Assembly (NCBI RefSeq): GCF_014203325.1 | Contig: NZ_JACHIV010000001.1 | Location: 4,341,501-4,405,500 of the forward strand | Direction: 5' to 3' | DNA: 64,000 nt | Origin: Saccharopolyspora gloriosae | Lineage (GTDB): Bacteria > Actinomycetota > Actinomycetes > Mycobacteriales > Pseudonocardiaceae | In this document: one piece after another, positions 1 to 64,000 of the stretch | How positions within the stretch are numbered: the first letter of the stretch is position 1 | Layout: every line of letters begins with the position of its first letter | Translations under genes and position numbers: made by a program | Notes under the pieces: model-generated | Seen by the model: the letters and a program-made list of their open reading frames with translations, nothing else | Told to the model about the DNA's origin: nothing | Database searches by the model: none

Positions 1-1
1 G

Positions 2-1054
2 CACGGGAAGACGACGATGGCGCCGCGGCTGTTCGAGCGGCAGCTGGAGCACGGGGCGTGGGGCATCACCGCGGCGAACCTCCCGCAGTTGCGGGTGTAC
101 CGGGCGTTCGGGGTGCGGCGGGTGCTGCTGGCGAACCAGCTGCTCGATCCGGCCGGGCTGCGCTGGCTGGGTGCCGAGCTCGACGCGGATCCGGAGTTCT
201 CGGTGAGCTGCTGGGCGGATTCGGCCGACGGGGTGGCGCTGATGGCAGGGGCCCACTCCGGCCGGCGCCCGCTGGACGTGCTGGTGGAGCTGGGCTGGGA
301 CGGCGCCCGGACCGGCGCGCGGTCGGTGCAGCAGGCCCTGGAGGTGGCGCGGGCGGTCGCGGCGAGCCCGAACCTCCGCCTGGCGGGCGTGGGCGGTTAC
401 GAGGGCGCTGCCGCGCACGGCACCGCGGACTCAGCTCTGGCCACTGTGGATGAATACATGTCCCGGATGCGTTCGCTGGTGGGCGAGATCGAGCGCGCGG
501 AGCTGTTCGAGACCGACGAGATCATCGTCACCGGCGGCGGCAGCGCCTACTTCGACCAGGTCGCGGAGTCGCTCGCGGCGCCGTGGCCGACGCGCGCGCG
601 GGTGCTGCCGGTGCTGCGCAGCGGCGCCTACATCACCCACGACGACGGGCTGTACCGGCGCAACTCCCCCTTCGGCCGCCCGCACCGGCTGGCGGGCGAG
701 GAATCGCCGTTCCTGCCCGCGATGCGGATCTGGGCGCAGATCACCTCTCGCCCCGAGCCGGGCCTGGCGCTGGTGACGATGGGGCGCCGGGACGTGTCCT
801 TCGACCAGGACCTGCCGGAGCCGCAGGTGTTCCGCGGCGCCGACGGGGTGACGCGGGAGCTCCCGCCCGGTTCGTGCCGGGTGACCTCGCTCGCCGACCA
901 GCACGCGTTCCTCGCCGTCGAAGGTGACGAACCGCGCATCGGCGACTGGGTCGGGTTCGGCCTGTCGCACCCGTGCACCGTCTTCGACAAGTGGCCGCTG
1001 ATCCCGGTGGTCGACGGGGAGAACGTGGTCGACCTGGTGCGCACCTTCTTCTGA
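2..1054 (+). CDS. D-threonine aldolase / D-amino-acid deaminase-like PLP enzyme (5' end outside window)
   Basis: PLP-dependent fold-type III enzyme of the D-threonine aldolase / D-serine dehydratase (DSD1) family, which cleaves or deaminates D-amino acids. The open frame runs through the left edge: the first codons read HGKTTMAP, the family's PLP-lysine motif, with Lys at bases 8-10. The true start therefore lies upstream and the ATG at 17 is internal. Near the C-terminus, SHPCTVFDKW supplies the His-x-Cys pair that binds the divalent metal in this family. It is followed after 27 nt by an N-acyl-D-amino-acid deacylase gene and then a GntP permease gene, a layout that fits uptake and breakdown of (acyl-)D-amino acids. 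Whether it is an aldolase or a dehydratase cannot be read from the sequence. Confidence 0.87.
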   Translation, partial: HGKTTMAPRLFERQLEHGAWGITAANLPQLRVYRAFGVRRVLLANQLLDPAGLRWLGAELDADPEFSVSCWADSADGVALMAGAHSGRRPLDVLVELGWDGARTGARSVQQALEVARAVAASPNLRLAGVGGYEGAAAHGTADSALATVDEYMSRMRSLVGEIERAELFETDEIIVTGGGSAYFDQVAESLAAPWPTRARVLPVLRSGAYITHDDGLYRRNSPFGRPHRLAGEESPFLPAMRIWAQITSRPEPGLALVTMGRRDVSFDQDLPEPQVFRGADGVTRELPPGSCRVTSLADQHAFLAVEGDEPRIGDWVGFGLSHPCTVFDKWPLIPVVDGENVVDLVRTFF

Positions 1055-1081
1055 CCCGCACGGCGAGAACCGGAGGTCGAC

Positions 1082-2671
1082 ATGGACGGGGTGTTCCGCG
1101 CGGCGACGATCGTCGACGGTTCCGGGCGGGACCGCTACCGCGGCGACGTCGCGGTCCGCGGTGAGCGGATCAGCGAGATCGGCCCGCCGGGCGCGCTCGA
1201 CGGCGAGCGGGTGCTCGACGCCGACGGCCTGGTGCTCGCGCCGGGCTTCATCGACATGCACTCGCACTCCGACCTGCAGATCCTCGCCGAGCCGGACCAC
1301 CTGGCGAAGGTCTCGCAGGGCGTGACGCTGGAAGTGCTGGGCCAGGACGGGCTGTCCTACGCGCCGGTCGACGACGCGACGCTGGCCGCGGTGCGAGCCC
1401 AGATCGCGGGCTGGAACGACGACCCGCCCGGTTTCGACTGGAACTGGCGCGGCGTCGGCGAATACCTCGCGCGGCTGGACACCGGGATCGCGGTCAACGC
1501 CGCGTACCTGGTGCCGCAGGGCACGTTGCGGATGCTGTGCGTCGGCCACGACGACCGGGACGCCACGCCCGCCGAGCTCGACCGGATGCGCCAGGTGCTC
1601 GCGGACTCGCTCGCCGAGGGCGCCGTCGGCATGTCCTCGGGGCTGACCTACACGCCGGGCATGTACGCCTCGGACGCGGAGCTGACCGAGCTGTGCCGGG
1701 TCGTGGCCGCGCACGGCGGTTTCTACAGCCCGCACCACCGCAGCTACGGCGCGGGGACGCTCACGGCCTACGCGGAGATGATCGAGGTGAGCCGCGCGTC
1801 CGGCTGCCCGTTGCACCTGGCGCACGCGACGATGAACTTCGAGGTGAACCGGGGCCGCGCGCCCGAGCTGCTGTCGCTGGTCGACGACGCGCTCGCCGCG
1901 GGCGCGGACATCACGATGGACAGCTACCCGTACCTGCCGGGGGCGACCTCGCTGCACGCGCTGCTGCCGAGCTGGGCCGCCGAAGGCGGTGTCGAGGCGA
2001 CGCTGGCGCGGCTGCGGAATCCGGCTGACCGGTTGCGGATCCGGCACACCATGGAGGTGGCGGGTTCCGACGGTTGCCACGGGGTGCCGGTCGACTGGGA
2101 GACCATCGAGGTCAACGGGGTGCGCGACGCCGAGCGCAACGGGCACCTGGTGGGGCGCAGCATCGCCGAATCCGCCAGGGCCTCCGGCGCGGAACCCGCC
2201 GAGGTGTTCTTCGACGTGCTGGTCTCCGAGCGGCTCGGCACCTCCTGCCTGATGCACGTCGGGCACGAGGAGAACGTGCGCGCGATCATGCGCCACCCCG
2301 CGCACACCGGTGGCAGCGACGGCCTGCTTGTCGGCGCCCGGCCGCACCCGCGCGCGTGGGGGACCTTCCCCCGCTACCTGGGGCGCTACGTGCGGGAGCT
2401 GGGCGTGCTGAGCTTGGAGGAGTGCGTCCGGCACCTCACCTCGCGGGCCGCGGACCGGTTGCGGCTGCCCGATCGCGGTCGCGTGCGGGAGGGCGCGGTC
2501 GCGGACCTGGTGCTGTTCGACCCGGACTCCGTCGCCGACACCGCCACCTTCGACGAGCCCCGCAGCACAGCGGCGGGGATGCACCAGGTGCTGGTCAACG
2601 GGGTTCCCGTCCTCGACTCCGGGCGGCGCACCGACGCGCTGCCCGGTCGTGCGGTACGCCGCACCTCCTGA
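1082..2671 (+). CDS. N-acyl-D-amino-acid deacylase (D-aminoacylase-type amidohydrolase)
   Basis: Metal-dependent amidohydrolase of 529 residues that removes the acyl group from N-acyl-D-amino acids in the cytoplasm. The N-terminal beta-sandwich leads into GFIDMHSHSD (H60, H62), the first metal motif. Further family blocks are SPHHRSYG, PLHLAHATM, GGSDGLL and HPRAWGTFPRYLG, and the C-terminal strand set begins near VADLVLFDP. One oddity is that characterised D-aminoacylases usually have a Cys ligand in the NCG-type motif after QGVT, whereas here the segment reads GQDGLSYAP with no Cys. Substrate or metal use may differ from the type enzyme. It sits between the D-threonine-aldolase-like gene and the GntP permease gene and is probably co-transcribed with both. 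Confidence 0.85.
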   Translation: MDGVFRAATIVDGSGRDRYRGDVAVRGERISEIGPPGALDGERVLDADGLVLAPGFIDMHSHSDLQILAEPDHLAKVSQGVTLEVLGQDGLSYAPVDDATLAAVRAQIAGWNDDPPGFDWNWRGVGEYLARLDTGIAVNAAYLVPQGTLRMLCVGHDDRDATPAELDRMRQVLADSLAEGAVGMSSGLTYTPGMYASDAELTELCRVVAAHGGFYSPHHRSYGAGTLTAYAEMIEVSRASGCPLHLAHATMNFEVNRGRAPELLSLVDDALAAGADITMDSYPYLPGATSLHALLPSWAAEGGVEATLARLRNPADRLRIRHTMEVAGSDGCHGVPVDWETIEVNGVRDAERNGHLVGRSIAESARASGAEPAEVFFDVLVSERLGTSCLMHVGHEENVRAIMRHPAHTGGSDGLLVGARPHPRAWGTFPRYLGRYVRELGVLSLEECVRHLTSRAADRLRLPDRGRVREGAVADLVLFDPDSVADTATFDEPRSTAAGMHQVLVNGVPVLDSGRRTDALPGRAVRRTS

Positions 2672-2688
2672 CCCCCAAGGAGTCCACT

Positions 2689-4080
2689 GTGGATGGTTTA
2701 GTGCACTGGTTGCAGCAGGAGACCTCAGGTCTGCTCACGTTGTGCGCGGTAGGCATCGCCGCATTGCTGCTGATGATCATCCGGTTCCGGGTGGAACCGT
2801 TCATCGCACTGATCATCACCGGGTTGCTGCTGGCGCTCGCCGCCGGAGTGCCCGTCACCGACCTCGTCGGTTCCGCGCAGAAGAGCAGCGAATCGCTGCT
2901 GGAGAGCGGATTCGGCAGCATCCTCGGCCACATCACCGCGATCGTCGGCCTCGGCGCGATCCTCGGCTCGATCCTGGAGGCCTCCGGCGGCGCGCAACTG
3001 CTGACCCGCAGGCTGCTCGCCGCCTTCGGCGAGAACCGGGCGCCGCTGGCGATGGGGTTGTCCGGGCTGCTGTTCGGCATCCCGGTGTTCTTCGACATCG
3101 GCATCTTCGTGCTCGCGCCGCTGGTCTACACCGCCGCCCGGCAAGGCGGGCGGTCGATCCTGCTGTACTGCCTGCCGCTGGTCGCGGGCCTGTCGATGAC
3201 GCACGCGTTCCTGCCCCCGCACCCCGGGCCGGTGGTGGCCGCCGGGCTGCTCGGAGTCGATCTCGGCTGGATCATCCTGATGGGCCTGGCCTGCGGCATT
3301 CCCGCGTTCGTCGTGGCGGGCGTGCTGTTCCCGGCGTGGATCGGCAAGCGCATCCACGTGGACGTCCCGGACACCGCACCGCCCGCCGAACTGACCTCCG
3401 AGTCCGGCGACGAGCCGAAGCTCGGCGTCGTCGCGCTCGTCATCGGGCTGCCGATGCTGCTGATCCTCGGCGGCACCTTCGGCAGCATCACGCTGCCCGC
3501 CGGCGCGGCGCTGGACGTGCTGACGTTCCTGGGCAATCCGGTGGTGGCGCTGACCATCGCGGTGCTGACGGCGTTCTGGCTGCTGGGCACGCGGCGCGGC
3601 CTCACCGGGCAGGACCTGGCCACGCTGACGGCGGCGGCGCTGCGCCCGCTGGGCATGATCCTGCTGGTCGTCGGCGCGGGCGGGTTCTTCGGCAAGGTGC
3701 TCTCCGAGACCGGTGTCGGCGACGCGCTCGCCGGGTCGCTGCAGGCCTCCGGGCTGCCGCTGATCGTGTCGGCGTACGTGATCAGCTCCGGGCTGCGGAT
3801 CGCGCAGGGCTCGGCGACGGTGGCGATCGTGACCACCGGCGGCATCGTCGCGCCGCTGCTGGCCGACGCCGACTTCTCGCAGCCGCGGCTGGCGCTGATC
3901 GCGGTGGCCATCGCCGCGGGTTCGATCATCGCCTCGCACGTCAACGACGGCGGGTTCTGGATCATCTCGCGGTACTTCGGGATCTCCGTCAAGGACATGA
4001 TCAAGACTTGGACGGTGCTGGAGACGATCCTGTCGCTGACCGGCTTCGCCATGGCCGCGCTGCTGAGCCTGCTGGTGTAG
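2689..4080 (+). CDS. GntP-family permease (gluconate / D-serine type)
   Basis: Integral membrane permease of 463 residues, the usual size for the GntP/DsdX family, which imports gluconate, fructuronate or D-serine by H+ symport. The chosen start is GTG at 2689, because AAGGAG at 2677-2682 lies 6 nt upstream. A frame extended further upstream would run through the preceding gene. The protein is almost entirely hydrophobic helices, with the family signatures LFGIPVFFDIGIF and HAFLPPHPGP near the first third and SHVNDGGFW near the end. Because it directly follows a D-aminoacylase gene, D-amino acids or their N-acyl forms are a more likely cargo than gluconate; that is inference from context. Confidence 0.9.
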   Translation: MDGLVHWLQQETSGLLTLCAVGIAALLLMIIRFRVEPFIALIITGLLLALAAGVPVTDLVGSAQKSSESLLESGFGSILGHITAIVGLGAILGSILEASGGAQLLTRRLLAAFGENRAPLAMGLSGLLFGIPVFFDIGIFVLAPLVYTAARQGGRSILLYCLPLVAGLSMTHAFLPPHPGPVVAAGLLGVDLGWIILMGLACGIPAFVVAGVLFPAWIGKRIHVDVPDTAPPAELTSESGDEPKLGVVALVIGLPMLLILGGTFGSITLPAGAALDVLTFLGNPVVALTIAVLTAFWLLGTRRGLTGQDLATLTAAALRPLGMILLVVGAGGFFGKVLSETGVGDALAGSLQASGLPLIVSAYVISSGLRIAQGSATVAIVTTGGIVAPLLADADFSQPRLALIAVAIAAGSIIASHVNDGGFWIISRYFGISVKDMIKTWTVLETILSLTGFAMAALLSLLV

Positions 4081-4221
4081 CGGCCGAGCCGGAATGCCGG
4101 ACCCGGCGCTGCGCGTTGATCGCCGCAGGGGCGGGTATCCCGGCAGGGCAGCCGCGCACCGCGGTGCCCGACGGGATGCGCGCCCCTCGGCTTCCGGCGC
4201 ACGAACGACAGGGAACGGATC

Positions 4222-5190
4222 ATGACCAACACGACCATGCGGGCCATCGGCCAGGACGAACTCGGCGGACCGGAGGTGCTGCGCGAGACGACAGTGCCGC
4301 GCCCGTCCCCGCTGCCCACCGAGGTGCTGGTGCGCGTCGTGTCCGCCGGGGTCAACCCGGTGGACTGGAAGACCCGCGAAGGCGGGGGCATGGCGGGCGT
4401 GCTCGGCGAACCGCCGTTCGTCCTCGGCTGGGACGTCTCCGGCATCGTCGAGGAGACCGGGTTCGGCGTGCACACCCTGACCGCGGGCGACGAGGTCTAC
4501 GGCATGCCGTGGTTCCCGCGCCAGGCGGGCGCCTACGCGGAGTACGTGACCGCACCGGCCCGGCAGTTCACCCGCAAGCCCGCGACGCTGAACCACGACC
4601 AGGCGGCCGGGGTGCCGCTGGCGGCGCTGACCGCGTGGCAGAGCCTGGTCGACCTCGCCGGGATCTCCCGCGGGCAGCGCGTGCTGGTGCACGCGGCCTC
4701 CGGCGGGGTGGGGCACTTCGCGGTGCAGATCGCGAAGCACTTCGGCGCGCACGTGATCGGGACCGCCCGCGCGAGCAAGCACGACTGGGTGCGCGAGCTG
4801 GGCGCGGACGAGGTGATCGACTACCGGGAGACCCGCTTCGAAGAGGTCACCGGCGACGTCGACGTGGTCCTCGACCTGGTCGGGGACGGCATCGACGACA
4901 CCAGCACCCGCTCGCTGGACGTGCTCAAGCCGGACGGGCTGCTGATCGCGGTGCCCTCGGGCGTCGCCCCCGAACTGCTGGAGCGGGCCCTGCGGCGCGG
5001 CGTGCGCGCCACCGGATACCTGGTCGAGCCGGACGGGACGGCGCTGCGCCGGATCGGTGAGCTCATCGACGACGGCACGATCTCCGTGGAGATCGACGAG
5101 GTGTTGCCGCTGGCGCAGGCAGCCGAAGCGCACCGGCGCGGGCAGAGCGGCGAGGTCCGCGGCAAGCAGGTGCTGCGCGTCGCTCCGTGA
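4222..5190 (+). CDS. Quinone oxidoreductase-like NADP-dependent dehydrogenase
   Basis: Medium-chain dehydrogenase/reductase of 322 residues, quinone-oxidoreductase branch, which lacks the structural zinc lobe. The N-terminal GroES-like domain carries VNPVDWKTREG. The Rossmann part has HAASGGVGHFAVQIAKHFGA, the nucleotide-binding loop, followed by ADEVIDYRE. Such enzymes reduce quinones or enones with NADPH. An AGGGAACGG stretch lies just before the ATG. The physiological substrate is not visible, and the 141 nt gap before the gene suggests it is separate from the D-amino-acid operon. Confidence 0.85.
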   Translation: MTNTTMRAIGQDELGGPEVLRETTVPRPSPLPTEVLVRVVSAGVNPVDWKTREGGGMAGVLGEPPFVLGWDVSGIVEETGFGVHTLTAGDEVYGMPWFPRQAGAYAEYVTAPARQFTRKPATLNHDQAAGVPLAALTAWQSLVDLAGISRGQRVLVHAASGGVGHFAVQIAKHFGAHVIGTARASKHDWVRELGADEVIDYRETRFEEVTGDVDVVLDLVGDGIDDTSTRSLDVLKPDGLLIAVPSGVAPELLERALRRGVRATGYLVEPDGTALRRIGELIDDGTISVEIDEVLPLAQAAEAHRRGQSGEVRGKQVLRVAP

Positions 5191-5320
5191 GCCGACTCGG
5201 CCGGGCGGTCTTGCCGCCCGGCCGATCTCGGGCGGACGAGATTGGGCCATTTTGGTCTGGTCCATTGTCGAGCGCGGCGACGAGACTGGCGGCCGACGCA
5301 CCCGACGAAGGAGAACCACC

Positions 5321-6436
5321 GTGCCCGGTCCCGCCCAGAACCCGATGCGCCGCCGAAACTTCCTCGGCGTCCTCGCCGGAGCGAGCGCGCTGCCGCTGCT
5401 GTCCCCGCTGACCGCGGCGGCCGGGCCGCGCGCGACGACGACGGCGTACGTGGGCAGCCTGACCTCCGCGGAACCCGTCGGCCTCGGGCTGGAAGTGGCC
5501 GGCTTCGACGCCGCGACCGGGAAGCTGACCTCCACGGCGGTCGTCGAAGGCGTCCCGGACGCGTCGTTCTTCGCCTTCTCCCCCGACGGCCGGGTCCTCT
5601 ACACCACCAACGAGCAGGAGCAGGGCGGAGTCACCGCGCTGAGCCTCGCCGACCCCGCCGCGCCCGCGGTGCTCGGCAGCGCGAAGACCGGCGGATCCGG
5701 CACGACGCACCTCACCGTGCACCCCGACGGGTACCTGCTGACGGCGAACTACACCGACGGCACCGTCTCCGCGCACCCCATCGAGCCCGACGGCGGCGTC
5801 GGCGAGGCGACCGACCTGGTGCGCCACGACGCCGCCGAACCGCACGCCCACCAGGTGCTCATCGCTCCCGCCGGTGATCTGGCGGTGGCCGTGGACCTCG
5901 GCGCGGACGCGGTGTTCGTGTACGCGCTGGAGGTCGGCAAGCTCGTGCAGCGCCAAAAGCTCACCGTCCCGACCGGGACCGGGCCGCGCCACCTCGCGTG
6001 GCACCCGGACGGCGGGCGCGCCTACCTGCTCGCCGAGTACGCCTCGACGATCACCGTGCTGGACTGGGACGGCGCGGCCTTCACCGCCGGGCAGGTCCTC
6101 GACACCCGCGACGAAGGCGCCACCGGCGAGAACTTCCCCGCCGAGATCGCGGTCTCCGGCGACGGCGCGCACGTGTACGCCTCGAACCGGGGCGACGACA
6201 CGATCGCCGTGTTCGCCGTGCGCGACGACGGCCTGGAACGGCTCGGCAGCACCCCGACCGGCGGGCAGTGGCCGCGGCACTTCGCGTTCGAGCCGGGCGA
6301 ATCGGCGCTGCACGTGGTGAACCAGCGCTCCGGCACGATCACCCGGCTGGCCCGCGACGCGGGCACCGGACTGCTCGCGCCCGCCGAGGAGTCCGGCGCG
6401 TTCGCCGGAGCCGTGGTGCTCGCGTTCGGTGGCTGA
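5321..6436 (+). CDS. Tat-exported lactonase-family beta-propeller protein (6-phosphogluconolactonase/Pgl-like)
   Basis: Lactonase-family seven-bladed beta-propeller of 371 residues (YbhE/Pgl and 3-carboxymuconate cyclase group). The start is GTG at 5321 with GAAGGAG at 5306-5312; an ATG at 5345 is also possible. RRRNFLG followed by a hydrophobic run and AAAG is a twin-arginine signal, so the protein should be folded and then exported. Repeated blade motifs include AFSPDGRVLYTTNE, HLTVHPDGYLLTANY, HLAWHPDGGRAYLL and FPAEIAVSGDGAHVYASNRG, typical for this family. An exported member is unlikely to act on 6-phosphogluconolactone in the pentose phosphate pathway, so its substrate is open. Confidence 0.85.
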   Translation: MPGPAQNPMRRRNFLGVLAGASALPLLSPLTAAAGPRATTTAYVGSLTSAEPVGLGLEVAGFDAATGKLTSTAVVEGVPDASFFAFSPDGRVLYTTNEQEQGGVTALSLADPAAPAVLGSAKTGGSGTTHLTVHPDGYLLTANYTDGTVSAHPIEPDGGVGEATDLVRHDAAEPHAHQVLIAPAGDLAVAVDLGADAVFVYALEVGKLVQRQKLTVPTGTGPRHLAWHPDGGRAYLLAEYASTITVLDWDGAAFTAGQVLDTRDEGATGENFPAEIAVSGDGAHVYASNRGDDTIAVFAVRDDGLERLGSTPTGGQWPRHFAFEPGESALHVVNQRSGTITRLARDAGTGLLAPAEESGAFAGAVVLAFGG

Positions 6437-6588
6437 GGCGCCCGGATCGGGTCAGCTGCTCGGCTGAAAGGGCGAATTCCCGCGAGGACAACGGGAAGAA
6501 CCCGCACCGACGCGGCGACTCCCTCCCCCCGGACAGGTGAAATCGCTACTCTGAGCGGTTCGTTTCGGGGGGATCGAGGGGGTTCCGG

Positions 6589-9207
6589 ATGCCGGACAAC
6601 ACCATCCCGGTCAAGGGGCTGCGCGCGGTGATCGGGTCCCGCTGGCGGCGCACCGGCCTGTTTTCAGCGGTCGGTGAGCAGCCGATCTTCCACCTGGTCC
6701 GGGAGGACCGCCCGGACGAGCTGACCGCCCAGCTCGGCGGGCACCTCGGCGGCGGGGTGCCGCACGTGCTGCTCAACGCCGGCCAGCCCTTGCCGGACGA
6801 CGAGCTCAGCACCTCGGTGCTGATGCGGGAACAGCTGCTGGACAAGGTCGCGCTCGGCCTGGGGCGGCACGATTCACGGCGCTGGCAAGGGCGGATCCGC
6901 TTCCGCCGCTACGCCTTGGCCAGCTACCTGCTGCAGCACAACGAGGAACCGCCCGAACCCGACGAGGTGCCGAACCGGCAGGCCCGCGAACTGCTCGGGA
7001 AATACGTGCGCGGGCGGCTGTTCGGGCTCAAGAACCGCCAAGCCGAAGCCGAAGGAGCCGGGGCGGGCGCGCGCGTCGACGCGACCGTGCACCGGGTCGA
7101 GCCGCTCGGGCTGCCCTGGTACCTGCTGCTGCCCGCGATGCTGCTGTCCTGGGCCCTGCCGCCCGCGATCCAGCGCGGCGTGGTGCTGCGCAGGCCCGCG
7201 CGCTGGTCCCTGCGCCAGCACTACCTGTCGCCGCGCGAATCCGCGGACTTCGCGAGCTTCGCGCAGCGGCTGCTGAGCACGCCGTCGGTGCACGAGAACG
7301 CCAACCAGGTGCGCAAGTTCCTCGTGCACGCCCTGCTGGAAGACCTCGCCGACGCCTACGCGCGCCGGGTGTGGCGGTGGCGCTGGATGCGGCGCGACAA
7401 CTACCCGGTGCTGCTCCTGCAGGGCGTCACCCCCGGCACCACCGGCGAGCTGCTGATCCGGCTGATCAACGACGTGCGCAACGAGACCGGCGCGCGGGAC
7501 CCCCTGCTGGTCGTGGCCAGCGGCCCGGAAGAACTGCCGCACGGCACCGCACCCGCCGAGCCGATGACGGTGCAGGGCTGGCAGAAGCAGCTGCTGGAGG
7601 CCAGGCGGAAGCGCTCGCCCACGGCCTGGTACCTGCCGCTGCGAGTGGAGAACCCGCCGACCGATGTGGAACCGCTCCCCGCCTTCCCCCGCGGGCAGGC
7701 ACCGATCCGCACCAAGCGAGCGCGCGCCCTGCGGGTCGTGCCCGCGCTGCTGGCGGTGATCGTCGTGGCCGGGGCGGGCGGCTGGTACGTGAAGGAATGG
7801 GCGCAGCACTGCGGACAACTGCGGCCGTGGGCCGGCGGCGACCTGATCTGGGCGGACCCGGACGGATTCGGGGACAACAACGGTGAATGCGTCGGCGTGT
7901 CGGACGGATACGTGTTCTCGCAGCCGGACGGAGAGGGAGACGTGACGCGCGAAGCCCTCGAGCGGGCGCAGATCCGGATCCACGACCTCAACGAGCAAGC
8001 CGACGAACTGCACCGGAATCAGACGGACCTGCCGTACGTCACGATCGTCTACTTCAGCGTCCTGACGACCACCAACTCCGATTCGACCGCGCTCACCGCG
8101 GCCCTGGAGGAGCTGCACGGCGTCGCCGACGCGCAGGAGGAGTCGCGCATGGCCCGGCTGCCGCTGCGGGTGCTCATCGCCAACGGCGGCGAAGGCATGC
8201 GGCACGCCCCCGACGTCGCCGAACGGATCAACGCGATCGCGCGGGAAGCCGAGAGCACGAACGCCACCGCACGCGGGGACGCCCGGCGGCCTGGCGCACC
8301 GCGCGAAGCGACGTCACCGGTGGTCGGCGTGGTGGGCATGGGCGGCAGCAGGGAGATCACGAAGGAGGCCATCGCCGACCTGGGCGACGGCGGGCTGCCC
8401 ACCATCGGGATCACCACCTCGGCGGATTCGATGTGGAAGTCCAGCAAGCTGTACTTCCAAGTGGCACCGCCGAACAAGGACCAGGCGGCAGTGGTCGGCC
8501 GGTACATCCAGGACCACCTCGACGTCCCCGTGCGGAGAGCGACCATCTACCAGGAGAGCGGCGACGCCTACAGCGAGAACCTCGGCGCCGACGTGCGCCG
8601 CGAGCTCATCGGGCGCGGCATCGCCGAGGTCAGCGTGACCGACGACAACGCGACCGTCGCGCGGTCGTGCGGCCGGGACACGGTGCTGTTCTTCGCGGGA
8701 CGTTCCGAACGGCTCAACGAATTCCTGAGCAACCAGACCTGCGACCCCGACGAACGACCGCAGCTGATCGCAGGTGACGACATCACGAAGTTCGTGCTCG
8801 ACGACCAGATGCCGGACCACACCGATCTCCGGCTGGACTACGTGTCGTTCAACAAGCTGCAGCACTCCGGCAGCACCAGCCAAGGACGGTCCGCGCTGGC
8901 CCGCGACGCGATGAAACTGCTCGGCCAGGCCGTGGACCAGTTCAAGTACAACGGGTTGCCGCTGAACGGGCTCACCGTGTGGAACGAGCTGTCGCACACC
9001 AAGAGCATGCTGACCGGCAGCACCGGCGCGATCGTCTACGACCGCAGCGACCAGGACCCGATGAACGATCAGGTCCCGGTGCACAAGGCGATCACCATCG
9101 AACGCATCGAAGGCGGTGCGCAGGAAAGCCGCACGTTGTTGGTGTGCGGCGATCACCAGGCCAACACCGCGGCCAGGCCCGAGGGCTGCACCTGGCTCGG
9201 CGACTGA
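6589..9207 (+). CDS. Membrane protein with cytoplasmic N-terminal domain and periplasmic-binding-type extracellular domain
   Basis: An 872-residue protein with no certain name. Residues 1-170 look cytoplasmic, 175-192 may form a first hydrophobic segment, and 200-380 are Arg-rich and alpha/beta-like. Residues 381-401 form a clear membrane helix after a basic stretch. From about 450 the exterior resembles a type I periplasmic-binding fold (branched-chain amino-acid or receptor type): VTIVYFSVL, VVGVVGMGGSREITKEAI, LPTIGITTSADS, YFQVAPPNKDQAAVVGRYI and ATIYQESGDAYSENLG are the expected successive strands. I see no GxxxxGK Walker A motif in the cytoplasmic half and no ABC permease genes beside it. 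A ligand-sensing receptor is more plausible than a transporter component. It converges on uvrA. Confidence 0.6.
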   Translation: MPDNTIPVKGLRAVIGSRWRRTGLFSAVGEQPIFHLVREDRPDELTAQLGGHLGGGVPHVLLNAGQPLPDDELSTSVLMREQLLDKVALGLGRHDSRRWQGRIRFRRYALASYLLQHNEEPPEPDEVPNRQARELLGKYVRGRLFGLKNRQAEAEGAGAGARVDATVHRVEPLGLPWYLLLPAMLLSWALPPAIQRGVVLRRPARWSLRQHYLSPRESADFASFAQRLLSTPSVHENANQVRKFLVHALLEDLADAYARRVWRWRWMRRDNYPVLLLQGVTPGTTGELLIRLINDVRNETGARDPLLVVASGPEELPHGTAPAEPMTVQGWQKQLLEARRKRSPTAWYLPLRVENPPTDVEPLPAFPRGQAPIRTKRARALRVVPALLAVIVVAGAGGWYVKEWAQHCGQLRPWAGGDLIWADPDGFGDNNGECVGVSDGYVFSQPDGEGDVTREALERAQIRIHDLNEQADELHRNQTDLPYVTIVYFSVLTTTNSDSTALTAALEELHGVADAQEESRMARLPLRVLIANGGEGMRHAPDVAERINAIAREAESTNATARGDARRPGAPREATSPVVGVVGMGGSREITKEAIADLGDGGLPTIGITTSADSMWKSSKLYFQVAPPNKDQAAVVGRYIQDHLDVPVRRATIYQESGDAYSENLGADVRRELIGRGIAEVSVTDDNATVARSCGRDTVLFFAGRSERLNEFLSNQTCDPDERPQLIAGDDITKFVLDDQMPDHTDLRLDYVSFNKLQHSGSTSQGRSALARDAMKLLGQAVDQFKYNGLPLNGLTVWNELSHTKSMLTGSTGAIVYDRSDQDPMNDQVPVHKAITIERIEGGAQESRTLLVCGDHQANTAARPEGCTWLGD

Positions 9208-9218
9208 GGTCCGGACCC

Positions 9219-9247
9219 GTGCCACCCGGATCGACGCCGGGTGGCAC
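9219..9247. terminator. Bidirectional hairpin terminator
   Basis: Perfect 11-bp stem GTGCCACCCGG / CCGGGTGGCAC with a 7-nt loop, in the 48-nt gap between the convergent receptor-like gene and uvrA. There is no T-tract, as is common in high-GC actinomycetes. It could serve both genes. Confidence 0.75.
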
Positions 9248-9255
9248 GGGGCTGC

Positions 9256-12117
9256 TCAGTCCTCCGCGAGGATCGGGGCCAGGTAGCGGCCCGTGTAGCT
9301 CTCCTCGACCTCGGCGACCTGCTCCGGCGTGCCCTGGGCGACGAGCTCGCCGCCGCCGGACCCGCCTTCGGGACCGAGGTCGAGCAGCCAGTCGGAGGTC
9401 TTGATGACGTCCAGGTTGTGCTCGATCACGATCACCGTGTTGCCCTTGTCGACGAGGCCGTTGACCACGCCGAGCAGCTTGCGGATGTCCTCGAAGTGCA
9501 GGCCCGTCGTCGGCTCGTCGAGGATGTAGACGGTCTGACCGGTGGAGCGCTTCTGCAGCTCGCTGGCCAGCTTCACCCGCTGCGCCTCACCGCCGGACAG
9601 CGTCGGCGCGGGCTGGCCGAGCCGCACGTAACCGAGGCCGACGTCCACCAAGGTGCTCAGGTAGCGGTGGATCGCCTTGATCGGCTCGAAGAACTCCGCG
9701 GCCTCCTCGATGGGCAGGTCCAGCACCTCGGCGATCGTCTTGCCCTTGTAATGCACTTCGAGCGTTTCGCGGTTGTAGCGAGCGCCCTTGCACACCTCGC
9801 ACGGCACGTACACGTCCGGCAGGAAGTTCATCTCGATCTTCAACGTGCCGTCGCCCGCGCACGCCTCGCACCGGCCGCCCTTGACGTTGAAGGAGAACCG
9901 GCCCGGCAGGTAGCCGCGGACCTTCGCCTCCGTCGTCTCCGCGAACAGCTTGCGGATGCGGTCGAACACCCCGGTGTAGGTCGCAGGGTTCGAACGCGGG
10001 GTGCGGCCGATGGGCGACTGGTCCACCTGGACCAGCTTGTCGACCTGGTCCACGCCCTTGATCCGGGTGTGCCTGCCGGGGACCTGGCGCGCGCCGTTGA
10101 GCTTGTTCGCCAGCACCGACGCCAAGATGTCGTTGACCAGCGTCGACTTCCCGGAACCGGAGACACCGGTGACCGAGACCATGCAGCCCAGCGGGAACGA
10201 CACGTCGATCTTGCCGAGGTTGTGCTCCTTGGCGCCCACCACGGTCAGCTGCCGCTTCGGGTCCCGCTTGCGGCGGGTCTGCGGGATCGGGATCCGCTTG
10301 CGCCGGGCCAGGTAATCACCGGTCAGCGAATCCTCGTTGTCCAGCAGCTCCTTGTACGGGCCGCTGTGCACGACCTTGCCGCCGTGCTCGCCCGCGCCCG
10401 GACCGATGTCGACGACCCAGTCGGCGCTGCGCACCGTGTCCTCGTCGTGCTCGACGACGATGAGCGTGTTGCCCAGGTCCCGCAGCCTGCTCAGCGTCTC
10501 CAGCAGCCGGTGGTTGTCCCGCTGGTGCAGGCCGATCGACGGCTCGTCCAGCACGTACAGCACGCCGACCAGGCCCGAGCCGATCTGCGTGGCCAGCCGG
10601 ATGCGCTGCGCCTCACCGCCGGAGAGGGTGCCCGCCGCGCGGTCCAGCGACAGGTAGTCCAGGCCCACGTCGAGCAGGAATCCCAGCCGCGCCTGCACTT
10701 CCTTGAGCACCCGGCCCGCGATCATCTCCTCGCGGTGCCCCAGCACCAGGGCGTTGAGGAACGCCGCGCACTCGCGCACGCTCAGCGAGCTGACCTCGGC
10801 GATGGACAGCTCGCCGTGCTCGGCGTTCTCCATCGTGACCGCGAGGATCTCCGGCTTGAGCCGCGTCCCGTCGCACGACGGGCACGGCACGTCGCGCATG
10901 TAGCCCTCGTACTTCTCGCGGGCGTAGTCCGATTCGGTCTGGTCGAGGCGCCGTTCCAGGAACGGGATGACGCCCTCGTAGGAGGCGTAGTAGGAGCGCT
11001 GCCGCCCGTAGCGGTTCTTGTAGCGCACGTGCACCTGGTCGTTGGTGCCGTGCAGCACCGCCTTCTTCACCTTCGTCGGCAGCTCGTCCCACGGGGTGTC
11101 CATCCGGAACCCGACCGACTCCGACAACGAGGTCAGCAGCCGGGTGAAGTACTCGGCGGTGTGCCCGCCCGCCCACGGCGCGATGGCGCCCTCGCCCAGC
11201 GAGAGCTCCTCGTCGGGCACGACGAGTTCCGGGTCGACCTCCTTGCGGATGCCCAGGCCCGCGCAGTCCGGGCAGGCGCCGTAGGGCGAGTTGAACGAGA
11301 AGGAGCGCGGCTCCAGCTCGTCCACGCCCAGCGGGTGCCCGTTCGGGCAGGCCAGGTGCTCGGAGAACTTCCGCTCGCGTTCCGGGGAGCCCTCGTCGAC
11401 GTCGACGAACTCCAGCAGCACCAGCCCGTCGGCGAGCCGCAGCGCCGTCTCCACCGAGTCGGTGAGCCGCTGCTTCGCGTTCGCCTTCACCGTGAGCCGG
11501 TCCACGACCACGGCGATGTCGTGCTTCTCCTGCTTCTTCAGCGTCGGCGGCGACTCCAGCTGGTGCACCACGCCGTCCACCCGAGCACGCGCGTAGCCCT
11601 GCGACTGCAGCTGCTCGAACAGGTCGACGTACTCGCCCTTGCGACCGCGGATCACCGGCGCCAGCACCTGGAACTTGGTGCGCTCCGGCATCGCCAGCAC
11701 CTGGTCGACGATCTGCTGCGGCGTCTGCTTGCTGATCGCCTCACCGCAGGTCGGGCAGTGCGGCTTGCCGGCGCGGGCGTAGAGCAGCCGCAGGTAGTCG
11801 TAGACCTCGGTGATGGTGCCCACCGTGGAGCGCGGGTTGCGGCTGGTCGACTTCTGATCGATGGACACCGCGGGCGACAGGCCCTCGATGAAGTCCACGT
11901 CGGGCTTGTCCATCTGGCCGAGGAACTGCCGCGCGTAAGCCGACAGCGACTCCACGTAGCGCCGCTGTCCCTCCGCGAAGATGGTGTCGAAGGCCAAGCT
12001 GGACTTGCCGGAGCCGGACAGTCCGGTGAACACGATCAGGCTGTCGCGCGGCAGGTCGATGTCGATCCCGCGCAGGTTGTGCTCGCGGGCGCCGCGGACG
12101 ACGAGGCGGTCGGCCAC
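9256..12117 (-). CDS. uvrA: UvrABC excinuclease subunit A
   Basis: DNA damage recognition ATPase of nucleotide excision repair, 953 residues, full length. The start is GTG at 12117, preceded by AAAGGA (12123-12128) at 5 nt; the longer open frame upstream has no protein-like composition. There are two ABC modules. The first has Walker [11 protein letters not shown], an interrupting zinc module and signature [12 protein letters not shown]. The second has [10 protein letters not shown], a CxxC...CxxC zinc finger (CEAC and CEVC) and [24 protein letters not shown] and [12 protein letters not shown] are the Walker B regions. The neighbours on the far side, an MDMPI-like and an MBL-fold gene, recall the uvrA neighbourhood of other actinobacteria. 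Confidence 0.98.
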
Positions 12118-12544
12118 TGTGATCCTTTCGGAAGTTCTCGCCGGTTCGCTGGACGCGCCCGCCGGCACCGGGCCGCGGCATCGCCCACCCTCGGACGACC
12201 CGGCCGGGCTCCCCGTGACGGCGGCCCTGGCGGGGCACGAGCCCCTGGTCGGTCGACCTGGCGCGGAGCCGAGCAGGTCGGCGTTGCCGCGCTCGGCGGT
12301 GTTCGGACGTCGCGCGGCCATGCTATGCCGGACCCCCGACAGTGCCGCGTCGTCCCTCGTCACAGGCCGTATCAGGATGCAACGCGCACAGCGGTGCGTT
12401 ATTCCGCAGCCATTAGCACGCCCTTGCGCGACCATACGCAAATTTCCCCGGATTGGGCACTGTCGGGGGACACACCTGTGCCCCTACTCTCGGGTACTCC
12501 CCTGCCACGTCCGGAGCACTTTCCTGCACACTTCAAGGAATCCG
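12118..12544. other. 427-bp divergent gene-free region
   Basis: Upstream region shared by uvrA (leftward) and the MDMPI-like gene (rightward). Apart from the two ribosome binding sites (AAAGGA at 12123-12128 on the minus strand, AAGGA at 12535-12539 on the plus strand) I find no RNA gene and no clear coding signal. I looked for an actinobacterial SOS box of the TCGAAC-N4-GTTCGA type and did not see one. Confidence 0.5.
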
Positions 12545-13315
12545 ATGGCTGACACCGTCCTCGGCGCCGGCGGCACCCACGTGCCCACCGGAGCCCAGCA
12601 GTCCACCGAACAGGTCACCGCCGCCCTGTCCGCGATCGAAGCGGGCACGCACCGGCTGCTCGAGGTCGGCAAGGCGCTCGATGACGCGAGCGTGCGGCGG
12701 CCCAGCCTGCTGCCGGAATGGTCGCGGGCGCACGTGCTCACCCACCTGGCGCGCAACGCCGATGGGCTGCTGAACCTGCTGATCTGGGCGCGGACCGGCG
12801 CCGAGCACCCGATGTACGCCAGCCCCGCCGACCGGGACGCCGACATCCAGGAGGGCGCGGTGCGCGGTCACCGGCTGCTGCTGGAGGACGTGGTCGCCTC
12901 GCACGGCCGCTTCGCGCACGCCGTGCGCACGCTGCCGGAGTCGGCGTGGGACGCCGAGGTCGTCGGCCGCCAGCCGATGCCCGCGCGCGACGTGCTGCGC
13001 AAGCGGCTGCTGGAGGTCTGGGTGCACCTCGCGGACCTCGACCACGGCTTCGGCTTCGCCGACATCCCCGAACCGGACGTCGAGCAGCTGCTGGAGGACA
13101 CCGTCCAGACGTTCGGCGGCAGGCCCGACGTGCCCGCCGTGACGGTCGTCGTGGACTTCGCCGACGGGCACCTGCGCACGTGGGAGCTGCGCGGGACCAC
13201 CTCCCCGCCCGCCCAGGTGCGCGGGACTCCGGGCGCGATGCTCGGCTGGCTTCTCGGGCGGACCGGGAACGAAGCGCTGGAAGGCGAGGCGCCGGAGCTG
13301 CCGGTGTGGCTGTGA
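12545..13315 (+). CDS. Mycothiol-dependent maleylpyruvate isomerase-family (DinB/MDMPI fold) protein
   Basis: 256-residue member of the DinB-like superfamily with an N-terminal MDMPI domain and a C-terminal SCP2-like domain. The start ATG follows AAGGA at 12535-12539. WSRAHVLTHLARNADG gives the first metal-ligand His region, and LEVWVHLADLDHG gives the Glu/His pair of the second. Family members use mycothiol, the actinobacterial thiol, for isomerase or S-transferase reactions. The gene probably forms a transcript with the MBL-fold gene 33 nt downstream. The exact reaction cannot be told. Confidence 0.82.
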   Translation: MADTVLGAGGTHVPTGAQQSTEQVTAALSAIEAGTHRLLEVGKALDDASVRRPSLLPEWSRAHVLTHLARNADGLLNLLIWARTGAEHPMYASPADRDADIQEGAVRGHRLLLEDVVASHGRFAHAVRTLPESAWDAEVVGRQPMPARDVLRKRLLEVWVHLADLDHGFGFADIPEPDVEQLLEDTVQTFGGRPDVPAVTVVVDFADGHLRTWELRGTTSPPAQVRGTPGAMLGWLLGRTGNEALEGEAPELPVWL

Positions 13316-13348
13316 GGCAGGCCTCGCCGAAGCGATAGGGTTCCCCGC

Positions 13349-14026
13349 GTGGAGGCATACGAGCAGTACACCGGCCATGTCGAACCCGGCGGCGCCCCCG
13401 CCAAGCGGGTGCTGGACGCGCTGACCATCACGAAGGTGTCGGTCGGCCCGATGGACAACAACGCGTACCTGCTGACCTGCCGCGGCACCGGCGACGCGCT
13501 GCTGATCGACGCGGCCAACGATTCGGAACGGCTCGCCGACCTGCTGGGCCACGACGACGACCGGCCCCGGCTGCGCAGCATCGTCACCACGCACCAGCAC
13601 GGTGACCACTGGCAGGCGCTGGGCGCGGTCGCGGGCCAGACCGGCTGCTACACGCTGGCGCACCCGGCGGACGCGCAGGCGCTGCCGGTGCCGCCGGACC
13701 GCCTCGTCGACCACGGCGACACCGTCTCCGTCGGCGACGCCGAGCTGCAGGTGATCCACCTGCGCGGCCACACCCCCGGGTCCATCGCGCTCGTCTACCG
13801 CGACCCGGCGGGCCACCCGCACCTGTTCACCGGCGACTCGCTGTTCCCCGGCGGGGTCGGCAAGACGAACTCGCCGGAGGACTTCGCCTCGCTGGTCGAC
13901 GACGTGGAGAACCGGATCTTCGCCGAGCTCCCCGACGACACCTGGTTCTACCCGGGCCACGGCGACGACTCGACCCTCGGCGAGCAGCGCCCCCACCTCG
14001 CGGAGTGGCGCGAACGAGGCTGGTGA
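13349..14026 (+). CDS. MBL-fold metallo-hydrolase (glyoxalase II-like)
   Basis: 225-residue metallo-beta-lactamase-fold hydrolase. The binuclear zinc motif THQHGDHWQA is present, then HLRGHTPGS, FTGDSLF and the late YPGHGDD, the order seen in hydroxyacylglutathione-hydrolase-like proteins. With an MDMPI-type gene 33 nt upstream, a mycothiol thioester is a reasonable substrate guess, but this is inference. GTG at 13349 is the chosen start. A strong terminator follows the stop. Confidence 0.85.
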   Translation: MEAYEQYTGHVEPGGAPAKRVLDALTITKVSVGPMDNNAYLLTCRGTGDALLIDAANDSERLADLLGHDDDRPRLRSIVTTHQHGDHWQALGAVAGQTGCYTLAHPADAQALPVPPDRLVDHGDTVSVGDAELQVIHLRGHTPGSIALVYRDPAGHPHLFTGDSLFPGGVGKTNSPEDFASLVDDVENRIFAELPDDTWFYPGHGDDSTLGEQRPHLAEWRERGW

Positions 14027-14040
14027 CCGAAGCACGCCGA

Positions 14041-14074
14041 AGCGGGCCGCCCGAACGATCGGGCGGCCCGCTTT
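14041..14074 (+). terminator. Rho-independent terminator after MBL-fold gene
   Basis: 14-bp perfect stem AGCGGGCCGCCCGA / TCGGGCGGCCCGCT with ACGA loop, followed by TT. It begins 14 nt after the stop of the MBL-fold gene. Confidence 0.88.
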
Positions 14075-14186
14075 CACGTGCGGGGATACCAATGCGCTGC
14101 GCGGCGATACCGGCGCGCGCACGTCCACTCGAATGAGCACGCCCGCGTTCCCGCAGGCAGAGCCAGCGATGTTCTAGAATCGCACA

Positions 14187-15302
14187 ATGGGGATGGATGC
14201 CGAGGCGTTGGGCCGCAGGATCGGCGAAGCGCGCGGCCGGGCCGGAGTGACGCAGGCAGAACTGGCGACAGAGGTCGGGATCGACCGCTCGGCCATCGCG
14301 AAGATCGAGTCCGGTCAACGCCGCGTGTCCGCCGTGGAACTGGGCCGGACCGCGGCCGCGCTGCAGATGCGGATCGAATGGTTCCTCGACGACGCTCCAC
14401 ATGCGCTCGTCTCGCGCCGCAACGCTCAGGATCCCGGCTCTCCGAGTCCTCGCATCGACGCGATGGCCGAACGCATCACCCGCGAAGTCGAATTCGTCCT
14501 GCGCCACGACGACCGCATCACCCCCGCCGCGGTGCAGGCGCGGACGATGCCGGAAACCGCGGCCGGAGCGGAAGAACTCGCCGCCACAGCGCGAAATCTG
14601 CTCCGCGTGCCGCTCGACGGACCGTGCACCGGACTCGCCGAGAAGGTTGCCGCGGTCGGCCTGTTCCCGTTCTCCCTCGACCTGGGAGCGGAATCCGCCG
14701 ATGCGGCGACCGTGCTGCTCGACACCGGCGGGGTCGCGATCGTCAACGGTGGACTCCGCGTCGGCAGGCGACGTCTCGCCCTGGCCCACGAGCTCGGGCA
14801 CTTCCTCGTCGCCGACGACTACGCGGTGGACTGGCGGATCGCCGAGACGCTCGGGGCGGAGCACCGCGAAGCGCTGTTCGACCGGTTCGCCCGGGCTCTC
14901 CTGCTGCCGGCCCAGAGCCTCCGCGCGGTGTGGGAGCAGCACACGTCCGCCGACGGGGACACCCGCACCGCGGCGGTGCGCATCGCGAGCTCGTACCGCG
15001 TCGACATGGCGACCCTCGCCAGAAGGCTCATCGAGCTCGGCCTCGCAGCGCGACCGGACGCCGATCGGATCAGGGCCACCCGGACGAACAGGGCCGACAT
15101 CGTCGAACTGGACCTCGTCGTCGGCGACGAACTCGCCCCGCCAGCGCTGCCGCGCGAGTACGAGCGCGCGGTCCTCCGGCTGTTCCGGAGCGAGTCGATC
15201 ACGGCCGCCAGAGCGATGGACCTGCTCCTCGACACGTGGACCGAGGACATGCTGCCCACGTTGCCGCAACGCGGCGAGGACCAGATCTGGCAGTACATCT
15301 GA
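14187..15302 (+). CDS. XRE helix-turn-helix / ImmA-IrrE metallopeptidase
   Basis: 371-residue fusion. Residues 8-66 form an XRE/cro helix-turn-helix (VTQAELATEVGIDRSAIAKI). A linker follows, then an ImmA/IrrE peptidase domain with zinc motif HELGH at 201-205 in ALAHELGHFL. Proteins of this type bind DNA and cleave or sense partner repressors, and they often serve as the antitoxin half of toxin-antitoxin or mobile-element control modules. The stop codon is one base from the ATG of a PIN-like gene, so the two are almost certainly translated from one message. No ribosome binding site stands out before the ATG. Confidence 0.88.
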   Translation: MGMDAEALGRRIGEARGRAGVTQAELATEVGIDRSAIAKIESGQRRVSAVELGRTAAALQMRIEWFLDDAPHALVSRRNAQDPGSPSPRIDAMAERITREVEFVLRHDDRITPAAVQARTMPETAAGAEELAATARNLLRVPLDGPCTGLAEKVAAVGLFPFSLDLGAESADAATVLLDTGGVAIVNGGLRVGRRRLALAHELGHFLVADDYAVDWRIAETLGAEHREALFDRFARALLLPAQSLRAVWEQHTSADGDTRTAAVRIASSYRVDMATLARRLIELGLAARPDADRIRATRTNRADIVELDLVVGDELAPPALPREYERAVLRLFRSESITAARAMDLLLDTWTEDMLPTLPQRGEDQIWQYI

Positions 15303-15303
15303 G

Positions 15304-15855
15304 ATGGGCGCAACCCCCGGCGTGCTGGTGTTCGACACCGGACCGCTCAGCCACTTCGCCCAGCAAGGCTGGCTCGGAATCCTGCGCGTGGTCGTCGGCG
15401 ATCGGACCGCGGTCATCCCCGACACCGTCGTCGACGAGCTTCGGGCGGGCGCCGAGCAGCGAGTGCACCTGAAGCTCGTGCTCGATGCGGTGTGGCTCGA
15501 ACACCGAGCGCTCACCGGCCCGGACGAGCTGTCCGAGTTCGCGCGTTTCGCTGAGATGCTTGCGGCGAAAGGGCGAAACCTCGGCGAATGCGGCGTGCTC
15601 GCCTACGCGAAGGCGAACGGGGCGACGGCGGTCATCGACGACGGCCCTCCGCGCAAGCTCGCACGTGCGCACCAAGTGGCGTGCAAGGGAACGCTCGGGT
15701 TCCTCTGCGAAGCGCTGCACGACGGCCTGCTGTCGATCGATCTCATCTCCGCGGTGGCCGATCACCTGCTGGAGAGCGAATACCGGCTGCCCTTCAGCAC
15801 CGGTGGATTCCGGCGCTGGGCGCACGAGCAAGGTCTGATCCCGCCCTTCCAGTGA
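15304..15855 (+). CDS. PIN-like domain protein, probable toxin partner
   Basis: 183-residue protein with the layout of a PIN nuclease domain: D11 in VFDTGPL, E45 in VVDEL, E95 in NLGECGVL, and D112/D113 in VIDDG. These are spaced like the acidic residues that bind Mg2+ in VapC-type ribonucleases. It is longer than a typical VapC (about 130 residues), with a C-terminal helix-rich extension. It starts 1 nt after the XRE-ImmA gene. Toxin activity, probably RNA cleavage, is inferred from fold and partner; it could also be a DNA- or tRNA-directed defence nuclease. Confidence 0.78.
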   Translation: MGATPGVLVFDTGPLSHFAQQGWLGILRVVVGDRTAVIPDTVVDELRAGAEQRVHLKLVLDAVWLEHRALTGPDELSEFARFAEMLAAKGRNLGECGVLAYAKANGATAVIDDGPPRKLARAHQVACKGTLGFLCEALHDGLLSIDLISAVADHLLESEYRLPFSTGGFRRWAHEQGLIPPFQ

Positions 15856-15942
15856 CGACGCGGGTGCTCGTTGATCGTTCGTCGCTGCGCTGTCCGAGGG
15901 GGCGGGCTGTCGGAACGGGGTGGGTGATCCTAGGCTCGGTGG

Positions 15943-16563
15943 ATGGCCAGGTACTACGACGTGCACCCGGACAATCCGCAGCGCCGCACGCTCGGGCAGG
16001 CGGTCGACATCATCCGGTCCGACGGGGTGATCGTGTATCCGACGGACTCCTGCTTCGCCCTGGGCACCGGGCTGGACAACAAGAACGGTGTGGAGCGGAT
16101 TAAGACCATCCGCAAGCTCGACGACCGGCACCACTTCACCCTGGTGTGCGAGAACTTCGCGCAGCTGGGCCAGTTCGTGCACATCGACAACTCGGTGTTC
16201 CGCGCGATCAAGGCGAGCACGCCGGGCAGCTACACGTTCATCCTGCCGGCGACCAAGGAAGTGCCGCGCCGGTTGATGCACCCGAAGAAGAAGACCGTGG
16301 GCATCCGCATCCCCGAGCACGTCACCGCGCAGGCGCTGCTGGCGGAGCTGGGCGAGCCGCTGCTGTCGAGCACGCTGCTGCTCCCCGACGAGGAGGAGCC
16401 GCTGACGCAGGGCTGGGACATCAAGGAACGGCTCGATCACGTGGTGGACGCGGTGCTGGATTCGGGCGACTGCGGGACCGAGCCGACCACGGTCATCGAC
16501 TTCTCCAGCGGTGAGGCCGAAATCGTGCGCCGCGGCGCGGGGGACACCAGCCGCTTCGAGTGA
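15943..16563 (+). CDS. YciO/YrdC/Sua5-family protein
   Basis: 206-residue member of the YrdC-like family. Typical blocks are DGVIVYPTDSCFALG, KTIRKLDDRHHFTLVC, TPGSYTFILPATKEVPRR and KKKTVGIRIP. The arrangement is closest to the YciO branch. YciO is related to the threonylcarbamoyl-AMP synthases that start tRNA t6A synthesis but is usually not the essential copy. The frame starts with ATG at 15943 and ends just before a terminator. Confidence 0.87.
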   Translation: MARYYDVHPDNPQRRTLGQAVDIIRSDGVIVYPTDSCFALGTGLDNKNGVERIKTIRKLDDRHHFTLVCENFAQLGQFVHIDNSVFRAIKASTPGSYTFILPATKEVPRRLMHPKKKTVGIRIPEHVTAQALLAELGEPLLSSTLLLPDEEEPLTQGWDIKERLDHVVDAVLDSGDCGTEPTTVIDFSSGEAEIVRRGAGDTSRFE

Positions 16564-16576
16564 TCTCGGCGCGCGC

Positions 16577-16609
16577 GTGCCGGGAAGGACCCCACGTCCT
16601 TCCCGGCAC
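16577..16609. terminator. Bidirectional hairpin terminator
   Basis: Perfect 14-bp stem GTGCCGGGAAGGAC / GTCCTTCCCGGCAC with a 5-nt CCCAC loop, between the convergent yciO-like and Pro-rich protein genes. Confidence 0.85.
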
Positions 16610-16649
16610 CGCGTCACCGGGGAGCGTCACCTGGCTCCCCGGATTCTCG

Positions 16650-17168
16650 TCAGCCGTTCGCGGGCACGCCCGGCGCGGGAGCGGGGATGCCGGGAGCGGG
16701 CACGCCCGGCGCCGGGGCGGGCACCGGCACGCCGTGGCCGGGCGCGGGTCCCCAGCAGGGAACGGTCGGCAGCGCCGGGATGGTCTCGCCCGCCTCGGGG
16801 GCTTCGGGCAGCGGCGGGACCGGTCCTTCGGGGTCCTCGGACGGGACGCCCGGCAGCGGCGGAACCGAACCCTCCGGGTCGTCCGAAGGCACACCCGGCA
16901 GCGGCGGAACGGACCCTTCCGGGTCGCCCGACGGAATTCCGGGCGGCACCGAACCCTCCGGGTCGTCGGACGGGATGCCGCACGGCGGCAGCGGCACCGC
17001 CGGAGCCGCCTCCGCCGGGACGCCCGGTGCGAGCGGCGCGCCCTGGACCGGCGCGGCCTCCGCCGGAGCCGGAGCGGCCTCCGCGAGAGCCGAACCGGCG
17101 CCACCGAGGCCGAGCACGGCGGCTCCGGCCACGATGATGGCGGCGCGGGAAACGAGCTTGTTCCGCAT
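16650..17168 (-). CDS. Secreted proline-rich tandem-repeat protein
   Basis: 172-residue protein of unknown function. MRNKLVSRAAIIVAGAAVL followed by ALA is a Sec signal peptide. The mature part is almost only Pro, Ala, Gly, Val, Glu and Asp, with four DPEGSVPP-type repeats (Gly-Val/Ile-Pro-Ser-x-Asp-Pro-Glu-Gly). A run of APGVPAPG-like repeats closes the protein. Two lone Cys residues flank the repeats and could form a disulfide. GAGGAG lies 9 nt before the ATG. It is divergent from a two-component system, with an inverted repeat in the shared upstream region, so it may be a target of that regulator. A surface stalk or cell-wall spacer role is a guess. Confidence 0.75.
   Translation of the reverse strand: MRNKLVSRAAIIVAGAAVLGLGGAGSALAEAAPAPAEAAPVQGAPLAPGVPAEAAPAVPLPPCGIPSDDPEGSVPPGIPSGDPEGSVPPLPGVPSDDPEGSVPPLPGVPSEDPEGPVPPLPEAPEAGETIPALPTVPCWGPAPGHGVPVPAPAPGVPAPGIPAPAPGVPANG
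16804..16977 (-). repeat. Tandem 45-bp coding repeat (three units of 45, one of 39)
   Basis: Four in-frame units inside the Pro-rich protein gene: 16804-16848, 16849-16893, 16894-16938 and a shorter 16939-16977. Each encodes roughly PSxDPEGSVPPLPGV; the short one lacks two residues. Units differ mainly at third codon positions, so the array is not very recent, but length variation between strains is likely. Confidence 0.85.
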
Positions 17169-17249
17169 CGTTGTGAACTCCTCTGCGTCTGGTGGACCGC
17201 GGTGTGCACCGCGACGAGGACGACGATGCCGATCTTCGCTGGAGCGGAG

Positions 17250-17276
17250 CTGAAGCTTCCTGAAGATCGCTTCAGG
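17250..17276. promoter_or_regulatory. Candidate response-regulator operator
   Basis: Between the Pro-rich protein gene and the response-regulator gene. CCTGAAG-ATCG-CTTCAGG (17259-17276) is a perfect inverted repeat. An overlapping CTGAAGC copy at 17250-17256 places TGAAG at a 10-bp direct spacing, the helical repeat preferred by OmpR/PhoB regulators. It lies only 11 nt before the response-regulator start, so autoregulation is plausible. Confidence 0.5.
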
Positions 17277-17286
17277 CAGGGCTGGC

Positions 17287-17985
17287 ATGCTGATCCGCAT
17301 GCGGGTGCTCGTCGTCGAGGATGAACGTCGCGTCGCGGAAGCGCTGCGCACCGGGCTGGGAGCCGAGGGGTGGGCGGTGGACGTCACCGGCGACGGCCTC
17401 GACGCGCTGCGGCTCACCGAGGAGCGCGAGTACGCGGCGATCCTGCTGGACATCATGCTGCCCGGCCTCAACGGCTACCGGGTGTGCGCGCGGCTGCGGG
17501 CGGCGGAGAACTGGACGCCGATCATCATGCTCACCGCGAAGGACGGCGAGTACGACGAGGCGGAGGCGCTCGACGCGGGCGCCGACGACTACGTGACGAA
17601 ACCGTTCTCCTACGTGGTGCTGCTGGCCCGGTTGCGCAACGCGATCCGCCGCAGGCCCGCGGAGCGCCCGGCGGTGCTGCGCGTCGGCGACCTGGTGCTC
17701 GACCCGGCCCGGCGCAGCTGCGCCCGCGCGGGCCAGGACATCTCGTTGACCGGCAAGGAGTTCGCGCTGCTCGAAGTCCTCGCCCGCAGCCGCGGCCGCG
17801 TGGTGTCCAAGCGCCGGTTGCTGGAGGACGGCTGGGACTTCGCCGACGAGCCCGACGTGAACCTCGTCGAAGTGCACATCAGCGCACTGCGGCGCAAGAT
17901 CGACAGCCCGTTCGGCGTGCGCAGCATCCGCACCGTCCGCGGCCACGGCTACCGCCTCGACGCGGAGGGGGCCTCCGATGCGTGA
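17287..17985 (+). CDS. OmpR/PhoB-family response regulator
   Basis: 232-residue DNA-binding response regulator. The receiver domain has VLVVEDE at the start, the phosphorylatable Asp in LLDIMLPG (residue 55 from the first ATG) and the late Lys in VTKPFSY. The C-terminal winged helix includes LTGKEFALLEVLARS and VRGHGYRL. The ATG at 17287 has a CAGGG at about 6 nt; an ATG at 17299 would give the more typical MRVLVVEDE start. It overlaps the kinase gene by 8 nt, so the pair is translationally coupled. The stimulus is unknown. Confidence 0.93.
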   Translation: MLIRMRVLVVEDERRVAEALRTGLGAEGWAVDVTGDGLDALRLTEEREYAAILLDIMLPGLNGYRVCARLRAAENWTPIIMLTAKDGEYDEAEALDAGADDYVTKPFSYVVLLARLRNAIRRRPAERPAVLRVGDLVLDPARRSCARAGQDISLTGKEFALLEVLARSRGRVVSKRRLLEDGWDFADEPDVNLVEVHISALRRKIDSPFGVRSIRTVRGHGYRLDAEGASDA

Positions 17986-19447
17986 CCGCCTGCTGCTGCG
18001 GCGGCTGTCGATCCGGGCCCGCACCACGATCACCGCCACCACCATCGTCGCGCTCGCCGTCGTCGCCATCGGCGCGGTGCTGGTCGGGCACCTCAACGGC
18101 AGGCTCAACGAAGAGCTCGACGCGGCGCTGCAGGAGCAGCTCAGCGCGGCGAGCGCCTCCGTCGTGGCGGGCAGCGGCATCCCGGAGGAACCGTCGGGCA
18201 CCGTGCGGGTCCGCGCCGTCCCCGCCGATGACCCGGCCGGCAGCGTGCCCGCCCGACCGGACCTCGAACCGGGGTCGGCGCCGATGACGGGCGAGCTTGC
18301 GGACACGCTCGAACCGCCTGCCCCGGCGGACCTGCCCGAACCGGTGGCCCCGGCCGAACCGGTCGACCCGGCCGAACAGCTGGGCCCGCGACCGATCCCG
18401 GCCGGTGCGGAAAGCATGGCTCCGCTGCGCACCGCCACCGCGACCGTCGTCACGCCCACGGGGAACCAGACGCTCATCGCGAGTGCCTCCACCCGGTCGG
18501 TGCAGCGCGCGACGGAGACCGCAGCCACCGGGTTGCTGTTCGGGATGCCGGTGCTGCTGGCCGTCGTCGCCACGCTCACCTGGTTCAGCACCGGACGCGC
18601 GCTGCGCCCCGTGGAGGCCATCCGGCACGAGTTCACCCGCCTGTCCGCGCAGGACCTGCGCGGGCGGATGCCGGTGCCCGCCAGCGGGGACGAGATCGCG
18701 CGGCTCGCTTTGACGCTCAACGACACCTTGGACCGGCTCGACGATTCGGTGCGGCGGCAGCGGCGGTTCGTCGCCGATGCCTCCCACGAGCTGCGCAGCC
18801 CGCTGGCCGCGCTGCGCACCCCGCTGGAGGTGGCGCAGGCGCACCCGGACCGGGCGCACTGGCCGAGCATCGCCGAAGGCACCCTGCACGACCTGGACCG
18901 GCTGGAGCGGCTCACCTCGGACCTGTTGGCGCTGGCCAGGATCGACGGCACGACCCCTGCCCCTGGCGACGAGCTCGACCTGAGCTCGCTGACCGCCGAC
19001 ACCGTCGCCCGGCGGGCTCCGGCCGAACCGCAACGCGCCGTCGAGCTCGAACCGGGGATCGTCGTGCGGGGCCACCGCACCCACCTCGCCCGGCTGATCA
19101 CGAACCTGCTGGACAACGCCGAAGCCCACGCCGAACACCGGGTCGCGCTGCGGCTGCGCGCCGAGGACGGGTGCGCCCGGCTGGACGTCGTCGACGACGG
19201 ACCCGGCATTCCCGTCGAGTCCCGCGATCAGGTCTTCGAACGGTTCGCCCGCCTGGACACCGCCCGCGCCCGCGAGCAGGGCGGTTCCGGGCTCGGCCTG
19301 GCGCTGGTCCGCGAGATCGCGGACCTGCACCACGGTTCGGTCGTCATCAACGACTCCGACCGCGGCGCGCACTTCACGGCCCGGTTCCCGCTGAGCGCAC
19401 CGTCCGGTTCCGCACAGCGACCGGACGGTGACGCCCCCAGATCCTGA
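17978..19447 (+). CDS. Sensor histidine kinase (partner of OmpR-type regulator)
   Basis: 489-residue membrane kinase. There is a transmembrane helix near 17-38 and an extracytoplasmic domain of about 140 residues with an acidic, Pro/Ala-rich middle. A second helix comes near 187-205, then HAMP, then the dimerisation helix with phospho-His 270 in DASHELRSPL. The ATPase part has NLLDNAEAHA (N box), DDGPGIP (G1) and GSGLGLALV (G2). The unusual Pro/Glu-rich loop in the sensor domain recalls the composition of the neighbouring Pro-rich secreted protein, hinting at envelope sensing. Confidence 0.92.
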   Translation: MRDRLLLRRLSIRARTTITATTIVALAVVAIGAVLVGHLNGRLNEELDAALQEQLSAASASVVAGSGIPEEPSGTVRVRAVPADDPAGSVPARPDLEPGSAPMTGELADTLEPPAPADLPEPVAPAEPVDPAEQLGPRPIPAGAESMAPLRTATATVVTPTGNQTLIASASTRSVQRATETAATGLLFGMPVLLAVVATLTWFSTGRALRPVEAIRHEFTRLSAQDLRGRMPVPASGDEIARLALTLNDTLDRLDDSVRRQRRFVADASHELRSPLAALRTPLEVAQAHPDRAHWPSIAEGTLHDLDRLERLTSDLLALARIDGTTPAPGDELDLSSLTADTVARRAPAEPQRAVELEPGIVVRGHRTHLARLITNLLDNAEAHAEHRVALRLRAEDGCARLDVVDDGPGIPVESRDQVFERFARLDTARAREQGGSGLGLALVREIADLHHGSVVINDSDRGAHFTARFPLSAPSGSAQRPDGDAPRS

Positions 19448-19507
19448 CCGGGCGGAAACCGTCGGGTTCCCGCCCGCGACCTCAGGACCAGGTCCACAGC
19501 GGACGAA

Positions 19508-20713
19508 TCAGGCCCACAGCCTCGCGGTCGCCAATTCCGCCCCCGCCACCAGGGATTCCAGCTTCGCCCAGGCGATCTGCGGGTGCACCCGCCCGCCGAG
19601 GCCGCAGTCCGTGGAGGCGACCACGTTCTCCCGGCCGACGCACTCCGCGAACCGGACGATGCGGTCGGCGACGAGCTCGGGGTGCTCCACGACGTTCGTG
19701 GCGTGGCTGACGACACCCGGCAGCAGCAGCTTGCCCTCGGGCAGCGCGACGTCCCGCCACACCTTCCACTCGTGCTCGTGGCGCACGTTGCCCGCTTCGA
19801 ACGCGTAGGCCTGCGCGTTGATGGACAGCAGCACGTCCACCAGGTCGCGCATCGGCAGGTCCGTGGTGTGCGGGCCGTGCCAACTCCCCCAGCACAGGTG
19901 GAACCGGATCCGCTCCGGCGGCAGCCCGCGCAGCGCGTGGTTGAGCGCCTCCACCCGCCGCATCGTGAAGTCCCGATAGGCCTCCACCGTCGGCTCCGGG
20001 TTGATCTGATCCCAGTTCTCCGCGATCGCCGGGTCGTCGATCTGCAGGATCAGCCCCGCGTCGATGATCGCCTCGTACTCCTCGCGCATCGCATCCGCGC
20101 AGGCGTAGAGGAATTCCTCCTCGTCGGCGTAGTGCTCGTTGCCGATGCGCGAACAGCTGCCCGGCCCGATGGAGGTCATGAACCCCTCCTCCAGCCCGGC
20201 CGCCGCCAACGCCCGCTTGAACCCGCGGATGTCCGAGGCGATCGCCTCCTGACCGGTGTAGGTCAACGGCCCGGTGCACGTCGGGAACACCTTCGCGCTG
20301 CTGCTCACCGCCGCGCCCGACGTCGGATCGGCGTAGGCGTCGGCGAACCGCGTCCGGTCCCGGCGGTTGCCGAACGTCGTCAGCTCCACCTCGCCCGTCG
20401 GCTTCGCGCGCTGCCCCGTCACGTCCGCCAGCGCGGTCCTGCCGAGCTCCAGGCCGCCGAGCCGCTGGAACGAGTACGACCACCAGGCGCCGTAATCCAC
20501 CTTCTGGCTGGTCGCCTTGCCGAACTCCCCGTCACCGACGAACCCGATGCCGAGGTCGCGCTGCCGGACCACGAGCGCGGCCAGCTCCGCGTCCAGTTCC
20601 TCCCGGTAGGCCGCGGCATCCCCACCGTCCGCCGCGTTCCACTCGATGAGCGCCTCGGGCCGCGGCAAGCTGCCCGCTTGAGTGGTCAGAATGCCTTCGC
20701 TGCTGGAACGCAT
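19508..20713 (-). CDS. MetE C-terminal-like zinc methyltransferase
   Basis: 401-residue protein matching the catalytic (C-terminal) barrel of cobalamin-independent methionine synthase, without the N-terminal duplicate barrel of full MetE (about 750 residues). Expected features are TTQAGSLPRP at the start, the zinc ligands H-x-C in RFHLCWGSWHG and a later Cys in STDCGLGGRVHP. The ATG at 20713 is chosen; the frame extended upstream overlaps another gene. Short family members transfer methyl groups from other donors (such as small methylated acceptors or corrinoid proteins) or act in cleavage reactions, so methionine synthesis is not assured. Confidence 0.82.
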   Translation of the reverse strand: MRSSSEGILTTQAGSLPRPEALIEWNAADGGDAAAYREELDAELAALVVRQRDLGIGFVGDGEFGKATSQKVDYGAWWSYSFQRLGGLELGRTALADVTGQRAKPTGEVELTTFGNRRDRTRFADAYADPTSGAAVSSSAKVFPTCTGPLTYTGQEAIASDIRGFKRALAAAGLEEGFMTSIGPGSCSRIGNEHYADEEEFLYACADAMREEYEAIIDAGLILQIDDPAIAENWDQINPEPTVEAYRDFTMRRVEALNHALRGLPPERIRFHLCWGSWHGPHTTDLPMRDLVDVLLSINAQAYAFEAGNVRHEHEWKVWRDVALPEGKLLLPGVVSHATNVVEHPELVADRIVRFAECVGRENVVASTDCGLGGRVHPQIAWAKLESLVAGAELATARLWA

Positions 20714-20798
20714 GACGCCGTCCTCCGTCGTGAGATGCACACTCGCGACGCCATGCTCGCCGTGCCGGGGCACGCTTGGCAACATCCCCGGTGCGGGG

Positions 20799-21503
20799 TC
20801 AGCGTCGACCGGACGAGTGCTCCTCGGCGTCCGCGTCGCGGATGAACAGGCAGGAACCGTCGGCGAAATCGACGCGCAGGAACGGGGAACGCGGGATGCT
20901 GCGACCCAGCGGAGCCCAGCTCGTCGACGAGATCCGCGACACCGGCACTTCGAAGTACGACACGGCGGCCTTCGCGTCCTTGCGCGCGGCGATTCCTTCC
21001 GCCGCCTTCTGCACCTGGGCGGCGGCCGAACGCGCTCTGCCCAACCAGCCCTTGCCCTCAGGCTCCGCCGCAGCCCGCTCGGCGATCTTGCCCTGCTCGA
21101 CCACCACGGCCAGCCTCGACGAACTCGCCGCGAGGAACGCCACCCCCGGCATCGTGGCCAGGTGGTCGGCGAACCGGACCGAGTCCTGCCCGGCGTTCGC
21201 TGCGAACGCCCACCACAGCACGGAAGGATCGTCGGCCCACTCGTCGTCCAGGAAAGCACCCGACGAGACCACTTCGCTCGGCAGCGGCCAAGCAGGAGCG
21301 TCCACAGTGGAAGGTTCAACCTCGGACAGCGGCTCGTGCGGCAACAGGTTCCGCCCGGCCACCGCGGAACCGGCATAGCCCTGCTGCGGCAGCAGGATCC
21401 AGCTCAGCGACTCGCCCTCGGAAAGCCACTCCTCGGACAGCTTCGCTTCCCACTTCTCCCGGAGGAGCTGCCGATCCAACGCCGACAAGTCAGCCACGCG
21501 CAC
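20799..21503 (-). CDS. Family B companion protein, copy 2 (unknown function)
   Basis: 234 residues, not recognised. It is a clear paralogue of the protein at 22593-23303. Shared blocks are LLPQQGY, a WADDPS/WW motif, RFADHLA, RLAVVVEQG, GWLGRARSAAAQVQKAAEG, VSYFEVP and a C-terminal LRVDFADGS strand pair that looks like a pleckstrin-homology-type beta sheet. There is no signal peptide or membrane helix, so it is probably cytoplasmic. It is last in a minus-strand cluster and overlaps the upstream family A gene by 14 nt. The A-B pairing is kept in both duplicates, which suggests the two proteins work together. Confidence 0.7.
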   Translation of the reverse strand: MRVADLSALDRQLLREKWEAKLSEEWLSEGESLSWILLPQQGYAGSAVAGRNLLPHEPLSEVEPSTVDAPAWPLPSEVVSSGAFLDDEWADDPSVLWWAFAANAGQDSVRFADHLATMPGVAFLAASSSRLAVVVEQGKIAERAAAEPEGKGWLGRARSAAAQVQKAAEGIAARKDAKAAVSYFEVPVSRISSTSWAPLGRSIPRSPFLRVDFADGSCLFIRDADAEEHSSGRR

Positions 21504-22224
21504 CCCACAAATAGCTCTGCAACGCCTCGACCATCACGCTCGCATCGGCGGGCCGCTGACCGTCCAGCGCGAAACCGGAACCGTCCCGCAACACCACCGC
21601 GCATTGCGACCGCCGGTGCTCCGGCCCTGCGACCTGGCAGTCCGCGATGTCCTCACGTCCGAGCGCGAACCAGAGCGAGACCGGATCAGACCTCAAGGCG
21701 GAACCAGGCTCGTTCTTCCCGAAATCTTCAGGAGAAGCACCGACCAGAGCTTTTCCGACACCGCCCCAGCCGTGCCCCAGCTGTCGCCATCCGCCAGGTC
21801 CGGTGTCCACCGGCTCTCCCCGTTGCGCCACCAGCACTCCGAAGCGGTTCGGCGTGAGCACCCACAAGACGTCCCCGGCGGAACACCCTTCAGGCACGTC
21901 TGACCTGATCAGGCTGCGGGCACCGCATTCAGGTCCGGGGCCGAAAACGGTGAGTCCCTTCGTGGGTGGCGCAGTGGTGCGCCCGCTGTCCTCGCCACCG
22001 CCGAAGATCCCGGTCAACGCGCCTGCGGCGACCGCGATGCCCGCGTTACCGATCGCACTGCCGAACCGCTTGCCCATCCCCGGTTTCGGGATTCCGTACT
22101 CATCGCAGCCGTCGACCCGGAAAGCGGTGCCGCGTGTCCACAACGCCCACACGACCGGCTCCCCCGGTTCGCACCACCACCGGCGAGCCGACAGCGACGC
22201 ACCCGGCGCCCTGGACACCGACAT
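21490..22224 (-). CDS. Family A companion protein, copy 2 (unknown function)
   Basis: 244 residues, not recognised. It is a paralogue of the protein at 23290-24036: shared FGGGE segment, VLWVLTPNRFGVL, GGWRQLGHG, FGKNEP, WFALGREDI and a final VVLRDGSGFAL beta-hairpin plus helix, again PH-like in pattern. GGAGGAG lies 6 nt before the ATG. A short Gly/Ala-rich hydrophobic stretch around residues 55-75 could pack on a membrane. The stop codon of a degraded family E gene lies 15 nt upstream of the start codon, exactly as in copy 1, showing that the unit was duplicated as a block. Confidence 0.7.
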   Translation of the reverse strand: MSVSRAPGASLSARRWWCEPGEPVVWALWTRGTAFRVDGCDEYGIPKPGMGKRFGSAIGNAGIAVAAGALTGIFGGGEDSGRTTAPPTKGLTVFGPGPECGARSLIRSDVPEGCSAGDVLWVLTPNRFGVLVAQRGEPVDTGPGGWRQLGHGWGGVGKALVGASPEDFGKNEPGSALRSDPVSLWFALGREDIADCQVAGPEHRRSQCAVVLRDGSGFALDGQRPADASVMVEALQSYLWGARG

Positions 22225-22238
22225 CCGCTACTCCTCCG

Positions 22239-22330
22239 TCAGACGTTGAAACCGCGATTCGTCGCGGCCTGGCGATCCTCCGCACTCGACGGATCCTGCG
22301 CCTTGTCGTAGCCGTACTTCACGCCGGCGC
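22239..22330 (-). pseudogene. Remnant C-terminus of a second type-VII-like protein (family E)
   Basis: Translated on the minus strand, this piece reads VKYGYDKAQDPSSAEDRQ followed by AATNRGFNV and a TGA at 22241-22239, nearly identical to the end of the 562-residue protein at 24051-25739. Nothing of the upstream 500 residues remains; the sequence switches abruptly into the family A remnant near 22330. It is the fossil of an extra E gene that once stood before family A copy 2. Confidence 0.85.
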
Positions 22331-22590
22331 TCCGAGTTGTGCAGCTGTACCGCCCGGCATTCGGGAGAGTTTCCCAGCACGGTGAGGTCACGAGCCTTGC
22401 TCGGTCCACTGTGCAGCATCCGACCGTCGTCTCCCCCGCCGAACGCGGCGGTGGCCAGCGTCGTCGCGGCGGTCAGACCCGCATTTCCCGCAGCTCGCCC
22501 CACCGACTTGGTGCGACACAGGACATGGGATTCCCATTCCTCAGACGCTGAAGCCGACCCGGACCATCGCCGTGCGCTCAGCGGCTCCCA
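22331..22590 (-). pseudogene. Degraded third copy of family A
   Basis: The minus strand retains SARRW near the start, then GNAGLTAATTLATAAFGGG and LTVLGNSPEC, which align with LSARRWW, the FGGGE segment and LTVFGPGPEC of family A copy 2. The Trp-rich N-terminal segment in between is lost. The C-terminal half (WVLTP, GGWRQL, WF blocks) is missing, replaced by the family E remnant. There is no intact start and no protein-length frame, so it is broken. It indicates at least three ancestral A copies. Confidence 0.8.
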
Positions 22591-22592
22591 GG

Positions 22593-23303
22593 TCAACGAC
22601 CGTTGAACTTGCCGGCGAAGTTCCCCGCCTCGATCGTTCTGATCAGCAGCGATGAACCGTCCGCGAATCGCACCCGGAGGAAGTTCGAGGTCGGGACGCT
22701 CCGGCCCGGGCGACACAGGTCCATGGCCGCGATCCGCGTCAGCGGAACCTCGAAGTACGAGACAGGTGCCTTGGCGTCGGTCCCCGACGTCAAGCCCTCC
22801 GCGGCCTTCTGCACCTGCGCCGCCGCGGAGCGAGCACGGCCGAACCACCCCTTGGCCTCATCTCCGGTGTGCTCCCGCGCTGCGAGCATTCCTTGCTCGA
22901 CAACGACGGCAAGACGCGTCGAACCGAGAACCACGAGTGCGTGTCCCCTGGCCGGAGCCAGATGATCGGCGAACCGTGCGGCGTCGTGCTCCGCGGTGTC
23001 GGCCGTGGCCCACCACATGATCGATGGATCGTCGGCCCATTCGTCGTTCAAGTACCGGCCGGAAGTCACCTGAGCGCTCGGCAACGGCCATTTCGGAAAC
23101 TGACCGGCCCACGGGCGCACCGCGGATGAAGGCTCGTGGGGCACCGAATGCTTACCTGCCACAACCGATCCGACGTACCCCCGCTCCGGCAACAACACCC
23201 AGACCAGCGACTCTCCAGAGCCGACCCACTTCTCCTCGAGCCTGGTCTCCCATTCCGCCCGAAGCTTGTCCTCTTCCGCAGTGCTCAGGTCAGGCACGAC
23301 CAC
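22593..23303 (-). CDS. Family B companion protein, copy 1 (unknown function)
   Basis: 236 residues, a paralogue of the protein at 20799-21503 along its full length: LLPERGYVGS, NDEWADDPS, MWWATA, RFADHLAP, LAVVVEQGML, WFGRARSAAAQVQKAAEG, VSYFEVPLTRI, RVRFADGSSLLIR. The C-terminus resembles a bacterial PH-type domain. GTG codons at 23303 and 23297 are both possible starts, and either overlaps the end of family A copy 1. Function unknown; the genetic linkage to a secreted-type E protein suggests a chaperone, immunity or regulatory role. Confidence 0.7.
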   Translation of the reverse strand: MVVPDLSTAEEDKLRAEWETRLEEKWVGSGESLVWVLLPERGYVGSVVAGKHSVPHEPSSAVRPWAGQFPKWPLPSAQVTSGRYLNDEWADDPSIMWWATADTAEHDAARFADHLAPARGHALVVLGSTRLAVVVEQGMLAAREHTGDEAKGWFGRARSAAAQVQKAAEGLTSGTDAKAPVSYFEVPLTRIAAMDLCRPGRSVPTSNFLRVRFADGSSLLIRTIEAGNFAGKFNGR

Positions 23304-24036
23304 TCCAATGCTGGCCTCGGTTGAACGCCTGAACCGCGCTCATCATGGCTTCGACGTCCCAGGGGAACGGAGATCGCACGGCGAAACCCGAGCCGTCGCG
23401 CAGCACGACCCCGCAATGCGTCGGGAAATTCTCCCTACCGATCGAACGGCAGCCCACCACATCGTCCGGGCCGAGCTCGAACCACGGAGCAACGGAGGGC
23501 GATCTCATCGGAGCGTCCGGTTCGTTCGCCCCGAATTCGGCTCGGGAACTGACCAGCGACCTACCTGCCTCGCTCAACCCGCGAGCCAACTGCCGCCATC
23601 CCCCGGACTCCGGCTCGGCCGGTTCGGTCACTTCCTCGGCCAGCGGCAACAGCACACCGAGACGACGCGGGGTCAACACCCACAGCATCGAACCCGCCGA
23701 AGCGGGCGGAGTCCGCTGGATCAGCCGAACGGCGTCGCTGTCCACACCGGTAGCGAACACCTGCAGGCCCGGTTCGGTAGGTCCGCTCCGCGACTCGTAG
23801 TTCTCACCACCGCCGAACGCCGCGGTCAGCGCACCGACGGCCACGCCCATACCGGCCTTGCCGACGGCGCCAGCGAGCCGCTTACCCGCTCCTGGATTCG
23901 GTTTGCCTTCCGCGTCCAAGCCGTCGACCTGGAACGTCACGCCTTCGACCCACGACGCCCACCACACCGGTTCATCGGGCGCGCACCACTCGGAACGCGC
24001 CACCAGGGAGGCCCCTAGCCGCTCGGCCACCGACAT
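23290..24036 (-). CDS. Family A companion protein, copy 1 (unknown function)
   Basis: 248 residues from ATG at 24036, which has GGAAGG 8 nt upstream and matches the start of copy 2. A GTG at 24054, overlapping the E stop as GTGA, is the alternative. Shared family A blocks are WCAPDEPVWWASW, TAAFGGGE, LWVLTPRRLGVLLP, GGWRQLARG, FGANEPDAP, WFELGPDDVVGC and VVLRDGSGFAV. There is no signal peptide. It lies directly behind the type-VII-like gene and ahead of family B, so E-A-B form one operon. Confidence 0.72.
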   Translation of the reverse strand: MSVAERLGASLVARSEWCAPDEPVWWASWVEGVTFQVDGLDAEGKPNPGAGKRLAGAVGKAGMGVAVGALTAAFGGGENYESRSGPTEPGLQVFATGVDSDAVRLIQRTPPASAGSMLWVLTPRRLGVLLPLAEEVTEPAEPESGGWRQLARGLSEAGRSLVSSRAEFGANEPDAPMRSPSVAPWFELGPDDVVGCRSIGRENFPTHCGVVLRDGSGFAVRSPFPWDVEAMMSAVQAFNRGQHWSGRA

Positions 24037-24050
24037 CCGAAATCCTTCCG

Positions 24051-25739
24051 TCACACGTTGAACCCGCGCTCCGTCGCAGCCTGCCGGTCTTCCGAACTCG
24101 ACGGATCTTGAGCTTGGTCGTACCCGTACTTCACACCCTGCTCCACGCCTTCGTGCACCACGGCCTCGGTGCCCTGGTGGATAACGGCGTCCTGCCAGCG
24201 GTGTTCACCGCTCAGCCCCACGGCGCCGAGCCCTGCCTGCGCCAGGTTTCCGGCCAACGCCTGCTCACCGGTGATCGAATCGGTGACCGGTCGCAGGTCA
24301 CCTCGCCAGTTGGTTCTGACGTCGCCGTGGCGATCGGTCTGCGCGATCACGGTCCCGTCCGAATCCGTCCGGTTCTCGCGCATGAACCGGTTCCCGGTCG
24401 TCGTGTCCATGGACGGACTGTCCTGCGCGCGCTGGAGGTCTCGCTGTGCCCGCACGAGCTGGTCCTGCGCACCATCCCTGCCCTCGCTCACAGCCCGCTC
24501 CGCGCGCCGAACCGCGTCCGCCGCACGGTCCGTGCTCGTGTCCCCGCGTGTTGCGATCTTGGCGATCGGGTTGGCGTCGATCTGGCGGGCGACCCACTTC
24601 TGGGCCATGTTCCCCTCGCGCAACCCGTTCATCTTCTCGACGACCTTGCGCAGGGGGCCGCTGCGGAGTTGTTTGAGGAGCTCTTCCAGCTTCGTGACCA
24701 GCGGCTTGAGCTTGTGGAGGAGTTCGGCGACCTTCGTGCCGAGGCGGGTGCCGGTGATGGCGACCTGCGAAGCGGTCAGGCCGGAGGCGGCGCCGACCGA
24801 GGCTCCGGCGGTGATCCAGGAGGCGGCCAGGGCTGCGATCCACTCGATGATGAGGCCGATCACGAGTTCCTGGATGATGTCGATCGCCATCTCCACGAAC
24901 ATGTCGAAGAGGTCGGCCGCCATGTTCAGGATCTGGGTGAGGCCGCGGACCTCCGAGGCGAACGCGCTCGCGCCGCCGGAGAACTCGTCGAGCTGCTTGC
25001 GGAAGGCGTCGCCCGCCTGGCCCTCCCAGTGCGGCTTGGTGGCTTCGGCGCGCTGCTTCTCCTGCTCGCCGAGCTTGTCCAGCCACTCGGCGACCTGCTC
25101 CCAGCCCTTGCCGGTGCTGCGCATCTGCTCCGGGTCGCCGATGGCGGGTTCGAGGACGAACTCCACCAGCGGGCTGATCACCAGCGACACCAGGAATCCG
25201 AGCCCGTTGTCCATGAAGGACTGCCCAGGGCTGGTGACCATCTGCAGCTGTTCCATGCGGGCGTTGACGGTGGCGATCGCGACGTCCGGCGGGTTGTCCG
25301 CTCGCGCCAGGTCACCGCTGGTCGAGGCGGCGGACGAGCCGTATTCGGTCGTCTGCTCCATGTAGCTCTTGCCCGGACCGCCCGCGCCGTTGACCGCGCC
25401 GAGCGAGGCGGGTCCGCCACCGGACACGCGCATCCCGCTGAGGTCGATCTTGCCGAGGTCGTCGGCCTGCGTCTGGTCCATCTCCTGGTAGTCCTTGGCG
25501 CAGTCCTGGACCGCCGAGGAGATGTGGCTCATGAAGCCGCCGGCCTGCTTGGCCAGGTCGCGGCACTCCTCCAGGGAGTCGAAGTAGGCGAACGCCAGCA
25601 GCTCACCGATCGGGCCGAAGCAGTCGTCGCTGACCCGCGCCTGCTCCAGCACCGAGGACAGCTGGTCCAGGTGCTGCGACACCCCCTCGGAGCCCTGGCT
25701 GTGCGCGGTCAAGGCCTCCGGTGCGACATTCAGTGCCAC
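24051..25739 (-). CDS. Type-VII-secretion-like protein with EspC-like N-terminus and central WXG motif (family E)
   Basis: 562 residues. Residues 1-95 form two helices of the EspC/ESX-associated type, ending with Y84-Q-E-M-D88, a YxxxD secretion-type signal. A Gly/Ser-rich linker follows. Residues about 210-290 form a second helical hairpin with W238-E-G240, the WXG turn, then QAGDAFRKQL. Residues 283-318 are strongly hydrophobic (LVIGLIIEWIAALAASW), next comes a charged coiled-coil-like stretch (LLKQLRSGPLRK), and the tail is hydrophilic. No catalytic toxin motif is recognisable. No EccC/EccD/MycP secretion genes lie in the window. It heads the E-A-B operon. Confidence 0.72.
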   Translation of the reverse strand: MALNVAPEALTAHSQGSEGVSQHLDQLSSVLEQARVSDDCFGPIGELLAFAYFDSLEECRDLAKQAGGFMSHISSAVQDCAKDYQEMDQTQADDLGKIDLSGMRVSGGGPASLGAVNGAGGPGKSYMEQTTEYGSSAASTSGDLARADNPPDVAIATVNARMEQLQMVTSPGQSFMDNGLGFLVSLVISPLVEFVLEPAIGDPEQMRSTGKGWEQVAEWLDKLGEQEKQRAEATKPHWEGQAGDAFRKQLDEFSGGASAFASEVRGLTQILNMAADLFDMFVEMAIDIIQELVIGLIIEWIAALAASWITAGASVGAASGLTASQVAITGTRLGTKVAELLHKLKPLVTKLEELLKQLRSGPLRKVVEKMNGLREGNMAQKWVARQIDANPIAKIATRGDTSTDRAADAVRRAERAVSEGRDGAQDQLVRAQRDLQRAQDSPSMDTTTGNRFMRENRTDSDGTVIAQTDRHGDVRTNWRGDLRPVTDSITGEQALAGNLAQAGLGAVGLSGEHRWQDAVIHQGTEAVVHEGVEQGVKYGYDQAQDPSSSEDRQAATERGFNV

Positions 25740-25896
25740 GCTCGTCCCCCCAGGATCGAACCGATTGCGTCACCGCCGATCAGTGCCGCGATAGTACTGC
25801 GACGGTCTCAAGCGCTGGTTCGTTCCCGTGAATTTCGCGGCCGGAGACAGCAGCGGAGGCGACCCGACGCGCGGGCCGCCTCCGGTGCGCGCTCGT

Positions 25897-26712
25897 TCAG
25901 TTCCAGATCTCGGCGGCCCACTCGGGGTGGTCGACGAAGGGGTTGCGGTTGTGCTGGAACTGGTCGTAGATGACCTGGTTGCGGTTCTGCTCGAACTCGT
26001 CCGGCGGGTCCTGGGCGTTCCACTCCAGCAGCACCGACTGGCGGCCCATCAGCGGGGCGCTGCCGTTGTCGACGTTGTCGTTGAGCTCCAGGTCGGGGGC
26101 GCCGTCCTCGCCCTCGTAGCGCACCGCCATGTACATGATCATGCGGGCGACGTCGCCCTTGACCTCGTCGCGGGGCTCGAACGAGTCCTCGTCGGTGAAG
26201 TTGCCCTCGGCCTCATCGACGGGGCTGCCGCCCATGTCGAAGTCCTTGTTGCCGCGCTCCGAGTTCACCGACACGTCGGTGGGGCGCAGGTGGTGGACGT
26301 CGGTGCCGGGCCCGACCGCGGTGCCGAAGTCGCCGTGCGACTTGGCCCAGGTGTGCTCGCGGTTCCACTGGTCGGCGCCGCCGCCGTTGGTGTCCTTGCC
26401 CTGCGAACGGCCGCTGTAGAGCAGGATGACGTTGTCCGGGTTCGCCGGGTCCTGGTCGGTGACCTTCAGCGCCTCCCACACGTCGTCGTAGGTGAGCTGG
26501 TCGTTGGTGCTGATGATGTCGTTGAGGGCGACCTTCAGCTCCTCACCGGTCTTGCCGAGCGCCGGCTCGTAGTACGTGTCGTCGTAGGCCGTCACGCGAT
26601 CGGCCACACCCAGGTCGGCGGGAGCGGCGGAAGCGGGCATCGGCACCGCCAGAGCCAGCGGCAAGGCGCCCACCACGGCCAGTCGTTTCCAACGGGTCTT
26701 CAGCACGGGCAT
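25897..26712 (-). CDS. Secreted endonuclease I-family (NucM/EndA-like) nuclease
   Basis: 271 residues from ATG at 26712, preceded by GGGAG at 6 nt; a further in-frame ATG at 26739 is less likely. The signal peptide is MPVLKTRWKRLAVVGALPL with cleavage near ASA-AP. The nuclease core WNREHTWAKSHGDFG, then DVHHLRPTD and SVNSERGNKDFD, is the beta-beta-alpha-metal (HNH-like) motif of endonuclease I, with His in REHTW as general base. LLYSGRS lies before it. An extracellular non-specific nuclease acting on DNA or RNA for scavenging is the likely role. Confidence 0.88.
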   Translation of the reverse strand: MPVLKTRWKRLAVVGALPLALAVPMPASAAPADLGVADRVTAYDDTYYEPALGKTGEELKVALNDIISTNDQLTYDDVWEALKVTDQDPANPDNVILLYSGRSQGKDTNGGGADQWNREHTWAKSHGDFGTAVGPGTDVHHLRPTDVSVNSERGNKDFDMGGSPVDEAEGNFTDEDSFEPRDEVKGDVARMIMYMAVRYEGEDGAPDLELNDNVDNGSAPLMGRQSVLLEWNAQDPPDEFEQNRNQVIYDQFQHNRNPFVDHPEWAAEIWN

Positions 26713-27001
26713 GATCCTCTCCCGAAAGGCTGACGCCACCTACGCATTGGCGATTCGCGGTGACGCCGCGTCACAAAGCACGGTCAAGGCAAAAGTCTGG
26801 CACGCGAAAAGCCACTGACGAGTGAATCGTTCAGAGCAATCACATGTCCGCGCGATGGACTAACGATGAAGCGAAATCACGCCCGGCACCAGCGAGAACG
26901 GGAAAACCGGGGAATTCCAGCGCGATTCACCATCCGAAATGCCGTAACCGTTATCGCGGAGATGACCCGAGGGCCCGGATCGGCAAATGGGAATGGAGCG
27001 A
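26713..27001. other. Gene-free upstream region of the endonuclease gene
   Basis: About 290 bp with noticeably lower GC than its surroundings. It contains the ribosome binding site for the endonuclease gene and a TTGACC on the minus strand near 26785, but no convincing -10 at the right distance. I find no coding region or RNA. Confidence 0.4.
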
Positions 27002-27030
27002 ATCGCCGGGAGAACCGTTCTCCCGGCGAT
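27002..27030 (-). terminator. Terminator after lipid kinase gene
   Basis: 13-bp perfect stem ATCGCCGGGAGAA / TTCTCCCGGCGAT with a 3-nt loop, 17 nt beyond the stop codon of the DagK-type gene. Confidence 0.85.
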
Positions 27031-27047
27031 GGCGGACGAGCCTCGGA

Positions 27048-27953
27048 TCAGCCGCCGTCGGTCCACGTCGGCGGGGCGATGACGTGCAGGGCGTTGCTGG
27101 CGACCGAGAACAGCTGCGGCGTGTTCGCCACCAGCTCGCCGTCGATGTTGATCGGCAGCTCGGCGTCGGTGCGGACCTCGACCTTCCCCGTGCGCAGGTG
27201 CGTGACCAGCGAACTGTCCGTGGTGCTGCCGGTGCGCAGCTCGCGGGCCATCGACAGCAGCCGCAGCGGGCTCCCGTTGCGCAGCACCGACACGTCGAGC
27301 ATCGCGTCGTCGATGCCCGCGTCCTGCGCGGCGAGCTGGCCGCCGCCGAAATAACGACCGTTGGCCACCGAGATCTGCAGCAGGTCGGTGAACGTCAACG
27401 GCTCGTGATCACCATCCGGGAATTCCAGGGTCGCGGTGAACGGGCGGTGCTTGCGCAACGCCCGCGCCGTCGCCACCGGATAGGCCAGCGGACCGATGCG
27501 CCGCTTCAACCTCGGCGACATGTGCTCGGCGACGGCGGCGCCCAAACCGGCCGAGGCGCGGTTCACGTAGTAATTGCGACCGCACAGCCCTAAGTCCACG
27601 TCCACGACGTGGCCGCGGGCGATGGTCCGGCAGGCACCGTCGAGGTCCGCCGGGATGTGCATGGTGCGGGCGAAGTCGTTCGCGGTGCCCAGCGGCAGCA
27701 GGCCCATCGGCACCTCGCGGTGCGCCAGGACGTCGACGACGGAGCTGACGGTCCCGTCGCCGCCGCCGAGCACGATCAGGTCGTGCCCCGCGTCCACGGC
27801 GCCCTCCACGACCTCCAGCAGCCGGGACGGGTCCCGCAGCGGGTGCACGGCGTGCAGCGGCACGTCCAGCGCTCGCAGCAGGTCTTCCGCGTGCGAGCAC
27901 GCGCGAGCGCCCGATCGGGAATTCGCGTTGACGATCAGGGCTGCCTTGGTCAC
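27048..27953 (-). CDS. DagK-type lipid kinase (diacylglycerol kinase catalytic domain)
   Basis: 301 residues. The catalytic domain has VNANSRSG at the start, the ATP/phosphate loop GGGDGT at 63-68, and LPLGTANDFAR. The C-terminal beta-sandwich contains YFGGG, AGIDDAMLDV and the INIDGE motif shared by DgkB/YegS enzymes. The reaction is phosphorylation of diacylglycerol or a related lipid at the inner membrane. GTG at 27953 is chosen. A GTG at 27989, 12 codons earlier, is in frame and possible, because the only GGAGG lies between the two. Confidence 0.88.
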   Translation of the reverse strand: MTKAALIVNANSRSGARACSHAEDLLRALDVPLHAVHPLRDPSRLLEVVEGAVDAGHDLIVLGGGDGTVSSVVDVLAHREVPMGLLPLGTANDFARTMHIPADLDGACRTIARGHVVDVDLGLCGRNYYVNRASAGLGAAVAEHMSPRLKRRIGPLAYPVATARALRKHRPFTATLEFPDGDHEPLTFTDLLQISVANGRYFGGGQLAAQDAGIDDAMLDVSVLRNGSPLRLLSMARELRTGSTTDSSLVTHLRTGKVEVRTDAELPINIDGELVANTPQLFSVASNALHVIAPPTWTDGG

Positions 27954-28081
27954 GTGGCCGTCGTAGCGGATGACGCCTCCTTCAATCACGACGAAGGCTA
28001 CCCGCAGGCAGCGGTGCGTCGATCGTTCGTGCTGGTGAGCACGCTCACGCGGTCCCGGTACCACTCGCGGGCCGGGCCGGA

Positions 28082-28129
28082 CGTGCTCGGACCCCGCCTG
28101 CGGGGGCAGGCGGGGTCCGGCGGAGCACG
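28082..28129 (-). terminator. Terminator downstream of GH25 gene
   Basis: 13-bp stem GGACCCCGCCTGC / GCAGGCGGGGTCC (28089-28118) with GGGG loop, extended outward by CGTGCTC / GAGCACG with a one-sided 4-nt bulge. It lies 114 nt beyond the GH25 stop, in a gene-free gap of 289 bp. Confidence 0.7.
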
Positions 28130-28242
28130 GGAGTCGGGCGTCCCGTGCGCTGTTCACTTCGTCGGGGCCGGTTCGCAGCCTCGGGGCGGCTGCGTTCCCG
28201 GGAAGGGGCGAGAAGCTCGGGGAAGCGACCCGCCCCGCGGGA

Positions 28243-29478
28243 TCAGTCCTGACCCAGCTTCGCCAGGTCGCCGACGCTGCCCTGGAAGTGGTTCTGGTCC
28301 ACGTCACCGCTGACGCCGGGCACGGAGCCCTCTTCGGTGTACTGCCAGAAGTTCCAGTCCTTGAAGCCCTTGGGCACGGTCGGCTCGTCCACCTCGTAGG
28401 CGGCCAGCCACAGCGGGTGGTCCGCGTAGGCGTCACTGCCGCCCATGCACTCGTTCCAGAACGAAGGGTTCGCGTAGATGATCGGGTCGGCCCCGGTCGC
28501 GTCCTTGATCTTCTTGTTGAACGTGTCGGTCCACTTGTGCATCTCCGGCACCGACAGGCCGTAGCAGCCTCCGCCGGAGGGGTCGACCTCGAGGTCCAGC
28601 ACAGGGGCCAGGCTCTTGCCGTCCTTCTTGTAATCGGCGACGGACAGCAGCTTGTCGGCCTGCGCCTCAGCGGACTCGTCCGGGCGGGCGAAGTGGTACG
28701 GCGCCGCCATCAGGCCCGCGTCCTTCGCGCCGTGGTACTGCTCGGCGTACTTCGGGCTGGTGAAGTCGGTGCCGTCCGTGGCCAGCACGAACGCGAAGTT
28801 CTGACCGGACTCCGCGACCTTCTTCCAGTCGACGGAGCCGTTGTGGTTGGAAACGTCGATGCCCTTGGCGGGCGGGCCCGGCACGGGGCCGGTGTCCTTC
28901 GGCGCCTCGTCGGAACCGAACAGGCCGCCCTCGTCCTTGCCGGAGTCCTGCTCCGCGGCGGGGATGTCGTCGACCTGCGCGGCGGCGCGGACGTCGTTGT
29001 CGGAACCGGTGCTGACGCTGAGCACGGCGACGCCCAGCACGCCGAGCACGGCGAGTCCGGCGCCGGCCTGCATCGCGCGCAGCCGGGGGTGCTGCGGGCT
29101 GCGGTGCCCGCCGCGGTTCGATTCGGTCGCGGCCTGGAACTTGGTGGCGGCGCCGCTCGCCGCCGGGCCGACGCGCTGCTCGATCCACTGACCGGCGGTG
29201 GAGTTCCGCACCCGCTGCAGCAGCGGCAGCACGGCGAGCCACAACCGGCGCAGCAGCGGGAGGATCCGCTGCCAGACCTGGTGGGCGTAGGGCCGCACCC
29301 GGTCCACTCCGGAACGCACCGCGTGGTCGGCTCCCAAGGCCGTGTCCCGCCAGGCGTTGCTGTTCGCCGAAGCGGTCCGCGAGGTGTCGGGGTTCTGGTT
29401 CTCGGGGGTCGGGGTCTGAGGCTCGTTGCCTCGTTCGGGGTTCTGGTTTCGATCGGGGGGTGTCACGAGGCCCCACAC
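28243..29478 (-). CDS. GH25 muramidase (lysozyme) with membrane anchor
   Basis: 411 residues. The N-terminal 130 residues are cytoplasmic-like, rich in Asn/Pro then Arg. A hydrophobic helix (AGLAVLGVLGVAVL) near 140-155 should anchor the protein. An acidic linker leads to the glycoside hydrolase 25 domain: GIDVSNHNGSVDWKK with the first catalytic Asp, APYHFARP, LDLEVDPS with the catalytic Asp/Glu pair, IIYANPSFW, and WQYTEEGSVPGVSGDVDQNHF split across the final strands. The enzyme cleaves the N-acetylmuramic acid glycosidic bond in peptidoglycan. GTG at 29466 is an alternative start. Confidence 0.9.
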   Translation of the reverse strand: MWGLVTPPDRNQNPERGNEPQTPTPENQNPDTSRTASANSNAWRDTALGADHAVRSGVDRVRPYAHQVWQRILPLLRRLWLAVLPLLQRVRNSTAGQWIEQRVGPAASGAATKFQAATESNRGGHRSPQHPRLRAMQAGAGLAVLGVLGVAVLSVSTGSDNDVRAAAQVDDIPAAEQDSGKDEGGLFGSDEAPKDTGPVPGPPAKGIDVSNHNGSVDWKKVAESGQNFAFVLATDGTDFTSPKYAEQYHGAKDAGLMAAPYHFARPDESAEAQADKLLSVADYKKDGKSLAPVLDLEVDPSGGGCYGLSVPEMHKWTDTFNKKIKDATGADPIIYANPSFWNECMGGSDAYADHPLWLAAYEVDEPTVPKGFKDWNFWQYTEEGSVPGVSGDVDQNHFQGSVGDLAKLGQD

Positions 29479-29680
29479 TCCGGAACGGAGCGTGTACGTG
29501 CATCGCGGTTTCTACGTACGGAGGTACCTGGTTACGTCGACCCAGGCCACCGTCGCCCGGCCGAATCGTCACGGGCTGTGAATGTTCCGGCCGAACCGGA
29601 GAGCTGGCTCACGAAACATCGGCGGAACCGCACCGTCTCGAAACAGCCCGGAACGCGGTCAGCCTAACCCACGCCCCCGG

Positions 29681-32005
29681 CTACGAAAGACGCCGCCGCA
29701 CCCATCCGACGATCTCCTCCCGAGCGCGGAAGCCGAGCCGCTCCAGCACCTGATCGGCTTCCACCTCCGCCGACTGCGGCGCGATGTGCAGCCGCCGCGC
29801 GATCTCCGCGCCGCTCGACCCCGCCGACAGCAGCAGCGCCGCCTCCATCTCGCGCGGGGTGAGCCCACCGTCCCCGGAGGTGATCTCCGGACCGGTCGCC
29901 GGGCTCGCGGACCGTTCTTCGAGCGCGTAGGAGACCATCTCGGACAGCTCCCAGCCCGCGCCCTCGTCGTAGGCGGACCGGAACCGGGCCTCCCCGAGCA
30001 CCTGCTGCGCCCACCTCATCGCCACCGCGTCGTAGTCGTCGAAGTACACCGAATCGCCCATCTCGCCGCCGTTGGCCTTGCGCAGCGCGTTCGACGCCCC
30101 CATCAGCCGCGCCGCGCGCTGCGGCTGGTCCGTCGTCGTCGCGCACCACGACAGCACCTCCAGGTAGACGCCGAGCCCCGCCATGTCCCGCGCCAGCCGT
30201 TGCAACCGGATCGCCTGCTGGATCAGCAAGGTGGCCTCGCGGTGGTCCCCGCCGCGCCACCGGTGCAGCGACACGACCCACAGCGCGTAGCACTTGGTCC
30301 ACGTCGCGCCGTAGGTCTCGCACAGCCGCAAGGAGTCCGCCGCCGCCTCGGTCCCGCCGTTGTCCCCCCGGTAGAAGCCCAGGCAAGCGAGCAGGATCGT
30401 CGCGCTCACGTAGCCGAACGGATCGCCGGTCGCCTTGTGCCCGGTCGCGGCCCGCTCCAGCACCTCGGCGGCCTCGTCCAACCGGCCGGCGAGCATCGCC
30501 TCCATGCCCCGGGTGCCGTCCACCCGGGCGCTCAACGCGGTATCGCCGTAGCGGTCGGCGATCTCCCGCGCCTCGCGCAGCATGGGGTCCGCGGCCTCCA
30601 CCTCCTCCAGGTGCAGCGCGAGGAACGCCGCCACCCCCAGCCCGTCGGCCCGCTCCGCGACCGGTTCGGGGAGCTGCTCCAGCGAGCTCAGCAGCCACTG
30701 GTAGCCCTCCCGCAACGCGTTGCCGGAGAACCAGAACGACCACAGCTTCGACGCGGTCGCCGCCGCCGTCACCGCCCCGCCCGGCACCTCCAGGTCCCGT
30801 TCCAGGACGTACCGGAGGTTGGCGTGCAGGTGGATCATGTGGTGGACCCATTCCAGCTGCTTGGGCCCGAACACCTCGCGCCGGTAGCGCTCGGCGAGGG
30901 AGTGGAAGTAGGCGGCGTGCCGCTCGCGCACCACGCCTTCCTGGTGGGCGGCGTAGAGCCGGGCCAGGCCGTACTCGCGGATGCTGTCGAACATGCGGAA
31001 GTAGTCGGTGCCGCCGCTCGCGTCGAACTCCCGCACCACGATCGACTTGGAGACCAGCACGTCGAGCGACTCGGCGATCTCGTCGACGGCGAGCGCGTCG
31101 TCGGCGCACACGGCGCGCACCGCGTCCAGGTCCCATTCGCCGACGAAGCAGGACAGCCGCGTCCACAGCAGCCGCTCCCTGGCGGCGCACAGCCCGAAGC
31201 TCCAGCCGATCGACTCCTCCAGCGCCTCGTCGCGGGAGGAGCGGTGCCCCTTGGTGAGCAGCGCGAACCGGTCGTCGAGCCGGTGCAGCACGTCGTCGAG
31301 GGAGCTGTCCCGCAGCTGCGCGGCGGCGAGCTCGATGGCCAGCGGCATCCCGTCGAGCCTGCGGCAGATCCGGCCGATCGCCTCCCGGTTGGTCTCGTCG
31401 AGGACGAAACCGGGCACCACCGAGGCCGCGCGGTCGGTGAACAGGCTGACGGCGTCGGCGAACACGTCCCCGTAGCCGTGCTCGGCGGTGACGGCCTCCG
31501 CGGGCAGCGACAGCGGCGCGACCGGCAGCACCAGTTCGCCCGCGACGCCCAGCACCTGCCTGCTGGTGGCCACGATGCGGACTTCGACGTGCTCGGTGAG
31601 CAGCCTGCGGGCCAGCCCGGCGACGGCGTGGAGCACGTGGTCGCAGTCGTCGAGGATGATCAGCATCCGCTCGTCCCGGATCCGGCTGACCAGGTCCTCG
31701 GCCGGGTTCCCCGGCCCGGGGCGGCCGCCGAGCGCCGCGTTCACCGTCTGCGGCAGCAGCGCCGCGTCCTGCACGTCGGCGAGGCTGACCAGGACGACTC
31801 CGTCGGCGAAGGCGCGCCGGACCTTGCGCGCCAGCCGCAGCGCCAACCGGCTCTTGCCGACCCCGGCCGGCCCGGTCAGCGTGAGCAACCGGCCGGAGTA
31901 CATCTGCCTGCGCGCATCGGCGAGTTCGCGGCGCCTGCCGATGAAGCTCGTCGTCTCGGGAGGCAGCCGTTCTCGCGTTCCCCGCGTGGTGTTCGCCGTG
32001 CTCAC
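29681..32005 (-). CDS. Large NB-ARC ATPase / LuxR-type transcriptional regulator
   Basis: 774 residues from GTG at 32005, with GGAGG 6 nt upstream. The STAND-type ATPase domain has FIGRRREL, Walker A GPAGVGKS (45-52), Walker B MLIILDDCDH, a Sensor-like ATSRQ and GMPLAIELAA. A long helical, TPR-like middle follows. The C-terminal LuxR-type helix-turn-helix contains LTPREMEAALLLSAG and AEIARRLHIAP. Such proteins are signal-dependent activators whose ATPase acts as a switch. Its targets are not obvious; it is divergent from the Tex gene. A slight oddity is the recognition helix, which carries APQSAEVEADQVLERL where TVKxHVxxIxxKL is usual. Confidence 0.86.
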   Translation of the reverse strand: MSTANTTRGTRERLPPETTSFIGRRRELADARRQMYSGRLLTLTGPAGVGKSRLALRLARKVRRAFADGVVLVSLADVQDAALLPQTVNAALGGRPGPGNPAEDLVSRIRDERMLIILDDCDHVLHAVAGLARRLLTEHVEVRIVATSRQVLGVAGELVLPVAPLSLPAEAVTAEHGYGDVFADAVSLFTDRAASVVPGFVLDETNREAIGRICRRLDGMPLAIELAAAQLRDSSLDDVLHRLDDRFALLTKGHRSSRDEALEESIGWSFGLCAARERLLWTRLSCFVGEWDLDAVRAVCADDALAVDEIAESLDVLVSKSIVVREFDASGGTDYFRMFDSIREYGLARLYAAHQEGVVRERHAAYFHSLAERYRREVFGPKQLEWVHHMIHLHANLRYVLERDLEVPGGAVTAAATASKLWSFWFSGNALREGYQWLLSSLEQLPEPVAERADGLGVAAFLALHLEEVEAADPMLREAREIADRYGDTALSARVDGTRGMEAMLAGRLDEAAEVLERAATGHKATGDPFGYVSATILLACLGFYRGDNGGTEAAADSLRLCETYGATWTKCYALWVVSLHRWRGGDHREATLLIQQAIRLQRLARDMAGLGVYLEVLSWCATTTDQPQRAARLMGASNALRKANGGEMGDSVYFDDYDAVAMRWAQQVLGEARFRSAYDEGAGWELSEMVSYALEERSASPATGPEITSGDGGLTPREMEAALLLSAGSSGAEIARRLHIAPQSAEVEADQVLERLGFRAREEIVGWVRRRLS

Positions 32006-32183
32006 CGCCCACCTCCTGCTCCGAGCGTATGGCACCGGTCACAGCAGTACCCGTTCGGCGGTACCCCATACCAGCTCACAGCCGTGCCGACACGCCGACG
32101 CGTGTACCGAACCGGCCTGATCCGGGCGTCGGGCAGAATGCACGCACGTTCTGGGCGGAGATCAGGAGAGGTGTCGGAACATC

Positions 32184-34565
32184 GTGACGACGGCTGTGCA
32201 TCAGAGGATCGCCGAGGAGCTCGGCGTGCGGGAGCGGCAGGTCGACGCTGCCGTCGGCCTGCTCGACGGCGGTGCCACGGTGCCGTTCGTCGCGCGGTAC
32301 CGCAAGGAGGTCACCGGGGCGCTCGACGACGCGCAGCTGCGCACCCTGGAGGAGCGCCTGCGCTACCTGCGCGAGCTGGAGGAACGGCGCAGCACGGTGC
32401 TGGAGTCGATCCGCTCCCAGGGCAAGCTCGACGACGAGCTGGAGAGCCGGATCAACGCGGCCGACTCCAAGGCCCGCCTGGAGGACATCTACCTCCCCTA
32501 CAAGCCCAAGCGGCGCACCAAGGGGCAGATCGCGCGCGAAGCCGGGCTCGAACCGCTGGCGGACCTGCTGCTGACCGATCCCGGCCAGGACCCGCAGACC
32601 CGCGCGGCCGAGTTCGTCGACGCGGACAAGGGCATCGCCGACGCGTCCGCCGCGCTGGAAGGCGCCCGGTCGATCCTCGTCGAGCGCTTCTCCGAGGACG
32701 CCGACCTGGTGGGCGAGCTGCGCGAGCGCATGTGGTCGAACGGCCGCGTGGTCTCCCGCGTCCGCGACGGCAAGCAGGACGAGGGCGCGAAGTTCGCGGA
32801 CTACTTCGAGTTCGACGAACCGTTCGCCGCGCTGCCCTCGCACCGCATCCTGGCGCTGTTCCGCGGCGAGAAGGAAGAGGTCCTGGACCTCTCGATGGAA
32901 CCGGACGACGGCGCCGAGCAGGACGGCCCGACCCCCTACGAGCGCGAGATCGCGCGGCGCTTCGAGATCGCCGACCTCGGCAGGCCCGCGGACCGCTGGC
33001 TCGGCGAAGTGGTGCGCTGGGCGTGGCGGACGCGCGTGCTGACCCATCTCGGCATCGACCTGCGGCTGCGGCTGCGCCAGGCCGCCGAGGACGAGGCCGC
33101 CCGGGTGTTCGCCGCGAACCTGCGGGACCTGCTGCTGGCCGCGCCCGCCGGGATGCGCGCCACGATGGGCCTGGACCCGGGCTTCCGCACCGGCGTCAAG
33201 GTCGCCGTGGTGGACGGCACCGGCAAGGTGGTGGCCACCGACACGATCTACCCGCACCAGCCGCAGCAGCGCTGGGACCAGGCGATCGTCTCGCTGGAGA
33301 AACTGGTCCGCGAGCACGGCGTGGACCTGGTCGCGATCGGCAACGGCACCGCGTCCCGCGAGACCGACCGGCTCGCCGCCGACCTCATCCAGCGGCACCC
33401 GGACCTGGGGCTGACGAAGATCTCGGTGTCGGAGGCGGGCGCGTCGGTGTACTCGGCCTCCGCCTACGCCTCCCGCGAGCTGCCGGACCTGGACGTGTCG
33501 CTGCGCGGCGCGGTGTCCATCGCGCGGCGGTTGCAGGACCCGCTGGCGGAACTGGTCAAGATCGACCCGAAGTCGATCGGCGTCGGCCAGTACCAGCACG
33601 ACATCACCGAGACGAAGCTGTCCCGTTCGCTGGACGCGGTGGTGGAGGACTGCGTGAACGCGGTCGGCGTGGACGTCAACACCGCGTCGGCGCCGCTGCT
33701 GACCAGGGTTTCGGGCATCGGGGAGGGCCTCGCGGAGAACATCATCGCGCACCGCGACGGCAACGGTCCGTTCCGCTCCCGCGCCGGGCTCAAGGACGTG
33801 GCGCGGCTGGGCCCGAAGGCCTTCGAGCAGTGCGCGGGCTTCCTGCGCATCCCCGGCGGTGACGACCCGCTGGACTCCTCCAGCGTGCACCCGGAGTCCT
33901 ACCCGGTGGTGCGCCGGATCCTGGAGTCCGCCGGGGCCGAGCTGGGCACGCTGATCGGCAACACCCGCGTGCTGCGCGAGATCAAGCCGGCCGATTTCGT
34001 CGACGACTCGGTGGGGCTGCCCACCGTCACCGACATCCTCGCCGAGCTGGAGAAGCCGGGCCGGGACCCGCGGCCGACGTTCAAGACGGCCACCTTCGCC
34101 GACGGCGTCGAGAAGATCGGCGACCTCAAGCCGGGGATGCGGCTGGAAGGCGTGGTCACCAACGTGGCGGCGTTCGGCGCGTTCGTCGACGTCGGGGTGC
34201 ACCAGGACGGTCTGGTGCACGTCTCGGCGATGTCGAAGAACTTCGTCAACGACCCGCACGACGTCGTGAAGTCGGGCGACGTGGTGAAGGTGAAGGTCCT
34301 CGACGTGGACGTGCCGCGCAAGCGGATCTCGCTGACCCTGCGGCTGGACGACGAGGCCGGTTCGGAACGCGGTGAGCGCGGCGGCGGTGAGCGCCGCGAG
34401 GGCAACCGCGGCCGCAACGGCGGCGGACGGCCCGGCGGTGGCAACGGCAACGGCGGCAAGGGCGGCAGCGGGAAGGGCGGTGGCCAGCGCAAGGGCCGCG
34501 ACTCCGCTCCCGCGGGCGGCGCGATGGCGGACGCCCTGCGCCGCGCGGGTTTCAACAACCGCTGA
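32184..34565 (+). CDS. tex: Tex-family RNA-binding transcription accessory protein
   Basis: 793 residues. The N-terminal Tex helical region is followed by a YqgF-like RNase H fold ([16 protein letters not shown], near 330), then helix-hairpin-helix pairs ([14 protein letters not shown] and [17 protein letters not shown]). A single S1 domain spans about 650-722 ([16 protein letters not shown]). A Gly/Arg/Asn-rich low-complexity tail of about 60 residues is common in high-GC relatives. It binds nucleic acid and affects transcription or RNA turnover. The GTG start at 32184 has AGGAGAG at 13 nt, slightly far. A strong terminator follows. Confidence 0.95.
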
Positions 34566-34584
34566 CGGAACCGGGAATTCCTGC

Positions 34585-34625
34585 GCGACCGCGCGGCACT
34601 CGCACTCGGAGTGCCGCGCGGTCGC
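34585..34625 (+). terminator. Strong terminator after tex
   Basis: Perfect 17-bp stem GCGACCGCGCGGCACTC / GAGTGCCGCGCGGTCGC around a 7-nt loop, 19 nt after the tex stop. Confidence 0.9.
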
Positions 34626-34671
34626 TCGTCACTCATTCCACACGCGGATCGCACCCGTGTCCCCGGCCTCG

Positions 34672-34689
34672 CAATTTCGCGAGAAATTG
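34672..34689. promoter_or_regulatory. AT-rich inverted repeat of unknown role
   Basis: CAATTTC-GCGA-GAAATTG is a perfect 7-bp inverted repeat and conspicuously AT-rich for this genome. It lies in the 205-bp gap between the tex terminator and the end of the MerR-type gene. It could be an operator, a weak second terminator or chance. Confidence 0.3.
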
Positions 34690-34830
34690 AACGCACCCGG
34701 CGTGTCGGACACCCCCTGTGGACAACTGTATTCGCTGTTCAGCAGGGGTCCGGGAACCTGAATCGCAGGGTTCGCCCCGTTCGAGTGGTTCAATTGCGGA
34801 AATCGTCCACACCGTGACGGCGCGGGCGGG

Positions 34831-35574
34831 TCAGGTGTGGGGCTGGTTCTTCTGGAGCAGGCCGATGAGCTTGTCGCCGAGGATCTCCGGGATGACGCGT
34901 TCCGCCGAGCGGGCCGCCGCCGCGTTCAGCGCGGACATCGCGAGGGGCCGCAGCCGCTGCACCGCGTCGGAGTAGCGGGCCACCTCCGATTCGTCCCAGA
35001 CCGCCGTGGACGGATCGCCGAGGACGTGGGTGCGCACCAACGACACCAGCGTCGCGGACACGTGGTCCACGTCGCTCTGCAACTGCTCGGCGAGGTCGAG
35101 CACGTCCTCCAGCGGGACCCCGAGGTGCACGAGCTCGCTCCCGGCGTCGAGCAGCTGCGGGCTGGGGGCGACGAACCGCGCGCCCCACCGCTCCAGCAGG
35201 TTCAGCTCCAGTGCGCGGCGGATGTTGCGCTGGTTGAGCTGGCCGCGGAACATCTCGCGCAGCTGGGACAGCGAGAACACCCGCGGCGACTGCTCCGCCC
35301 AGGATTCGCCCATGACCTCTTCGAGGCCCAGCACCTCGGCGAGGCTGCGTCCGGCTTCCCAGGCCGAGAGCATCTCCTTGATCTGCGCGAAGGCGTAGCC
35401 GCGTTCGAGCATGTTGATGATCATGCGGAGGCGCACCAGGTGGGCGTCGGAGTAGATCGCGAGCCTGCCCTCCCGGCGCGGCGCGGGCAGCAGTTCCCGG
35501 TCTTGGTAAACCCGCACGTTGCGCACCGTGGTGCCCGCGGCGCGGGCGAGATCGTCGATCCGGTATTCGGCCAC
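34831..35574 (-). CDS. MerR-family transcriptional regulator
   Basis: 247 residues. The N-terminal winged helix-turn-helix is YRIDDLARAAGTTVRNVRVY, with RLAIYSDAHLVRLRMI and the dimerisation helix after it. The C-terminal part, about 150 residues, is helical and of unknown ligand specificity. GTG at 35574 is chosen to place YRIDDLA at the N-terminus, as in homologues. No ribosome binding site precedes it, and a TAGACT sits just upstream, so the message may be leaderless. Its own operon partner is not evident; the TctA gene ends upstream on the same strand. Confidence 0.85.
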   Translation of the reverse strand: MAEYRIDDLARAAGTTVRNVRVYQDRELLPAPRREGRLAIYSDAHLVRLRMIINMLERGYAFAQIKEMLSAWEAGRSLAEVLGLEEVMGESWAEQSPRVFSLSQLREMFRGQLNQRNIRRALELNLLERWGARFVAPSPQLLDAGSELVHLGVPLEDVLDLAEQLQSDVDHVSATLVSLVRTHVLGDPSTAVWDESEVARYSDAVQRLRPLAMSALNAAAARSAERVIPEILGDKLIGLLQKNQPHT

Positions 35575-35684
35575 CTGCCGGAGTCTAGTTCGTCCGGTGA
35601 TCACATGGGGACGGGTGACGGAGGTCCGCATCGCCTGGGGGTACGACGCGGACCTCCGCCGGGAATGGAGGTCGATCGCGCGGA

Positions 35685-37217
35685 TCAGACCTCCGTCCGG
35701 TCCTCGTCCCGCTCGCGTTCCTGATCAACGGCCTTGCGCCGGGGCAGGAACCTGGCCAGCAACGGCCACGCCAAGATCAGCAGCACCACGGCGTAGACGG
35801 TGAGCGAGAACGGCGTGTTCACCAAACCGATGACCTGACCGTCACTGATCTGCAACGCGCGGCGCATCTGCTGCTCGGCGGTGGGTCCCAGGATCACGGC
35901 GATGATCGCGGGCAGCACCGGCAAACCGTAGCGGCGCATGGCGAAACCGATGAGCCCCACGATGAACAGCACCAGCAGGTCCAAAGAGGACCCGCCGACC
36001 GCGTAGGCACCGATGCTGGCGAAGAACAGGATGCCCGCGTACAGGTACGGCCGCGGGATCTGCAGCAGCTTCGCCCACACCGGCGCCAGCGGCAGGTTCA
36101 GCACCAGCAGCAGCACCGAGCCGATGAACATGCTCGCGATCAGCGCCCACACCAGGTCCGATTCCCGCTGGAACAGCAGCGGCCCCGGCTGGATGCCGTA
36201 CTGCTGGAACGCGGCGAGCATGACCGCCGCGACCGCCGTGGTCGGCAACCCGAGGGTCAGCATCGAGACCATCGTCCCGGCGGCCGAGGCGCTGGCCGTC
36301 GCCTCCGGCCCGGCGACGCCTTCGATGGCGCCCTTGCCGAACTCGTCCTTGTGGCGCGACAACCGCTTCTCGGTGACGTACGACAGGAACGTGGGGATTT
36401 CCGCGCCACCGGCGGGGATCGCGCCGAACGGGAACCCGATCACCGGGCCGCGCAGCCACGGCTTCCAGGAGCGGCGCAGGTCTTCCTTGCCGAGCCACGG
36501 CCGCCCCACCGGGATGGGCTTGCCGGAGGTGTGGCGCAGGTGCGCGGCCACCCACAGCGACTCGCCGATGGCGAACAGCCCGACGGCGACGATGACGACG
36601 TCGATCCCGTCGGCCAGCGGCAGCAGCCCGAAGGTGAGGCGCTGCTGCCCGGTCATCTCGTCCAGTCCGATCAGCCCGATGGTGAGGCCGATCAGCAGCG
36701 AGGCGAACCCGCGAATCCGCGAACTGCCCAGCACCGAGGTGACCGCGATGAACGCGAGCACCATCACCGCCAAGTAGTCGGGCGCACCGATGTTCACCGC
36801 GACCGAAGCGACCGTCGGCGCCAGCAGCGTCAGCAGCGTGATGCCGATCAGGGCGCCGATGAAGTGCCCGATGGCGGCGGCGGCCAGCGCCTGCGACCCG
36901 CGGCCCTTGCGGGCCATCGGATTGCCCTCCATGGCCGCGACCACGGCGGCGCTCTCCCCCGGCGTGTTGAGCAGGATCGACGTGGTCGATCCGCCGAACA
37001 TCCCGCCGAAGTAGATGCCGGCGAACATGATGAACGCCCCGGTCGGTTCCAGCGCGTAGGTGACGGGCAGCAGCAGCGCCACGGCCATCGCCGGCCCGAT
37101 GCCGGGCAGCACGCCGATGGCGGTGCCCAGCAGCACGCCTAACGCGGCCCACACCAGGTTCATCGGGGTCAGCGCGGTGGCGAACCCCTGCATCAACAGG
37201 TCGAACGAGGATTCCAC
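35685..37217 (-). CDS. tctA: Tripartite tricarboxylate transporter large permease TctA
   Basis: 510-residue membrane protein, about 12 helices. Family motifs are [17 protein letters not shown] near residue 37, [15 protein letters not shown] near 73, and the symmetrical second-half repeat [14 protein letters not shown] and ALTLGLPTT-like stretch ([16 protein letters not shown]). It forms the translocation channel of a Na+- or H+-coupled, binding-protein-dependent TTT transporter for citrate or other carboxylates. The GTG start lies 1 nt after tctB's stop. Confidence 0.95.
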
Positions 37218-37218
37218 G

Positions 37219-37734
37219 TCACAACACCCCCATCAGCGGTCCGCCGGGCAGGGGCACACCGAGCAAGTGGTTGAACACGACATACGTGCCGACGGACAGG
37301 ACCGCGGAGATCAGCGGATCGCGCACGGGGTTGCGGCTGCCCAGCGCGTAGGCCGAGCCCCAGAACAAGATCATCCCGGACAGCGGGAAGCCGATGACGT
37401 TGATCAGCACGGCGTTCGCGAGGAACGCCCCGGTCAGCAGCAGCACGGTGCGCCAGTCGCTGGGCGCGTCCAGGTCGACGTCCTCGCCCGCTTCGGCCTG
37501 GCCGCGACCGCCGCGCAGCACGTCGCGGACCAGCAGCGCGGACACGACCAGCAGCAGCGCGCCGACGATCAGCGGCACCGTCTTCGGGCCGACCGGCCCG
37601 CGCTGGGTGAAATCGGTGGCGATGGTGGCGGCGTCGACGAGGACGACCACTCCGAGCGCGGCCAGCAGCACGCAGATGCCGAGTTCGGAATGCTCCCGCA
37701 ACCACTGCCGCCGGGAAACTCCGTTGGTGTTCAT
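37219..37734 (-). CDS. tctB: Tripartite tricarboxylate transporter small permease TctB
   Basis: 171 residues with four hydrophobic segments, the TctB pattern: [18 protein letters not shown], an [13 protein letters not shown] loop, and a final pair with [18 protein letters not shown]. It overlaps tctC by 4 nt (ATGA) and is followed by tctA after 1 nt, so the three genes form one operon. Confidence 0.92.
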
Positions 37735-38717
37735 GCCAGTCCCAACTCCCCGAGCACCGAGACGACCCGGTCGCTCTCCTGCTGCAGGAATTCACCGAAC
37801 GCGGGGCCGGGCTGGAACGCCGGGGTCCAGCCGTTGCGCACCATCGCCTCCTGCCACTCCGGGGAGGAGTTCAGCCGGGTGAACAGGTCGACGAGCTTGG
37901 CCCGGTCGGCCTCGGACATGCCGGGCGGGGCGACGATGCCGCGCCAGTTGGTGAACCGCACGTCCACACCGGCCTCGGTGAGCGTCGGGGCGTCCACATT
38001 GGGCAGCCGTTCCGGCCCGGTGACCGCGAGGACCCGCAGCTCGCCCGCCTCGATCTGGTCGCGGTACTCGCCGATGCCGGAAACGCCGAAGTCGACCTTG
38101 CCGCCGAGCACCGACGCCAGCAGTTCACCGCCGCCGTCGAACGGCACGTAGTTGACCTGCTTGGGGCTCAGCCCGATGGCCTTGGCCATGAGCATCGGCG
38201 CCAAGTGGTCCGGTCCGCCGGGCGAGGAACCGCCGCCGACCGGGGTCTGACCGGGGTCGCGCTTCCAGTCCGCGACCAGCTGGTCGAAGTTCCGGTACGG
38301 GGAGTCCTTCGCGACGACGACCACGTTGGGCTCTTCGACGAGCTTCGCGACGGGCGTGGTGTCCTGCAAGGACACCGGCGAGTGGTTCGTGTAGACGCTG
38401 CCGACCACGCCGAGTCCCATGGACATGGCGAGCTTGCCGTTGCCGCGCTCGCTGACGACCCGGCCCAGCCCGACGGTGCCGCCCGCCCCGGGCAGGTTGA
38501 ACACCTCGACGTTGCCGTTGAGCTTCGCGTCCTCCATCGCCTTCACGGCGGTGCGGGCGGTGATGTCGTAGCCGCCGCCGGGCGAATTCGGCACGAGCAT
38601 CCGCAATCCGCGGATCTGCTGTTCGGTCTCGCCGCCGGAGCCGGTGCTCACCAAGGGCGGCACCAGCAGCACGAGCAGCAGGGACGCGACCACGGACAGC
38701 GCGCTGCGTAGGCGCAC
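37731..38717 (-). CDS. tctC: Tripartite tricarboxylate transporter solute-binding protein TctC
   Basis: 328 residues from GTG at 38717, which gives VRLRSALSVVASLLLVLLVPP as signal peptide; an ATG at 38762 is an alternative without a ribosome binding site. The mature domain carries LVPNSPGGGYDITAR, NLPGAGGTVGLG, PVGGGSSPGGPDH and ARGIV-type WRGIVAPPGMS, hallmarks of the Bug/TctC family. It captures a carboxylate outside the membrane for TctAB. It is first in its operon and divergent from the CitA/CitB-like kinase and regulator genes. Confidence 0.94.
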   Translation of the reverse strand: MRLRSALSVVASLLLVLLVPPLVSTGSGGETEQQIRGLRMLVPNSPGGGYDITARTAVKAMEDAKLNGNVEVFNLPGAGGTVGLGRVVSERGNGKLAMSMGLGVVGSVYTNHSPVSLQDTTPVAKLVEEPNVVVVAKDSPYRNFDQLVADWKRDPGQTPVGGGSSPGGPDHLAPMLMAKAIGLSPKQVNYVPFDGGGELLASVLGGKVDFGVSGIGEYRDQIEAGELRVLAVTGPERLPNVDAPTLTEAGVDVRFTNWRGIVAPPGMSEADRAKLVDLFTRLNSSPEWQEAMVRNGWTPAFQPGPAFGEFLQQESDRVVSVLGELGLA

Positions 38718-38795
38718 GGGGATCCCGCCTCTCCGTTGTGGTGGGAACGTGACCCGGATCATGCTGCACAACGGACTCCGCGTTGTCCTCCTTAC

Positions 38796-38817
38796 GAACG
38801 AAACGATGCTTTTGTTC
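38796..38817. promoter_or_regulatory. Candidate operator of the tct / two-component divergent region
   Basis: GAACGAAA-CGATGC-TTTTGTTC is an 8-bp inverted repeat with one mismatch and an AT-rich island in GC-rich DNA. It lies 79 nt upstream of the tctC start. Being AT-rich and palindromic, it is a good candidate for the CitB-type regulator encoded beside it. Confidence 0.42.
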
Positions 38818-38855
38818 CTTGTGTCAGAAGGACGATGGCGTCCTGCGTAGGTGTC

Positions 38856-38963
38856 CGGGTAGCGGAACCTCAGTGGCTTCCTCGCTGCGGGATCATTTTT
38901 CCAAGTGGCTCCGCCACGAGGAAAAATGCTGTCCTCGCGAGGAAGCCACTGAGAACCCGCCGG
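38856..38963 (+). repeat. Long-hairpin intergenic repeat, copy 1 (type A)
   Basis: Leader CGGGTAGCGGAACCTCAG, then a 16-bp perfect stem CTCAGTGGCTTCCTCG (38869-38884) / CGAGGAAGCCACTGAG (38938-38953). Inside are CTGCGGGATC, an ATTTTTCC / GGAAAAAT 8-bp stem and a terminal GTGGC-TCC-GCCAC hairpin. The right end is AACCCGCCGG. It lies in the 438-bp divergent gap between tctC and the sensor kinase. Unlike copies 2-4 it is followed by the short type B module, not by the TATGTGC tail. No gene is contained. Confidence 0.88.
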
Positions 38964-38990
38964 TGGTCGGCTTGCTCAAGCTGGTCACTG

Positions 38991-39033
38991 CTCAGCGGCT
39001 TCGCCGCTGACAAGACAACGGTCAAAAGATCAT
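38991..39033 (+). repeat. Short type B module, copy 1
   Basis: CTCAGCGGC-TTC-GCCGCTGA hairpin followed by CAAGACAACGGTCAAAAGATCAT. The same string, with a few changes, recurs at 57359-57401. It sits 28 nt after the long hairpin. Confidence 0.75.
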
Positions 39034-39155
39034 CGTGTGCGGACTTCCCTGCGTACTCGGCTCGCTACGCCATGTGTCCTGTGGGGACTGCTTACGGTTG
39101 TGCTGGTCAGGGGGTTAGCGTCTGGGCAGGCGCGACGTGGCGAGGGAGGTGGGGC

Positions 39156-40727
39156 ATGCGGGGGCCGCTCTCGCGGCAGCTGCTGGGCTGGCAGCTGGCG
39201 ATCATCCTGGTGCTGCTGGCCTCGATCGCCGTGTTCTCGGTGTCGCAGTCCAACGCCGCGTTCCGCGCCACCGAGGGCAGGCGGATGCTGTCGGTCGCCG
39301 AGGACCTCGCCGCGACCGACGGGGTCCGATCGAACCTGCAGGACCCGTTCGACCGGGACGCGTTGCCGATCTTCGCCGAGAGCGCCCGCAGCCTCTCCGG
39401 GGCCGACGAGGTGATCATCACCGACGCGCGGGGCGTGGTGCTGACCTCGCCCGACCCCGGCCAGCGCGGTCAGCTGCTGCCGCTGGGGACGAGCACCGTG
39501 CTCGGTGGCCGCGCCTGGGTGGGCCAGGTGCGCGACGCCGACGGCACCGAATCGCTGGTGGCGCACGTGCCGGTGATCGGGCCGGGCGCGCGGATCGTCG
39601 GCGTGGTCGCGGCGGGGCGGGAGACCCCGGACTTCTTCGCCGGTGTGCGGCGCGCTCCCGGCGATCCGCTGATGCTGCTGGCGTTCGCGACGTTCCTCGC
39701 CGTGGCCGGGTCGATCCTGCTGGCGCGGCGGGTCAAGCACCAGACGCTGGGGCTGGAACCGCAGGAGATCACGCGCCTGGTGGAGCACCGGGAGGCGATG
39801 CTGCACGGCATCCGCGAAGGCGTGCTCGGAGTGGACCAGCAGAACCGCATCACCGTGGTCAACGACCAGGCCAGGGACCTGCTGTCGCTGCCCGCGGACT
39901 GCGTCGGCCGGGACATCGACGAGCTCGACCTCAACGACCGCGCGCGCGACGTGCTCACCGGCCGCACCGGCGGCGTCGACCAGATCGTGCTGCGCCGGGG
40001 GCGGGTGGTGGTGCTGAACCGGATGCCGATCTCCACGGTCGGCGCGGTCGTCACCATGCGGGACCGCACCGAACTCGTCGACCTGCAGCAGGAACTGGCC
40101 GCGCACCGCGCCACCACCGACACGTTGCGGGCGCAGGCGCACGAGTTCAGCAATCGGCTGCACACCATCTCGGGGCTCATCGAACTCGGCGAGTTCGACG
40201 AGCTGGCGCGGTTCGTCGACCGCGTCAGCCACACCCGGGGGCAGTGGCAGTCGGAGGTCGCGGCGCGCATCGCCGACCCGGCCACGGCGGCGCTGCTGGT
40301 CGCGAAGGCCAGCCTGGCGGCGGAACGCGGTGTGGGACTGCGGCTGACCGACGGCAGCGCGCTCGGCGAAGTCGACGAGCAGTCCTCGGCCGACGTGACG
40401 ACGGTGCTGGGCAACCTGGTGGACAACGCGCTGGACGCGGTCGAAGGCGCGGCCGCGGACAACCTGATCGAGGTCGACATCCGGCACGCCGGCGACGTGG
40501 TGACGCTGGTGGTGCGCGACTCCGGCCCCGGGGTGGCGCCGGAGATCGTGGAGGAGGTCTTCCGGCACGGGTTCAGCACCAAGGCGGCCCGCGACGGGGA
40601 ACGCGGCCTCGGACTGGCGCTGACCAGGCAGATCTGCCACCGCCGGGGCGGTTCGGTGCAGGTGCGCAACGAACGCGGCGCCGTGTTCACCGCGCGGCTG
40701 CCGATGGATGCGGAGGTGCCCGCGTGA
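39156..40727 (+). CDS. CitA/DcuS-type sensor histidine kinase
   Basis: 523 residues from ATG at 39156 (GGGAGG 6 nt upstream). TM1 is near 11-29 and TM2 near 174-192, with a PAS-type extracellular domain of about 140 residues between them. A cytoplasmic PAS domain (MLHGIREGVLGVDQQNRI) follows. The Spo0B-type dimerisation helix contains H329 in AQAHEFSNRLHTISGL. The ATPase has LGNLVDNALDAV, RDSGPGVAP and GLGLALTRQI. This class senses carboxylates such as citrate and C4-dicarboxylates. It lies divergent from tctCBA, so it probably controls that transporter. Confidence 0.93.
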   Translation: MRGPLSRQLLGWQLAIILVLLASIAVFSVSQSNAAFRATEGRRMLSVAEDLAATDGVRSNLQDPFDRDALPIFAESARSLSGADEVIITDARGVVLTSPDPGQRGQLLPLGTSTVLGGRAWVGQVRDADGTESLVAHVPVIGPGARIVGVVAAGRETPDFFAGVRRAPGDPLMLLAFATFLAVAGSILLARRVKHQTLGLEPQEITRLVEHREAMLHGIREGVLGVDQQNRITVVNDQARDLLSLPADCVGRDIDELDLNDRARDVLTGRTGGVDQIVLRRGRVVVLNRMPISTVGAVVTMRDRTELVDLQQELAAHRATTDTLRAQAHEFSNRLHTISGLIELGEFDELARFVDRVSHTRGQWQSEVAARIADPATAALLVAKASLAAERGVGLRLTDGSALGEVDEQSSADVTTVLGNLVDNALDAVEGAAADNLIEVDIRHAGDVVTLVVRDSGPGVAPEIVEEVFRHGFSTKAARDGERGLGLALTRQICHRRGGSVQVRNERGAVFTARLPMDAEVPA

Positions 40728-41416
40728 TCAAGGTCCTGGTGGTGGACGACGACTTCATGGTCGCCAAGATCCACAGCGGTTACGTGGGCCGGGTCGAGGG
40801 GTTCGAGGTCGTCGGCGTCGCGCACTCCGGTGCCGACGCGCTGCGGGCGGTCGACGAACTGCGCCCCGAACTGGTGCTGCTGGACATCTACCTGCCCGAC
40901 ATGGACGGGCTCACCGTGCTGCGCTCGATGCGCACCGGCGCCCGGCCGTCCGCGGAACCCGACGTGCTGGTCATCAGCGCCGCGCACGACCTGGACACGG
41001 TGCGCGGCGCGGTGCGCGGCGGCGCGGTGCACTACCTGATCAAGCCGTTCAGCTTCGACGCGCTGCGCGAGCAGCTGGAACACTTCCGGGCGTTGCACGA
41101 TCGGCTCAGCGAACTCCCCGGCGATTCCCCCGCCGCGCAGCAGGACATCGACCGGCTCTTCGGCACCCCGGCGCGCCCGGCCGCGACGCCGAAGGGCGTG
41201 GCGAGCGAAACCGCGGTCGTGGTGGAGCGGGTGCTGCGCGAGGCCGCGGCGAGCGGCGAGGACCTGTCGGCCACCGAGTGCGCCGGGCTCGCGGAGCTGT
41301 CGCGGGTCTCGGCGCGCAAGTACCTGGAGCACTTCGTCGACACCGGCCGCGCGGAGGTGCGGCTGCGCTACGGCGGCACCGGCCGCCCGGAACGCCGCTA
41401 CCGCTGGTCGGTGTGA
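40724..41416 (+). CDS. CitB/DctR-type response regulator
   Basis: 230 residues, GTG start overlapping the kinase stop by GTGA. The receiver domain has KVLVVDDDFMVAKIH, phosphoacceptor D54 in LLDIYLPDMDG, VISAAHD and the Lys of IKPFSFDALR. The C-terminal DNA-binding part has ATECAGLAELSRVSARKYL and ends with RLRYG...RPERRY, the pattern of CitB-like regulators. It likely activates tctCBA in response to a carboxylate. Confidence 0.92.
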   Translation: MIKVLVVDDDFMVAKIHSGYVGRVEGFEVVGVAHSGADALRAVDELRPELVLLDIYLPDMDGLTVLRSMRTGARPSAEPDVLVISAAHDLDTVRGAVRGGAVHYLIKPFSFDALREQLEHFRALHDRLSELPGDSPAAQQDIDRLFGTPARPAATPKGVASETAVVVERVLREAAASGEDLSATECAGLAELSRVSARKYLEHFVDTGRAEVRLRYGGTGRPERRYRWSV

Positions 41417-41735
41417 GGCGTTCTGATCCTTCGCTTGCCGCGCAACCGGAAACCCTGATGTCGAAACCGCGCGCGGCGCTCGGCGGTCCCTCTTTCAGGC
41501 GGCCGTGGAGGACTCGATTTGTGGGCGCCGGGGTGTGGCCAGAGGCTGGCAGCGCGCACCTTTCGGATCTTCGAGGCGGGGCGTGCACGTCTCCGCGAAC
41601 GGCGACCCCCGTGAGATCATCTCGATCGCGCGGAGTGGCCACAGTGGACTTCCCGCCTCCGCGGGACGGGCTCGTCCGGCGCTCGGACCCGGATGCGCGC
41701 GGGCCGTGGTGGACGAGCGAAGGAGGACGGTCGGC
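41417..41735 (+). other. 319-bp gene-free gap before the HypE-like gene
   Basis: An open frame continues from the HypE-like gene back to 41505, but its translation lacks family similarity and a good ribosome binding site lies only at 41721-41726. I see no RNA gene, long repeat or clear terminator. Confidence 0.4.
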
Positions 41736-42641
41736 GTGAACACCGAGAATTCGCCGTGCGGCGTGGAAGAACGAGCACCGGGCGGGTGGGAGTTCGTCGA
41801 GTCGATCGTCTCGGAGGAATTCCCGGCCGCGCTCACCGGCGGGGTCGACCTGGCTCCGCTGGACGGGCGCGTCGCGATGACCACCGACTCGTTCGCCGCG
41901 TCGCCGCTGTTCTTCCCCGGCGGGAACCTCGGCGACCTCGCCGTCAACGGCACCGTGAACGACCTCGCCGCCTCCGGTGCCGTCCCCCGGCACCTGGTGG
42001 CGCGGCTCGTCGTCGAAGCCGGTTTCCCCGTCGGCGACCTGCGGCGGGTGGCGCGGTCGATGGGCGCCGCCGCGGCGGGCGCGGGCGTGCGGATCACCAG
42101 CGGTGGCGGTGCGGTCGTGGCGCGGGGCGAGGTCGACGGCTGCCGGATCGACACCACCGGCGTCGGCACCTTCACCGGCGCGCGCGGGCTGGGCGCGTCG
42201 CGGGCGCGGCCGGGCGACGCGGTGCTCGTGACCGGGCCGGTCGGGGACCACGGGATCGCGGTGCTGCTCCACCAGGACTCGCGGGTGGCCGAGCACGTCT
42301 CCGACACCGCCGCGCTGCACGGCCTCCTGCACGAGGTACTGGCGGCGGCGCCGGCCGTCCGCGTGCTGCGGAACGCGACGCGCGGCGGGATCGCCGCCGT
42401 GCTCGACGAGATCGCCCGCGCCTCCGGGGTGGCGGTGGCGCTGGAGGAGAGCGCGGTTCCCGTTCGCGCCCGGGTGCGCGCCGCGGCGGAACTGCTCGGC
42501 ATCGACCCGCTGCACGTGGCCTGCGAAGGCCGCGCGGTCGCGGTGGTCGGTGGCGACGAGGCCGAAACCGCGCTGGCCGCGATGCGCGCCCACCCGCTCG
42601 GCGGGCGCGCGGCGATCATCGGGCGGATCACGGCGGCGTGA
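41736..42641 (+). CDS. HypE-like PurM/AIR-synthase-fold protein
   Basis: 301 residues from GTG at 41736, AGGAGG 9 nt upstream. It is close to the HypE hydrogenase-maturation protein: MTTDSF, FFPGGNLGDLAVNGTVNDLA, GFPVGDLRRVARSM, VLVTGPVGDHGIAVLL, RNATRGGIAAVLDEIA and IDPLHVACEGR. True HypE ends in a Cys that carries the carbamoyl/cyano group used to build the NiFe centre. This protein ends GRITAA without Cys, and the usual VTGDTKV loop is replaced by TSGGGAVV. No other hyp or hydrogenase genes are in the window. It may be a repurposed PurM-fold ATP-using enzyme. Confidence 0.8.
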   Translation: MNTENSPCGVEERAPGGWEFVESIVSEEFPAALTGGVDLAPLDGRVAMTTDSFAASPLFFPGGNLGDLAVNGTVNDLAASGAVPRHLVARLVVEAGFPVGDLRRVARSMGAAAAGAGVRITSGGGAVVARGEVDGCRIDTTGVGTFTGARGLGASRARPGDAVLVTGPVGDHGIAVLLHQDSRVAEHVSDTAALHGLLHEVLAAAPAVRVLRNATRGGIAAVLDEIARASGVAVALEESAVPVRARVRAAAELLGIDPLHVACEGRAVAVVGGDEAETALAAMRAHPLGGRAAIIGRITAA

Positions 42642-42683
42642 CCCGCGCGCCCACCCCGACGACTCGCCAGCCCCGCTCCCGTC

Positions 42684-43550
42684 TCAGCCCCGCAGTGCCG
42701 GGGCCAGTTCGCGCCAGCCCTCGCGGGGCAGTTCGGTTCCCCTGCTCAGGACCTGCACGCAGACGTGGTCGGCACCGGCTTCGCGGTGCGCTCGCACCCG
42801 GTCGGCGATGGCGTCCACGTCGCCCCACGCGACCAGGCCGTCGATGAGCCGGTCGCTGCCGCCGTCGGCGAAGTCCTCGTCGGTGAAGCCGAGGCGCCGC
42901 AGGTTGTTCAGGTAGTTCGGCAGGCCCAGGTACGGCGCGGTCCGGAGCCGGGCGATCTCGCGGGCTTCGACCGGGTCGGTCTCCAGCACCACCTTCTGCT
43001 CCGGCGCCAGCAGCGGCCCGTCCCCGAGCACGTCCCGCGCGGTCGCGGTGTGCTCGGGCGTCGTGAGGTACGGGTGCGCCCCGGCCGACCGCTCCCCCGC
43101 CAGCGCGAGCGCCCGCGGGCCGAGCGCCGCCAGCACCCGCGCCTGCGGCGGCAGCGGGTCGTCGAGGGCGTCGAGTTCGTCCACGTAGGACCGCAGCTTG
43201 CTGAACGGCTTCTCGTAGGACCGGCCCGACCTCTCCACCACCGGTGCGTGGCTGGGGCCGATGCCGATCAGCGCTCGTCCCGGGTGCGTCCGGTCGACGC
43301 GCTGGTAGGCGGCGGCGAGGTCGGCGGCCTCGTGCTCCCAGATGTTGACGATCCCGGTGGCCACGACCAGCTTCTTCGTCGCGCCCAGCAGGGCCTGCAC
43401 CGTGCGCAGGTCCCCGGGAGCCACGCCGAGCCACAGCGCCGCGTACCCGAGCTCTTCGAGCTCGACCAGCGCTTCCCGGTGCTCGGCGTCGTCGCCGTCC
43501 CAGCTGGACGCCCCGGTCCACAGCCCGAACCGCCCGATCTCGATCGCCAT
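42684..43550 (-). CDS. LLM-class F420-dependent oxidoreductase
   Basis: 288-residue luciferase-like TIM-barrel oxidoreductase. Segments fitting the family are FGLWTGASSWDGDDAEH, ELEELGYAALWLG, VATGIVNIWEH and RALIGIGPSHAPVVE. Members in actinomycetes generally use deazaflavin F420 as hydride carrier. The substrate is unknown. It is followed on the same strand by no close gene and preceded by a PPOX-fold protein gene that could share cofactor biology. Confidence 0.85.
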   Translation of the reverse strand: MAIEIGRFGLWTGASSWDGDDAEHREALVELEELGYAALWLGVAPGDLRTVQALLGATKKLVVATGIVNIWEHEAADLAAAYQRVDRTHPGRALIGIGPSHAPVVERSGRSYEKPFSKLRSYVDELDALDDPLPPQARVLAALGPRALALAGERSAGAHPYLTTPEHTATARDVLGDGPLLAPEQKVVLETDPVEAREIARLRTAPYLGLPNYLNNLRRLGFTDEDFADGGSDRLIDGLVAWGDVDAIADRVRAHREAGADHVCVQVLSRGTELPREGWRELAPALRG

Positions 43551-43613
43551 GCCGCTCCTTCACGTCGTGGATCTCCCACCTCGGCCAACCCGCGACGCGA
43601 CCGCTCTGTTCCC

Positions 43614-44036
43614 TCAGCCCGCGAAGCGGCGCACGGCATCCGGGTGGATGACGAGCCGGACCCACTCCTCGTCGAGCATTCCGGCGAGTTCCTCGGCACG
43701 GGCCGGGTCGTCGAGGTCCCAGTAGCGAGCACCGAGGCGGGCGCACAGGTCGCTCGCCCCATCGGTCTCCACCGCGACGCGACCCGCGACCGACACCCAG
43801 TGCTCGCGTTCGCCCGTCGGAGCGGCGACGACGATCGAGGCGCGTGGATCGTCGCGCAGGCGCCGCACTTTGAGCGCGTCCGGCGCGGTGAACAGCTGGA
43901 TCGTGCCGTCGTCGGTCGCTTCGAACCACACCGGCCGGGGCTGCGGCGGAACCGGCCCGGCGGCCACGGTCAGGAAACCGTGCAGGGGGCGGCGGAGGAA
44001 TTCGAGGTCCTGGGCGGTCAAGGCGTCAGTGCTCAT
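43614..44036 (-). CDS. PPOX-class (pyridoxamine oxidase-fold) flavin/F420-binding protein
   Basis: 140-residue split beta-barrel protein. FLRRPLHGFLTVAAG and RPVWFEATDDGTIQLFTA match the N-terminal strands, then KVRRLRDDPRASIVVAAP and HWVSVAGRVAVE. F420- or FMN-dependent reductases of this size are common in actinobacteria. It lies 63 nt upstream of the LLM gene, in the same direction. Confidence 0.8.
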   Translation of the reverse strand: MSTDALTAQDLEFLRRPLHGFLTVAAGPVPPQPRPVWFEATDDGTIQLFTAPDALKVRRLRDDPRASIVVAAPTGEREHWVSVAGRVAVETDGASDLCARLGARYWDLDDPARAEELAGMLDEEWVRLVIHPDAVRRFAG

Positions 44037-44096
44037 CGTGGCCTTTCGGTCGTGTGGCGGGAGCGGAGTTCGGTGCGCATGTTCCGAGGAAAGCGG

Positions 44097-44963
44097 TCAC
44101 GCCGCAGGGCGGGCGCTCCCGGCGCGGGGGTCCCGCCAGGCCCCGGCCGCCGCGGACCGCGCGACGTAGTCCTCGAAAGCTCGGGGTGCCCGTCCCAGCA
44201 GGGCGGCGAGGTCGTCCGTCGTCGTGGCGAGCACCCCTCGGTCCATCAGCACGAACATCTCGGCGACGTGGTGGGCGTCGTCCTCGCCCAGGCCGTCGTC
44301 GACCAGCGTCGCGGCGTACTGCTCCGGCGAGATCGTCCGGTAGGTGAGCGGACGCCCGGACGCGCGGGAGATCAGTTCGACGGCCTCGCCGAAGGTGATC
44401 GAACGCGGCCCGGTGAGCTCGTAGATCCGGCCGGCGTGCCGACCGGGTTCGGTCAGCACCTGGACGGCGGCGTCGGCGACGTCGTCGACGTCGATGAACG
44501 GCTCGGGGACCGCGTCGGCCGGGGTCGCCAGCTCACCGGCGAGCAGCGGGGCGTGGAAGACCTCCTCGTCGAAGTTCTGCGCGAAGTTCGACGCCCGCAG
44601 GACGGTCCACTCCAGCGCCGAACCGCGCACCGCGTCCTCGGCCGAGCGCATGTCCAGTCCGAACGGGGAATCGCCCCAGGTGTCGGCGCCGCGCCCGGAC
44701 AGCAGCACCAGCCGCCGCACCCCGGCGGCCTCGGCGCGAGCCGTGAACTCGTGCACCGGGCCGGGCACGGTCGGCGCCACCAGGTAGACGGCGTCGACGC
44801 CCGCCAAGGCCGCGTCCCAGGTGCCGGGGTCGGACCAGTCGAACCGGGTCTCGCTCGACCGGGAGGCGGCCCGCACCGGCGTGCCGCGCAGCCGCAACCG
44901 GGCGAGGACCCGGCGGCCGGTCTTGCCGGTCGCGCCGAGGACGAGGGTGGTGTCGTTGCTCAT
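44097..44963 (-). CDS. NmrA-like / atypical SDR NAD(P)-binding protein
   Basis: 288-residue Rossmann-fold protein. GATGKTGRRVLARL at 10-23 is the dinucleotide loop; a Trp/Asp pair and VYLVAPTVPG follow. The usual SDR Tyr-x-x-x-Lys is not evident, as in NmrA and QOR2-type sensors. It is divergent from an AraC-type regulator gene 82 bp away, the classic layout of a regulator and its target. Confidence 0.84.
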   Translation of the reverse strand: MSNDTTLVLGATGKTGRRVLARLRLRGTPVRAASRSSETRFDWSDPGTWDAALAGVDAVYLVAPTVPGPVHEFTARAEAAGVRRLVLLSGRGADTWGDSPFGLDMRSAEDAVRGSALEWTVLRASNFAQNFDEEVFHAPLLAGELATPADAVPEPFIDVDDVADAAVQVLTEPGRHAGRIYELTGPRSITFGEAVELISRASGRPLTYRTISPEQYAATLVDDGLGEDDAHHVAEMFVLMDRGVLATTTDDLAALLGRAPRAFEDYVARSAAAGAWRDPRAGSARPAA

Positions 44964-45045
44964 GACTTCGAGTCAACCCCGCCGGTTCGGACAATCCCAT
45001 AGGTGAGAAGCCGGATCGCCTGCGCGTTCGTCTAACCTCGGCGAG

Positions 45046-45972
45046 GTGGACGCCTTCAGTGACCTGATCCGCGGCGTGCGAGCCCACGGCTCGCTGTTCG
45101 GCAGTTCGACCCTGACCCCGCCGTGGTCGCTGCACTTCGTGGACGGGGCGCCGCTGACGCTGTGCACCGTGCTCACCGGGGCGGGCTGGATCGTGGCCGA
45201 CGGCCACGATCCGGAGCCGCTGCGCACCGGCGACACGATCGTCGTGCGCGGGCCCGCCACGTTCACCTTCGTGGACGAGGTCGGCACCGCGGCGGAACCG
45301 CTCGAGTGCGGCGAGGACTGCGCGACGCCCGAGCAGGGCGGCACCCGGCACCGGCTCGGCTGGAACGATCCCGGCGAGGGCGCCACGACCTTGATCGTCG
45401 GTGCTTATCCGGTGCGCGGCGAGCTCAGCCGCCGCCTGCTCGACGCGCTGCCCGTGGTGCTGCGGGTCGATGCCGGCGGCACGGCCGATCCCGTGCTGGA
45501 GCACCTCGGCGCCGAGGTCGCCGTGGACGCGCCGGGCCAGCAGGTGGTGCTCGACCGGCTGCTCGACTGGATGCTGGTGTGCACGTTGCGGGAGTGGTTC
45601 GACCGCCCCGGCGGCGCTCCCCCGGCGTGGTGGGCGGCGCAGCGCGACCCGGTCGTCGGCAACGCGCTGCGCCTGCTGCACGCCGAACCGGCAGCGCCGT
45701 GGACGGTGGGCGCGCTCGCCGACCGCACCGGGGTGTCGCGTTCGACGCTGGCCAAGCGGTTCGCCGACCTGGTCGGCGAGCCACCGCTGACGTACCTGAC
45801 CCGCTGGCGCATGACGCTCGCCGCGGACCTCCTGGTCGAGCAGGACTCCACGACCATCGCGGACGTCGCCCGCACGGTCGGCTACTCCGACCCCTTCGGC
45901 TTCAGCGCCGCCTTCAAACGAATCAGAGGCACCAACCCCAGCACCTACCGCCGAACCACGACCACCACCTAG
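45046..45972 (+). CDS. AraC-family transcriptional regulator with cupin sensor
   Basis: 308 residues. The N-terminal cupin-like domain includes TPPWSLHFVDGAPLTLCTVL and DTIVVRGPATFTFVDE. The C-terminal double helix-turn-helix has WTVGALADRTGVSRSTLAKRF and the signature TTIADVARTVGYSDPFGFSAA with KRIRGTNPSTYRR. It likely controls the divergent NmrA-like gene. The gap downstream is filled by a mosaic repeat. Confidence 0.9.
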   Translation: MDAFSDLIRGVRAHGSLFGSSTLTPPWSLHFVDGAPLTLCTVLTGAGWIVADGHDPEPLRTGDTIVVRGPATFTFVDEVGTAAEPLECGEDCATPEQGGTRHRLGWNDPGEGATTLIVGAYPVRGELSRRLLDALPVVLRVDAGGTADPVLEHLGAEVAVDAPGQQVVLDRLLDWMLVCTLREWFDRPGGAPPAWWAAQRDPVVGNALRLLHAEPAAPWTVGALADRTGVSRSTLAKRFADLVGEPPLTYLTRWRMTLAADLLVEQDSTTIADVARTVGYSDPFGFSAAFKRIRGTNPSTYRRTTTTT

Positions 45973-45995
45973 CCCCCGCCCGCACCCAAAGACCG

Positions 45996-46270
45996 CGCCT
46001 TCGGCGGCGAAGCCGTGCCCCGGGCCGCGAAGCAGGCCTGCCTTGCGGCCGAAGGCCGTGCCTCGCGGCGAAGCCGTGCCTCGGGCTGCGAAGCAAGCCT
46101 GCTTGGCGGCGAAGCCGTGCCTGTATGTGCGAAGCACATAGCCCACGTCAAGAAGGTGACAACCCGCGGGTTCTCAGGTGGTCTGTCGCGAGGACGGCTT
46201 TTTCCCTCGTGGCGGAGCCACTTGGGAAAAAGATCCCGCAGCGACAGACCACCTGAGGTTCCGCCACCCG
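45996..46270 (-). repeat. Long-hairpin intergenic repeat, copy 2 (type A plus TATGTGC tail)
   Basis: Reverse orientation. The 16-bp stem is CTCAGGTGGTCTGTCG (46173-46188) / CGACAGACCACCTGAG (46242-46257), containing the conserved CTTTTTCCC...GGGAAAAAG and GTGGC-GGA-GCCAC core. On its 3' side (lower coordinates) lie the TATGTGC-GAA-GCACATA hairpin (46124-46140) and four CGGCGAAGCCGTGCC-type repeats between 46004 and 46121. It fills the 325-bp gap between the convergent araC-like and sodA genes. Confidence 0.9.
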
Positions 46271-46297
46271 ACCACACGTCCAAACCGACCCCAGAAA

Positions 46298-46921
46298 TCA
46301 GGGCAAGCGCAACCCATTGCGGCCCGCGCGCGCGTCGGTGAAGCGCTTGCCGACCTCGTCCCAGTTCACGACGTTCCACAGCTGCTTGACGTAGTCCGCC
46401 TTGACGTTCTTGTACTGCAGGTAGTACGCGTGCTCCCAGATGTCGAACACCAGCAGCGGCGTCGTGGCGATCGACAGGTTCGAGTGGTGGTCGCGCAGCT
46501 GCTGCGTGATCAACCGCTGACCCACCGGGTCCCACGCCAGCACGCCCCAGCCGTTGCCCTGGATCGTGGTCGACACCGCCTCCAGCTGAGCGCGGAACTT
46601 GTCGAACGAACCGAAGTCCTGATCGATCGCCGCCGCCAGCTCACCGGTCGGCTTGTCGCCACCGTTCGGCGAGAGGATCTTCCACCACACCAGGTGCAGC
46701 GAGTGCCCCGCCAGGTTGAACGCCAGGGTCGTCTCCAACCCCACGATCGACCCGAAGTCGCCCTTGTCCCGCGCCTCCGCGATCTTCTCGATCGTGTCGT
46801 TGGCGCCCTTCACGTAAGTCGCGTGGTGCTTGCTGTGGTGCAGCTCGTTGATCTCACCCGAGATCGCGGGCTCCAGCGCCGCGTAGTCGTAATCCAACTC
46901 GGGCAGCACGTACTGAGCCAT
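46298..46921 (-). CDS. sodA: Fe/Mn superoxide dismutase
   Basis: 207 residues from ATG at 46921 with GGGAG nearby; an upstream ATG at 46951 adds residues that do not resemble the family. It converts superoxide to H2O2 and O2. Metal ligands are H28 (ELHHSKHH), H76 (GHSLHLVWW), D160 and H164 (DIWEHAYY). [10 protein letters not shown] is present. The Fe versus Mn preference is not decided by these residues. No signal peptide; cytosolic, although related actinobacterial enzymes are often found outside the cell. Confidence 0.97.
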
Positions 46922-47143
46922 TGGTCTCCCGTCCGGCGTGCGCGTGGACACGCCTGGATGCTCTGTTCACCGTCAGCCACCGTTCACCCGCTCAGGGGAT
47001 GGGTGGATGGCTCCAACAGCCTCGAACTTCGAGCGTGGTCGAGGTCAACACCGTGCCGGACATGGCCTCGATCACTCCAACGGATGGACTATGTCCTGCG
47101 GTTGGGTCACAACCGCTAAAACGGCTATTGGTAACGTAACGCC

Positions 47144-48256
47144 GTGCCTGAAGGAACCGCTGCGCCCGCACGAGCTCGCTCGGGCACGGGGAGCAACCGC
47201 AAGATCAGCTGGGATGTCGTGCGTGCGGGGTGCGTGGGGCTGGTGATGCTCTACCACGCGACGTTCTTGAGCGTCTACCTCCACCCCGAGCTGATCCCGC
47301 GGAACTTCGCGTTCCCGTACCAGGTGGGCGCGAGTCTGCTGCTGGTGATCTCCGCGTACTTCGCGTGCGTGACGATCGGCAGGGGCACGTTGCTGCGGTA
47401 CTGGTGGGGCCGCATAGCGCGGTTGTTGCCGCCGTTCCTCGCCGCGGTCGTGGTCATCTTCCTGGGCGTCCGGTTGCTGCCGATCGAGGGCTGGTTCGCG
47501 CCCACCGGGGGCGACCTGGTCTCGAACCTGCTGATGCTGTGGAACTGGCGGCCGTCGGAGTACCTCTACATCGACGGTTCGCACTGGACGGTGCCGCTGC
47601 AGCTGATGGGCTTCAGCGCGGCGGCGATGCTGTACGCGAGCCGCTACGGGCACGGCCGCCGCATCCTGGTGGTGCTGTGGGCCGCGGTGCTGATCCCCGC
47701 GGCGCAGTGGCCGCTGCGCGTCACCCAGCCCCCGGAGTGGTACCGGACGGTGGTCGACGGCATCGGCATGCACCGCTGGCACCTGTTCGTGGTGGGCGTG
47801 GCGATCTGGTTGTGGTCCACCAAGCGCATCGGGACGCCGCACTTCGCGCTGATGCTGTCGTTCTGCATGCTCGGCCAGGCGCTGCACAACTACGCGGAGA
47901 CCCCGGAAGGTCTCGTCGCGGACTGGGGTTCGACGGCCGCCGTGTGCGTCGGGATGATCGTCGTCGCGCTGACCGCGCGCGGCCCGGATTGGAACCGGGT
48001 CATCCCGCAGTGGACGCGACGCCCCATCCAGTGGTTCGCGGGCATCTCCTACGGCGTGTTCCTGATGCACCAGACCCTCGGCTACGTGGTCTCGCGCCTG
48101 CTCCAGGACCTCGGCGTGGGCCCGACGTTGCAGACCGCGGCGTTCCTGGTGAACGGCGTGCTGCTGGGCTGGGCGCTGACGAAGCTCGTGGAACGCCCAG
48201 CACACCGCATGCTGATGAACACCTACGACCGCTTCATCGCACGTCGAGCTGCCTGA
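47144..48256 (+). CDS. Acyltransferase family 3 (OafA/YrhL-like) membrane protein
   Basis: 370 residues, about ten membrane helices. The N-terminal RAGCVGLVMLYHATF contains the conserved His of acyltransferase-3 proteins, and CVTIGRGTLLRYWWGRIARLLP the conserved Arg-rich loop. WTVPLQLMGF is the usual mid-protein Trp motif, and GVFLMHQTLGYVV the final helices. Members O-acetylate surface sugars, glycolipids or antibiotics. GTG at 47144 is the likely start. The substrate is unknown. Confidence 0.88.
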   Translation: MPEGTAAPARARSGTGSNRKISWDVVRAGCVGLVMLYHATFLSVYLHPELIPRNFAFPYQVGASLLLVISAYFACVTIGRGTLLRYWWGRIARLLPPFLAAVVVIFLGVRLLPIEGWFAPTGGDLVSNLLMLWNWRPSEYLYIDGSHWTVPLQLMGFSAAAMLYASRYGHGRRILVVLWAAVLIPAAQWPLRVTQPPEWYRTVVDGIGMHRWHLFVVGVAIWLWSTKRIGTPHFALMLSFCMLGQALHNYAETPEGLVADWGSTAAVCVGMIVVALTARGPDWNRVIPQWTRRPIQWFAGISYGVFLMHQTLGYVVSRLLQDLGVGPTLQTAAFLVNGVLLGWALTKLVERPAHRMLMNTYDRFIARRAA

Positions 48257-48299
48257 AGTCACCACAAGGGCGACCAAAGCAAACCCGCCGAACCGCCCG

Positions 48300-48583
48300 A
48301 AGCTCTGCCGTGAGCGGCGAACCCGTGCAGTGGACGAGCGAAGCGAAGTCCACCACGCGGCCAAAGGCCGTGCCTCGCGGCGTAGCCGTGCAGTGGACGA
48401 GCGAAGCGAAGTCTGCTTTGCGGCGTAGCCGTGCCTGTATGTGCGAAGCACATAGCCCACGTCGAAAAGTCCTCACCGGCGGGTTCTCAGTCGGTCTCTC
48501 GCGAGGACAGCTTTTTCCCTCGTGGCGGAGCCACTCGGGAAAAAGATCCCGCAGCGAGAGACCGACTGAGGTTCCGCCACCCG
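48300..48583 (-). repeat. Long-hairpin intergenic repeat, copy 3 (type A plus TATGTGC tail)
   Basis: Reverse orientation. The stem is CTCAGTCGGTCTCTCG (48486-48501) / CGAGAGACCGACTGAG (48555-48570), and the inner core is conserved. The TATGTGC hairpin lies at 48438-48454. The tail contains an exact 26-nt direct repeat, 48325-48350 and 48388-48413 (GTGCAGTGGACGAGCGAAGC and on), plus CGGCGTAGCCGTGC and CGGCCAAAGGCCGTGCC units. It occupies the 361-bp gap between the convergent acyltransferase and peptidase genes. Confidence 0.9.
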
Positions 48584-48617
48584 ACCACCCAAGCAAAACG
48601 ACCGGGCGGGCAAGAAA

Positions 48618-49997
48618 TCAAGGAAGCCGCGGCGGAGTCCGGGGCAGGTCGTCGCGGTCCAGGGGTGTGGTGAGCCTGGCCGGTGCCTGGTCCACGCCTG
48701 CCCAGCGGCGCAGTGTCGCCTCGGCCTCGGTGCGTTCGGCGCCGGGCAGGTCTTCGATCTGGGAGCCGTGGTTGCCGTCCGGCACCAGGTAGTCGTACGA
48801 GTCCCGGCTGCCCGGGCCTAGGCGGAACGGCTCGGCGCTCCACGGGTCGGCCGAACCGTTGACGAACATCAGTTCCGAGCCTTGCGAGGCGACCCACGCG
48901 GCGACGTCGGCCATCGCGCCGGGCCGGAACTGCATGTCGATCTCGCGCGGGACGAAGTTGCGCGGTTCTCCGATGGCGCGGTGGTGCAGCAGGTCCGCCA
49001 GCGGCTCGTCGGACACGTCGGGCCAGCCCAGCTGGGTGCCCGCCTGGTAGTAGTACGGCACGTACGGGTCGAGGCCCTGGTCGGCGTACGAGGAGAACTC
49101 CACGGTCTCGTCGAAGAAGGTCCACAGGTCGTCGAGGCTCGCGCCGGGCGCCGGGATCCGCGCGCAGTCCTGCTGTCCCCGGTACTGCCAGAACGCGAAC
49201 GGCGCGTCGACGACCACGGCCTCCAGCGCCCGGTCCACGTCGCCGATGATGCGGTCGAAGGTGAGCCCCTCCGCCGCCGCGTGGGCGGCGAACCGGTCCC
49301 GCAGCTCGGTGCGCCGGGTCAGCGCGTCCCGCTGCACGGCCGTCAGCGCGGCGCGGCAGGACTCGTCGCCGACGTTCGCGAGGAACTCGTCGTAGCGGTC
49401 GCGCTCGTTGACGATGTCGTTCGGCGCGACGTAGGCGACGGTCGCGTCGACGTCGCGCGGGTAGAAGCGGCGGTGGTAGACGGCGGTCATGCCGCCCTTG
49501 CTGGCGCCGGTGGTGACCCAGCGGTCGGCGTAGACCGCGCGCAGCGCTTCGATGACGCGGTGCTCGTCGGTGGCGGCCTGCCAGATGTTCAGGTCCGTCC
49601 AGTCCGGCCGGCCGGGTCGGGACGGGGTGAAGAAGCGGTGCTCCATCGCCACCTGGTTGCCGTCGAGCAGCCGGGTCGGCTCGGTGCGGCTCGCCTTCGC
49701 AGGCAGGTTGTAGCCGGTGGTGTAGAGGACCGTGGGCCGTGCGAGGTCGCGGTGCAGCAGGGTGAGGCGCTGCTGGAATCCGCCGGCCGCCGGGTCGCGG
49801 TGGTCGGTGGGCTGGGCGTAGGTGAGGTCGAACAGCCGGAAGCCGGGTTCCGTCGGGCGTTCACCGAGCACCGTCAGGCCGGGCACGGCGTCGAGCCGGG
49901 AACGCACGTCGTCGGGCGGGCTCGCGCCCGCGACGGGAACGCCCGCGAGCAGCAGGCATCCCGCGGCCAGCACCGACAGCCACCCTCGAATCCGCAT
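48618..49997 (-). CDS. Secreted S37/PS-10-type tripeptidyl aminopeptidase
   Basis: 459 residues with signal peptide MRIRGWLSVLAAGCLLLAGV, cleavage near AGA-SP. It is an alpha/beta-hydrolase serine peptidase of the Streptomyces PS-10 (S37) group, which removes tri- or tetrapeptides from N-termini. Family blocks are FDLTYAQPTDHRDP, LYTTGYNLPA, the nucleophile elbow GASKGG (S166), VAYVAPND, and a late VPDGNHGSQI with the catalytic His. No pro-sequence is evident. The end of its gene abuts the repeat-filled gap. Confidence 0.86.
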   Translation of the reverse strand: MRIRGWLSVLAAGCLLLAGVPVAGASPPDDVRSRLDAVPGLTVLGERPTEPGFRLFDLTYAQPTDHRDPAAGGFQQRLTLLHRDLARPTVLYTTGYNLPAKASRTEPTRLLDGNQVAMEHRFFTPSRPGRPDWTDLNIWQAATDEHRVIEALRAVYADRWVTTGASKGGMTAVYHRRFYPRDVDATVAYVAPNDIVNERDRYDEFLANVGDESCRAALTAVQRDALTRRTELRDRFAAHAAAEGLTFDRIIGDVDRALEAVVVDAPFAFWQYRGQQDCARIPAPGASLDDLWTFFDETVEFSSYADQGLDPYVPYYYQAGTQLGWPDVSDEPLADLLHHRAIGEPRNFVPREIDMQFRPGAMADVAAWVASQGSELMFVNGSADPWSAEPFRLGPGSRDSYDYLVPDGNHGSQIEDLPGAERTEAEATLRRWAGVDQAPARLTTPLDRDDLPRTPPRLP

Positions 49998-50153
49998 CCG
50001 CGCCCCTCCCGCTGATCACCGGCAGCGACCAACCTAATGCCGATCGCACGGACGCGGTAGCCCGCGAGCGGAGCCGCATCCGGGGTGAGCCGGGCCGATC
50101 GTCGGTCCGGCTCACCCCGGATGGCGTTTCCGAGTCCTGCTCGGTGCCGCCGA

Positions 50154-51122
50154 TCAGCCGGTGACGGCCTCGGCGACCTCCGCCTCGGGTGCCTCGGCGT
50201 CGGCCGGCTTGGTGCGCTGGCGCGGGACCTCGACGTCCGGGTCGTTGTCGAGCAGTCCGCCGTGCACGACGCCCGCCGCGTACGAATCGGAGGACTCGGT
50301 CATCGCCCCGGCTTCGATGTCGCTGAGGAACGGCTCCGCGTCGCTCATGATCTGCTGCGCGGTGCGGACCCGCTTCGCCAGGTCCTGGCGCATCCGCAGC
50401 ATCGCGTCGGAGTGCTCGTCGGCACGCCGGATGCGGCGCTCGGCCTCGGCGGTCGCCTCCAGGACGCGGCGGCGCGCCTCGTCCCGGCTGCGCTGCTCGC
50501 GCTCGGCCTGCACCCGGTTGGCCTCGTCGCGGCGGGCCGCCATGGAGATCTCGAAGTCGTTCTCCACCTGGGTGCGCCGCGCTTCGGCGTCGTGGTCGAG
50601 CTTGCGCCGGTGCGTCTCGGCTTCCCGCGCCATGCGCTGGATGTCGCGCCGGGTCTCGGCGAGCGCCTCGTTGCGCTGCGTCTCGGACTGCCTGCGCCAC
50701 TGGTCGGCCTCGGCCACGAGGTTCTCGTAGCGGGCGCGCAGCTCGGCGGCGGACTGCTCGGCGCGGGCCCATTCGTGCTCGGCCGCGGCCTGCGCGGAGG
50801 AGACGACCTCCTCGGCCTCGTCGTGGGCCAGCCGCACCATCCGGCGCAGCCGGTCGGACAGCCCTGCCTCTTCGACGGGCGTGCGGCACACCTCGTCGAA
50901 CTGGGCGCGCAGCGCCTCGATCTCCGAGCGCGCCTGGTCCAGCTGCGCGGAGAGGTCGCTGACCTGGCTGAGCGCGGCGTCCCGATCTTCGGTGAGCATC
51001 CGCACTTCGGCATCGGTCTGCTGGATGTAAAAACGCACCTGGGAGCGGCGATAGCCGTACCAGACGGTGTCGAAATCGGACTTCAGCGGCACCAGTTCAC
51101 GATCTTCGTTGTGGTAGCCCAC
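50154..51122 (-). CDS. DivIVA-like coiled-coil protein
   Basis: 322 residues. The N-terminal VPLKSDFDTVWYGYRRSQVRF has the pattern of a DivIVA membrane-binding segment (FDxVxxGYRRxQV), followed by about 220 residues of continuous coiled coil rich in Glu, Arg, Ala and Gln. An acidic Pro/Ala-rich tail completes the protein. Actinobacterial relatives organise polar growth or cell-wall assembly. The start is GTG at 51122. It is separated by a 324-bp gap from the TetR gene and appears to be a single-gene transcript. Confidence 0.82.
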   Translation of the reverse strand: MGYHNEDRELVPLKSDFDTVWYGYRRSQVRFYIQQTDAEVRMLTEDRDAALSQVSDLSAQLDQARSEIEALRAQFDEVCRTPVEEAGLSDRLRRMVRLAHDEAEEVVSSAQAAAEHEWARAEQSAAELRARYENLVAEADQWRRQSETQRNEALAETRRDIQRMAREAETHRRKLDHDAEARRTQVENDFEISMAARRDEANRVQAEREQRSRDEARRRVLEATAEAERRIRRADEHSDAMLRMRQDLAKRVRTAQQIMSDAEPFLSDIEAGAMTESSDSYAAGVVHGGLLDNDPDVEVPRQRTKPADAEAPEAEVAEAVTG

Positions 51123-51446
51123 GGTCTCACCCCACTGAGAATGTGTTGATCATCAGTTGTCCTGCTGGGAGCGAGCCACGCCCCGACGCGGCAATGTCCG
51201 TTGTACACCGGTGAATCACCCGACGATGTGCTCCGCCAGTAGGAACCTGGCGGCACCCGGACATTGGCGCGACGACACTGCTGAGACGACATTGCCTGCC
51301 CGGTCACCCGGCGGGCGACGGTGAAACGGATCGCTGCGGACCATTGTTCACCCGCAGCACTCATAAGATCAACTGATCGGTTTTCCGAAACCGGTGGGAA
51401 ATCCGGGTGCGACACCTGGGGCCGGACGCCGAAAAACGTTGCTACA
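51123..51446. other. 324-bp gene-free region upstream of the DivIVA-like gene
   Basis: Presumed promoter region of the coiled-coil gene. It contains a weak hairpin CGGTTT-TCCG-AAACCG (51378-51393), perhaps ending the TetR transcript that arrives from the right. No gene or RNA is recognised. Confidence 0.4.
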
Positions 51447-52016
51447 TCAGCGATTTCCGACCGGCAGCAGCACTCGCCGAAAAGTGGTTTCGATTTCGTC
51501 TCGACTCGGCACCGACTCGCGGACGATGCCCTGCAGCAGCAGCCCGCAGAAAACCGCCGAAAGTGCCCTTCCGGTAACGGGATCGGTATAGAAGGTGAAC
51601 AGCTCGACCAGAGCCGCGTCCCATTCGGTGCTGACGTGCGCGAGAGCCGGGCGGTGCAGCGCGGCGATGTAGAGCTCGTGCTGCACGACCGTCCGGGTGC
51701 GCTCCGGGCCGAGGTAGCGCAGCACCAGGTCCCCGAGCGCGGTCGCCAGCTCGGCACCGGCGTCGATCGCGGCGGCCCAGGCCCGCAGTTCGGCGACGTC
51801 GTCCTGCGCGGAGTGCCGCAGCGCCTCTGCCAGCAGGTCGTCGAGGGTGCGGAAGTAGTAGGTCGTGGAGCCCAGCGGCACGTCGGCCGCGGCGGCGACG
51901 GCGCGGTGCGTGAGCTTCTCGATACCGCGCTCGGCGACGACGGCGATCGCGGCGCGCGCGATGCGCTCCTTGCGCGCCGGATCTTTGCGGCGGGTCGCGG
52001 ACTCCGTCGTCGACAT
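51447..52016 (-). CDS. TetR-family regulator (BetI-like position)
   Basis: 189 residues from ATG at 52016; a longer frame upstream is possible. The helix-turn-helix segment is AAIAVVAERGIEKLTHRAVA plus AADVPLGSTTYYF. The C-terminal helices form the ligand pocket. It is divergent from betB, and a TGTACA palindrome pair lies between them (52135-52148), so it probably represses the choline oxidation genes. BetI assignment is by position only. Confidence 0.84.
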   Translation of the reverse strand: MSTTESATRRKDPARKERIARAAIAVVAERGIEKLTHRAVAAAADVPLGSTTYYFRTLDDLLAEALRHSAQDDVAELRAWAAAIDAGAELATALGDLVLRYLGPERTRTVVQHELYIAALHRPALAHVSTEWDAALVELFTFYTDPVTGRALSAVFCGLLLQGIVRESVPSRDEIETTFRRVLLPVGNR

Positions 52017-52130
52017 GCCCGCAAGCCTGCCATGCGCGCCGCCCGCAGCGTTGCGCGCCATGTCACCCTGGCGGCGTCGGTACTGGTCAAACGCCTGAAC
52101 CGAGGTGCGCCGACCGCCTCGAACACGCTG

Positions 52131-52164
52131 TTGATGTACAGATGTACACAGCCGGTGCTAGTGT
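52131..52164 (+). promoter_or_regulatory. Promoter/operator of the choline oxidation genes
   Basis: TGTACA-GA-TGTACA at 52135-52148 is a TetR-type operator, and TGCTAGTGT at 52157-52164 reads as an extended -10 (TGn-TAGTGT at 52159). The operator covers the -35 position, so binding would block polymerase. The betB start lies 130 nt downstream. Confidence 0.55.
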
Positions 52165-52293
52165 CCGTCGGCAACGCAGCCAGGCCCGCCGCGCCCCGGC
52201 CGAGAACGAATCGGCCCGCGCCCGCACCGGCCGCCCGCGCGACCACGCGCCGCACTGAGACCCGAACGGACCAAAGGACCAGCAGGGACACCT

Positions 52294-53784
52294 ATGTCGA
52301 ATACCGAAGGCCCGAGCACGCTGTTCATCGACGGGACCTGGCAGCCCGCCGCCGCCGGCGGCGTCCGCGAAATCCACAGCCCCGCCGACGGCACCCTCGT
52401 CACCACCGTCTCCGAAGGTGACCGCGCCGACACCGAACGCGCCGTGCTCGCCGCCCGCCGCGCCTTCGACGACGGCGCCTGGGCGAACACCTCCGCCTGG
52501 GACCGCGGCGACCTGCTGCTGCGAGTCGCCGACATCCTCGTCCGGGACAAGGACGAATTCGCCCGCGCCGAATCCGGCGACACCGGCAAACGCCTGGTGG
52601 AGAGCGAATACGACATGGACGACATCGCCGGCTGCTTCCGCTACTTCGGCAAGATCGCGGGCACCGACGGCGGCAGCGTCATCGACACCGGCTCCCCCGA
52701 CTCGTTCAGCCGCGTGCGCTACGAACCCGTCGGCGTGTGCGGAATGATCACGCCGTGGAACTTCCCGCTGCTGCAGGTGGCGTGGAAGGTCGCTCCCGCC
52801 ATCGCCGCCGGCGACACCTTCGTGCTCAAGCCCAGCGAACTCACGCCCAGCACCGCGATCCTGCTGATGCGCGCCCTCACCGAGGCCGGACTGCCCTCCG
52901 GGGTCGGCAACCTCGTGCTCGGCACCGGCCCCGAAGTCGGCGCCGTCCTGTCCGAACACCCCGACATCGACCTCGTCTCGTTCACCGGCGGCCTGCACAC
53001 CGGGCGCCGCGTGGCGGCGGCAGCGGCGGCCACCGTGAAGAAGGTCGCGCTGGAGCTCGGCGGGAAGAACCCCAACGTCGTGTTCGCCGACGCCGACTTC
53101 GACACCGCCGTCGACTACGCCCTGATGGCGGTGTTCCTGCACTCCGGGCAGGTCTGCTCCGCCGGGGCCCGGCTGATCGTGCAGGACGAGATCCACGACC
53201 GCTTCGTCGACGAAGTCGTGCGCCGCGCCGAGAAGATCCGCATCGGCGGCCCCTACGACACCGACGCGGAGACCGGCCCGCTGATCTCCGCCGCGCACCT
53301 GGAGAAGGTCGACGCCTACGTCCAGAAGTGCGTCGAAGAAGGCGCCGTGCTGCGCACCGGTGGCCGCCGCCCCGAAGGCGAGCAGTACGCCGACGGCCAC
53401 TACTACCTGCCGACCGTGCTGGACGAAGTCCAGCAGGGCTCGTACGCGGTCGTCGAAGAATCCTTCGGCCCGGTGCTGACCGTGGAGCGGTTCACCGACG
53501 AGGACGACGCCGTGCGCATCGCCAACGACACCCACTACGGCCTGGCCGGCGCCGTGTTCAGCTCCGAGGTGAGCAAGGCGCAGCGCGTCGCGCACCGGCT
53601 CCGCCACGGCACCGTGTGGATCAACGACTTCCACCCCTACCTGCCGCAGGCCGAATGGGGCGGATACAAGCAGTCCGGCATCGGACGCGAGCTCGGGCCC
53701 ACCGGGCTCGGCGAGTACCAGGAGGCCAAACACATCCACCAGAACCTCCGCCCTGTTCCTCCTAGGTGGTTTGACGGGCGGTAA
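52294..53784 (+). CDS. betB: Betaine-aldehyde dehydrogenase-type aldehyde dehydrogenase
   Basis: 496-residue NAD(P)-dependent aldehyde dehydrogenase. MITPWNFPLLQVAWK is the coenzyme segment. E254 in LELGGKNP and catalytic C288 in GQVCSAGARL are in place, followed by ESFGPVLTVE. Glycine betaine formation from betaine aldehyde is inferred from the downstream BetA-like oxidoreductase and permease genes. The gap after it is 417 bp and contains a mosaic repeat, so either the operon is split or the repeat is transcribed. Confidence 0.86.
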   Translation: MSNTEGPSTLFIDGTWQPAAAGGVREIHSPADGTLVTTVSEGDRADTERAVLAARRAFDDGAWANTSAWDRGDLLLRVADILVRDKDEFARAESGDTGKRLVESEYDMDDIAGCFRYFGKIAGTDGGSVIDTGSPDSFSRVRYEPVGVCGMITPWNFPLLQVAWKVAPAIAAGDTFVLKPSELTPSTAILLMRALTEAGLPSGVGNLVLGTGPEVGAVLSEHPDIDLVSFTGGLHTGRRVAAAAAATVKKVALELGGKNPNVVFADADFDTAVDYALMAVFLHSGQVCSAGARLIVQDEIHDRFVDEVVRRAEKIRIGGPYDTDAETGPLISAAHLEKVDAYVQKCVEEGAVLRTGGRRPEGEQYADGHYYLPTVLDEVQQGSYAVVEESFGPVLTVERFTDEDDAVRIANDTHYGLAGAVFSSEVSKAQRVAHRLRHGTVWINDFHPYLPQAEWGGYKQSGIGRELGPTGLGEYQEAKHIHQNLRPVPPRWFDGR

Positions 53785-53811
53785 GGACCACGGCTCGTCG
53801 TGCTCTGGGGG

Positions 53812-54075
53812 CGGGTAGCGGAACCTCAGTTGGCCTCTCGCTGCGGGATCTTTTTCCCGAGTGGCTCCGCCACGAGGGAAAAAGCTGTCCTCGCGAGAGG
53901 CCAACTGAGAACCCGCCGGTGGTCGGCTTCTCGACGTGGGCTATGTGCTTCGCACATACAAGCACGGCTTCGCCGCAAGGCAGGCGTGCTCCGCCGCCCA
54001 AGGCACGGCCTTCGGCCGCAAGGCACGGCTTCGCCCGCCCACTGCACGGCTTTGCCGCTGGTCGGGCTTCGTTGC
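53812..54075 (+). repeat. Long-hairpin intergenic repeat, copy 4 (type A plus TATGTGC tail)
   Basis: Forward orientation. Leader CGGGTAGCGGAACCTCAG is followed by stem CTCAGTTGGCCTCTCG (53825-53840) / CGAGAGGCCAACTGAG (53894-53909), inner TTTTTCCC / GGGAAAAA, and terminal GTGGC-TCC-GCCAC. The right end is AACCCGCCGG at 53910-53919. Then come GACGTGGGC, the TATGTGC-TTC-GCACATA hairpin (53942-53958) and several GCACGGC repeats to about 54075. It is the only copy that lies between two same-direction genes (betB and the permease). Confidence 0.9.
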
Positions 54076-54201
54076 TCGGGCGGTCGCCCTGCGCGGGCAC
54101 GGGGTCGCAGGATTTCGGCAGTACCACTTCGTTGCGCAACAACCACCCGTTGTTCGGCCTCGCAGCCCGCGAGGCGGCGAGCGCGGGAAAGGAGTTAGGG
54201 C

Positions 54202-55743
54202 ATGAGCGCGCCCTCCGGTGACGCCGAACTCGGCGAGTTCGGCTACACCAACAAACTGAAGAGGACCCTCGGGTCGTTCCACACGTTCGCCGCGGGCATC
54301 AGCTACATCTCGGTGCTGACCGGCACCTTCCAGCTGTCGTACTTCGGGTTGTCCTTCGGCGGTCCCGCCTACTGGTGGTCCTGGCCGATGGTCTTCTTCG
54401 GCCAGCTGATGGTGGCGTTGAGCTTCGCGGAGCTGGCCTCGCACTACCCGATCGCCGGGTCCATCTACAACTGGTCGAAGCGGCTCGGCGGCAAGCACGT
54501 CGCCTGGCTCGCGGGCTGGATGATGCTGCTGGCCTCGATCGTGTCGATCGCGGCGACGGCGCTGGCCTACCAGCACACGCTGCCGCAGATCTGGGGCGCC
54601 TTCCAGGTCATCGGTGACGGATCGGGCACGACGGAAGCCGCCAACGGGGTGCTGCTGGCTTCCGGGCTGATCGTGTTCACCACGCTGATCAACGCGTTCG
54701 GCGTGAAGCTGATGGCCCGGATCAACAGCGCGGGCGTGGCGATCGAACTGGTCGCGGCGGTGCTGCTGATCCTGGTGCTGGCGGTGTTCGCGACCCGCGG
54801 ACCCGAAGTCGTGCTCGACACGCAGGGCACCGGTTCGGCCTACGGCGGCAGCGGTTACCTGGGTGCGTTCCTCGTCGCCGCGATCGCCTCCTCCTACGTG
54901 ATGTACGGCTTCGACACGGCGTCCTCGCTGGGCGAGGAGTCGATCGACCCGCACCGCAACGCGCCGAAGGCGATCCTGCGGTCGCTGATCGCGTCGTTCG
55001 TGCTCGGCGGGCTGATCATCCTGCTGGCGCTGATGGCCGCCCGCGACCTCACCGCGCCGCAGCTGACCGAGGACGGGCTCCAGTTCGTGCTCACCGACGC
55101 GCTCGGCCCGCTGGTGGGCAGGTTGTTCCTGCTGGTGGTGTTCGTGGCGATCACGGTGTGCGTGCTGGCCGTGCACACCGCGGCGATCCGCATCGCGTTC
55201 GCGATGGCCCGCGACAACGCGCTGCCCGGCGGTTCGAAGCTGGCGCGGGTCAGCCCGCGGTTCCAGACTCCGGTGATCCCGGCGATCGTGATCGGCGTGC
55301 TGGCGGTGGCGATGCTGGTGTTCAACATCGGCCAGCCGCAGATCTTCTCCGCCGTGACCAGCCTCGCGATCATCCTGATCTACATCTCCTACCTGCTGGT
55401 GACGATCCCGATGCTGGTGGCCCGGCTGCGCGGCAAGTGGTCGTCGGAGAAGCAGGAAGGGCGCTTCTCGCTGGGCCGCTGGGGTCTGCCGGTCAACATC
55501 GCGGCCGTGCTGTGGGGCCTCGGCATGACGGTGAACCTGGCCTGGCCGCGCAACGAGGTCTACAACGCCGAACCGCCGTTCCACTGGTACCTGCAGTGGA
55601 TCTCGGTGCTGTTCGTCGGCATCACGGCCGGTGGCGGCTTCGCCTACTACTGGTTCGTGCAGCGGCACCGCATCGGCGTGCTCGCCGACCACGCCGCGAA
55701 CGCTTCGGAAGACACCGAGGACCCGAAACCTGCCCTGTCCTGA
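54202..55743 (+). CDS. APC-superfamily amino-acid/choline-type permease
   Basis: 513 residues, about 12 membrane helices. The helix 1 motif is near FHTFAAGISYISVLTG, SFAELASHYPIAGSIYNW lies near helix 2/3, and GFDTASSLGEESIDP is the APC motif. It is codirectional with betA 20 nt downstream, so it probably imports choline or a related amine for the two oxidation enzymes; cargo is inferred from context. Confidence 0.88.
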   Translation: MSAPSGDAELGEFGYTNKLKRTLGSFHTFAAGISYISVLTGTFQLSYFGLSFGGPAYWWSWPMVFFGQLMVALSFAELASHYPIAGSIYNWSKRLGGKHVAWLAGWMMLLASIVSIAATALAYQHTLPQIWGAFQVIGDGSGTTEAANGVLLASGLIVFTTLINAFGVKLMARINSAGVAIELVAAVLLILVLAVFATRGPEVVLDTQGTGSAYGGSGYLGAFLVAAIASSYVMYGFDTASSLGEESIDPHRNAPKAILRSLIASFVLGGLIILLALMAARDLTAPQLTEDGLQFVLTDALGPLVGRLFLLVVFVAITVCVLAVHTAAIRIAFAMARDNALPGGSKLARVSPRFQTPVIPAIVIGVLAVAMLVFNIGQPQIFSAVTSLAIILIYISYLLVTIPMLVARLRGKWSSEKQEGRFSLGRWGLPVNIAAVLWGLGMTVNLAWPRNEVYNAEPPFHWYLQWISVLFVGITAGGGFAYYWFVQRHRIGVLADHAANASEDTEDPKPALS

Positions 55744-55763
55744 GCGGAAACGGAGCTGTGACC

Positions 55764-57317
55764 ATGACCGAAGAGTTCGACTACGTGGTCGTCGGCGGCG
55801 GTAGCGCGGGTGCCGCGGTCGCCGCACGACTGTCCGAGGACCCGTCCACCACGGTGTGCCTGCTGGAGGCCGGTCCGTCCGACGTGGGCGACAAGGCGAT
55901 CCTGGAGCTGGACCGCTGGATGGCACTGCTGGAATCCGGCTACGACTGGGACTACCTGGTGGAGCCGCAGGAGCAGGGCAACTCGCACATGCGCCACGCC
56001 CGCGCCCGCGTGCTCGGCGGCTGCTCCTCGCACAACTCGTGCATCGCGTTCTGGGCGCCCGCCGAGGACCTCGACGAGTGGGAGCGGATGGGCGCCACCG
56101 GCTGGGGCGCGAAGGACATCTTCCCGCTGTACAAGCGGCTGGAGACCAACGACGGCCCCGGCGACCACCACGGCCGCAGCGGCCCGGTGACGCTGCGCAG
56201 CGTGCCGCCGAAGGACCCGTCCGGGGTGGCGCTGCTCCAGGCGTGCGAGCAGGCGGGCATCCCGATCACCGAGTTCAACTCGGGCAAGACCGTCACGCAC
56301 GGCGCGAACTGGTTCCAGATCAACGCCCGCGAGGACGGCACCCGCTCGTCGTCCTCGGTGTCCTACCTGCACCCGATCATCGGCAAGCGCCCGAACCTGG
56401 AGGTGCGCACCGACGTGCGCGCCAAGAAGGTCGTGTTCGACGGCAAGCGCGCCACCGGCGTGCACTACCTCGACCCCGACCTCATCCACACCCGCACGGT
56501 GCGGGCGCGGCGCGAGGTGGTGCTGTCCACCGGCGCCATCGACACGCCGAAGCTGCTGATGCTCTCCGGCATCGGCCCGGCCGAGCACCTGCGCGAGGTG
56601 GGCGTGGACGTGCTCGTCGACTCCCCCGGCGTGGGCTCGAACCTCCAGGACCACCCGGAGGGCGTCATCGGCTGGGACGCGAAGCAGCCGATGCCCACCG
56701 AATCGACCCAGTGGTGGGAGATCGGCATCTTCACCACCACCGAGCCGGGACTGGACCGGCCGGACCTGATGTTCCACTACGGTTCGGTGCCGTTCGACAT
56801 GCACACCGCGCGGCAGGGCTACCCGACGACGGAGAACGGCTTCTGCCTGACGCCGAACGTCACCCGCAGCCGCTCCATCGGCACCGTCCGGTTGCGCACC
56901 CGCGACTTCCGGGACAAGCCGCGCGTCGACCCGCGGTACTTCACCGACCCGCACGACATCCGGGTGATGACCCACGGCATCAAGCTGGCCCGGGAGATCG
57001 TGTCGCAGCAGGCCATGCAGGGCTGGGCGGGCGCCGAGCTGCACCCCGGCCCGGACGTGCGAACCGACGACGAGATCGCCGACTACATCCGCAAGACGCA
57101 CAACACCGTGTACCACCCGGCCGCGTCGGTGCCGATGGGCGCCGACGACGACCCGAACGCACCGCTGGACGCGCGGCTGCGCGTGAAGGGCGTCGAAGGT
57201 CTGCGGGTGGCGGACGCCTCGGCGATGCCGTTCCTGGTGGCGGTGAACCCGAACATCACCACCATGGCCATCGGCGAGAAGTGCTCCGACCTCCTCAAGG
57301 AGGACAACGCGGGGTGA
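55764..57317 (+). CDS. betA: GMC oxidoreductase, choline dehydrogenase-type
   Basis: 517 residues from ATG at 55764, GGAG 8 nt upstream; GTG at 55758 is also in frame. FAD-dependent. The ADP-binding loop is VVVGGGSAGAAVAARLSED, with the Glu of LLEAGPSD. RVLGGCSSHNSCIAFW is GMC signature 1, STGAIDTPKLLMLSGIGPA is signature 2, and YHPAASVPMG holds the active-site His. The end is MPFLVAVNPNITTMAIGEK. Oxidation of choline to betaine aldehyde is the likely reaction. Confidence 0.87.
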   Translation: MTEEFDYVVVGGGSAGAAVAARLSEDPSTTVCLLEAGPSDVGDKAILELDRWMALLESGYDWDYLVEPQEQGNSHMRHARARVLGGCSSHNSCIAFWAPAEDLDEWERMGATGWGAKDIFPLYKRLETNDGPGDHHGRSGPVTLRSVPPKDPSGVALLQACEQAGIPITEFNSGKTVTHGANWFQINAREDGTRSSSSVSYLHPIIGKRPNLEVRTDVRAKKVVFDGKRATGVHYLDPDLIHTRTVRARREVVLSTGAIDTPKLLMLSGIGPAEHLREVGVDVLVDSPGVGSNLQDHPEGVIGWDAKQPMPTESTQWWEIGIFTTTEPGLDRPDLMFHYGSVPFDMHTARQGYPTTENGFCLTPNVTRSRSIGTVRLRTRDFRDKPRVDPRYFTDPHDIRVMTHGIKLAREIVSQQAMQGWAGAELHPGPDVRTDDEIADYIRKTHNTVYHPAASVPMGADDDPNAPLDARLRVKGVEGLRVADASAMPFLVAVNPNITTMAIGEKCSDLLKEDNAG

Positions 57318-57340
57318 GGCATCCGTCCTGACCTGCTTAG

Positions 57341-57401
57341 CGGGTCGGGTGGCGGAACCTCAGCGGCTTCGCCACTGACACGACGAAGATCGAAAGATCA
57401 T
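57341..57401 (+). repeat. Short mosaic repeat, copy 5 (type A leader fused to type B)
   Basis: CGGGTGGCGGAACCTCAG (57346-57363), the leader of the long hairpins, runs straight into CAGCGGC-TTC-GCCACTG and then ACGAAGATCGAAAGATCAT. The latter is the type B module otherwise found at 38991-39033. The long hairpin core is absent. It lies between the convergent betA and amidohydrolase genes. Confidence 0.82.
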
Positions 57402-57427
57402 TCTGTTCGAGCGCCCCAGTCGTGGCG

Positions 57428-57472
57428 CGAGAGAGATGGCCTTTCCGGCCCCCGTTCCGGAGGGGCCGTCTC
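57428..57472. terminator. Weak hairpin between convergent genes
   Basis: CGGCCCC (57446-57452) / GGGGCCG (57462-57468) with a 9-nt spacer, flanked by GAGA / TCTC, in the gap between betA and the amidohydrolase gene. Plausible but imperfect. Confidence 0.4.
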
Positions 57473-57569
57473 GCGTTCGGGTCCGCGCTGCGGCGGTCGG
57501 CTCTCCGGATGCCGGTCACCGTGATCGCTGAGCGGGCGGCCTCGGGGGCCGGGCGCGTTCACGACCGGG

Positions 57570-58559
57570 TCACGGGTCGGCGAGGCCGAAGAGCGCTTCC
57601 GCATTGGCGTGCGTGATCTTCCGCCGGTCCCCGGGGTCGGGGAGCTCGTTCAGCAAGCCGCCGACGGCCGTGGCGTCGACCCGGTGGAAGGGGTAGTCGC
57701 CGGAGAACAGGATGCGGTCGGTGCTGGTGTAGTCCAGCGCGTGGCGCAGCAGCCGCGGCGCCAGCATGCCGCTGGTCGCGATGTGGATGTTGGTCCGGAA
57801 GTAGTCGGCGACGCGCCGTTCGAGGTGGGTCGCGACGTTCGACAGGCCGTCGACGCGGTCCAGCGCGAACAGCAGCATCTCGCCCCAGTGCCCCAGCACG
57901 ACCTGCAGGTCGGGGTGGCGGTCGAACGTGCCGCGCACGATGAGGCGCAGCACCGCGAGACCCGCCTCGACGTGCCATCCCCAGCCGAAGGTGGCCAGCG
58001 CGAGGCCGGTCATCGGGTCGAATCCGCCGAAGGACGCCTCCCGGACCGCGTCCGGCGGGATCTGGGGATGCAGGAAGATCGGCTTGCCCGCTTTCGCGGC
58101 GGTCGCGAGCAGGTCGTCGTTGGCGGGGTCGTCCAGCGGTCGTTCGCCGCTGCGGCCGTAAGACATGATCCCGACGTGCGCGGGGTCGCCCGCGATCCGC
58201 TCCAGTTCGGCGACGGCCGCCTCCGGGTCGGACATCGGCAACGTCGTCATCGCCCGCAACCGAGCCGGATGGCGCCTGACGGCCTCGCTGACCTGGTCGT
58301 TCGCGTCCCGGCTGAGCTCGATCGCCTCGCGAGCCGGGAGACCGTGCGTCCCGGGCGGGGCGATCGAGAGGATCTGCACGTCGACGCCCGCCGCGTCCAT
58401 GGCCTCGATCCGCCGGTCGCCGATGTCGAGCAGGCGCTCGGGGATGTCGCCCCGGTCGTTGAGCACCACGCTCTCGTCCCGCGCACCCGCCGGTCGGGAG
58501 CGCAGCGCGCGGTCGATCCCCTCGGTGGTCCAGTGCTCCTCGATCGCGATGAGTCTCAA
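57570..58559 (-). CDS. ACMSD/gamma-resorcylate decarboxylase-type amidohydrolase
   Basis: 329 residues. The N-terminus is LRLIAIEEHW, matching the Glu-x-His metal motif of resorcylate-type decarboxylases rather than the His-x-His of hydrolases. Later metal/catalytic blocks are IFLHPQIPPD, VLGHWGE and FSGDYPFHRVDAT. The start appears to be TTG at 58559, with AAAGGGGGG 4 nt upstream. It probably decarboxylates an aromatic or dienoic acid. It is divergent from a TetR regulator with shared half-sites in between. Confidence 0.8.
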   Translation of the reverse strand: MRLIAIEEHWTTEGIDRALRSRPAGARDESVVLNDRGDIPERLLDIGDRRIEAMDAAGVDVQILSIAPPGTHGLPAREAIELSRDANDQVSEAVRRHPARLRAMTTLPMSDPEAAVAELERIAGDPAHVGIMSYGRSGERPLDDPANDDLLATAAKAGKPIFLHPQIPPDAVREASFGGFDPMTGLALATFGWGWHVEAGLAVLRLIVRGTFDRHPDLQVVLGHWGEMLLFALDRVDGLSNVATHLERRVADYFRTNIHIATSGMLAPRLLRHALDYTSTDRILFSGDYPFHRVDATAVGGLLNELPDPGDRRKITHANAEALFGLADP

Positions 58560-58570
58560 CGCACCCCCCT

Positions 58571-58613
58571 TTCGCTCATGCAGCGTTGAGCGAGCATAGC
58601 AGGTTCGCTCAAC
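58571..58613. promoter_or_regulatory. Candidate TetR operator with three half-sites
   Basis: GTTGAGCGA (58585-58593) and TCGCTCAAC (58605-58613) form a 9-bp perfect inverted repeat with an 11-nt spacer. A third TTCGCTCA lies at 58571-58578. The region is shared by the decarboxylase-like gene (left) and the TetR gene (right). Confidence 0.55.
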
Positions 58614-58622
58614 GGATGTAGA

Positions 58623-59189
58623 GTGAAGCGCGTGGACGAACCGAAGACGCGCGCGGCCAAACGCGCCGCCACCGCTCAGCAGATCCTCGAAGCCGCCCAG
58701 GACGAGTTCGGCGAACACGGGCTGGAAGGATCGACCGTCCGCGGTATCGCACACCGGGCCGGAGTTGACCCGTCCCTGGTCATCCAGCACTACGGCTCGA
58801 AGAACGACCTCTTCGCCATCGCGATCCGGCTCCCCCGCGACAGCACCGGGCACGACGTCGCCGAGCACCTCTTCGACGTCCTCGACGTCCGCCTGGGCGA
58901 GCTCCCGGCGGAAACCCGCGCGCTCGTGCGGTCCATGCTCACCGCGCCGGAGGCGACGGCGGCCATGCGGGAGTTCCTCGACGAACGGACCGCGAACCTC
59001 GCGCGCGGCGGGGACGACGACGCGGAACTGCGAGCCGCGCTGACCGTCAGCAGCATCCTCGGGCTGACGATCGCGCGGCACTTCCTCAAGCTCGACGCGC
59101 TCGCCGAGATCTCCGAGGAGCAGGTCGAGAACACCGTCCGCCCGTGGATCACCGCCGCGCTCGGCGACGACGTCGACCTGTCCCGCTGA
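58623..59189 (+). CDS. TetR-family transcriptional regulator
   Basis: 188 residues. The helix-turn-helix is ILEAAQDEFGEHGLEGSTVR and IAHRAGVDPSLVIQHYGSKN. The C-terminal domain has LTAPEATAAMREFLDER. GTG at 58623 or GTG at 58632 (MDEPKTRA...) may be the start. The inverted repeat just upstream suggests self-control and control of the divergent amidohydrolase. Confidence 0.87.
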   Translation: MKRVDEPKTRAAKRAATAQQILEAAQDEFGEHGLEGSTVRGIAHRAGVDPSLVIQHYGSKNDLFAIAIRLPRDSTGHDVAEHLFDVLDVRLGELPAETRALVRSMLTAPEATAAMREFLDERTANLARGGDDDAELRAALTVSSILGLTIARHFLKLDALAEISEEQVENTVRPWITAALGDDVDLSR

Positions 59190-59196
59190 ACGCCGG

Positions 59197-60105
59197 TCAG
59201 GCCGCCAGGTGTTCGGCGAAGAAGCCTGCCAGCTCCGCCACCGCGGGGGTGACGTGCTCGTCGCGGTCGTAGAGGTCCACGTGGGTGGCGCCCTCGATGA
59301 CGTGCAGCCGCGCGGGTCCGGTCGCCGCCGCGACCGCCTCCCGGCTGTGGTGCGCGGTCTCGGCCTCCGAACCGGCGATCATCAGCAGCGGGCGGGGCGC
59401 GAGCAGCCCGATCATCGCGAAGGAGTCGTGCAGCGCGACCCGGTCGAGGTCGCGCACCAACCGGGTGCCGCCGGCGCGCGGGTGGGCGCCGCGCGCGGTG
59501 CGGTAGTACTCCCAGGTCTCCCGGTCCTGGCGGGACGCGGAATCCCGCATCTCGTCCGGGACCCACGGCACTCGCAGCGGCTCCTCGCCCCGCGCCTCGG
59601 CGGTGCGCAGCGCCCCGGCCCGGGCGAGCAGGTCGTCGAGCACCGCGGGGTCCTGCTTGCCGTCGATTCCCTCACGGAGGACCTTGCCGAAGTCGCCCGC
59701 GCTGACGGTGGCCACGGCCTTGATCCGCCGGTCGGTTTGCGCGGCGTATGGGACGTAGCCGCCGGAGGCGCAGATGCCCAGTGCCCCGATCCGCTCCGGG
59801 TCGATCTCCGGGCGGGTGCCGAGGTGGCTCACCGCCGAGCGGATGTCCTCGGCGCGCTGGGCAGGGTCCTCCGTGCCGCGCGGTTCGCCTTCGCTCTCAC
59901 CCTGGTAGGCGGCGTCGAAGATCAGCACGGCGAACCCTTCGCGGACCAGGCGTTCGCCGTAGATCGTCGGGCTCTGCTCCTTCACCCCGCCGCCGGGATG
60001 GGAGATGACGAGGCCCGGGAGCCGTTCGGCGGGGCGGTCGTCCGGGGTGAGCAGGACCCCGGCGAGGGCGAGACCGCTGCTGGGGAAGGTGACCGGTGTC
60101 TTCAT
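59197..60105 (-). CDS. Alpha/beta hydrolase (dienelactone hydrolase/YcjY-like)
   Basis: 302 residues from ATG at 60105. GVLLTPDD and ISHPGGGVKEQSP are the oxyanion segment, and AYQGESEG follows. The nucleophile elbow reads LGICASGGY; relatives have G-x-C/S-x-G-G here, so Cys is the probable nucleophile. The late catalytic triad region is EGATHVDLYDRDEH. The substrate is not known. It converges on the TetR gene with an 7-bp gap and lies divergent from an XRE regulator. Confidence 0.82.
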   Translation of the reverse strand: MKTPVTFPSSGLALAGVLLTPDDRPAERLPGLVISHPGGGVKEQSPTIYGERLVREGFAVLIFDAAYQGESEGEPRGTEDPAQRAEDIRSAVSHLGTRPEIDPERIGALGICASGGYVPYAAQTDRRIKAVATVSAGDFGKVLREGIDGKQDPAVLDDLLARAGALRTAEARGEEPLRVPWVPDEMRDSASRQDRETWEYYRTARGAHPRAGGTRLVRDLDRVALHDSFAMIGLLAPRPLLMIAGSEAETAHHSREAVAAATGPARLHVIEGATHVDLYDRDEHVTPAVAELAGFFAEHLAA

Positions 60106-60250
60106 GCGCTTCTTCCGACGGAGGGCTTCGCGGGCGGCGACTGCCGCCGCGTCGAGGTTCGCCCGGATCGGACGCCGCGAGCAGAGCCGGTCGTGTCCTA
60201 GGACAGCGCTGTCCCAGGACCCGCCCGCCGCTCGCTGCAAGACTGGTGGC

Positions 60251-61102
60251 ATGACCGACGCGGCGCACCGCAGCGAACTGGGCGACTTCCTCCGGGCCCG
60301 GCGCGGGCAGCTGAGTCCCGCCGCGGTGGGGCTGCCCGGCTCCGGCGGCAGGCGGCGGGTGCGGGGCCTGCGCCGGGAAGAAGTGGCCGCGCTGACCTCG
60401 ATCAGCACCGACCACTACACCCGCCTGGAGCAGGGCCGCAGGCAGGCTTCGGAACCGGTGCTGGACGCCCTCGCGCGCGTCCTGCGGCTCGGGGACGACG
60501 AACGCGCCTACCTGTTCGGGCTGTCCGGCAAGGACGCCGCCCCGCCCGGCCACCGGGTCGTGCAGGAGGCCCGGCCGCAGCTGCGGCGGCTGCTGGACGA
60601 CCTCACCGGCACGCCGGCCGTGGTCCTGGGCCGCCGCACCGACGTGCTCGCGTGGAACCCGATGGCCGCCGCGCTGTTCCTCGACTTCGCCCGGATTCCG
60701 CCGCAGCAGCGGAATTTCGTGCGGCTGGTGTTCACCGATCCGGCCTTCCGGGCGCTGTACCCGGATTGGGAGCACACTGCGCAGGCCTGCGCGGCGCAGC
60801 TGCGCATGGAGGCCGCGCTGGATCCGGACGATCCGGCGCTAGCCGAGCTGGTCGGCGAGCTCTCGGCGCTGGATCCGGATTTCCGGCGGTGGTGGGGCGC
60901 CCACGAGGTCGCCGTGCGCAGCGAGGGCGCCAAGCGGCTGTGCCACCCGATCGCCGGAGATCTCACGCTCGACTGGTCGACGCTCACCTGCGCCACCGAT
61001 CCCGGCCAGCAGCTCATCGCGCTCACCGCGGAGCCTGGCACTCCCGGCGACGACGGCCTGCGCCTGCTCGCCGCGCGCGTGCGCGACGAGGCCGAACACT
61101 AG
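60251..61102 (+). CDS. XRE-family regulator with MmyB-like ligand domain
   Basis: 283 residues from ATG at 60251. Helix-turn-helix LRREEVAALTSISTDHYTRL is characteristic of the actinobacterial MmyB subgroup. The C-terminal PAS-like domain includes TDVLAWNPMAAALF, LVFTDPAFRALYPDW and VRSEGAKRLCHPIAGDL. Such proteins bind fatty acids or small lipids. It is divergent from the alpha/beta hydrolase gene, 145 bp away, which is its likely target. Confidence 0.9.
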   Translation: MTDAAHRSELGDFLRARRGQLSPAAVGLPGSGGRRRVRGLRREEVAALTSISTDHYTRLEQGRRQASEPVLDALARVLRLGDDERAYLFGLSGKDAAPPGHRVVQEARPQLRRLLDDLTGTPAVVLGRRTDVLAWNPMAAALFLDFARIPPQQRNFVRLVFTDPAFRALYPDWEHTAQACAAQLRMEAALDPDDPALAELVGELSALDPDFRRWWGAHEVAVRSEGAKRLCHPIAGDLTLDWSTLTCATDPGQQLIALTAEPGTPGDDGLRLLAARVRDEAEH

Positions 61103-61159
61103 GCGCCGCAGGGGTTTCCGGACTCCGAGGCGATCCGGTCCGCGCGCCGTCGATCGTCG

Positions 61160-61207
61160 TTGACGGGACACCCGAACCCAAGTAACTTGTTGATCAACCA
61201 GTAAGTT
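61160..61207 (+). promoter_or_regulatory. Promoter with overlapping palindromic operator
   Basis: TTGACG (61160-61165) and TAACTT (61183-61188) are separated by 17 nt, a good -35/-10 pair. Overlapping the -10 is AACTT-GTTGATCAAC-CAGTAAGTT, with GTTGATCAAC (61189-61198) a perfect palindrome. A TetR gene lies 0.6 kb downstream. This would control the SnoaL-like gene and the regulator. Confidence 0.5.
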
Positions 61208-61290
61208 CCGGAGAACTCCGCTGCCGGTCGTCGTCCTCGCGCCGCGACGACCGGCCGCGGACCCCGCCACGAACTCCCCCGAAGGAAGCC

Positions 61291-61743
61291 ATGATCTCCG
61301 ACGAGCTCCGCACCCGCCGCCTCGCCATCATCGACGAGCACATGAACACCGAGGTCACCCACGAGTTCGACCTCACCCTGGAGACGTTCCACGGGCACCC
61401 GCACTACGAGATCATGCCCACCGGCCAGGTCTTCGACGGCGCGGAAGCGGTCATGGGCTACTACCGCACGACCCGCGAGGCGTTCCCCGACCAGCGCCAC
61501 GACAACGTCCGCACGCACGTCTCCGACGAGACGATCATCGTCGAGTTCGACCTGCTCGGCACCAACCTCGGCGAGTTCTACGGCATGCCGCCCACCGGGA
61601 AGTCCTTCCGAGTTCCGGTGATCGCCGTGTTCTTCTTCGAGGAGGACCGGATCGTCAACGAACGCGTCTACTTCGACAGCGCGAGCCTGGTGAACCAGAT
61701 CGGCCGCGGCGAACTGCTCGCCCTGGTCGGCCAGGAACTGTGA
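61291..61743 (+). CDS. SnoaL-like / NTF2-fold protein
   Basis: 150-residue alpha+beta cone fold protein. TLETFHGHPHYEIMPTGQVFDG and YYRTTREAFPDQRH are typical of the SnoaL ester cyclase-like group; the end is FFEEDRIVNERVYFD. Members act as small cyclases, isomerases or ligand sensors, and the function here is unknown. Preceded by a promoter-like site at 61160 and followed 38 nt later by a TetR gene. Confidence 0.78.
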   Translation: MISDELRTRRLAIIDEHMNTEVTHEFDLTLETFHGHPHYEIMPTGQVFDGAEAVMGYYRTTREAFPDQRHDNVRTHVSDETIIVEFDLLGTNLGEFYGMPPTGKSFRVPVIAVFFFEEDRIVNERVYFDSASLVNQIGRGELLALVGQEL

Positions 61744-61781
61744 TCGCGGCGTCGCCCTGACACCACCGAGGAGGAATCCCG

Positions 61782-62408
61782 TTGAGCCGCCACGAATCCC
61801 GCCGCTCCCAGGAGGAACGGCGCGACGAGGCCGAACGCCGCCTGCTCGACGCCGCGGCGGAACTGATCGGCGAGGTCGGGCCGTCGAAGGTGACGCTGGC
61901 GGCCATCGGTCAGCGGGCCGGCTACAGCCGGGGCCTGGCGACGCACCACTTCGGTTCGAAACCGGCGCTGATGCGGCGGCTCGTCGACTCGGTGACCGAC
62001 CGGTTCCGGGAAGTGCTGCGCCCGGACGAGCTCCCCGCGAGCCCGCTCGACGCGGCACTGAGCCTGGTCGGCACCTACTTCGACGTCGTGGCCGACCTGC
62101 CCGCGACGCACCGGGCGCGACTGGTGCTGTGGGCCGACGCGGTGGCCACCGACTCCCCCGACGCGCGTTCCGCGATGACCACGGCCGACCGCGTGTTCCG
62201 CGAGGAGATCACGGCGGTGCTGGAACGCGGCAGGAGCACCGGCGAGGTCCCGGACTCGGTGCACCCCGACGGCCTCGCGACGGTGCTCATCGGGATGCTG
62301 CGCGGCGTCGCCCTGGAATCGATGATCGACGACACCGTGGACCTCGGCGCGTGCCGCGCGGAGGTCGAACGGCTGCTCACCGCGCGGCTGGCGACCGATG
62401 CGCCCTGA
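61782..62408 (+). CDS. TetR-family transcriptional regulator
   Basis: 208 residues from TTG at 61782 with GAGGAGG about 6 nt upstream. The helix-turn-helix is LLDAAAELIGEVGPSKVTLA and IGQRAGYSRGLATHHFGSK. It probably forms a transcript with the SnoaL-like gene and regulates it; the palindrome at 61184-61207 is the candidate site. Confidence 0.88.
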   Translation: MSRHESRRSQEERRDEAERRLLDAAAELIGEVGPSKVTLAAIGQRAGYSRGLATHHFGSKPALMRRLVDSVTDRFREVLRPDELPASPLDAALSLVGTYFDVVADLPATHRARLVLWADAVATDSPDARSAMTTADRVFREEITAVLERGRSTGEVPDSVHPDGLATVLIGMLRGVALESMIDDTVDLGACRAEVERLLTARLATDAP

Positions 62409-62510
62409 GCGGAACGCCCTCCGCAACCCCGCCCGTCGACCTAGGGTTTCGTTGACAGCCACCGGAAAACGACCGCGCCGGAGCGCGGCCGAGCACGGGA
62501 AGAGGCCCTC

Positions 62511-63287
62511 GTGAAGGTGCACCACCTCAACTGCGGCACCATGCGCTCGCTGGTCGCACCGCTGATCTGCCACGTGCTGCTGATCGAGACCGACGGCGGG
62601 CTGGCGCTCGTCGACACCGGGTTCGGCTTGCGCGACATCGCCGCGCCGGCGCAGCGCCTCGGGATGATCCGCCACCTGAACCGACCGGTCCTGGACTCCG
62701 AGGAAACAGCGGCCCACCAGGTCGAACGGCTCGGATTCCGCCGCGACGACGTCCGTCACATCGTGCTCACGCACTTCGACTCCGACCACATCGGCGGCCT
62801 GTCCGACTTCCCGGACGCCCAGGTGCACCTCACCTCCGCCGAGGCGGCGGGGGCGCTGAGCCCGTCGTCCGGGCAGGAACGGTCCCGGTACCGGCCGGTG
62901 CAGTGGGCGCACCACCCGAACCTCGTCGAGCACGGCGCCGACGGCGAAACGTGGCGAGGTTTCGCGGCGGCGGAGGAGCTCACCGGCATCGCCCCCGGCA
63001 TCGTGCTCATCCCGCTGCCCGGCCACACCCGAGGGCACGCGGCCGTCGCGGTGGACGCCGGCGAGCACTGGGTGCTGCACGCCGGTGACGCGTTCTTCCA
63101 CCGCAACACGCTCGACGGCGGCTCGGTGCCCGCGGCGCTGCGGGTGCAGGAGGCCGCCATCGCCCACGACCGGGCTCGGGTCCGCGACAACCACGCCCGC
63201 CTCGCGGAGCTGCACCAGCGGGGCGACCCGGACCTGGCGATCATCTGCGCCCACGACCCGGTGCTGTTCGAGCAGATGCGGGGCTGA
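62511..63287 (+). CDS. MBL-fold metallo-hydrolase (AHL lactonase-like)
   Basis: 258 residues. [11 protein letters not shown] is the HxxxDH metal motif, preceded by [20 protein letters not shown] and LHAGDAFFH supply further ligands, and [10 protein letters not shown] the last His. The spacing resembles AiiA/AhlD-type lactonases, but other family members hydrolyse different esters. The start is GTG at 62511. Confidence 0.83.
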
Positions 63288-63302
63288 CCTCCCGCCCGGA
63301 GG

Positions 63303-64000
63303 TCACCGGTCGACGATGTGGCACAGGTAGGCGTCCGGGTTGGCGAGGTAGCGGGCCCAGTGGTCGACCTGGTCCAGGTCCGACCACGTCGTGCGCCGCA
63401 GCCCGTGCTCACCCACTTCGAGGACGTCCGCGCCCGGCACTCCGGCGAGGATCGGTGAGTGGGTGGCGCAGATGACCTGCGCGCCGGATTCCCCGATCTC
63501 GTGCAGCAGCGCCACCAACCGCAGGCACGCGCTGAACGACAGGCCCGCTTCCGGCTCGTCGAGCACGTAGAAACCCCGCGCCCCCAGCATCTGGTGGAAG
63601 ACGGCGAGGAACCCTTCGCCGTGGCTCATCCGGACGGTGTCGGCGTCCCAGTAACCGGGGGCGCCCGCGAGGTTGCGGATCATCTCGAACGCGGTCTCCG
63701 CGCGCAGGAAGAAGCCCCGCTTCCCGGTTCGCGACCCGGCGCGCATCTTGGCTCCGGCGGAGGTCGTCTCCAGTTCGAGCACTTCGCCGAGCGGCGTCTT
63801 GGGCCGGCTGCTCGCGTACTTGCGGCCCGCCTTGCCGCCGTGGGAGTCGAGCCCGAAGCCTTCGGCGATGGCCTCGACCAGCGTCGACTTCCCCGACCCG
63901 TTCTCGCCGACCAGCATCGTCACCGGCTTGGTGAACGTGACCCCGTTCTCCGCGACGTCCCGCACGCAGGGAACGGAGAACGGCCACGACCGCCACGACT
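63303..64000 (-). CDS. AAA/ABC-type ATPase, 5' end outside window
   Basis: At least 232 residues; the reading frame continues through the right edge with WPFSVPCVRDV, so the true start lies beyond 64000. Walker A is GENGSGKST in [19 protein letters not shown], an LDEPEAGLS Walker B is present, and ATHSPIL is the H-loop. It is of the small RecF/SbcC-like predicted ATP-binding proteins (AAA_23/AAA_21), some of which act in toxin-antitoxin or defence pairs with a nuclease; the partner, if any, lies outside. Confidence 0.85.
   Translation of the reverse strand, partial: SWRSWPFSVPCVRDVAENGVTFTKPVTMLVGENGSGKSTLVEAIAEGFGLDSHGGKAGRKYASSRPKTPLGEVLELETTSAGAKMRAGSRTGKRGFFLRAETAFEMIRNLAGAPGYWDADTVRMSHGEGFLAVFHQMLGARGFYVLDEPEAGLSFSACLRLVALLHEIGESGAQVICATHSPILAGVPGADVLEVGEHGLRRTTWSDLDQVDHWARYLANPDAYLCHIVDR

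What the first reader, a model, noticed from the sequence alone, without database searches (positions are those of the whole stretch)
38856..57401. Family of long intergenic hairpins with compensatory stem changes
Four copies (38856-38963, 46163-46270, 48476-48583, 53812-53919) share leader GCGGAACCTCAG, an inner TTTTTCC..GGAAAAA stem and terminal GTGGC-TCC-GCCAC hairpin. The 16-bp outer stem varies yet pairs perfectly in every copy: CTCAGTGGCTTCCTCG, CTCAGGTGGTCTGTCG, CTCAGTCGGTCTCTCG and CTCAGTTGGCCTCTCG, each matched by its exact complement. Changes on one arm are mirrored on the other, which argues for selection on the structure (RNA or single-stranded DNA) or for a mechanism that rewrites both arms. 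All copies are intergenic. I do not know of a described family with these features.
Basis: seen in the sequence. Interest (0 to 1): 0.88.

Follow-up and report, generated by a model that had tools for sequence, protein, structure and literature searches.

The report
Shape-keeping DNA hairpins after gene ends
Many copies of a 99-letter hairpin sit just after genes in this bacterium and its relatives, and although the letters of the stem change quickly from copy to copy the two halves usually still match, so this repeat keeps its shape while its sequence is rewritten.

Summary
The four hairpins are real and where stated. They belong to a large family: 338 exact leader matches in this 6.83 Mb Saccharopolyspora genome (28 of 30 fetched are long elements) and structural relatives in 13 of 46 sampled genera of its family; no Rfam match. 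Stem covariation is strong. In this genome 54 of 73 mapped copies have their leader 10-50 nt after a stop codon, in the sense orientation. Against a relative whose flanks are 89-98% identical, 8 of 9 shared sites carry a different outer stem, changed in both arms. Hybrids (arms of two types) and inverted cores point to exchange between copies and strand switching in DNA. Copies after gatB in a low-copy genus still show compensatory changes, so exchange between copies is not the whole cause. Nearest known kind: REPINs of Pseudomonas, for which compensatory changes are already published; but no Y1/RAYT transposase or reverse transcriptase was found in the highest-copy genome. Verdict: a new, RAYT-less variant of the REPIN/MITE kind, probably a mobile or converting 3'-end hairpin kept by selection on pairing. 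Mobilising enzyme and function are unproven; a C.A over G.T mismatch bias, in the outer stem only, is unexplained.

The parts
38862..38960 (+). long hairpin element, outer 9-mer TGGCTTCCT (perfect 16-bp outer stem)
   Evidence: lies between two divergent genes, an exception
38991..39011 (+). type-A 3' flank hairpin CTCAGCGGCTTCGCCGCTGAC
46166..46264 (-). long hairpin element, outer 9-mer GTGGTCTGT; leader 33 nt after the stop codon of a Fe/Mn superoxide dismutase gene (46298-46921, -)
46123..46142 (-). type-B 3' flank hairpin (GCTATGTGCTTCGCACATAC on -)
48479..48577 (-). long hairpin element, outer 9-mer TCGGTCTCT; leader 40 nt after the stop of a peptidase S37 gene (48618-49997, -)
48437..48456 (-). 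type-B 3' flank hairpin
53818..53916 (+). long hairpin element, outer 9-mer TTGGCCTCT; leader 33 nt after the stop of an aldehyde dehydrogenase gene (52294-53784, +)
53940..53959 (+). type-B 3' flank hairpin GCTATGTGCTTCGCACATAC
57352..57377 (+). solo leader GCGGAACCTCAG plus short hairpin CGGCTTCGCCACTG; no long element

Best explanation
This is a repeat family of the Pseudonocardiaceae that works like a REPIN: a non-autonomous palindromic element of about 99 nt (in some copies inside a repeated unit of 231-242 nt with inverted-repeat ends) that spreads between gene ends and persists there as a 3'-end hairpin. Shown: architecture of conserved feet (GCGGAAC / AACCCGC), a conserved internal loop and variable but paired helices; in this genome and in G018, position just after stop codons in the sense orientation for most mapped copies; sites filled in one species and empty in another; stems replaced in place with both arms still matching; hybrids and inverted cores. 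Inferred: copies exchange sequence by ectopic gene conversion, and pairing is then restored or kept because copies that do not fold are selected against (as mRNA 3' hairpins affecting termination, processing or stability, or as the folded substrate of the mobilising enzyme), with some help from strand switching inside the hairpin. The mobilising enzyme, transcription of the copies and any function at the RNA level are not shown.
For: Covariation: 188 cells changed on both sides against 67.2 (sd 7.9) in shuffles and a score of 0.349 against at most 0.153 for slid partners, in 46 sequences (these had been filtered to at most 4 outer-stem mismatches). Across 39 elements of other genera, outer-stem pair 24-102 is C-G in 24 and G-C in 15, no exception. 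Left and right arms share 3.65 of 4.04 bits; of 7 variable core sites between them, 4 are inside the shuffled range and 3 are linked more loosely (63 of 98 copies). Place: 58 of 73 copies follow a gene on the same strand, 54 of them with the leader 10-50 nt after the stop; divergent gaps depleted (4/72 against 106/410 gaps of 150 bp or more), convergent gaps enriched (32/72 against 79/410); 29 of 33 on the same strand in G018. Turnover: of 16 sites with both flanks found in NFXS83, 9 hold a long element, 1 a 35-nt remnant and 6 no long element; 8 of the 9 differ in both arms. Low-copy genus g56: element just after gatB (NCBIfam) in 5 of 7 genomes, in three of which the model detects only that copy, with compensatory C-G/G-C and T-A/C-G changes among them.
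Against: No mobilising enzyme identified; Y1 transposase and reverse transcriptase not found in the 338-match genome. If sense RNA structure were selected, G.U should be tolerated more than A.C; in the outer stem it is not (G.T:A.C 7:6 in this genome, 2:25 in other genera). Gene context rests on my own gene caller, and there are no expression data. The gatB set is only 5 sequences, one of them (L308) with 4 mismatches, and two genomes of that genus lack the copy.
Confidence: 0.55

Rival explanations
1. Pure DNA-level rewriting without selection on structure: the palindrome extrudes during replication, the polymerase switches between arms and copies one onto the other, and ectopic gene conversion spreads stem types. 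Matching arms are a by-product.
For: Inverted cores in 9 of 209 copies, 6 copies with one foot rewritten as the complement of the other (GTT/AAC 5, AAC/GTT 1, among the commonest types listed), hybrids, a 35-nt deletion remnant in NFXS83, no G.U preference.
Against: The imperfect parts are not perfected: AAC/AAC is kept in 90 of 98 copies of this genome and 35 of 39 of other genera, and the G.T in the internal loop in 92 of 98 and 34 of 39. Templating alone does not explain the sense orientation or the spacing to stop codons.
Confidence: 0.2
2. Active transposon-like element: an unidentified enzyme excises and inserts the folded single strand, and only well-folded copies move, so covariation reflects selection for mobility.
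For: A clean empty site in two relatives at 1230627; inverted-repeat ends at 231-242 nt around the hairpin in four places; replichore orientation in G018 beyond gene orientation: 50 of 57 exact matches, or 49 of 54 without three chance-looking stems, against 204 of 330 genes.
Against: No Y1 transposase or reverse transcriptase match in G000, G002, G003 or G018 (one search had 0-1 first-look candidates in each); no clear target duplication; no replichore bias beyond gene orientation in G000 (40:23, p 0.31); in-place stem switching is not simple transposition.
Confidence: 0.15
3. They are simply the intrinsic transcription terminators of these genomes, amplified as repeats.
For: Stable hairpins, just after stop codons, enriched between convergent genes.
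Against: No T run follows the hairpin in the flanks shown. Downstream of gatB several relatives have an unrelated hairpin, in G000 (L334) followed by a T run, and in G003 the element comes behind an unrelated hairpin. Conserved internal loops and feet are not needed for termination.
Confidence: 0.1

Closest known systems
REPINs (REP doublets forming hairpins; Pseudomonas; PMC3116915, passages seen)
   Same: Extragenic hairpins in many copies (101 GI copies aligned there; two conserved 16-mers 71 bp apart), conserved ends, a middle part whose length and pairing matter more than its sequence, compensatory changes called common.
   Different: No RAYT/Y1 gene found in the highest-copy genomes; the feet GCGGAAC and AACCCGC are not exact inverted copies; conserved internal loop in the middle; sense orientation just after stop codons; stem replaced in place between species. 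Whether REPINs show the last points was not tested.
GTAG/CGTC REPs and RAYTs (PMC3733652, passages seen)
   Same: Palindromic, largely intergenic; a GTAG tetranucleotide at the foot in part of the copies (13 of 63 standard-core copies of this genome).
   Different: Longer (REPs are 20-40 bp, abstract); the foot is GTGG in 44 of those 63; no RAYT found. The words actinobacteria, Saccharopolyspora, Streptomyces and Pseudonocardia do not occur in that paper's main text.
ERIC/RU-type and other bacterial MITEs (recalled; PMC2229807 and PMC2759123 seen only in search listing with start of abstract)
   Same: Non-autonomous, 100-250 bp, intergenic palindromes.
   Different: Rapidly varying outer stem with matched arms, conserved internal loops; target duplication not established.
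Integron attC sites (recalled)
   Same: Variable sequence with conserved folded shape, one strand possibly special.
   Different: AAC is on both feet instead of AAC...GTT; scattered singly after genes.

Membership tests
REPIN / GTAG REP | RAYT (Y1, PF01797) in the genome | tested here: not met
   no match in G000-G003 and G018; 1 in G004, G017, G030 and 2 in G005, whose kind (RAYT or IS) was not examined
REPIN / GTAG REP | GTAG at the foot of the hairpin | tested here: inconclusive
   GTAG in 13 of 63 standard-core copies (19 of 98 in all), GTGG in 44 of 63 (57 of 98)
REPIN / GTAG REP | two inverted REPs at the ends of a paired spacer | tested here: not met
   AAC on both feet, so the ends are not exact inverted copies
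REPIN / GTAG REP | high copy, extragenic, hairpin with compensatory changes | tested here: met
MITE | terminal inverted repeats | tested here: inconclusive
   paired ends (up to 4 mismatches in 18) at 231-242 nt around the hairpin in L051, L241, L248, L251 only; at L051 the outermost six letters are also in the empty site
MITE | target-site duplication and related autonomous element | tested here: inconclusive
   none clear; no autonomous element was identified in the stretches held, which are a part of the genome
Known RNA family (Rfam 15) | covariance-model match | tested here: not met
   (window, gathering): 0; (6 loci, E up to 0.1): 0
Intrinsic terminator | hairpin followed by a T run | tested here: not met
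   flanks shown
Intrinsic terminator | ends transcription | not testable with these tools
   needs RNA 3'-end data
Integron attC | RYYYAAC / GTTRRRY core sites (recalled) | tested here: not met
   AAC on both feet in 90 of 98 and 35 of 39

The most novel reading that the evidence does not exclude
The hairpins form as DNA in the cell and are edited there. In the outer stem, surviving mismatches on the leader strand are C.A far more than G.T (25:2 in other genera, 24:7 in the genome-contig set of mainly other Saccharopolyspora), and the conserved loop is A.C, A.A, C.A on that strand. NucS/EndoMS, present in all 8 genomes tested, prefers G.T, G.G and T.T, with weak or no activity on others, notably A.C (PMC8228993, passage). 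A leader-strand DNA hairpin with G.T would be cut and repaired from another copy, which would make matched arms, hybrids and stem switching one process: a repeat that is proof-read as a hairpin. Against it: no such bias in this genome's own outer stems (7 G.T to 6 A.C) or in the inner stem, and a conserved G.T in the internal loop. The other reading of the bias is that the opposite strand is the one whose fold is selected: it folds better in 36 of 37 elements of other genera, by 8.8 kcal/mol on average, partly because the loop becomes GUU/GUU.
Probability: 0.15. Interest if true: 0.82.

Novelty: new variant of a known kind. Interest (0 to 1): 0.6.

Why it matters
It gives hundreds of parallel, fast-evolving stems in one genome with visible outcomes (perfect, one mismatch, hybrid, inverted), so the old question of whether compensatory change comes from selection on RNA, selection on DNA shape, or hairpin-guided rewriting can be tested directly. 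It also shows a REPIN-like population living without a detectable RAYT in its richest genomes, placed regularly after stop codons in the two genomes where I mapped it.

Tried and rejected
RAYT-driven REP: Y1 transposase not found in the highest-copy genomes. Retro-element: RVT_1 not found in G000, G002-G005 and G018, one match in G001. TGA-specific insertion: stops next to copies are TGA in 46 of 54 against 912 of 1015 genes, so no excess. Replichore orientation in G000: one search's listing looked + biased but was cut (it omitted a - copy seen in L024), so I did not use it; with three chunks that I had picked because of that listing left out (11 copies, all +) it is 40:23, in line with gene orientation. 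Ectopic conversion as the only cause: does not fit the gatB copies of g56. Bottom-strand fold as a general rule: the mismatch bias is in the outer stem only; in the inner stem G.T:A.C is 5:2, 10:8 and 4:3. Deep conservation after gatB: not so. Of 29 genomes checked, the long element follows gatB within the stretch printed in 4 (G122, G173, G187 of g56, and G003 farther down); 25 have none there, two of these (G010, G018) with leader-like fragments (the script's 'hairpin-like' flags on G019, G100 and G138 were false, judged by eye; one search had read the wrong strand for many). Plasmid and phage collections: no match to one 199-nt query. Literature: searches listed no paper describing this family, judged from titles and abstract starts, plus passages of PMC3610266 and PMC3733652; one search was uninformative; the library lacks most subscription journals, and the S. 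erythraea genome paper was not seen.

Method limits: one search counted many copies twice (both strands), corrected. One search timed out. Before I filtered 209 copies to 181 (length 97-103, standard core orientation, at most 4 outer-stem mismatches), chose 50 for diversity and aligned 43 of them plus 3 window copies; this raises the share of paired cells. Ortholog pair G000b 93505 / G001 was missed by the script but is seen. R1 searches scored at most 20 or 150 candidates per genome, so counts of 20 are lower bounds and 'single copy' means single detected copy. The haplotype counts treat related haplotypes as independent. In one search, 35 of 98 copies with other cores were left out.
Full report
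Two of the four were folded: z-scores of -8.2 to -9.4 on either strand. Rfam 15 has nothing for the window or for six related loci.

They are members of a large family. The pattern GCGGAACCTCAG-N9-CG occurs 338 times in this 6.83 Mb genome and never in the reversed-pattern control; of the 30 fetched, 28 are long elements. The genus is Saccharopolyspora: relative G001 has contigs with the same lengths as two of S. sp. NFXS83. Of 60 genomes (own included) 14 have exact matches, some of them single chance-like ones; the five others of the same genus have 26 to 228, and G018 of another genus 57. A covariance model from 46 diverse copies finds the element in 53 of 200 genomes and 13 of 46 genera of the family, from one detected copy to at least 20 (the scoring cap).

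Anatomy. Feet GCGG/CCGC; a conserved AAC/AAC loop; a 16-bp outer stem CTCAG-N9-CG; a conserved 9-nt by 9-nt internal loop; an inner stem of varying sequence; and a tip hairpin. Two main kinds of 3' flank follow. At four places the hairpin sits in a unit of 231-242 nt whose ends are imperfect inverted repeats, such as GCCTGACTTTGATC...GATCAAAGACAGCC.

Covariation. On 46 sequences, 88.2% of cells pair (76.3% shuffled), 21 pairs have changes on both sides (16.0), 188 cells are changed on both sides against 67.2 (sd 7.9), further pair types 58 against 51.2 (5 of 500 shuffles as high), and the score is 0.349 against 0.142 shuffled and 0.153 or less with slid partners. The sequences had been filtered to at most 4 outer-stem mismatches, and the structure was read from such copies, so the share of paired cells is favoured; the tip helices pair in only 67-74% of cells. 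Relatedness inflates such numbers, but across 39 elements of other genera one pair switches wholesale, C-G 24 to G-C 15, with no exception.

Not every copy is perfect. Of 98 distinct copies sampled in this genome, 71 are perfect, 20 have one mismatch and 7 have three or more; six of these seven look like hybrids whose left arm is one stem type and whose right arm is another. Over all 209 copies held then, 121 are perfect and 55 have one mismatch, and 9 have the core inverted between the arms.

Linkage. In the 63 copies with the standard 53-nt core, left and right arms share 3.65 of 4.04 bits (shuffled mean 2.35, none of 500 as high), although 53 nt lie between them. Of seven variable core sites in between, four tell no more about the left arm than in shuffles, and three (columns 15, 18, 37; 3, 0 and 20 of 500 shuffles as high) are linked, carrying about half of their own information. 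Arms are matched to each other across a partly shuffled middle, which plain copying of whole elements does not give.

Turnover in place. For 16 copies whose two flanks both map to NFXS83, that genome has a long element at 9, a 35-nt remnant at 1 and no long element at 6, two of these with short leader-like remnants. Flanks of the shared sites are 89-98% identical, yet 8 of 9 stems differ in both arms; over the 8 that the script aligned, 3.38 of 9 letters differ per arm against 4.16 between random pairs (5.8% of shuffles as low). With G002 (6 sites, 3.42 against 3.40) and G003 (3 sites, 4.50 against 3.93) shared sites are no more alike than random ones. At 1230627 a unit of about 240 nt is absent, cleanly, from G001 and G003.

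Place. In 74 mapped copies none is inside a called gene; 58 of the 73 with an upstream gene called follow one on the same strand, and 54 have their leader 10-50 nt after the stop, 46 of these at 28-46. Divergent gaps are depleted and convergent ones enriched against gaps of 150 bp or more. In G018, 29 of 33 follow a gene on the same strand. Four of the five gatB copies of genus g56 have exactly 15 nt between stop and hairpin foot. In the window, copies follow superoxide dismutase, peptidase S37 and aldehyde dehydrogenase genes; the copy at 38862 is an exception between divergent genes.

Selection or rewriting? g56 has one to four detected copies per genome. A copy lies just after gatB (named by NCBIfam) in 5 of 7 of these genomes, and all five share an unusual GGGG/CCCC foot and the same tip, so one insertion is likely. 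Between them the stem shows compensatory changes: CTCAG/CTGAG to CTGAG/CTCAG, TGG/CCA to TCG/CGA, and T-A to C-G. In three of the genomes (G095, G122, G142) no second copy was detected that could act as donor. This favours selection on pairing, or correction within the copy. One of the five (L308) has 4 mismatches.

A result that fits neither simply: mismatches in the outer stem. If sense RNA were selected, G.U should survive better than A.C. Among unique arm haplotypes with up to three mismatches, leader-strand G.T against A.C is 7:6 in this genome, 2:2 in G001-G003 stretches, 7:24 in the genome-contig set and 2:25 in other genera. The inner stem shows no such bias, and a G.T in the internal loop is conserved in 92 of 98. 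The opposite strand folds better in 36 of 37 elements of other genera and in 60 of 84 of this genome. Either the opposite strand's fold matters, or leader-strand DNA hairpins with G.T are removed; NucS, present in 8 of 8 genomes tested, has that preference (PMC8228993, passage). This is a lead, not a demonstration.

Replication. In G018, 50 of 57 exact matches (49 of 54 without three chance-looking stems) point with the replication fork, judged by GC skew, against 204 of 330 genes; in the mapped sample, which includes older copies, 26 of 33 do. This genome shows no bias beyond its genes.

Known kinds. [quoted passage not shown] But REPINs are tied to RAYT transposases, which were not found in the highest-copy genomes here, and the ends here are not inverted REPs. 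I therefore call it a new variant of the REPIN/MITE kind and not a member of the REPIN family. Function, enzyme and strand remain open.

Noticed in passing
window 53940-53959, 46123-46142, 48437-48456 and homologous places: The type-B flank hairpin also changes in matched fashion between copies (ATGTGC/GCACAT, ATTCGC/GCGAAT, ATGCGC/GCGCAT, AAAGCGC/GCGCTTT).
   Followed up: no
window 45993-46140, 48340-48460, 53960-54070: Arrays of tiny palindromes (CACGGCTTCGCCGC, GGCCTTCGGCC and variants) follow type-B copies, like a second repeat class.
   Followed up: no
L005, L021, L248, L080, L115, L148, L175, L182, L186: Core inverted between the two outer arms, some with one foot rewritten as the complement of the other: possible strand switching within the hairpin.
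   Followed up: partly
G018 chromosome (loci L352-L371): Copies, mostly of one stem type (CGCCCTCCT), point with the replication fork in about nine of ten exact matches, more than genes do.
   Followed up: partly
L249:9727-9845: A 119-nt unit with the same inverted-repeat ends (GCCTGTCTTTGATC / GATCAAAGACGGGC) but without the long hairpin.
   Followed up: no
L315, L321: Two copies after the same gene (88% identical proteins; benzoate-dioxygenase-small-subunit-like by NCBIfam, below its cut-off on a fragment) carry about 55 extra nt in the tip of the hairpin.
   Followed up: no
L320, L305: Copies right after a recA gene (RecA by NCBIfam on a fragment, below its cut-off; the next gene looks like recX by eye) and between genes that look by eye like murC and ftsQ: the element may lie inside operons.
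   Followed up: partly
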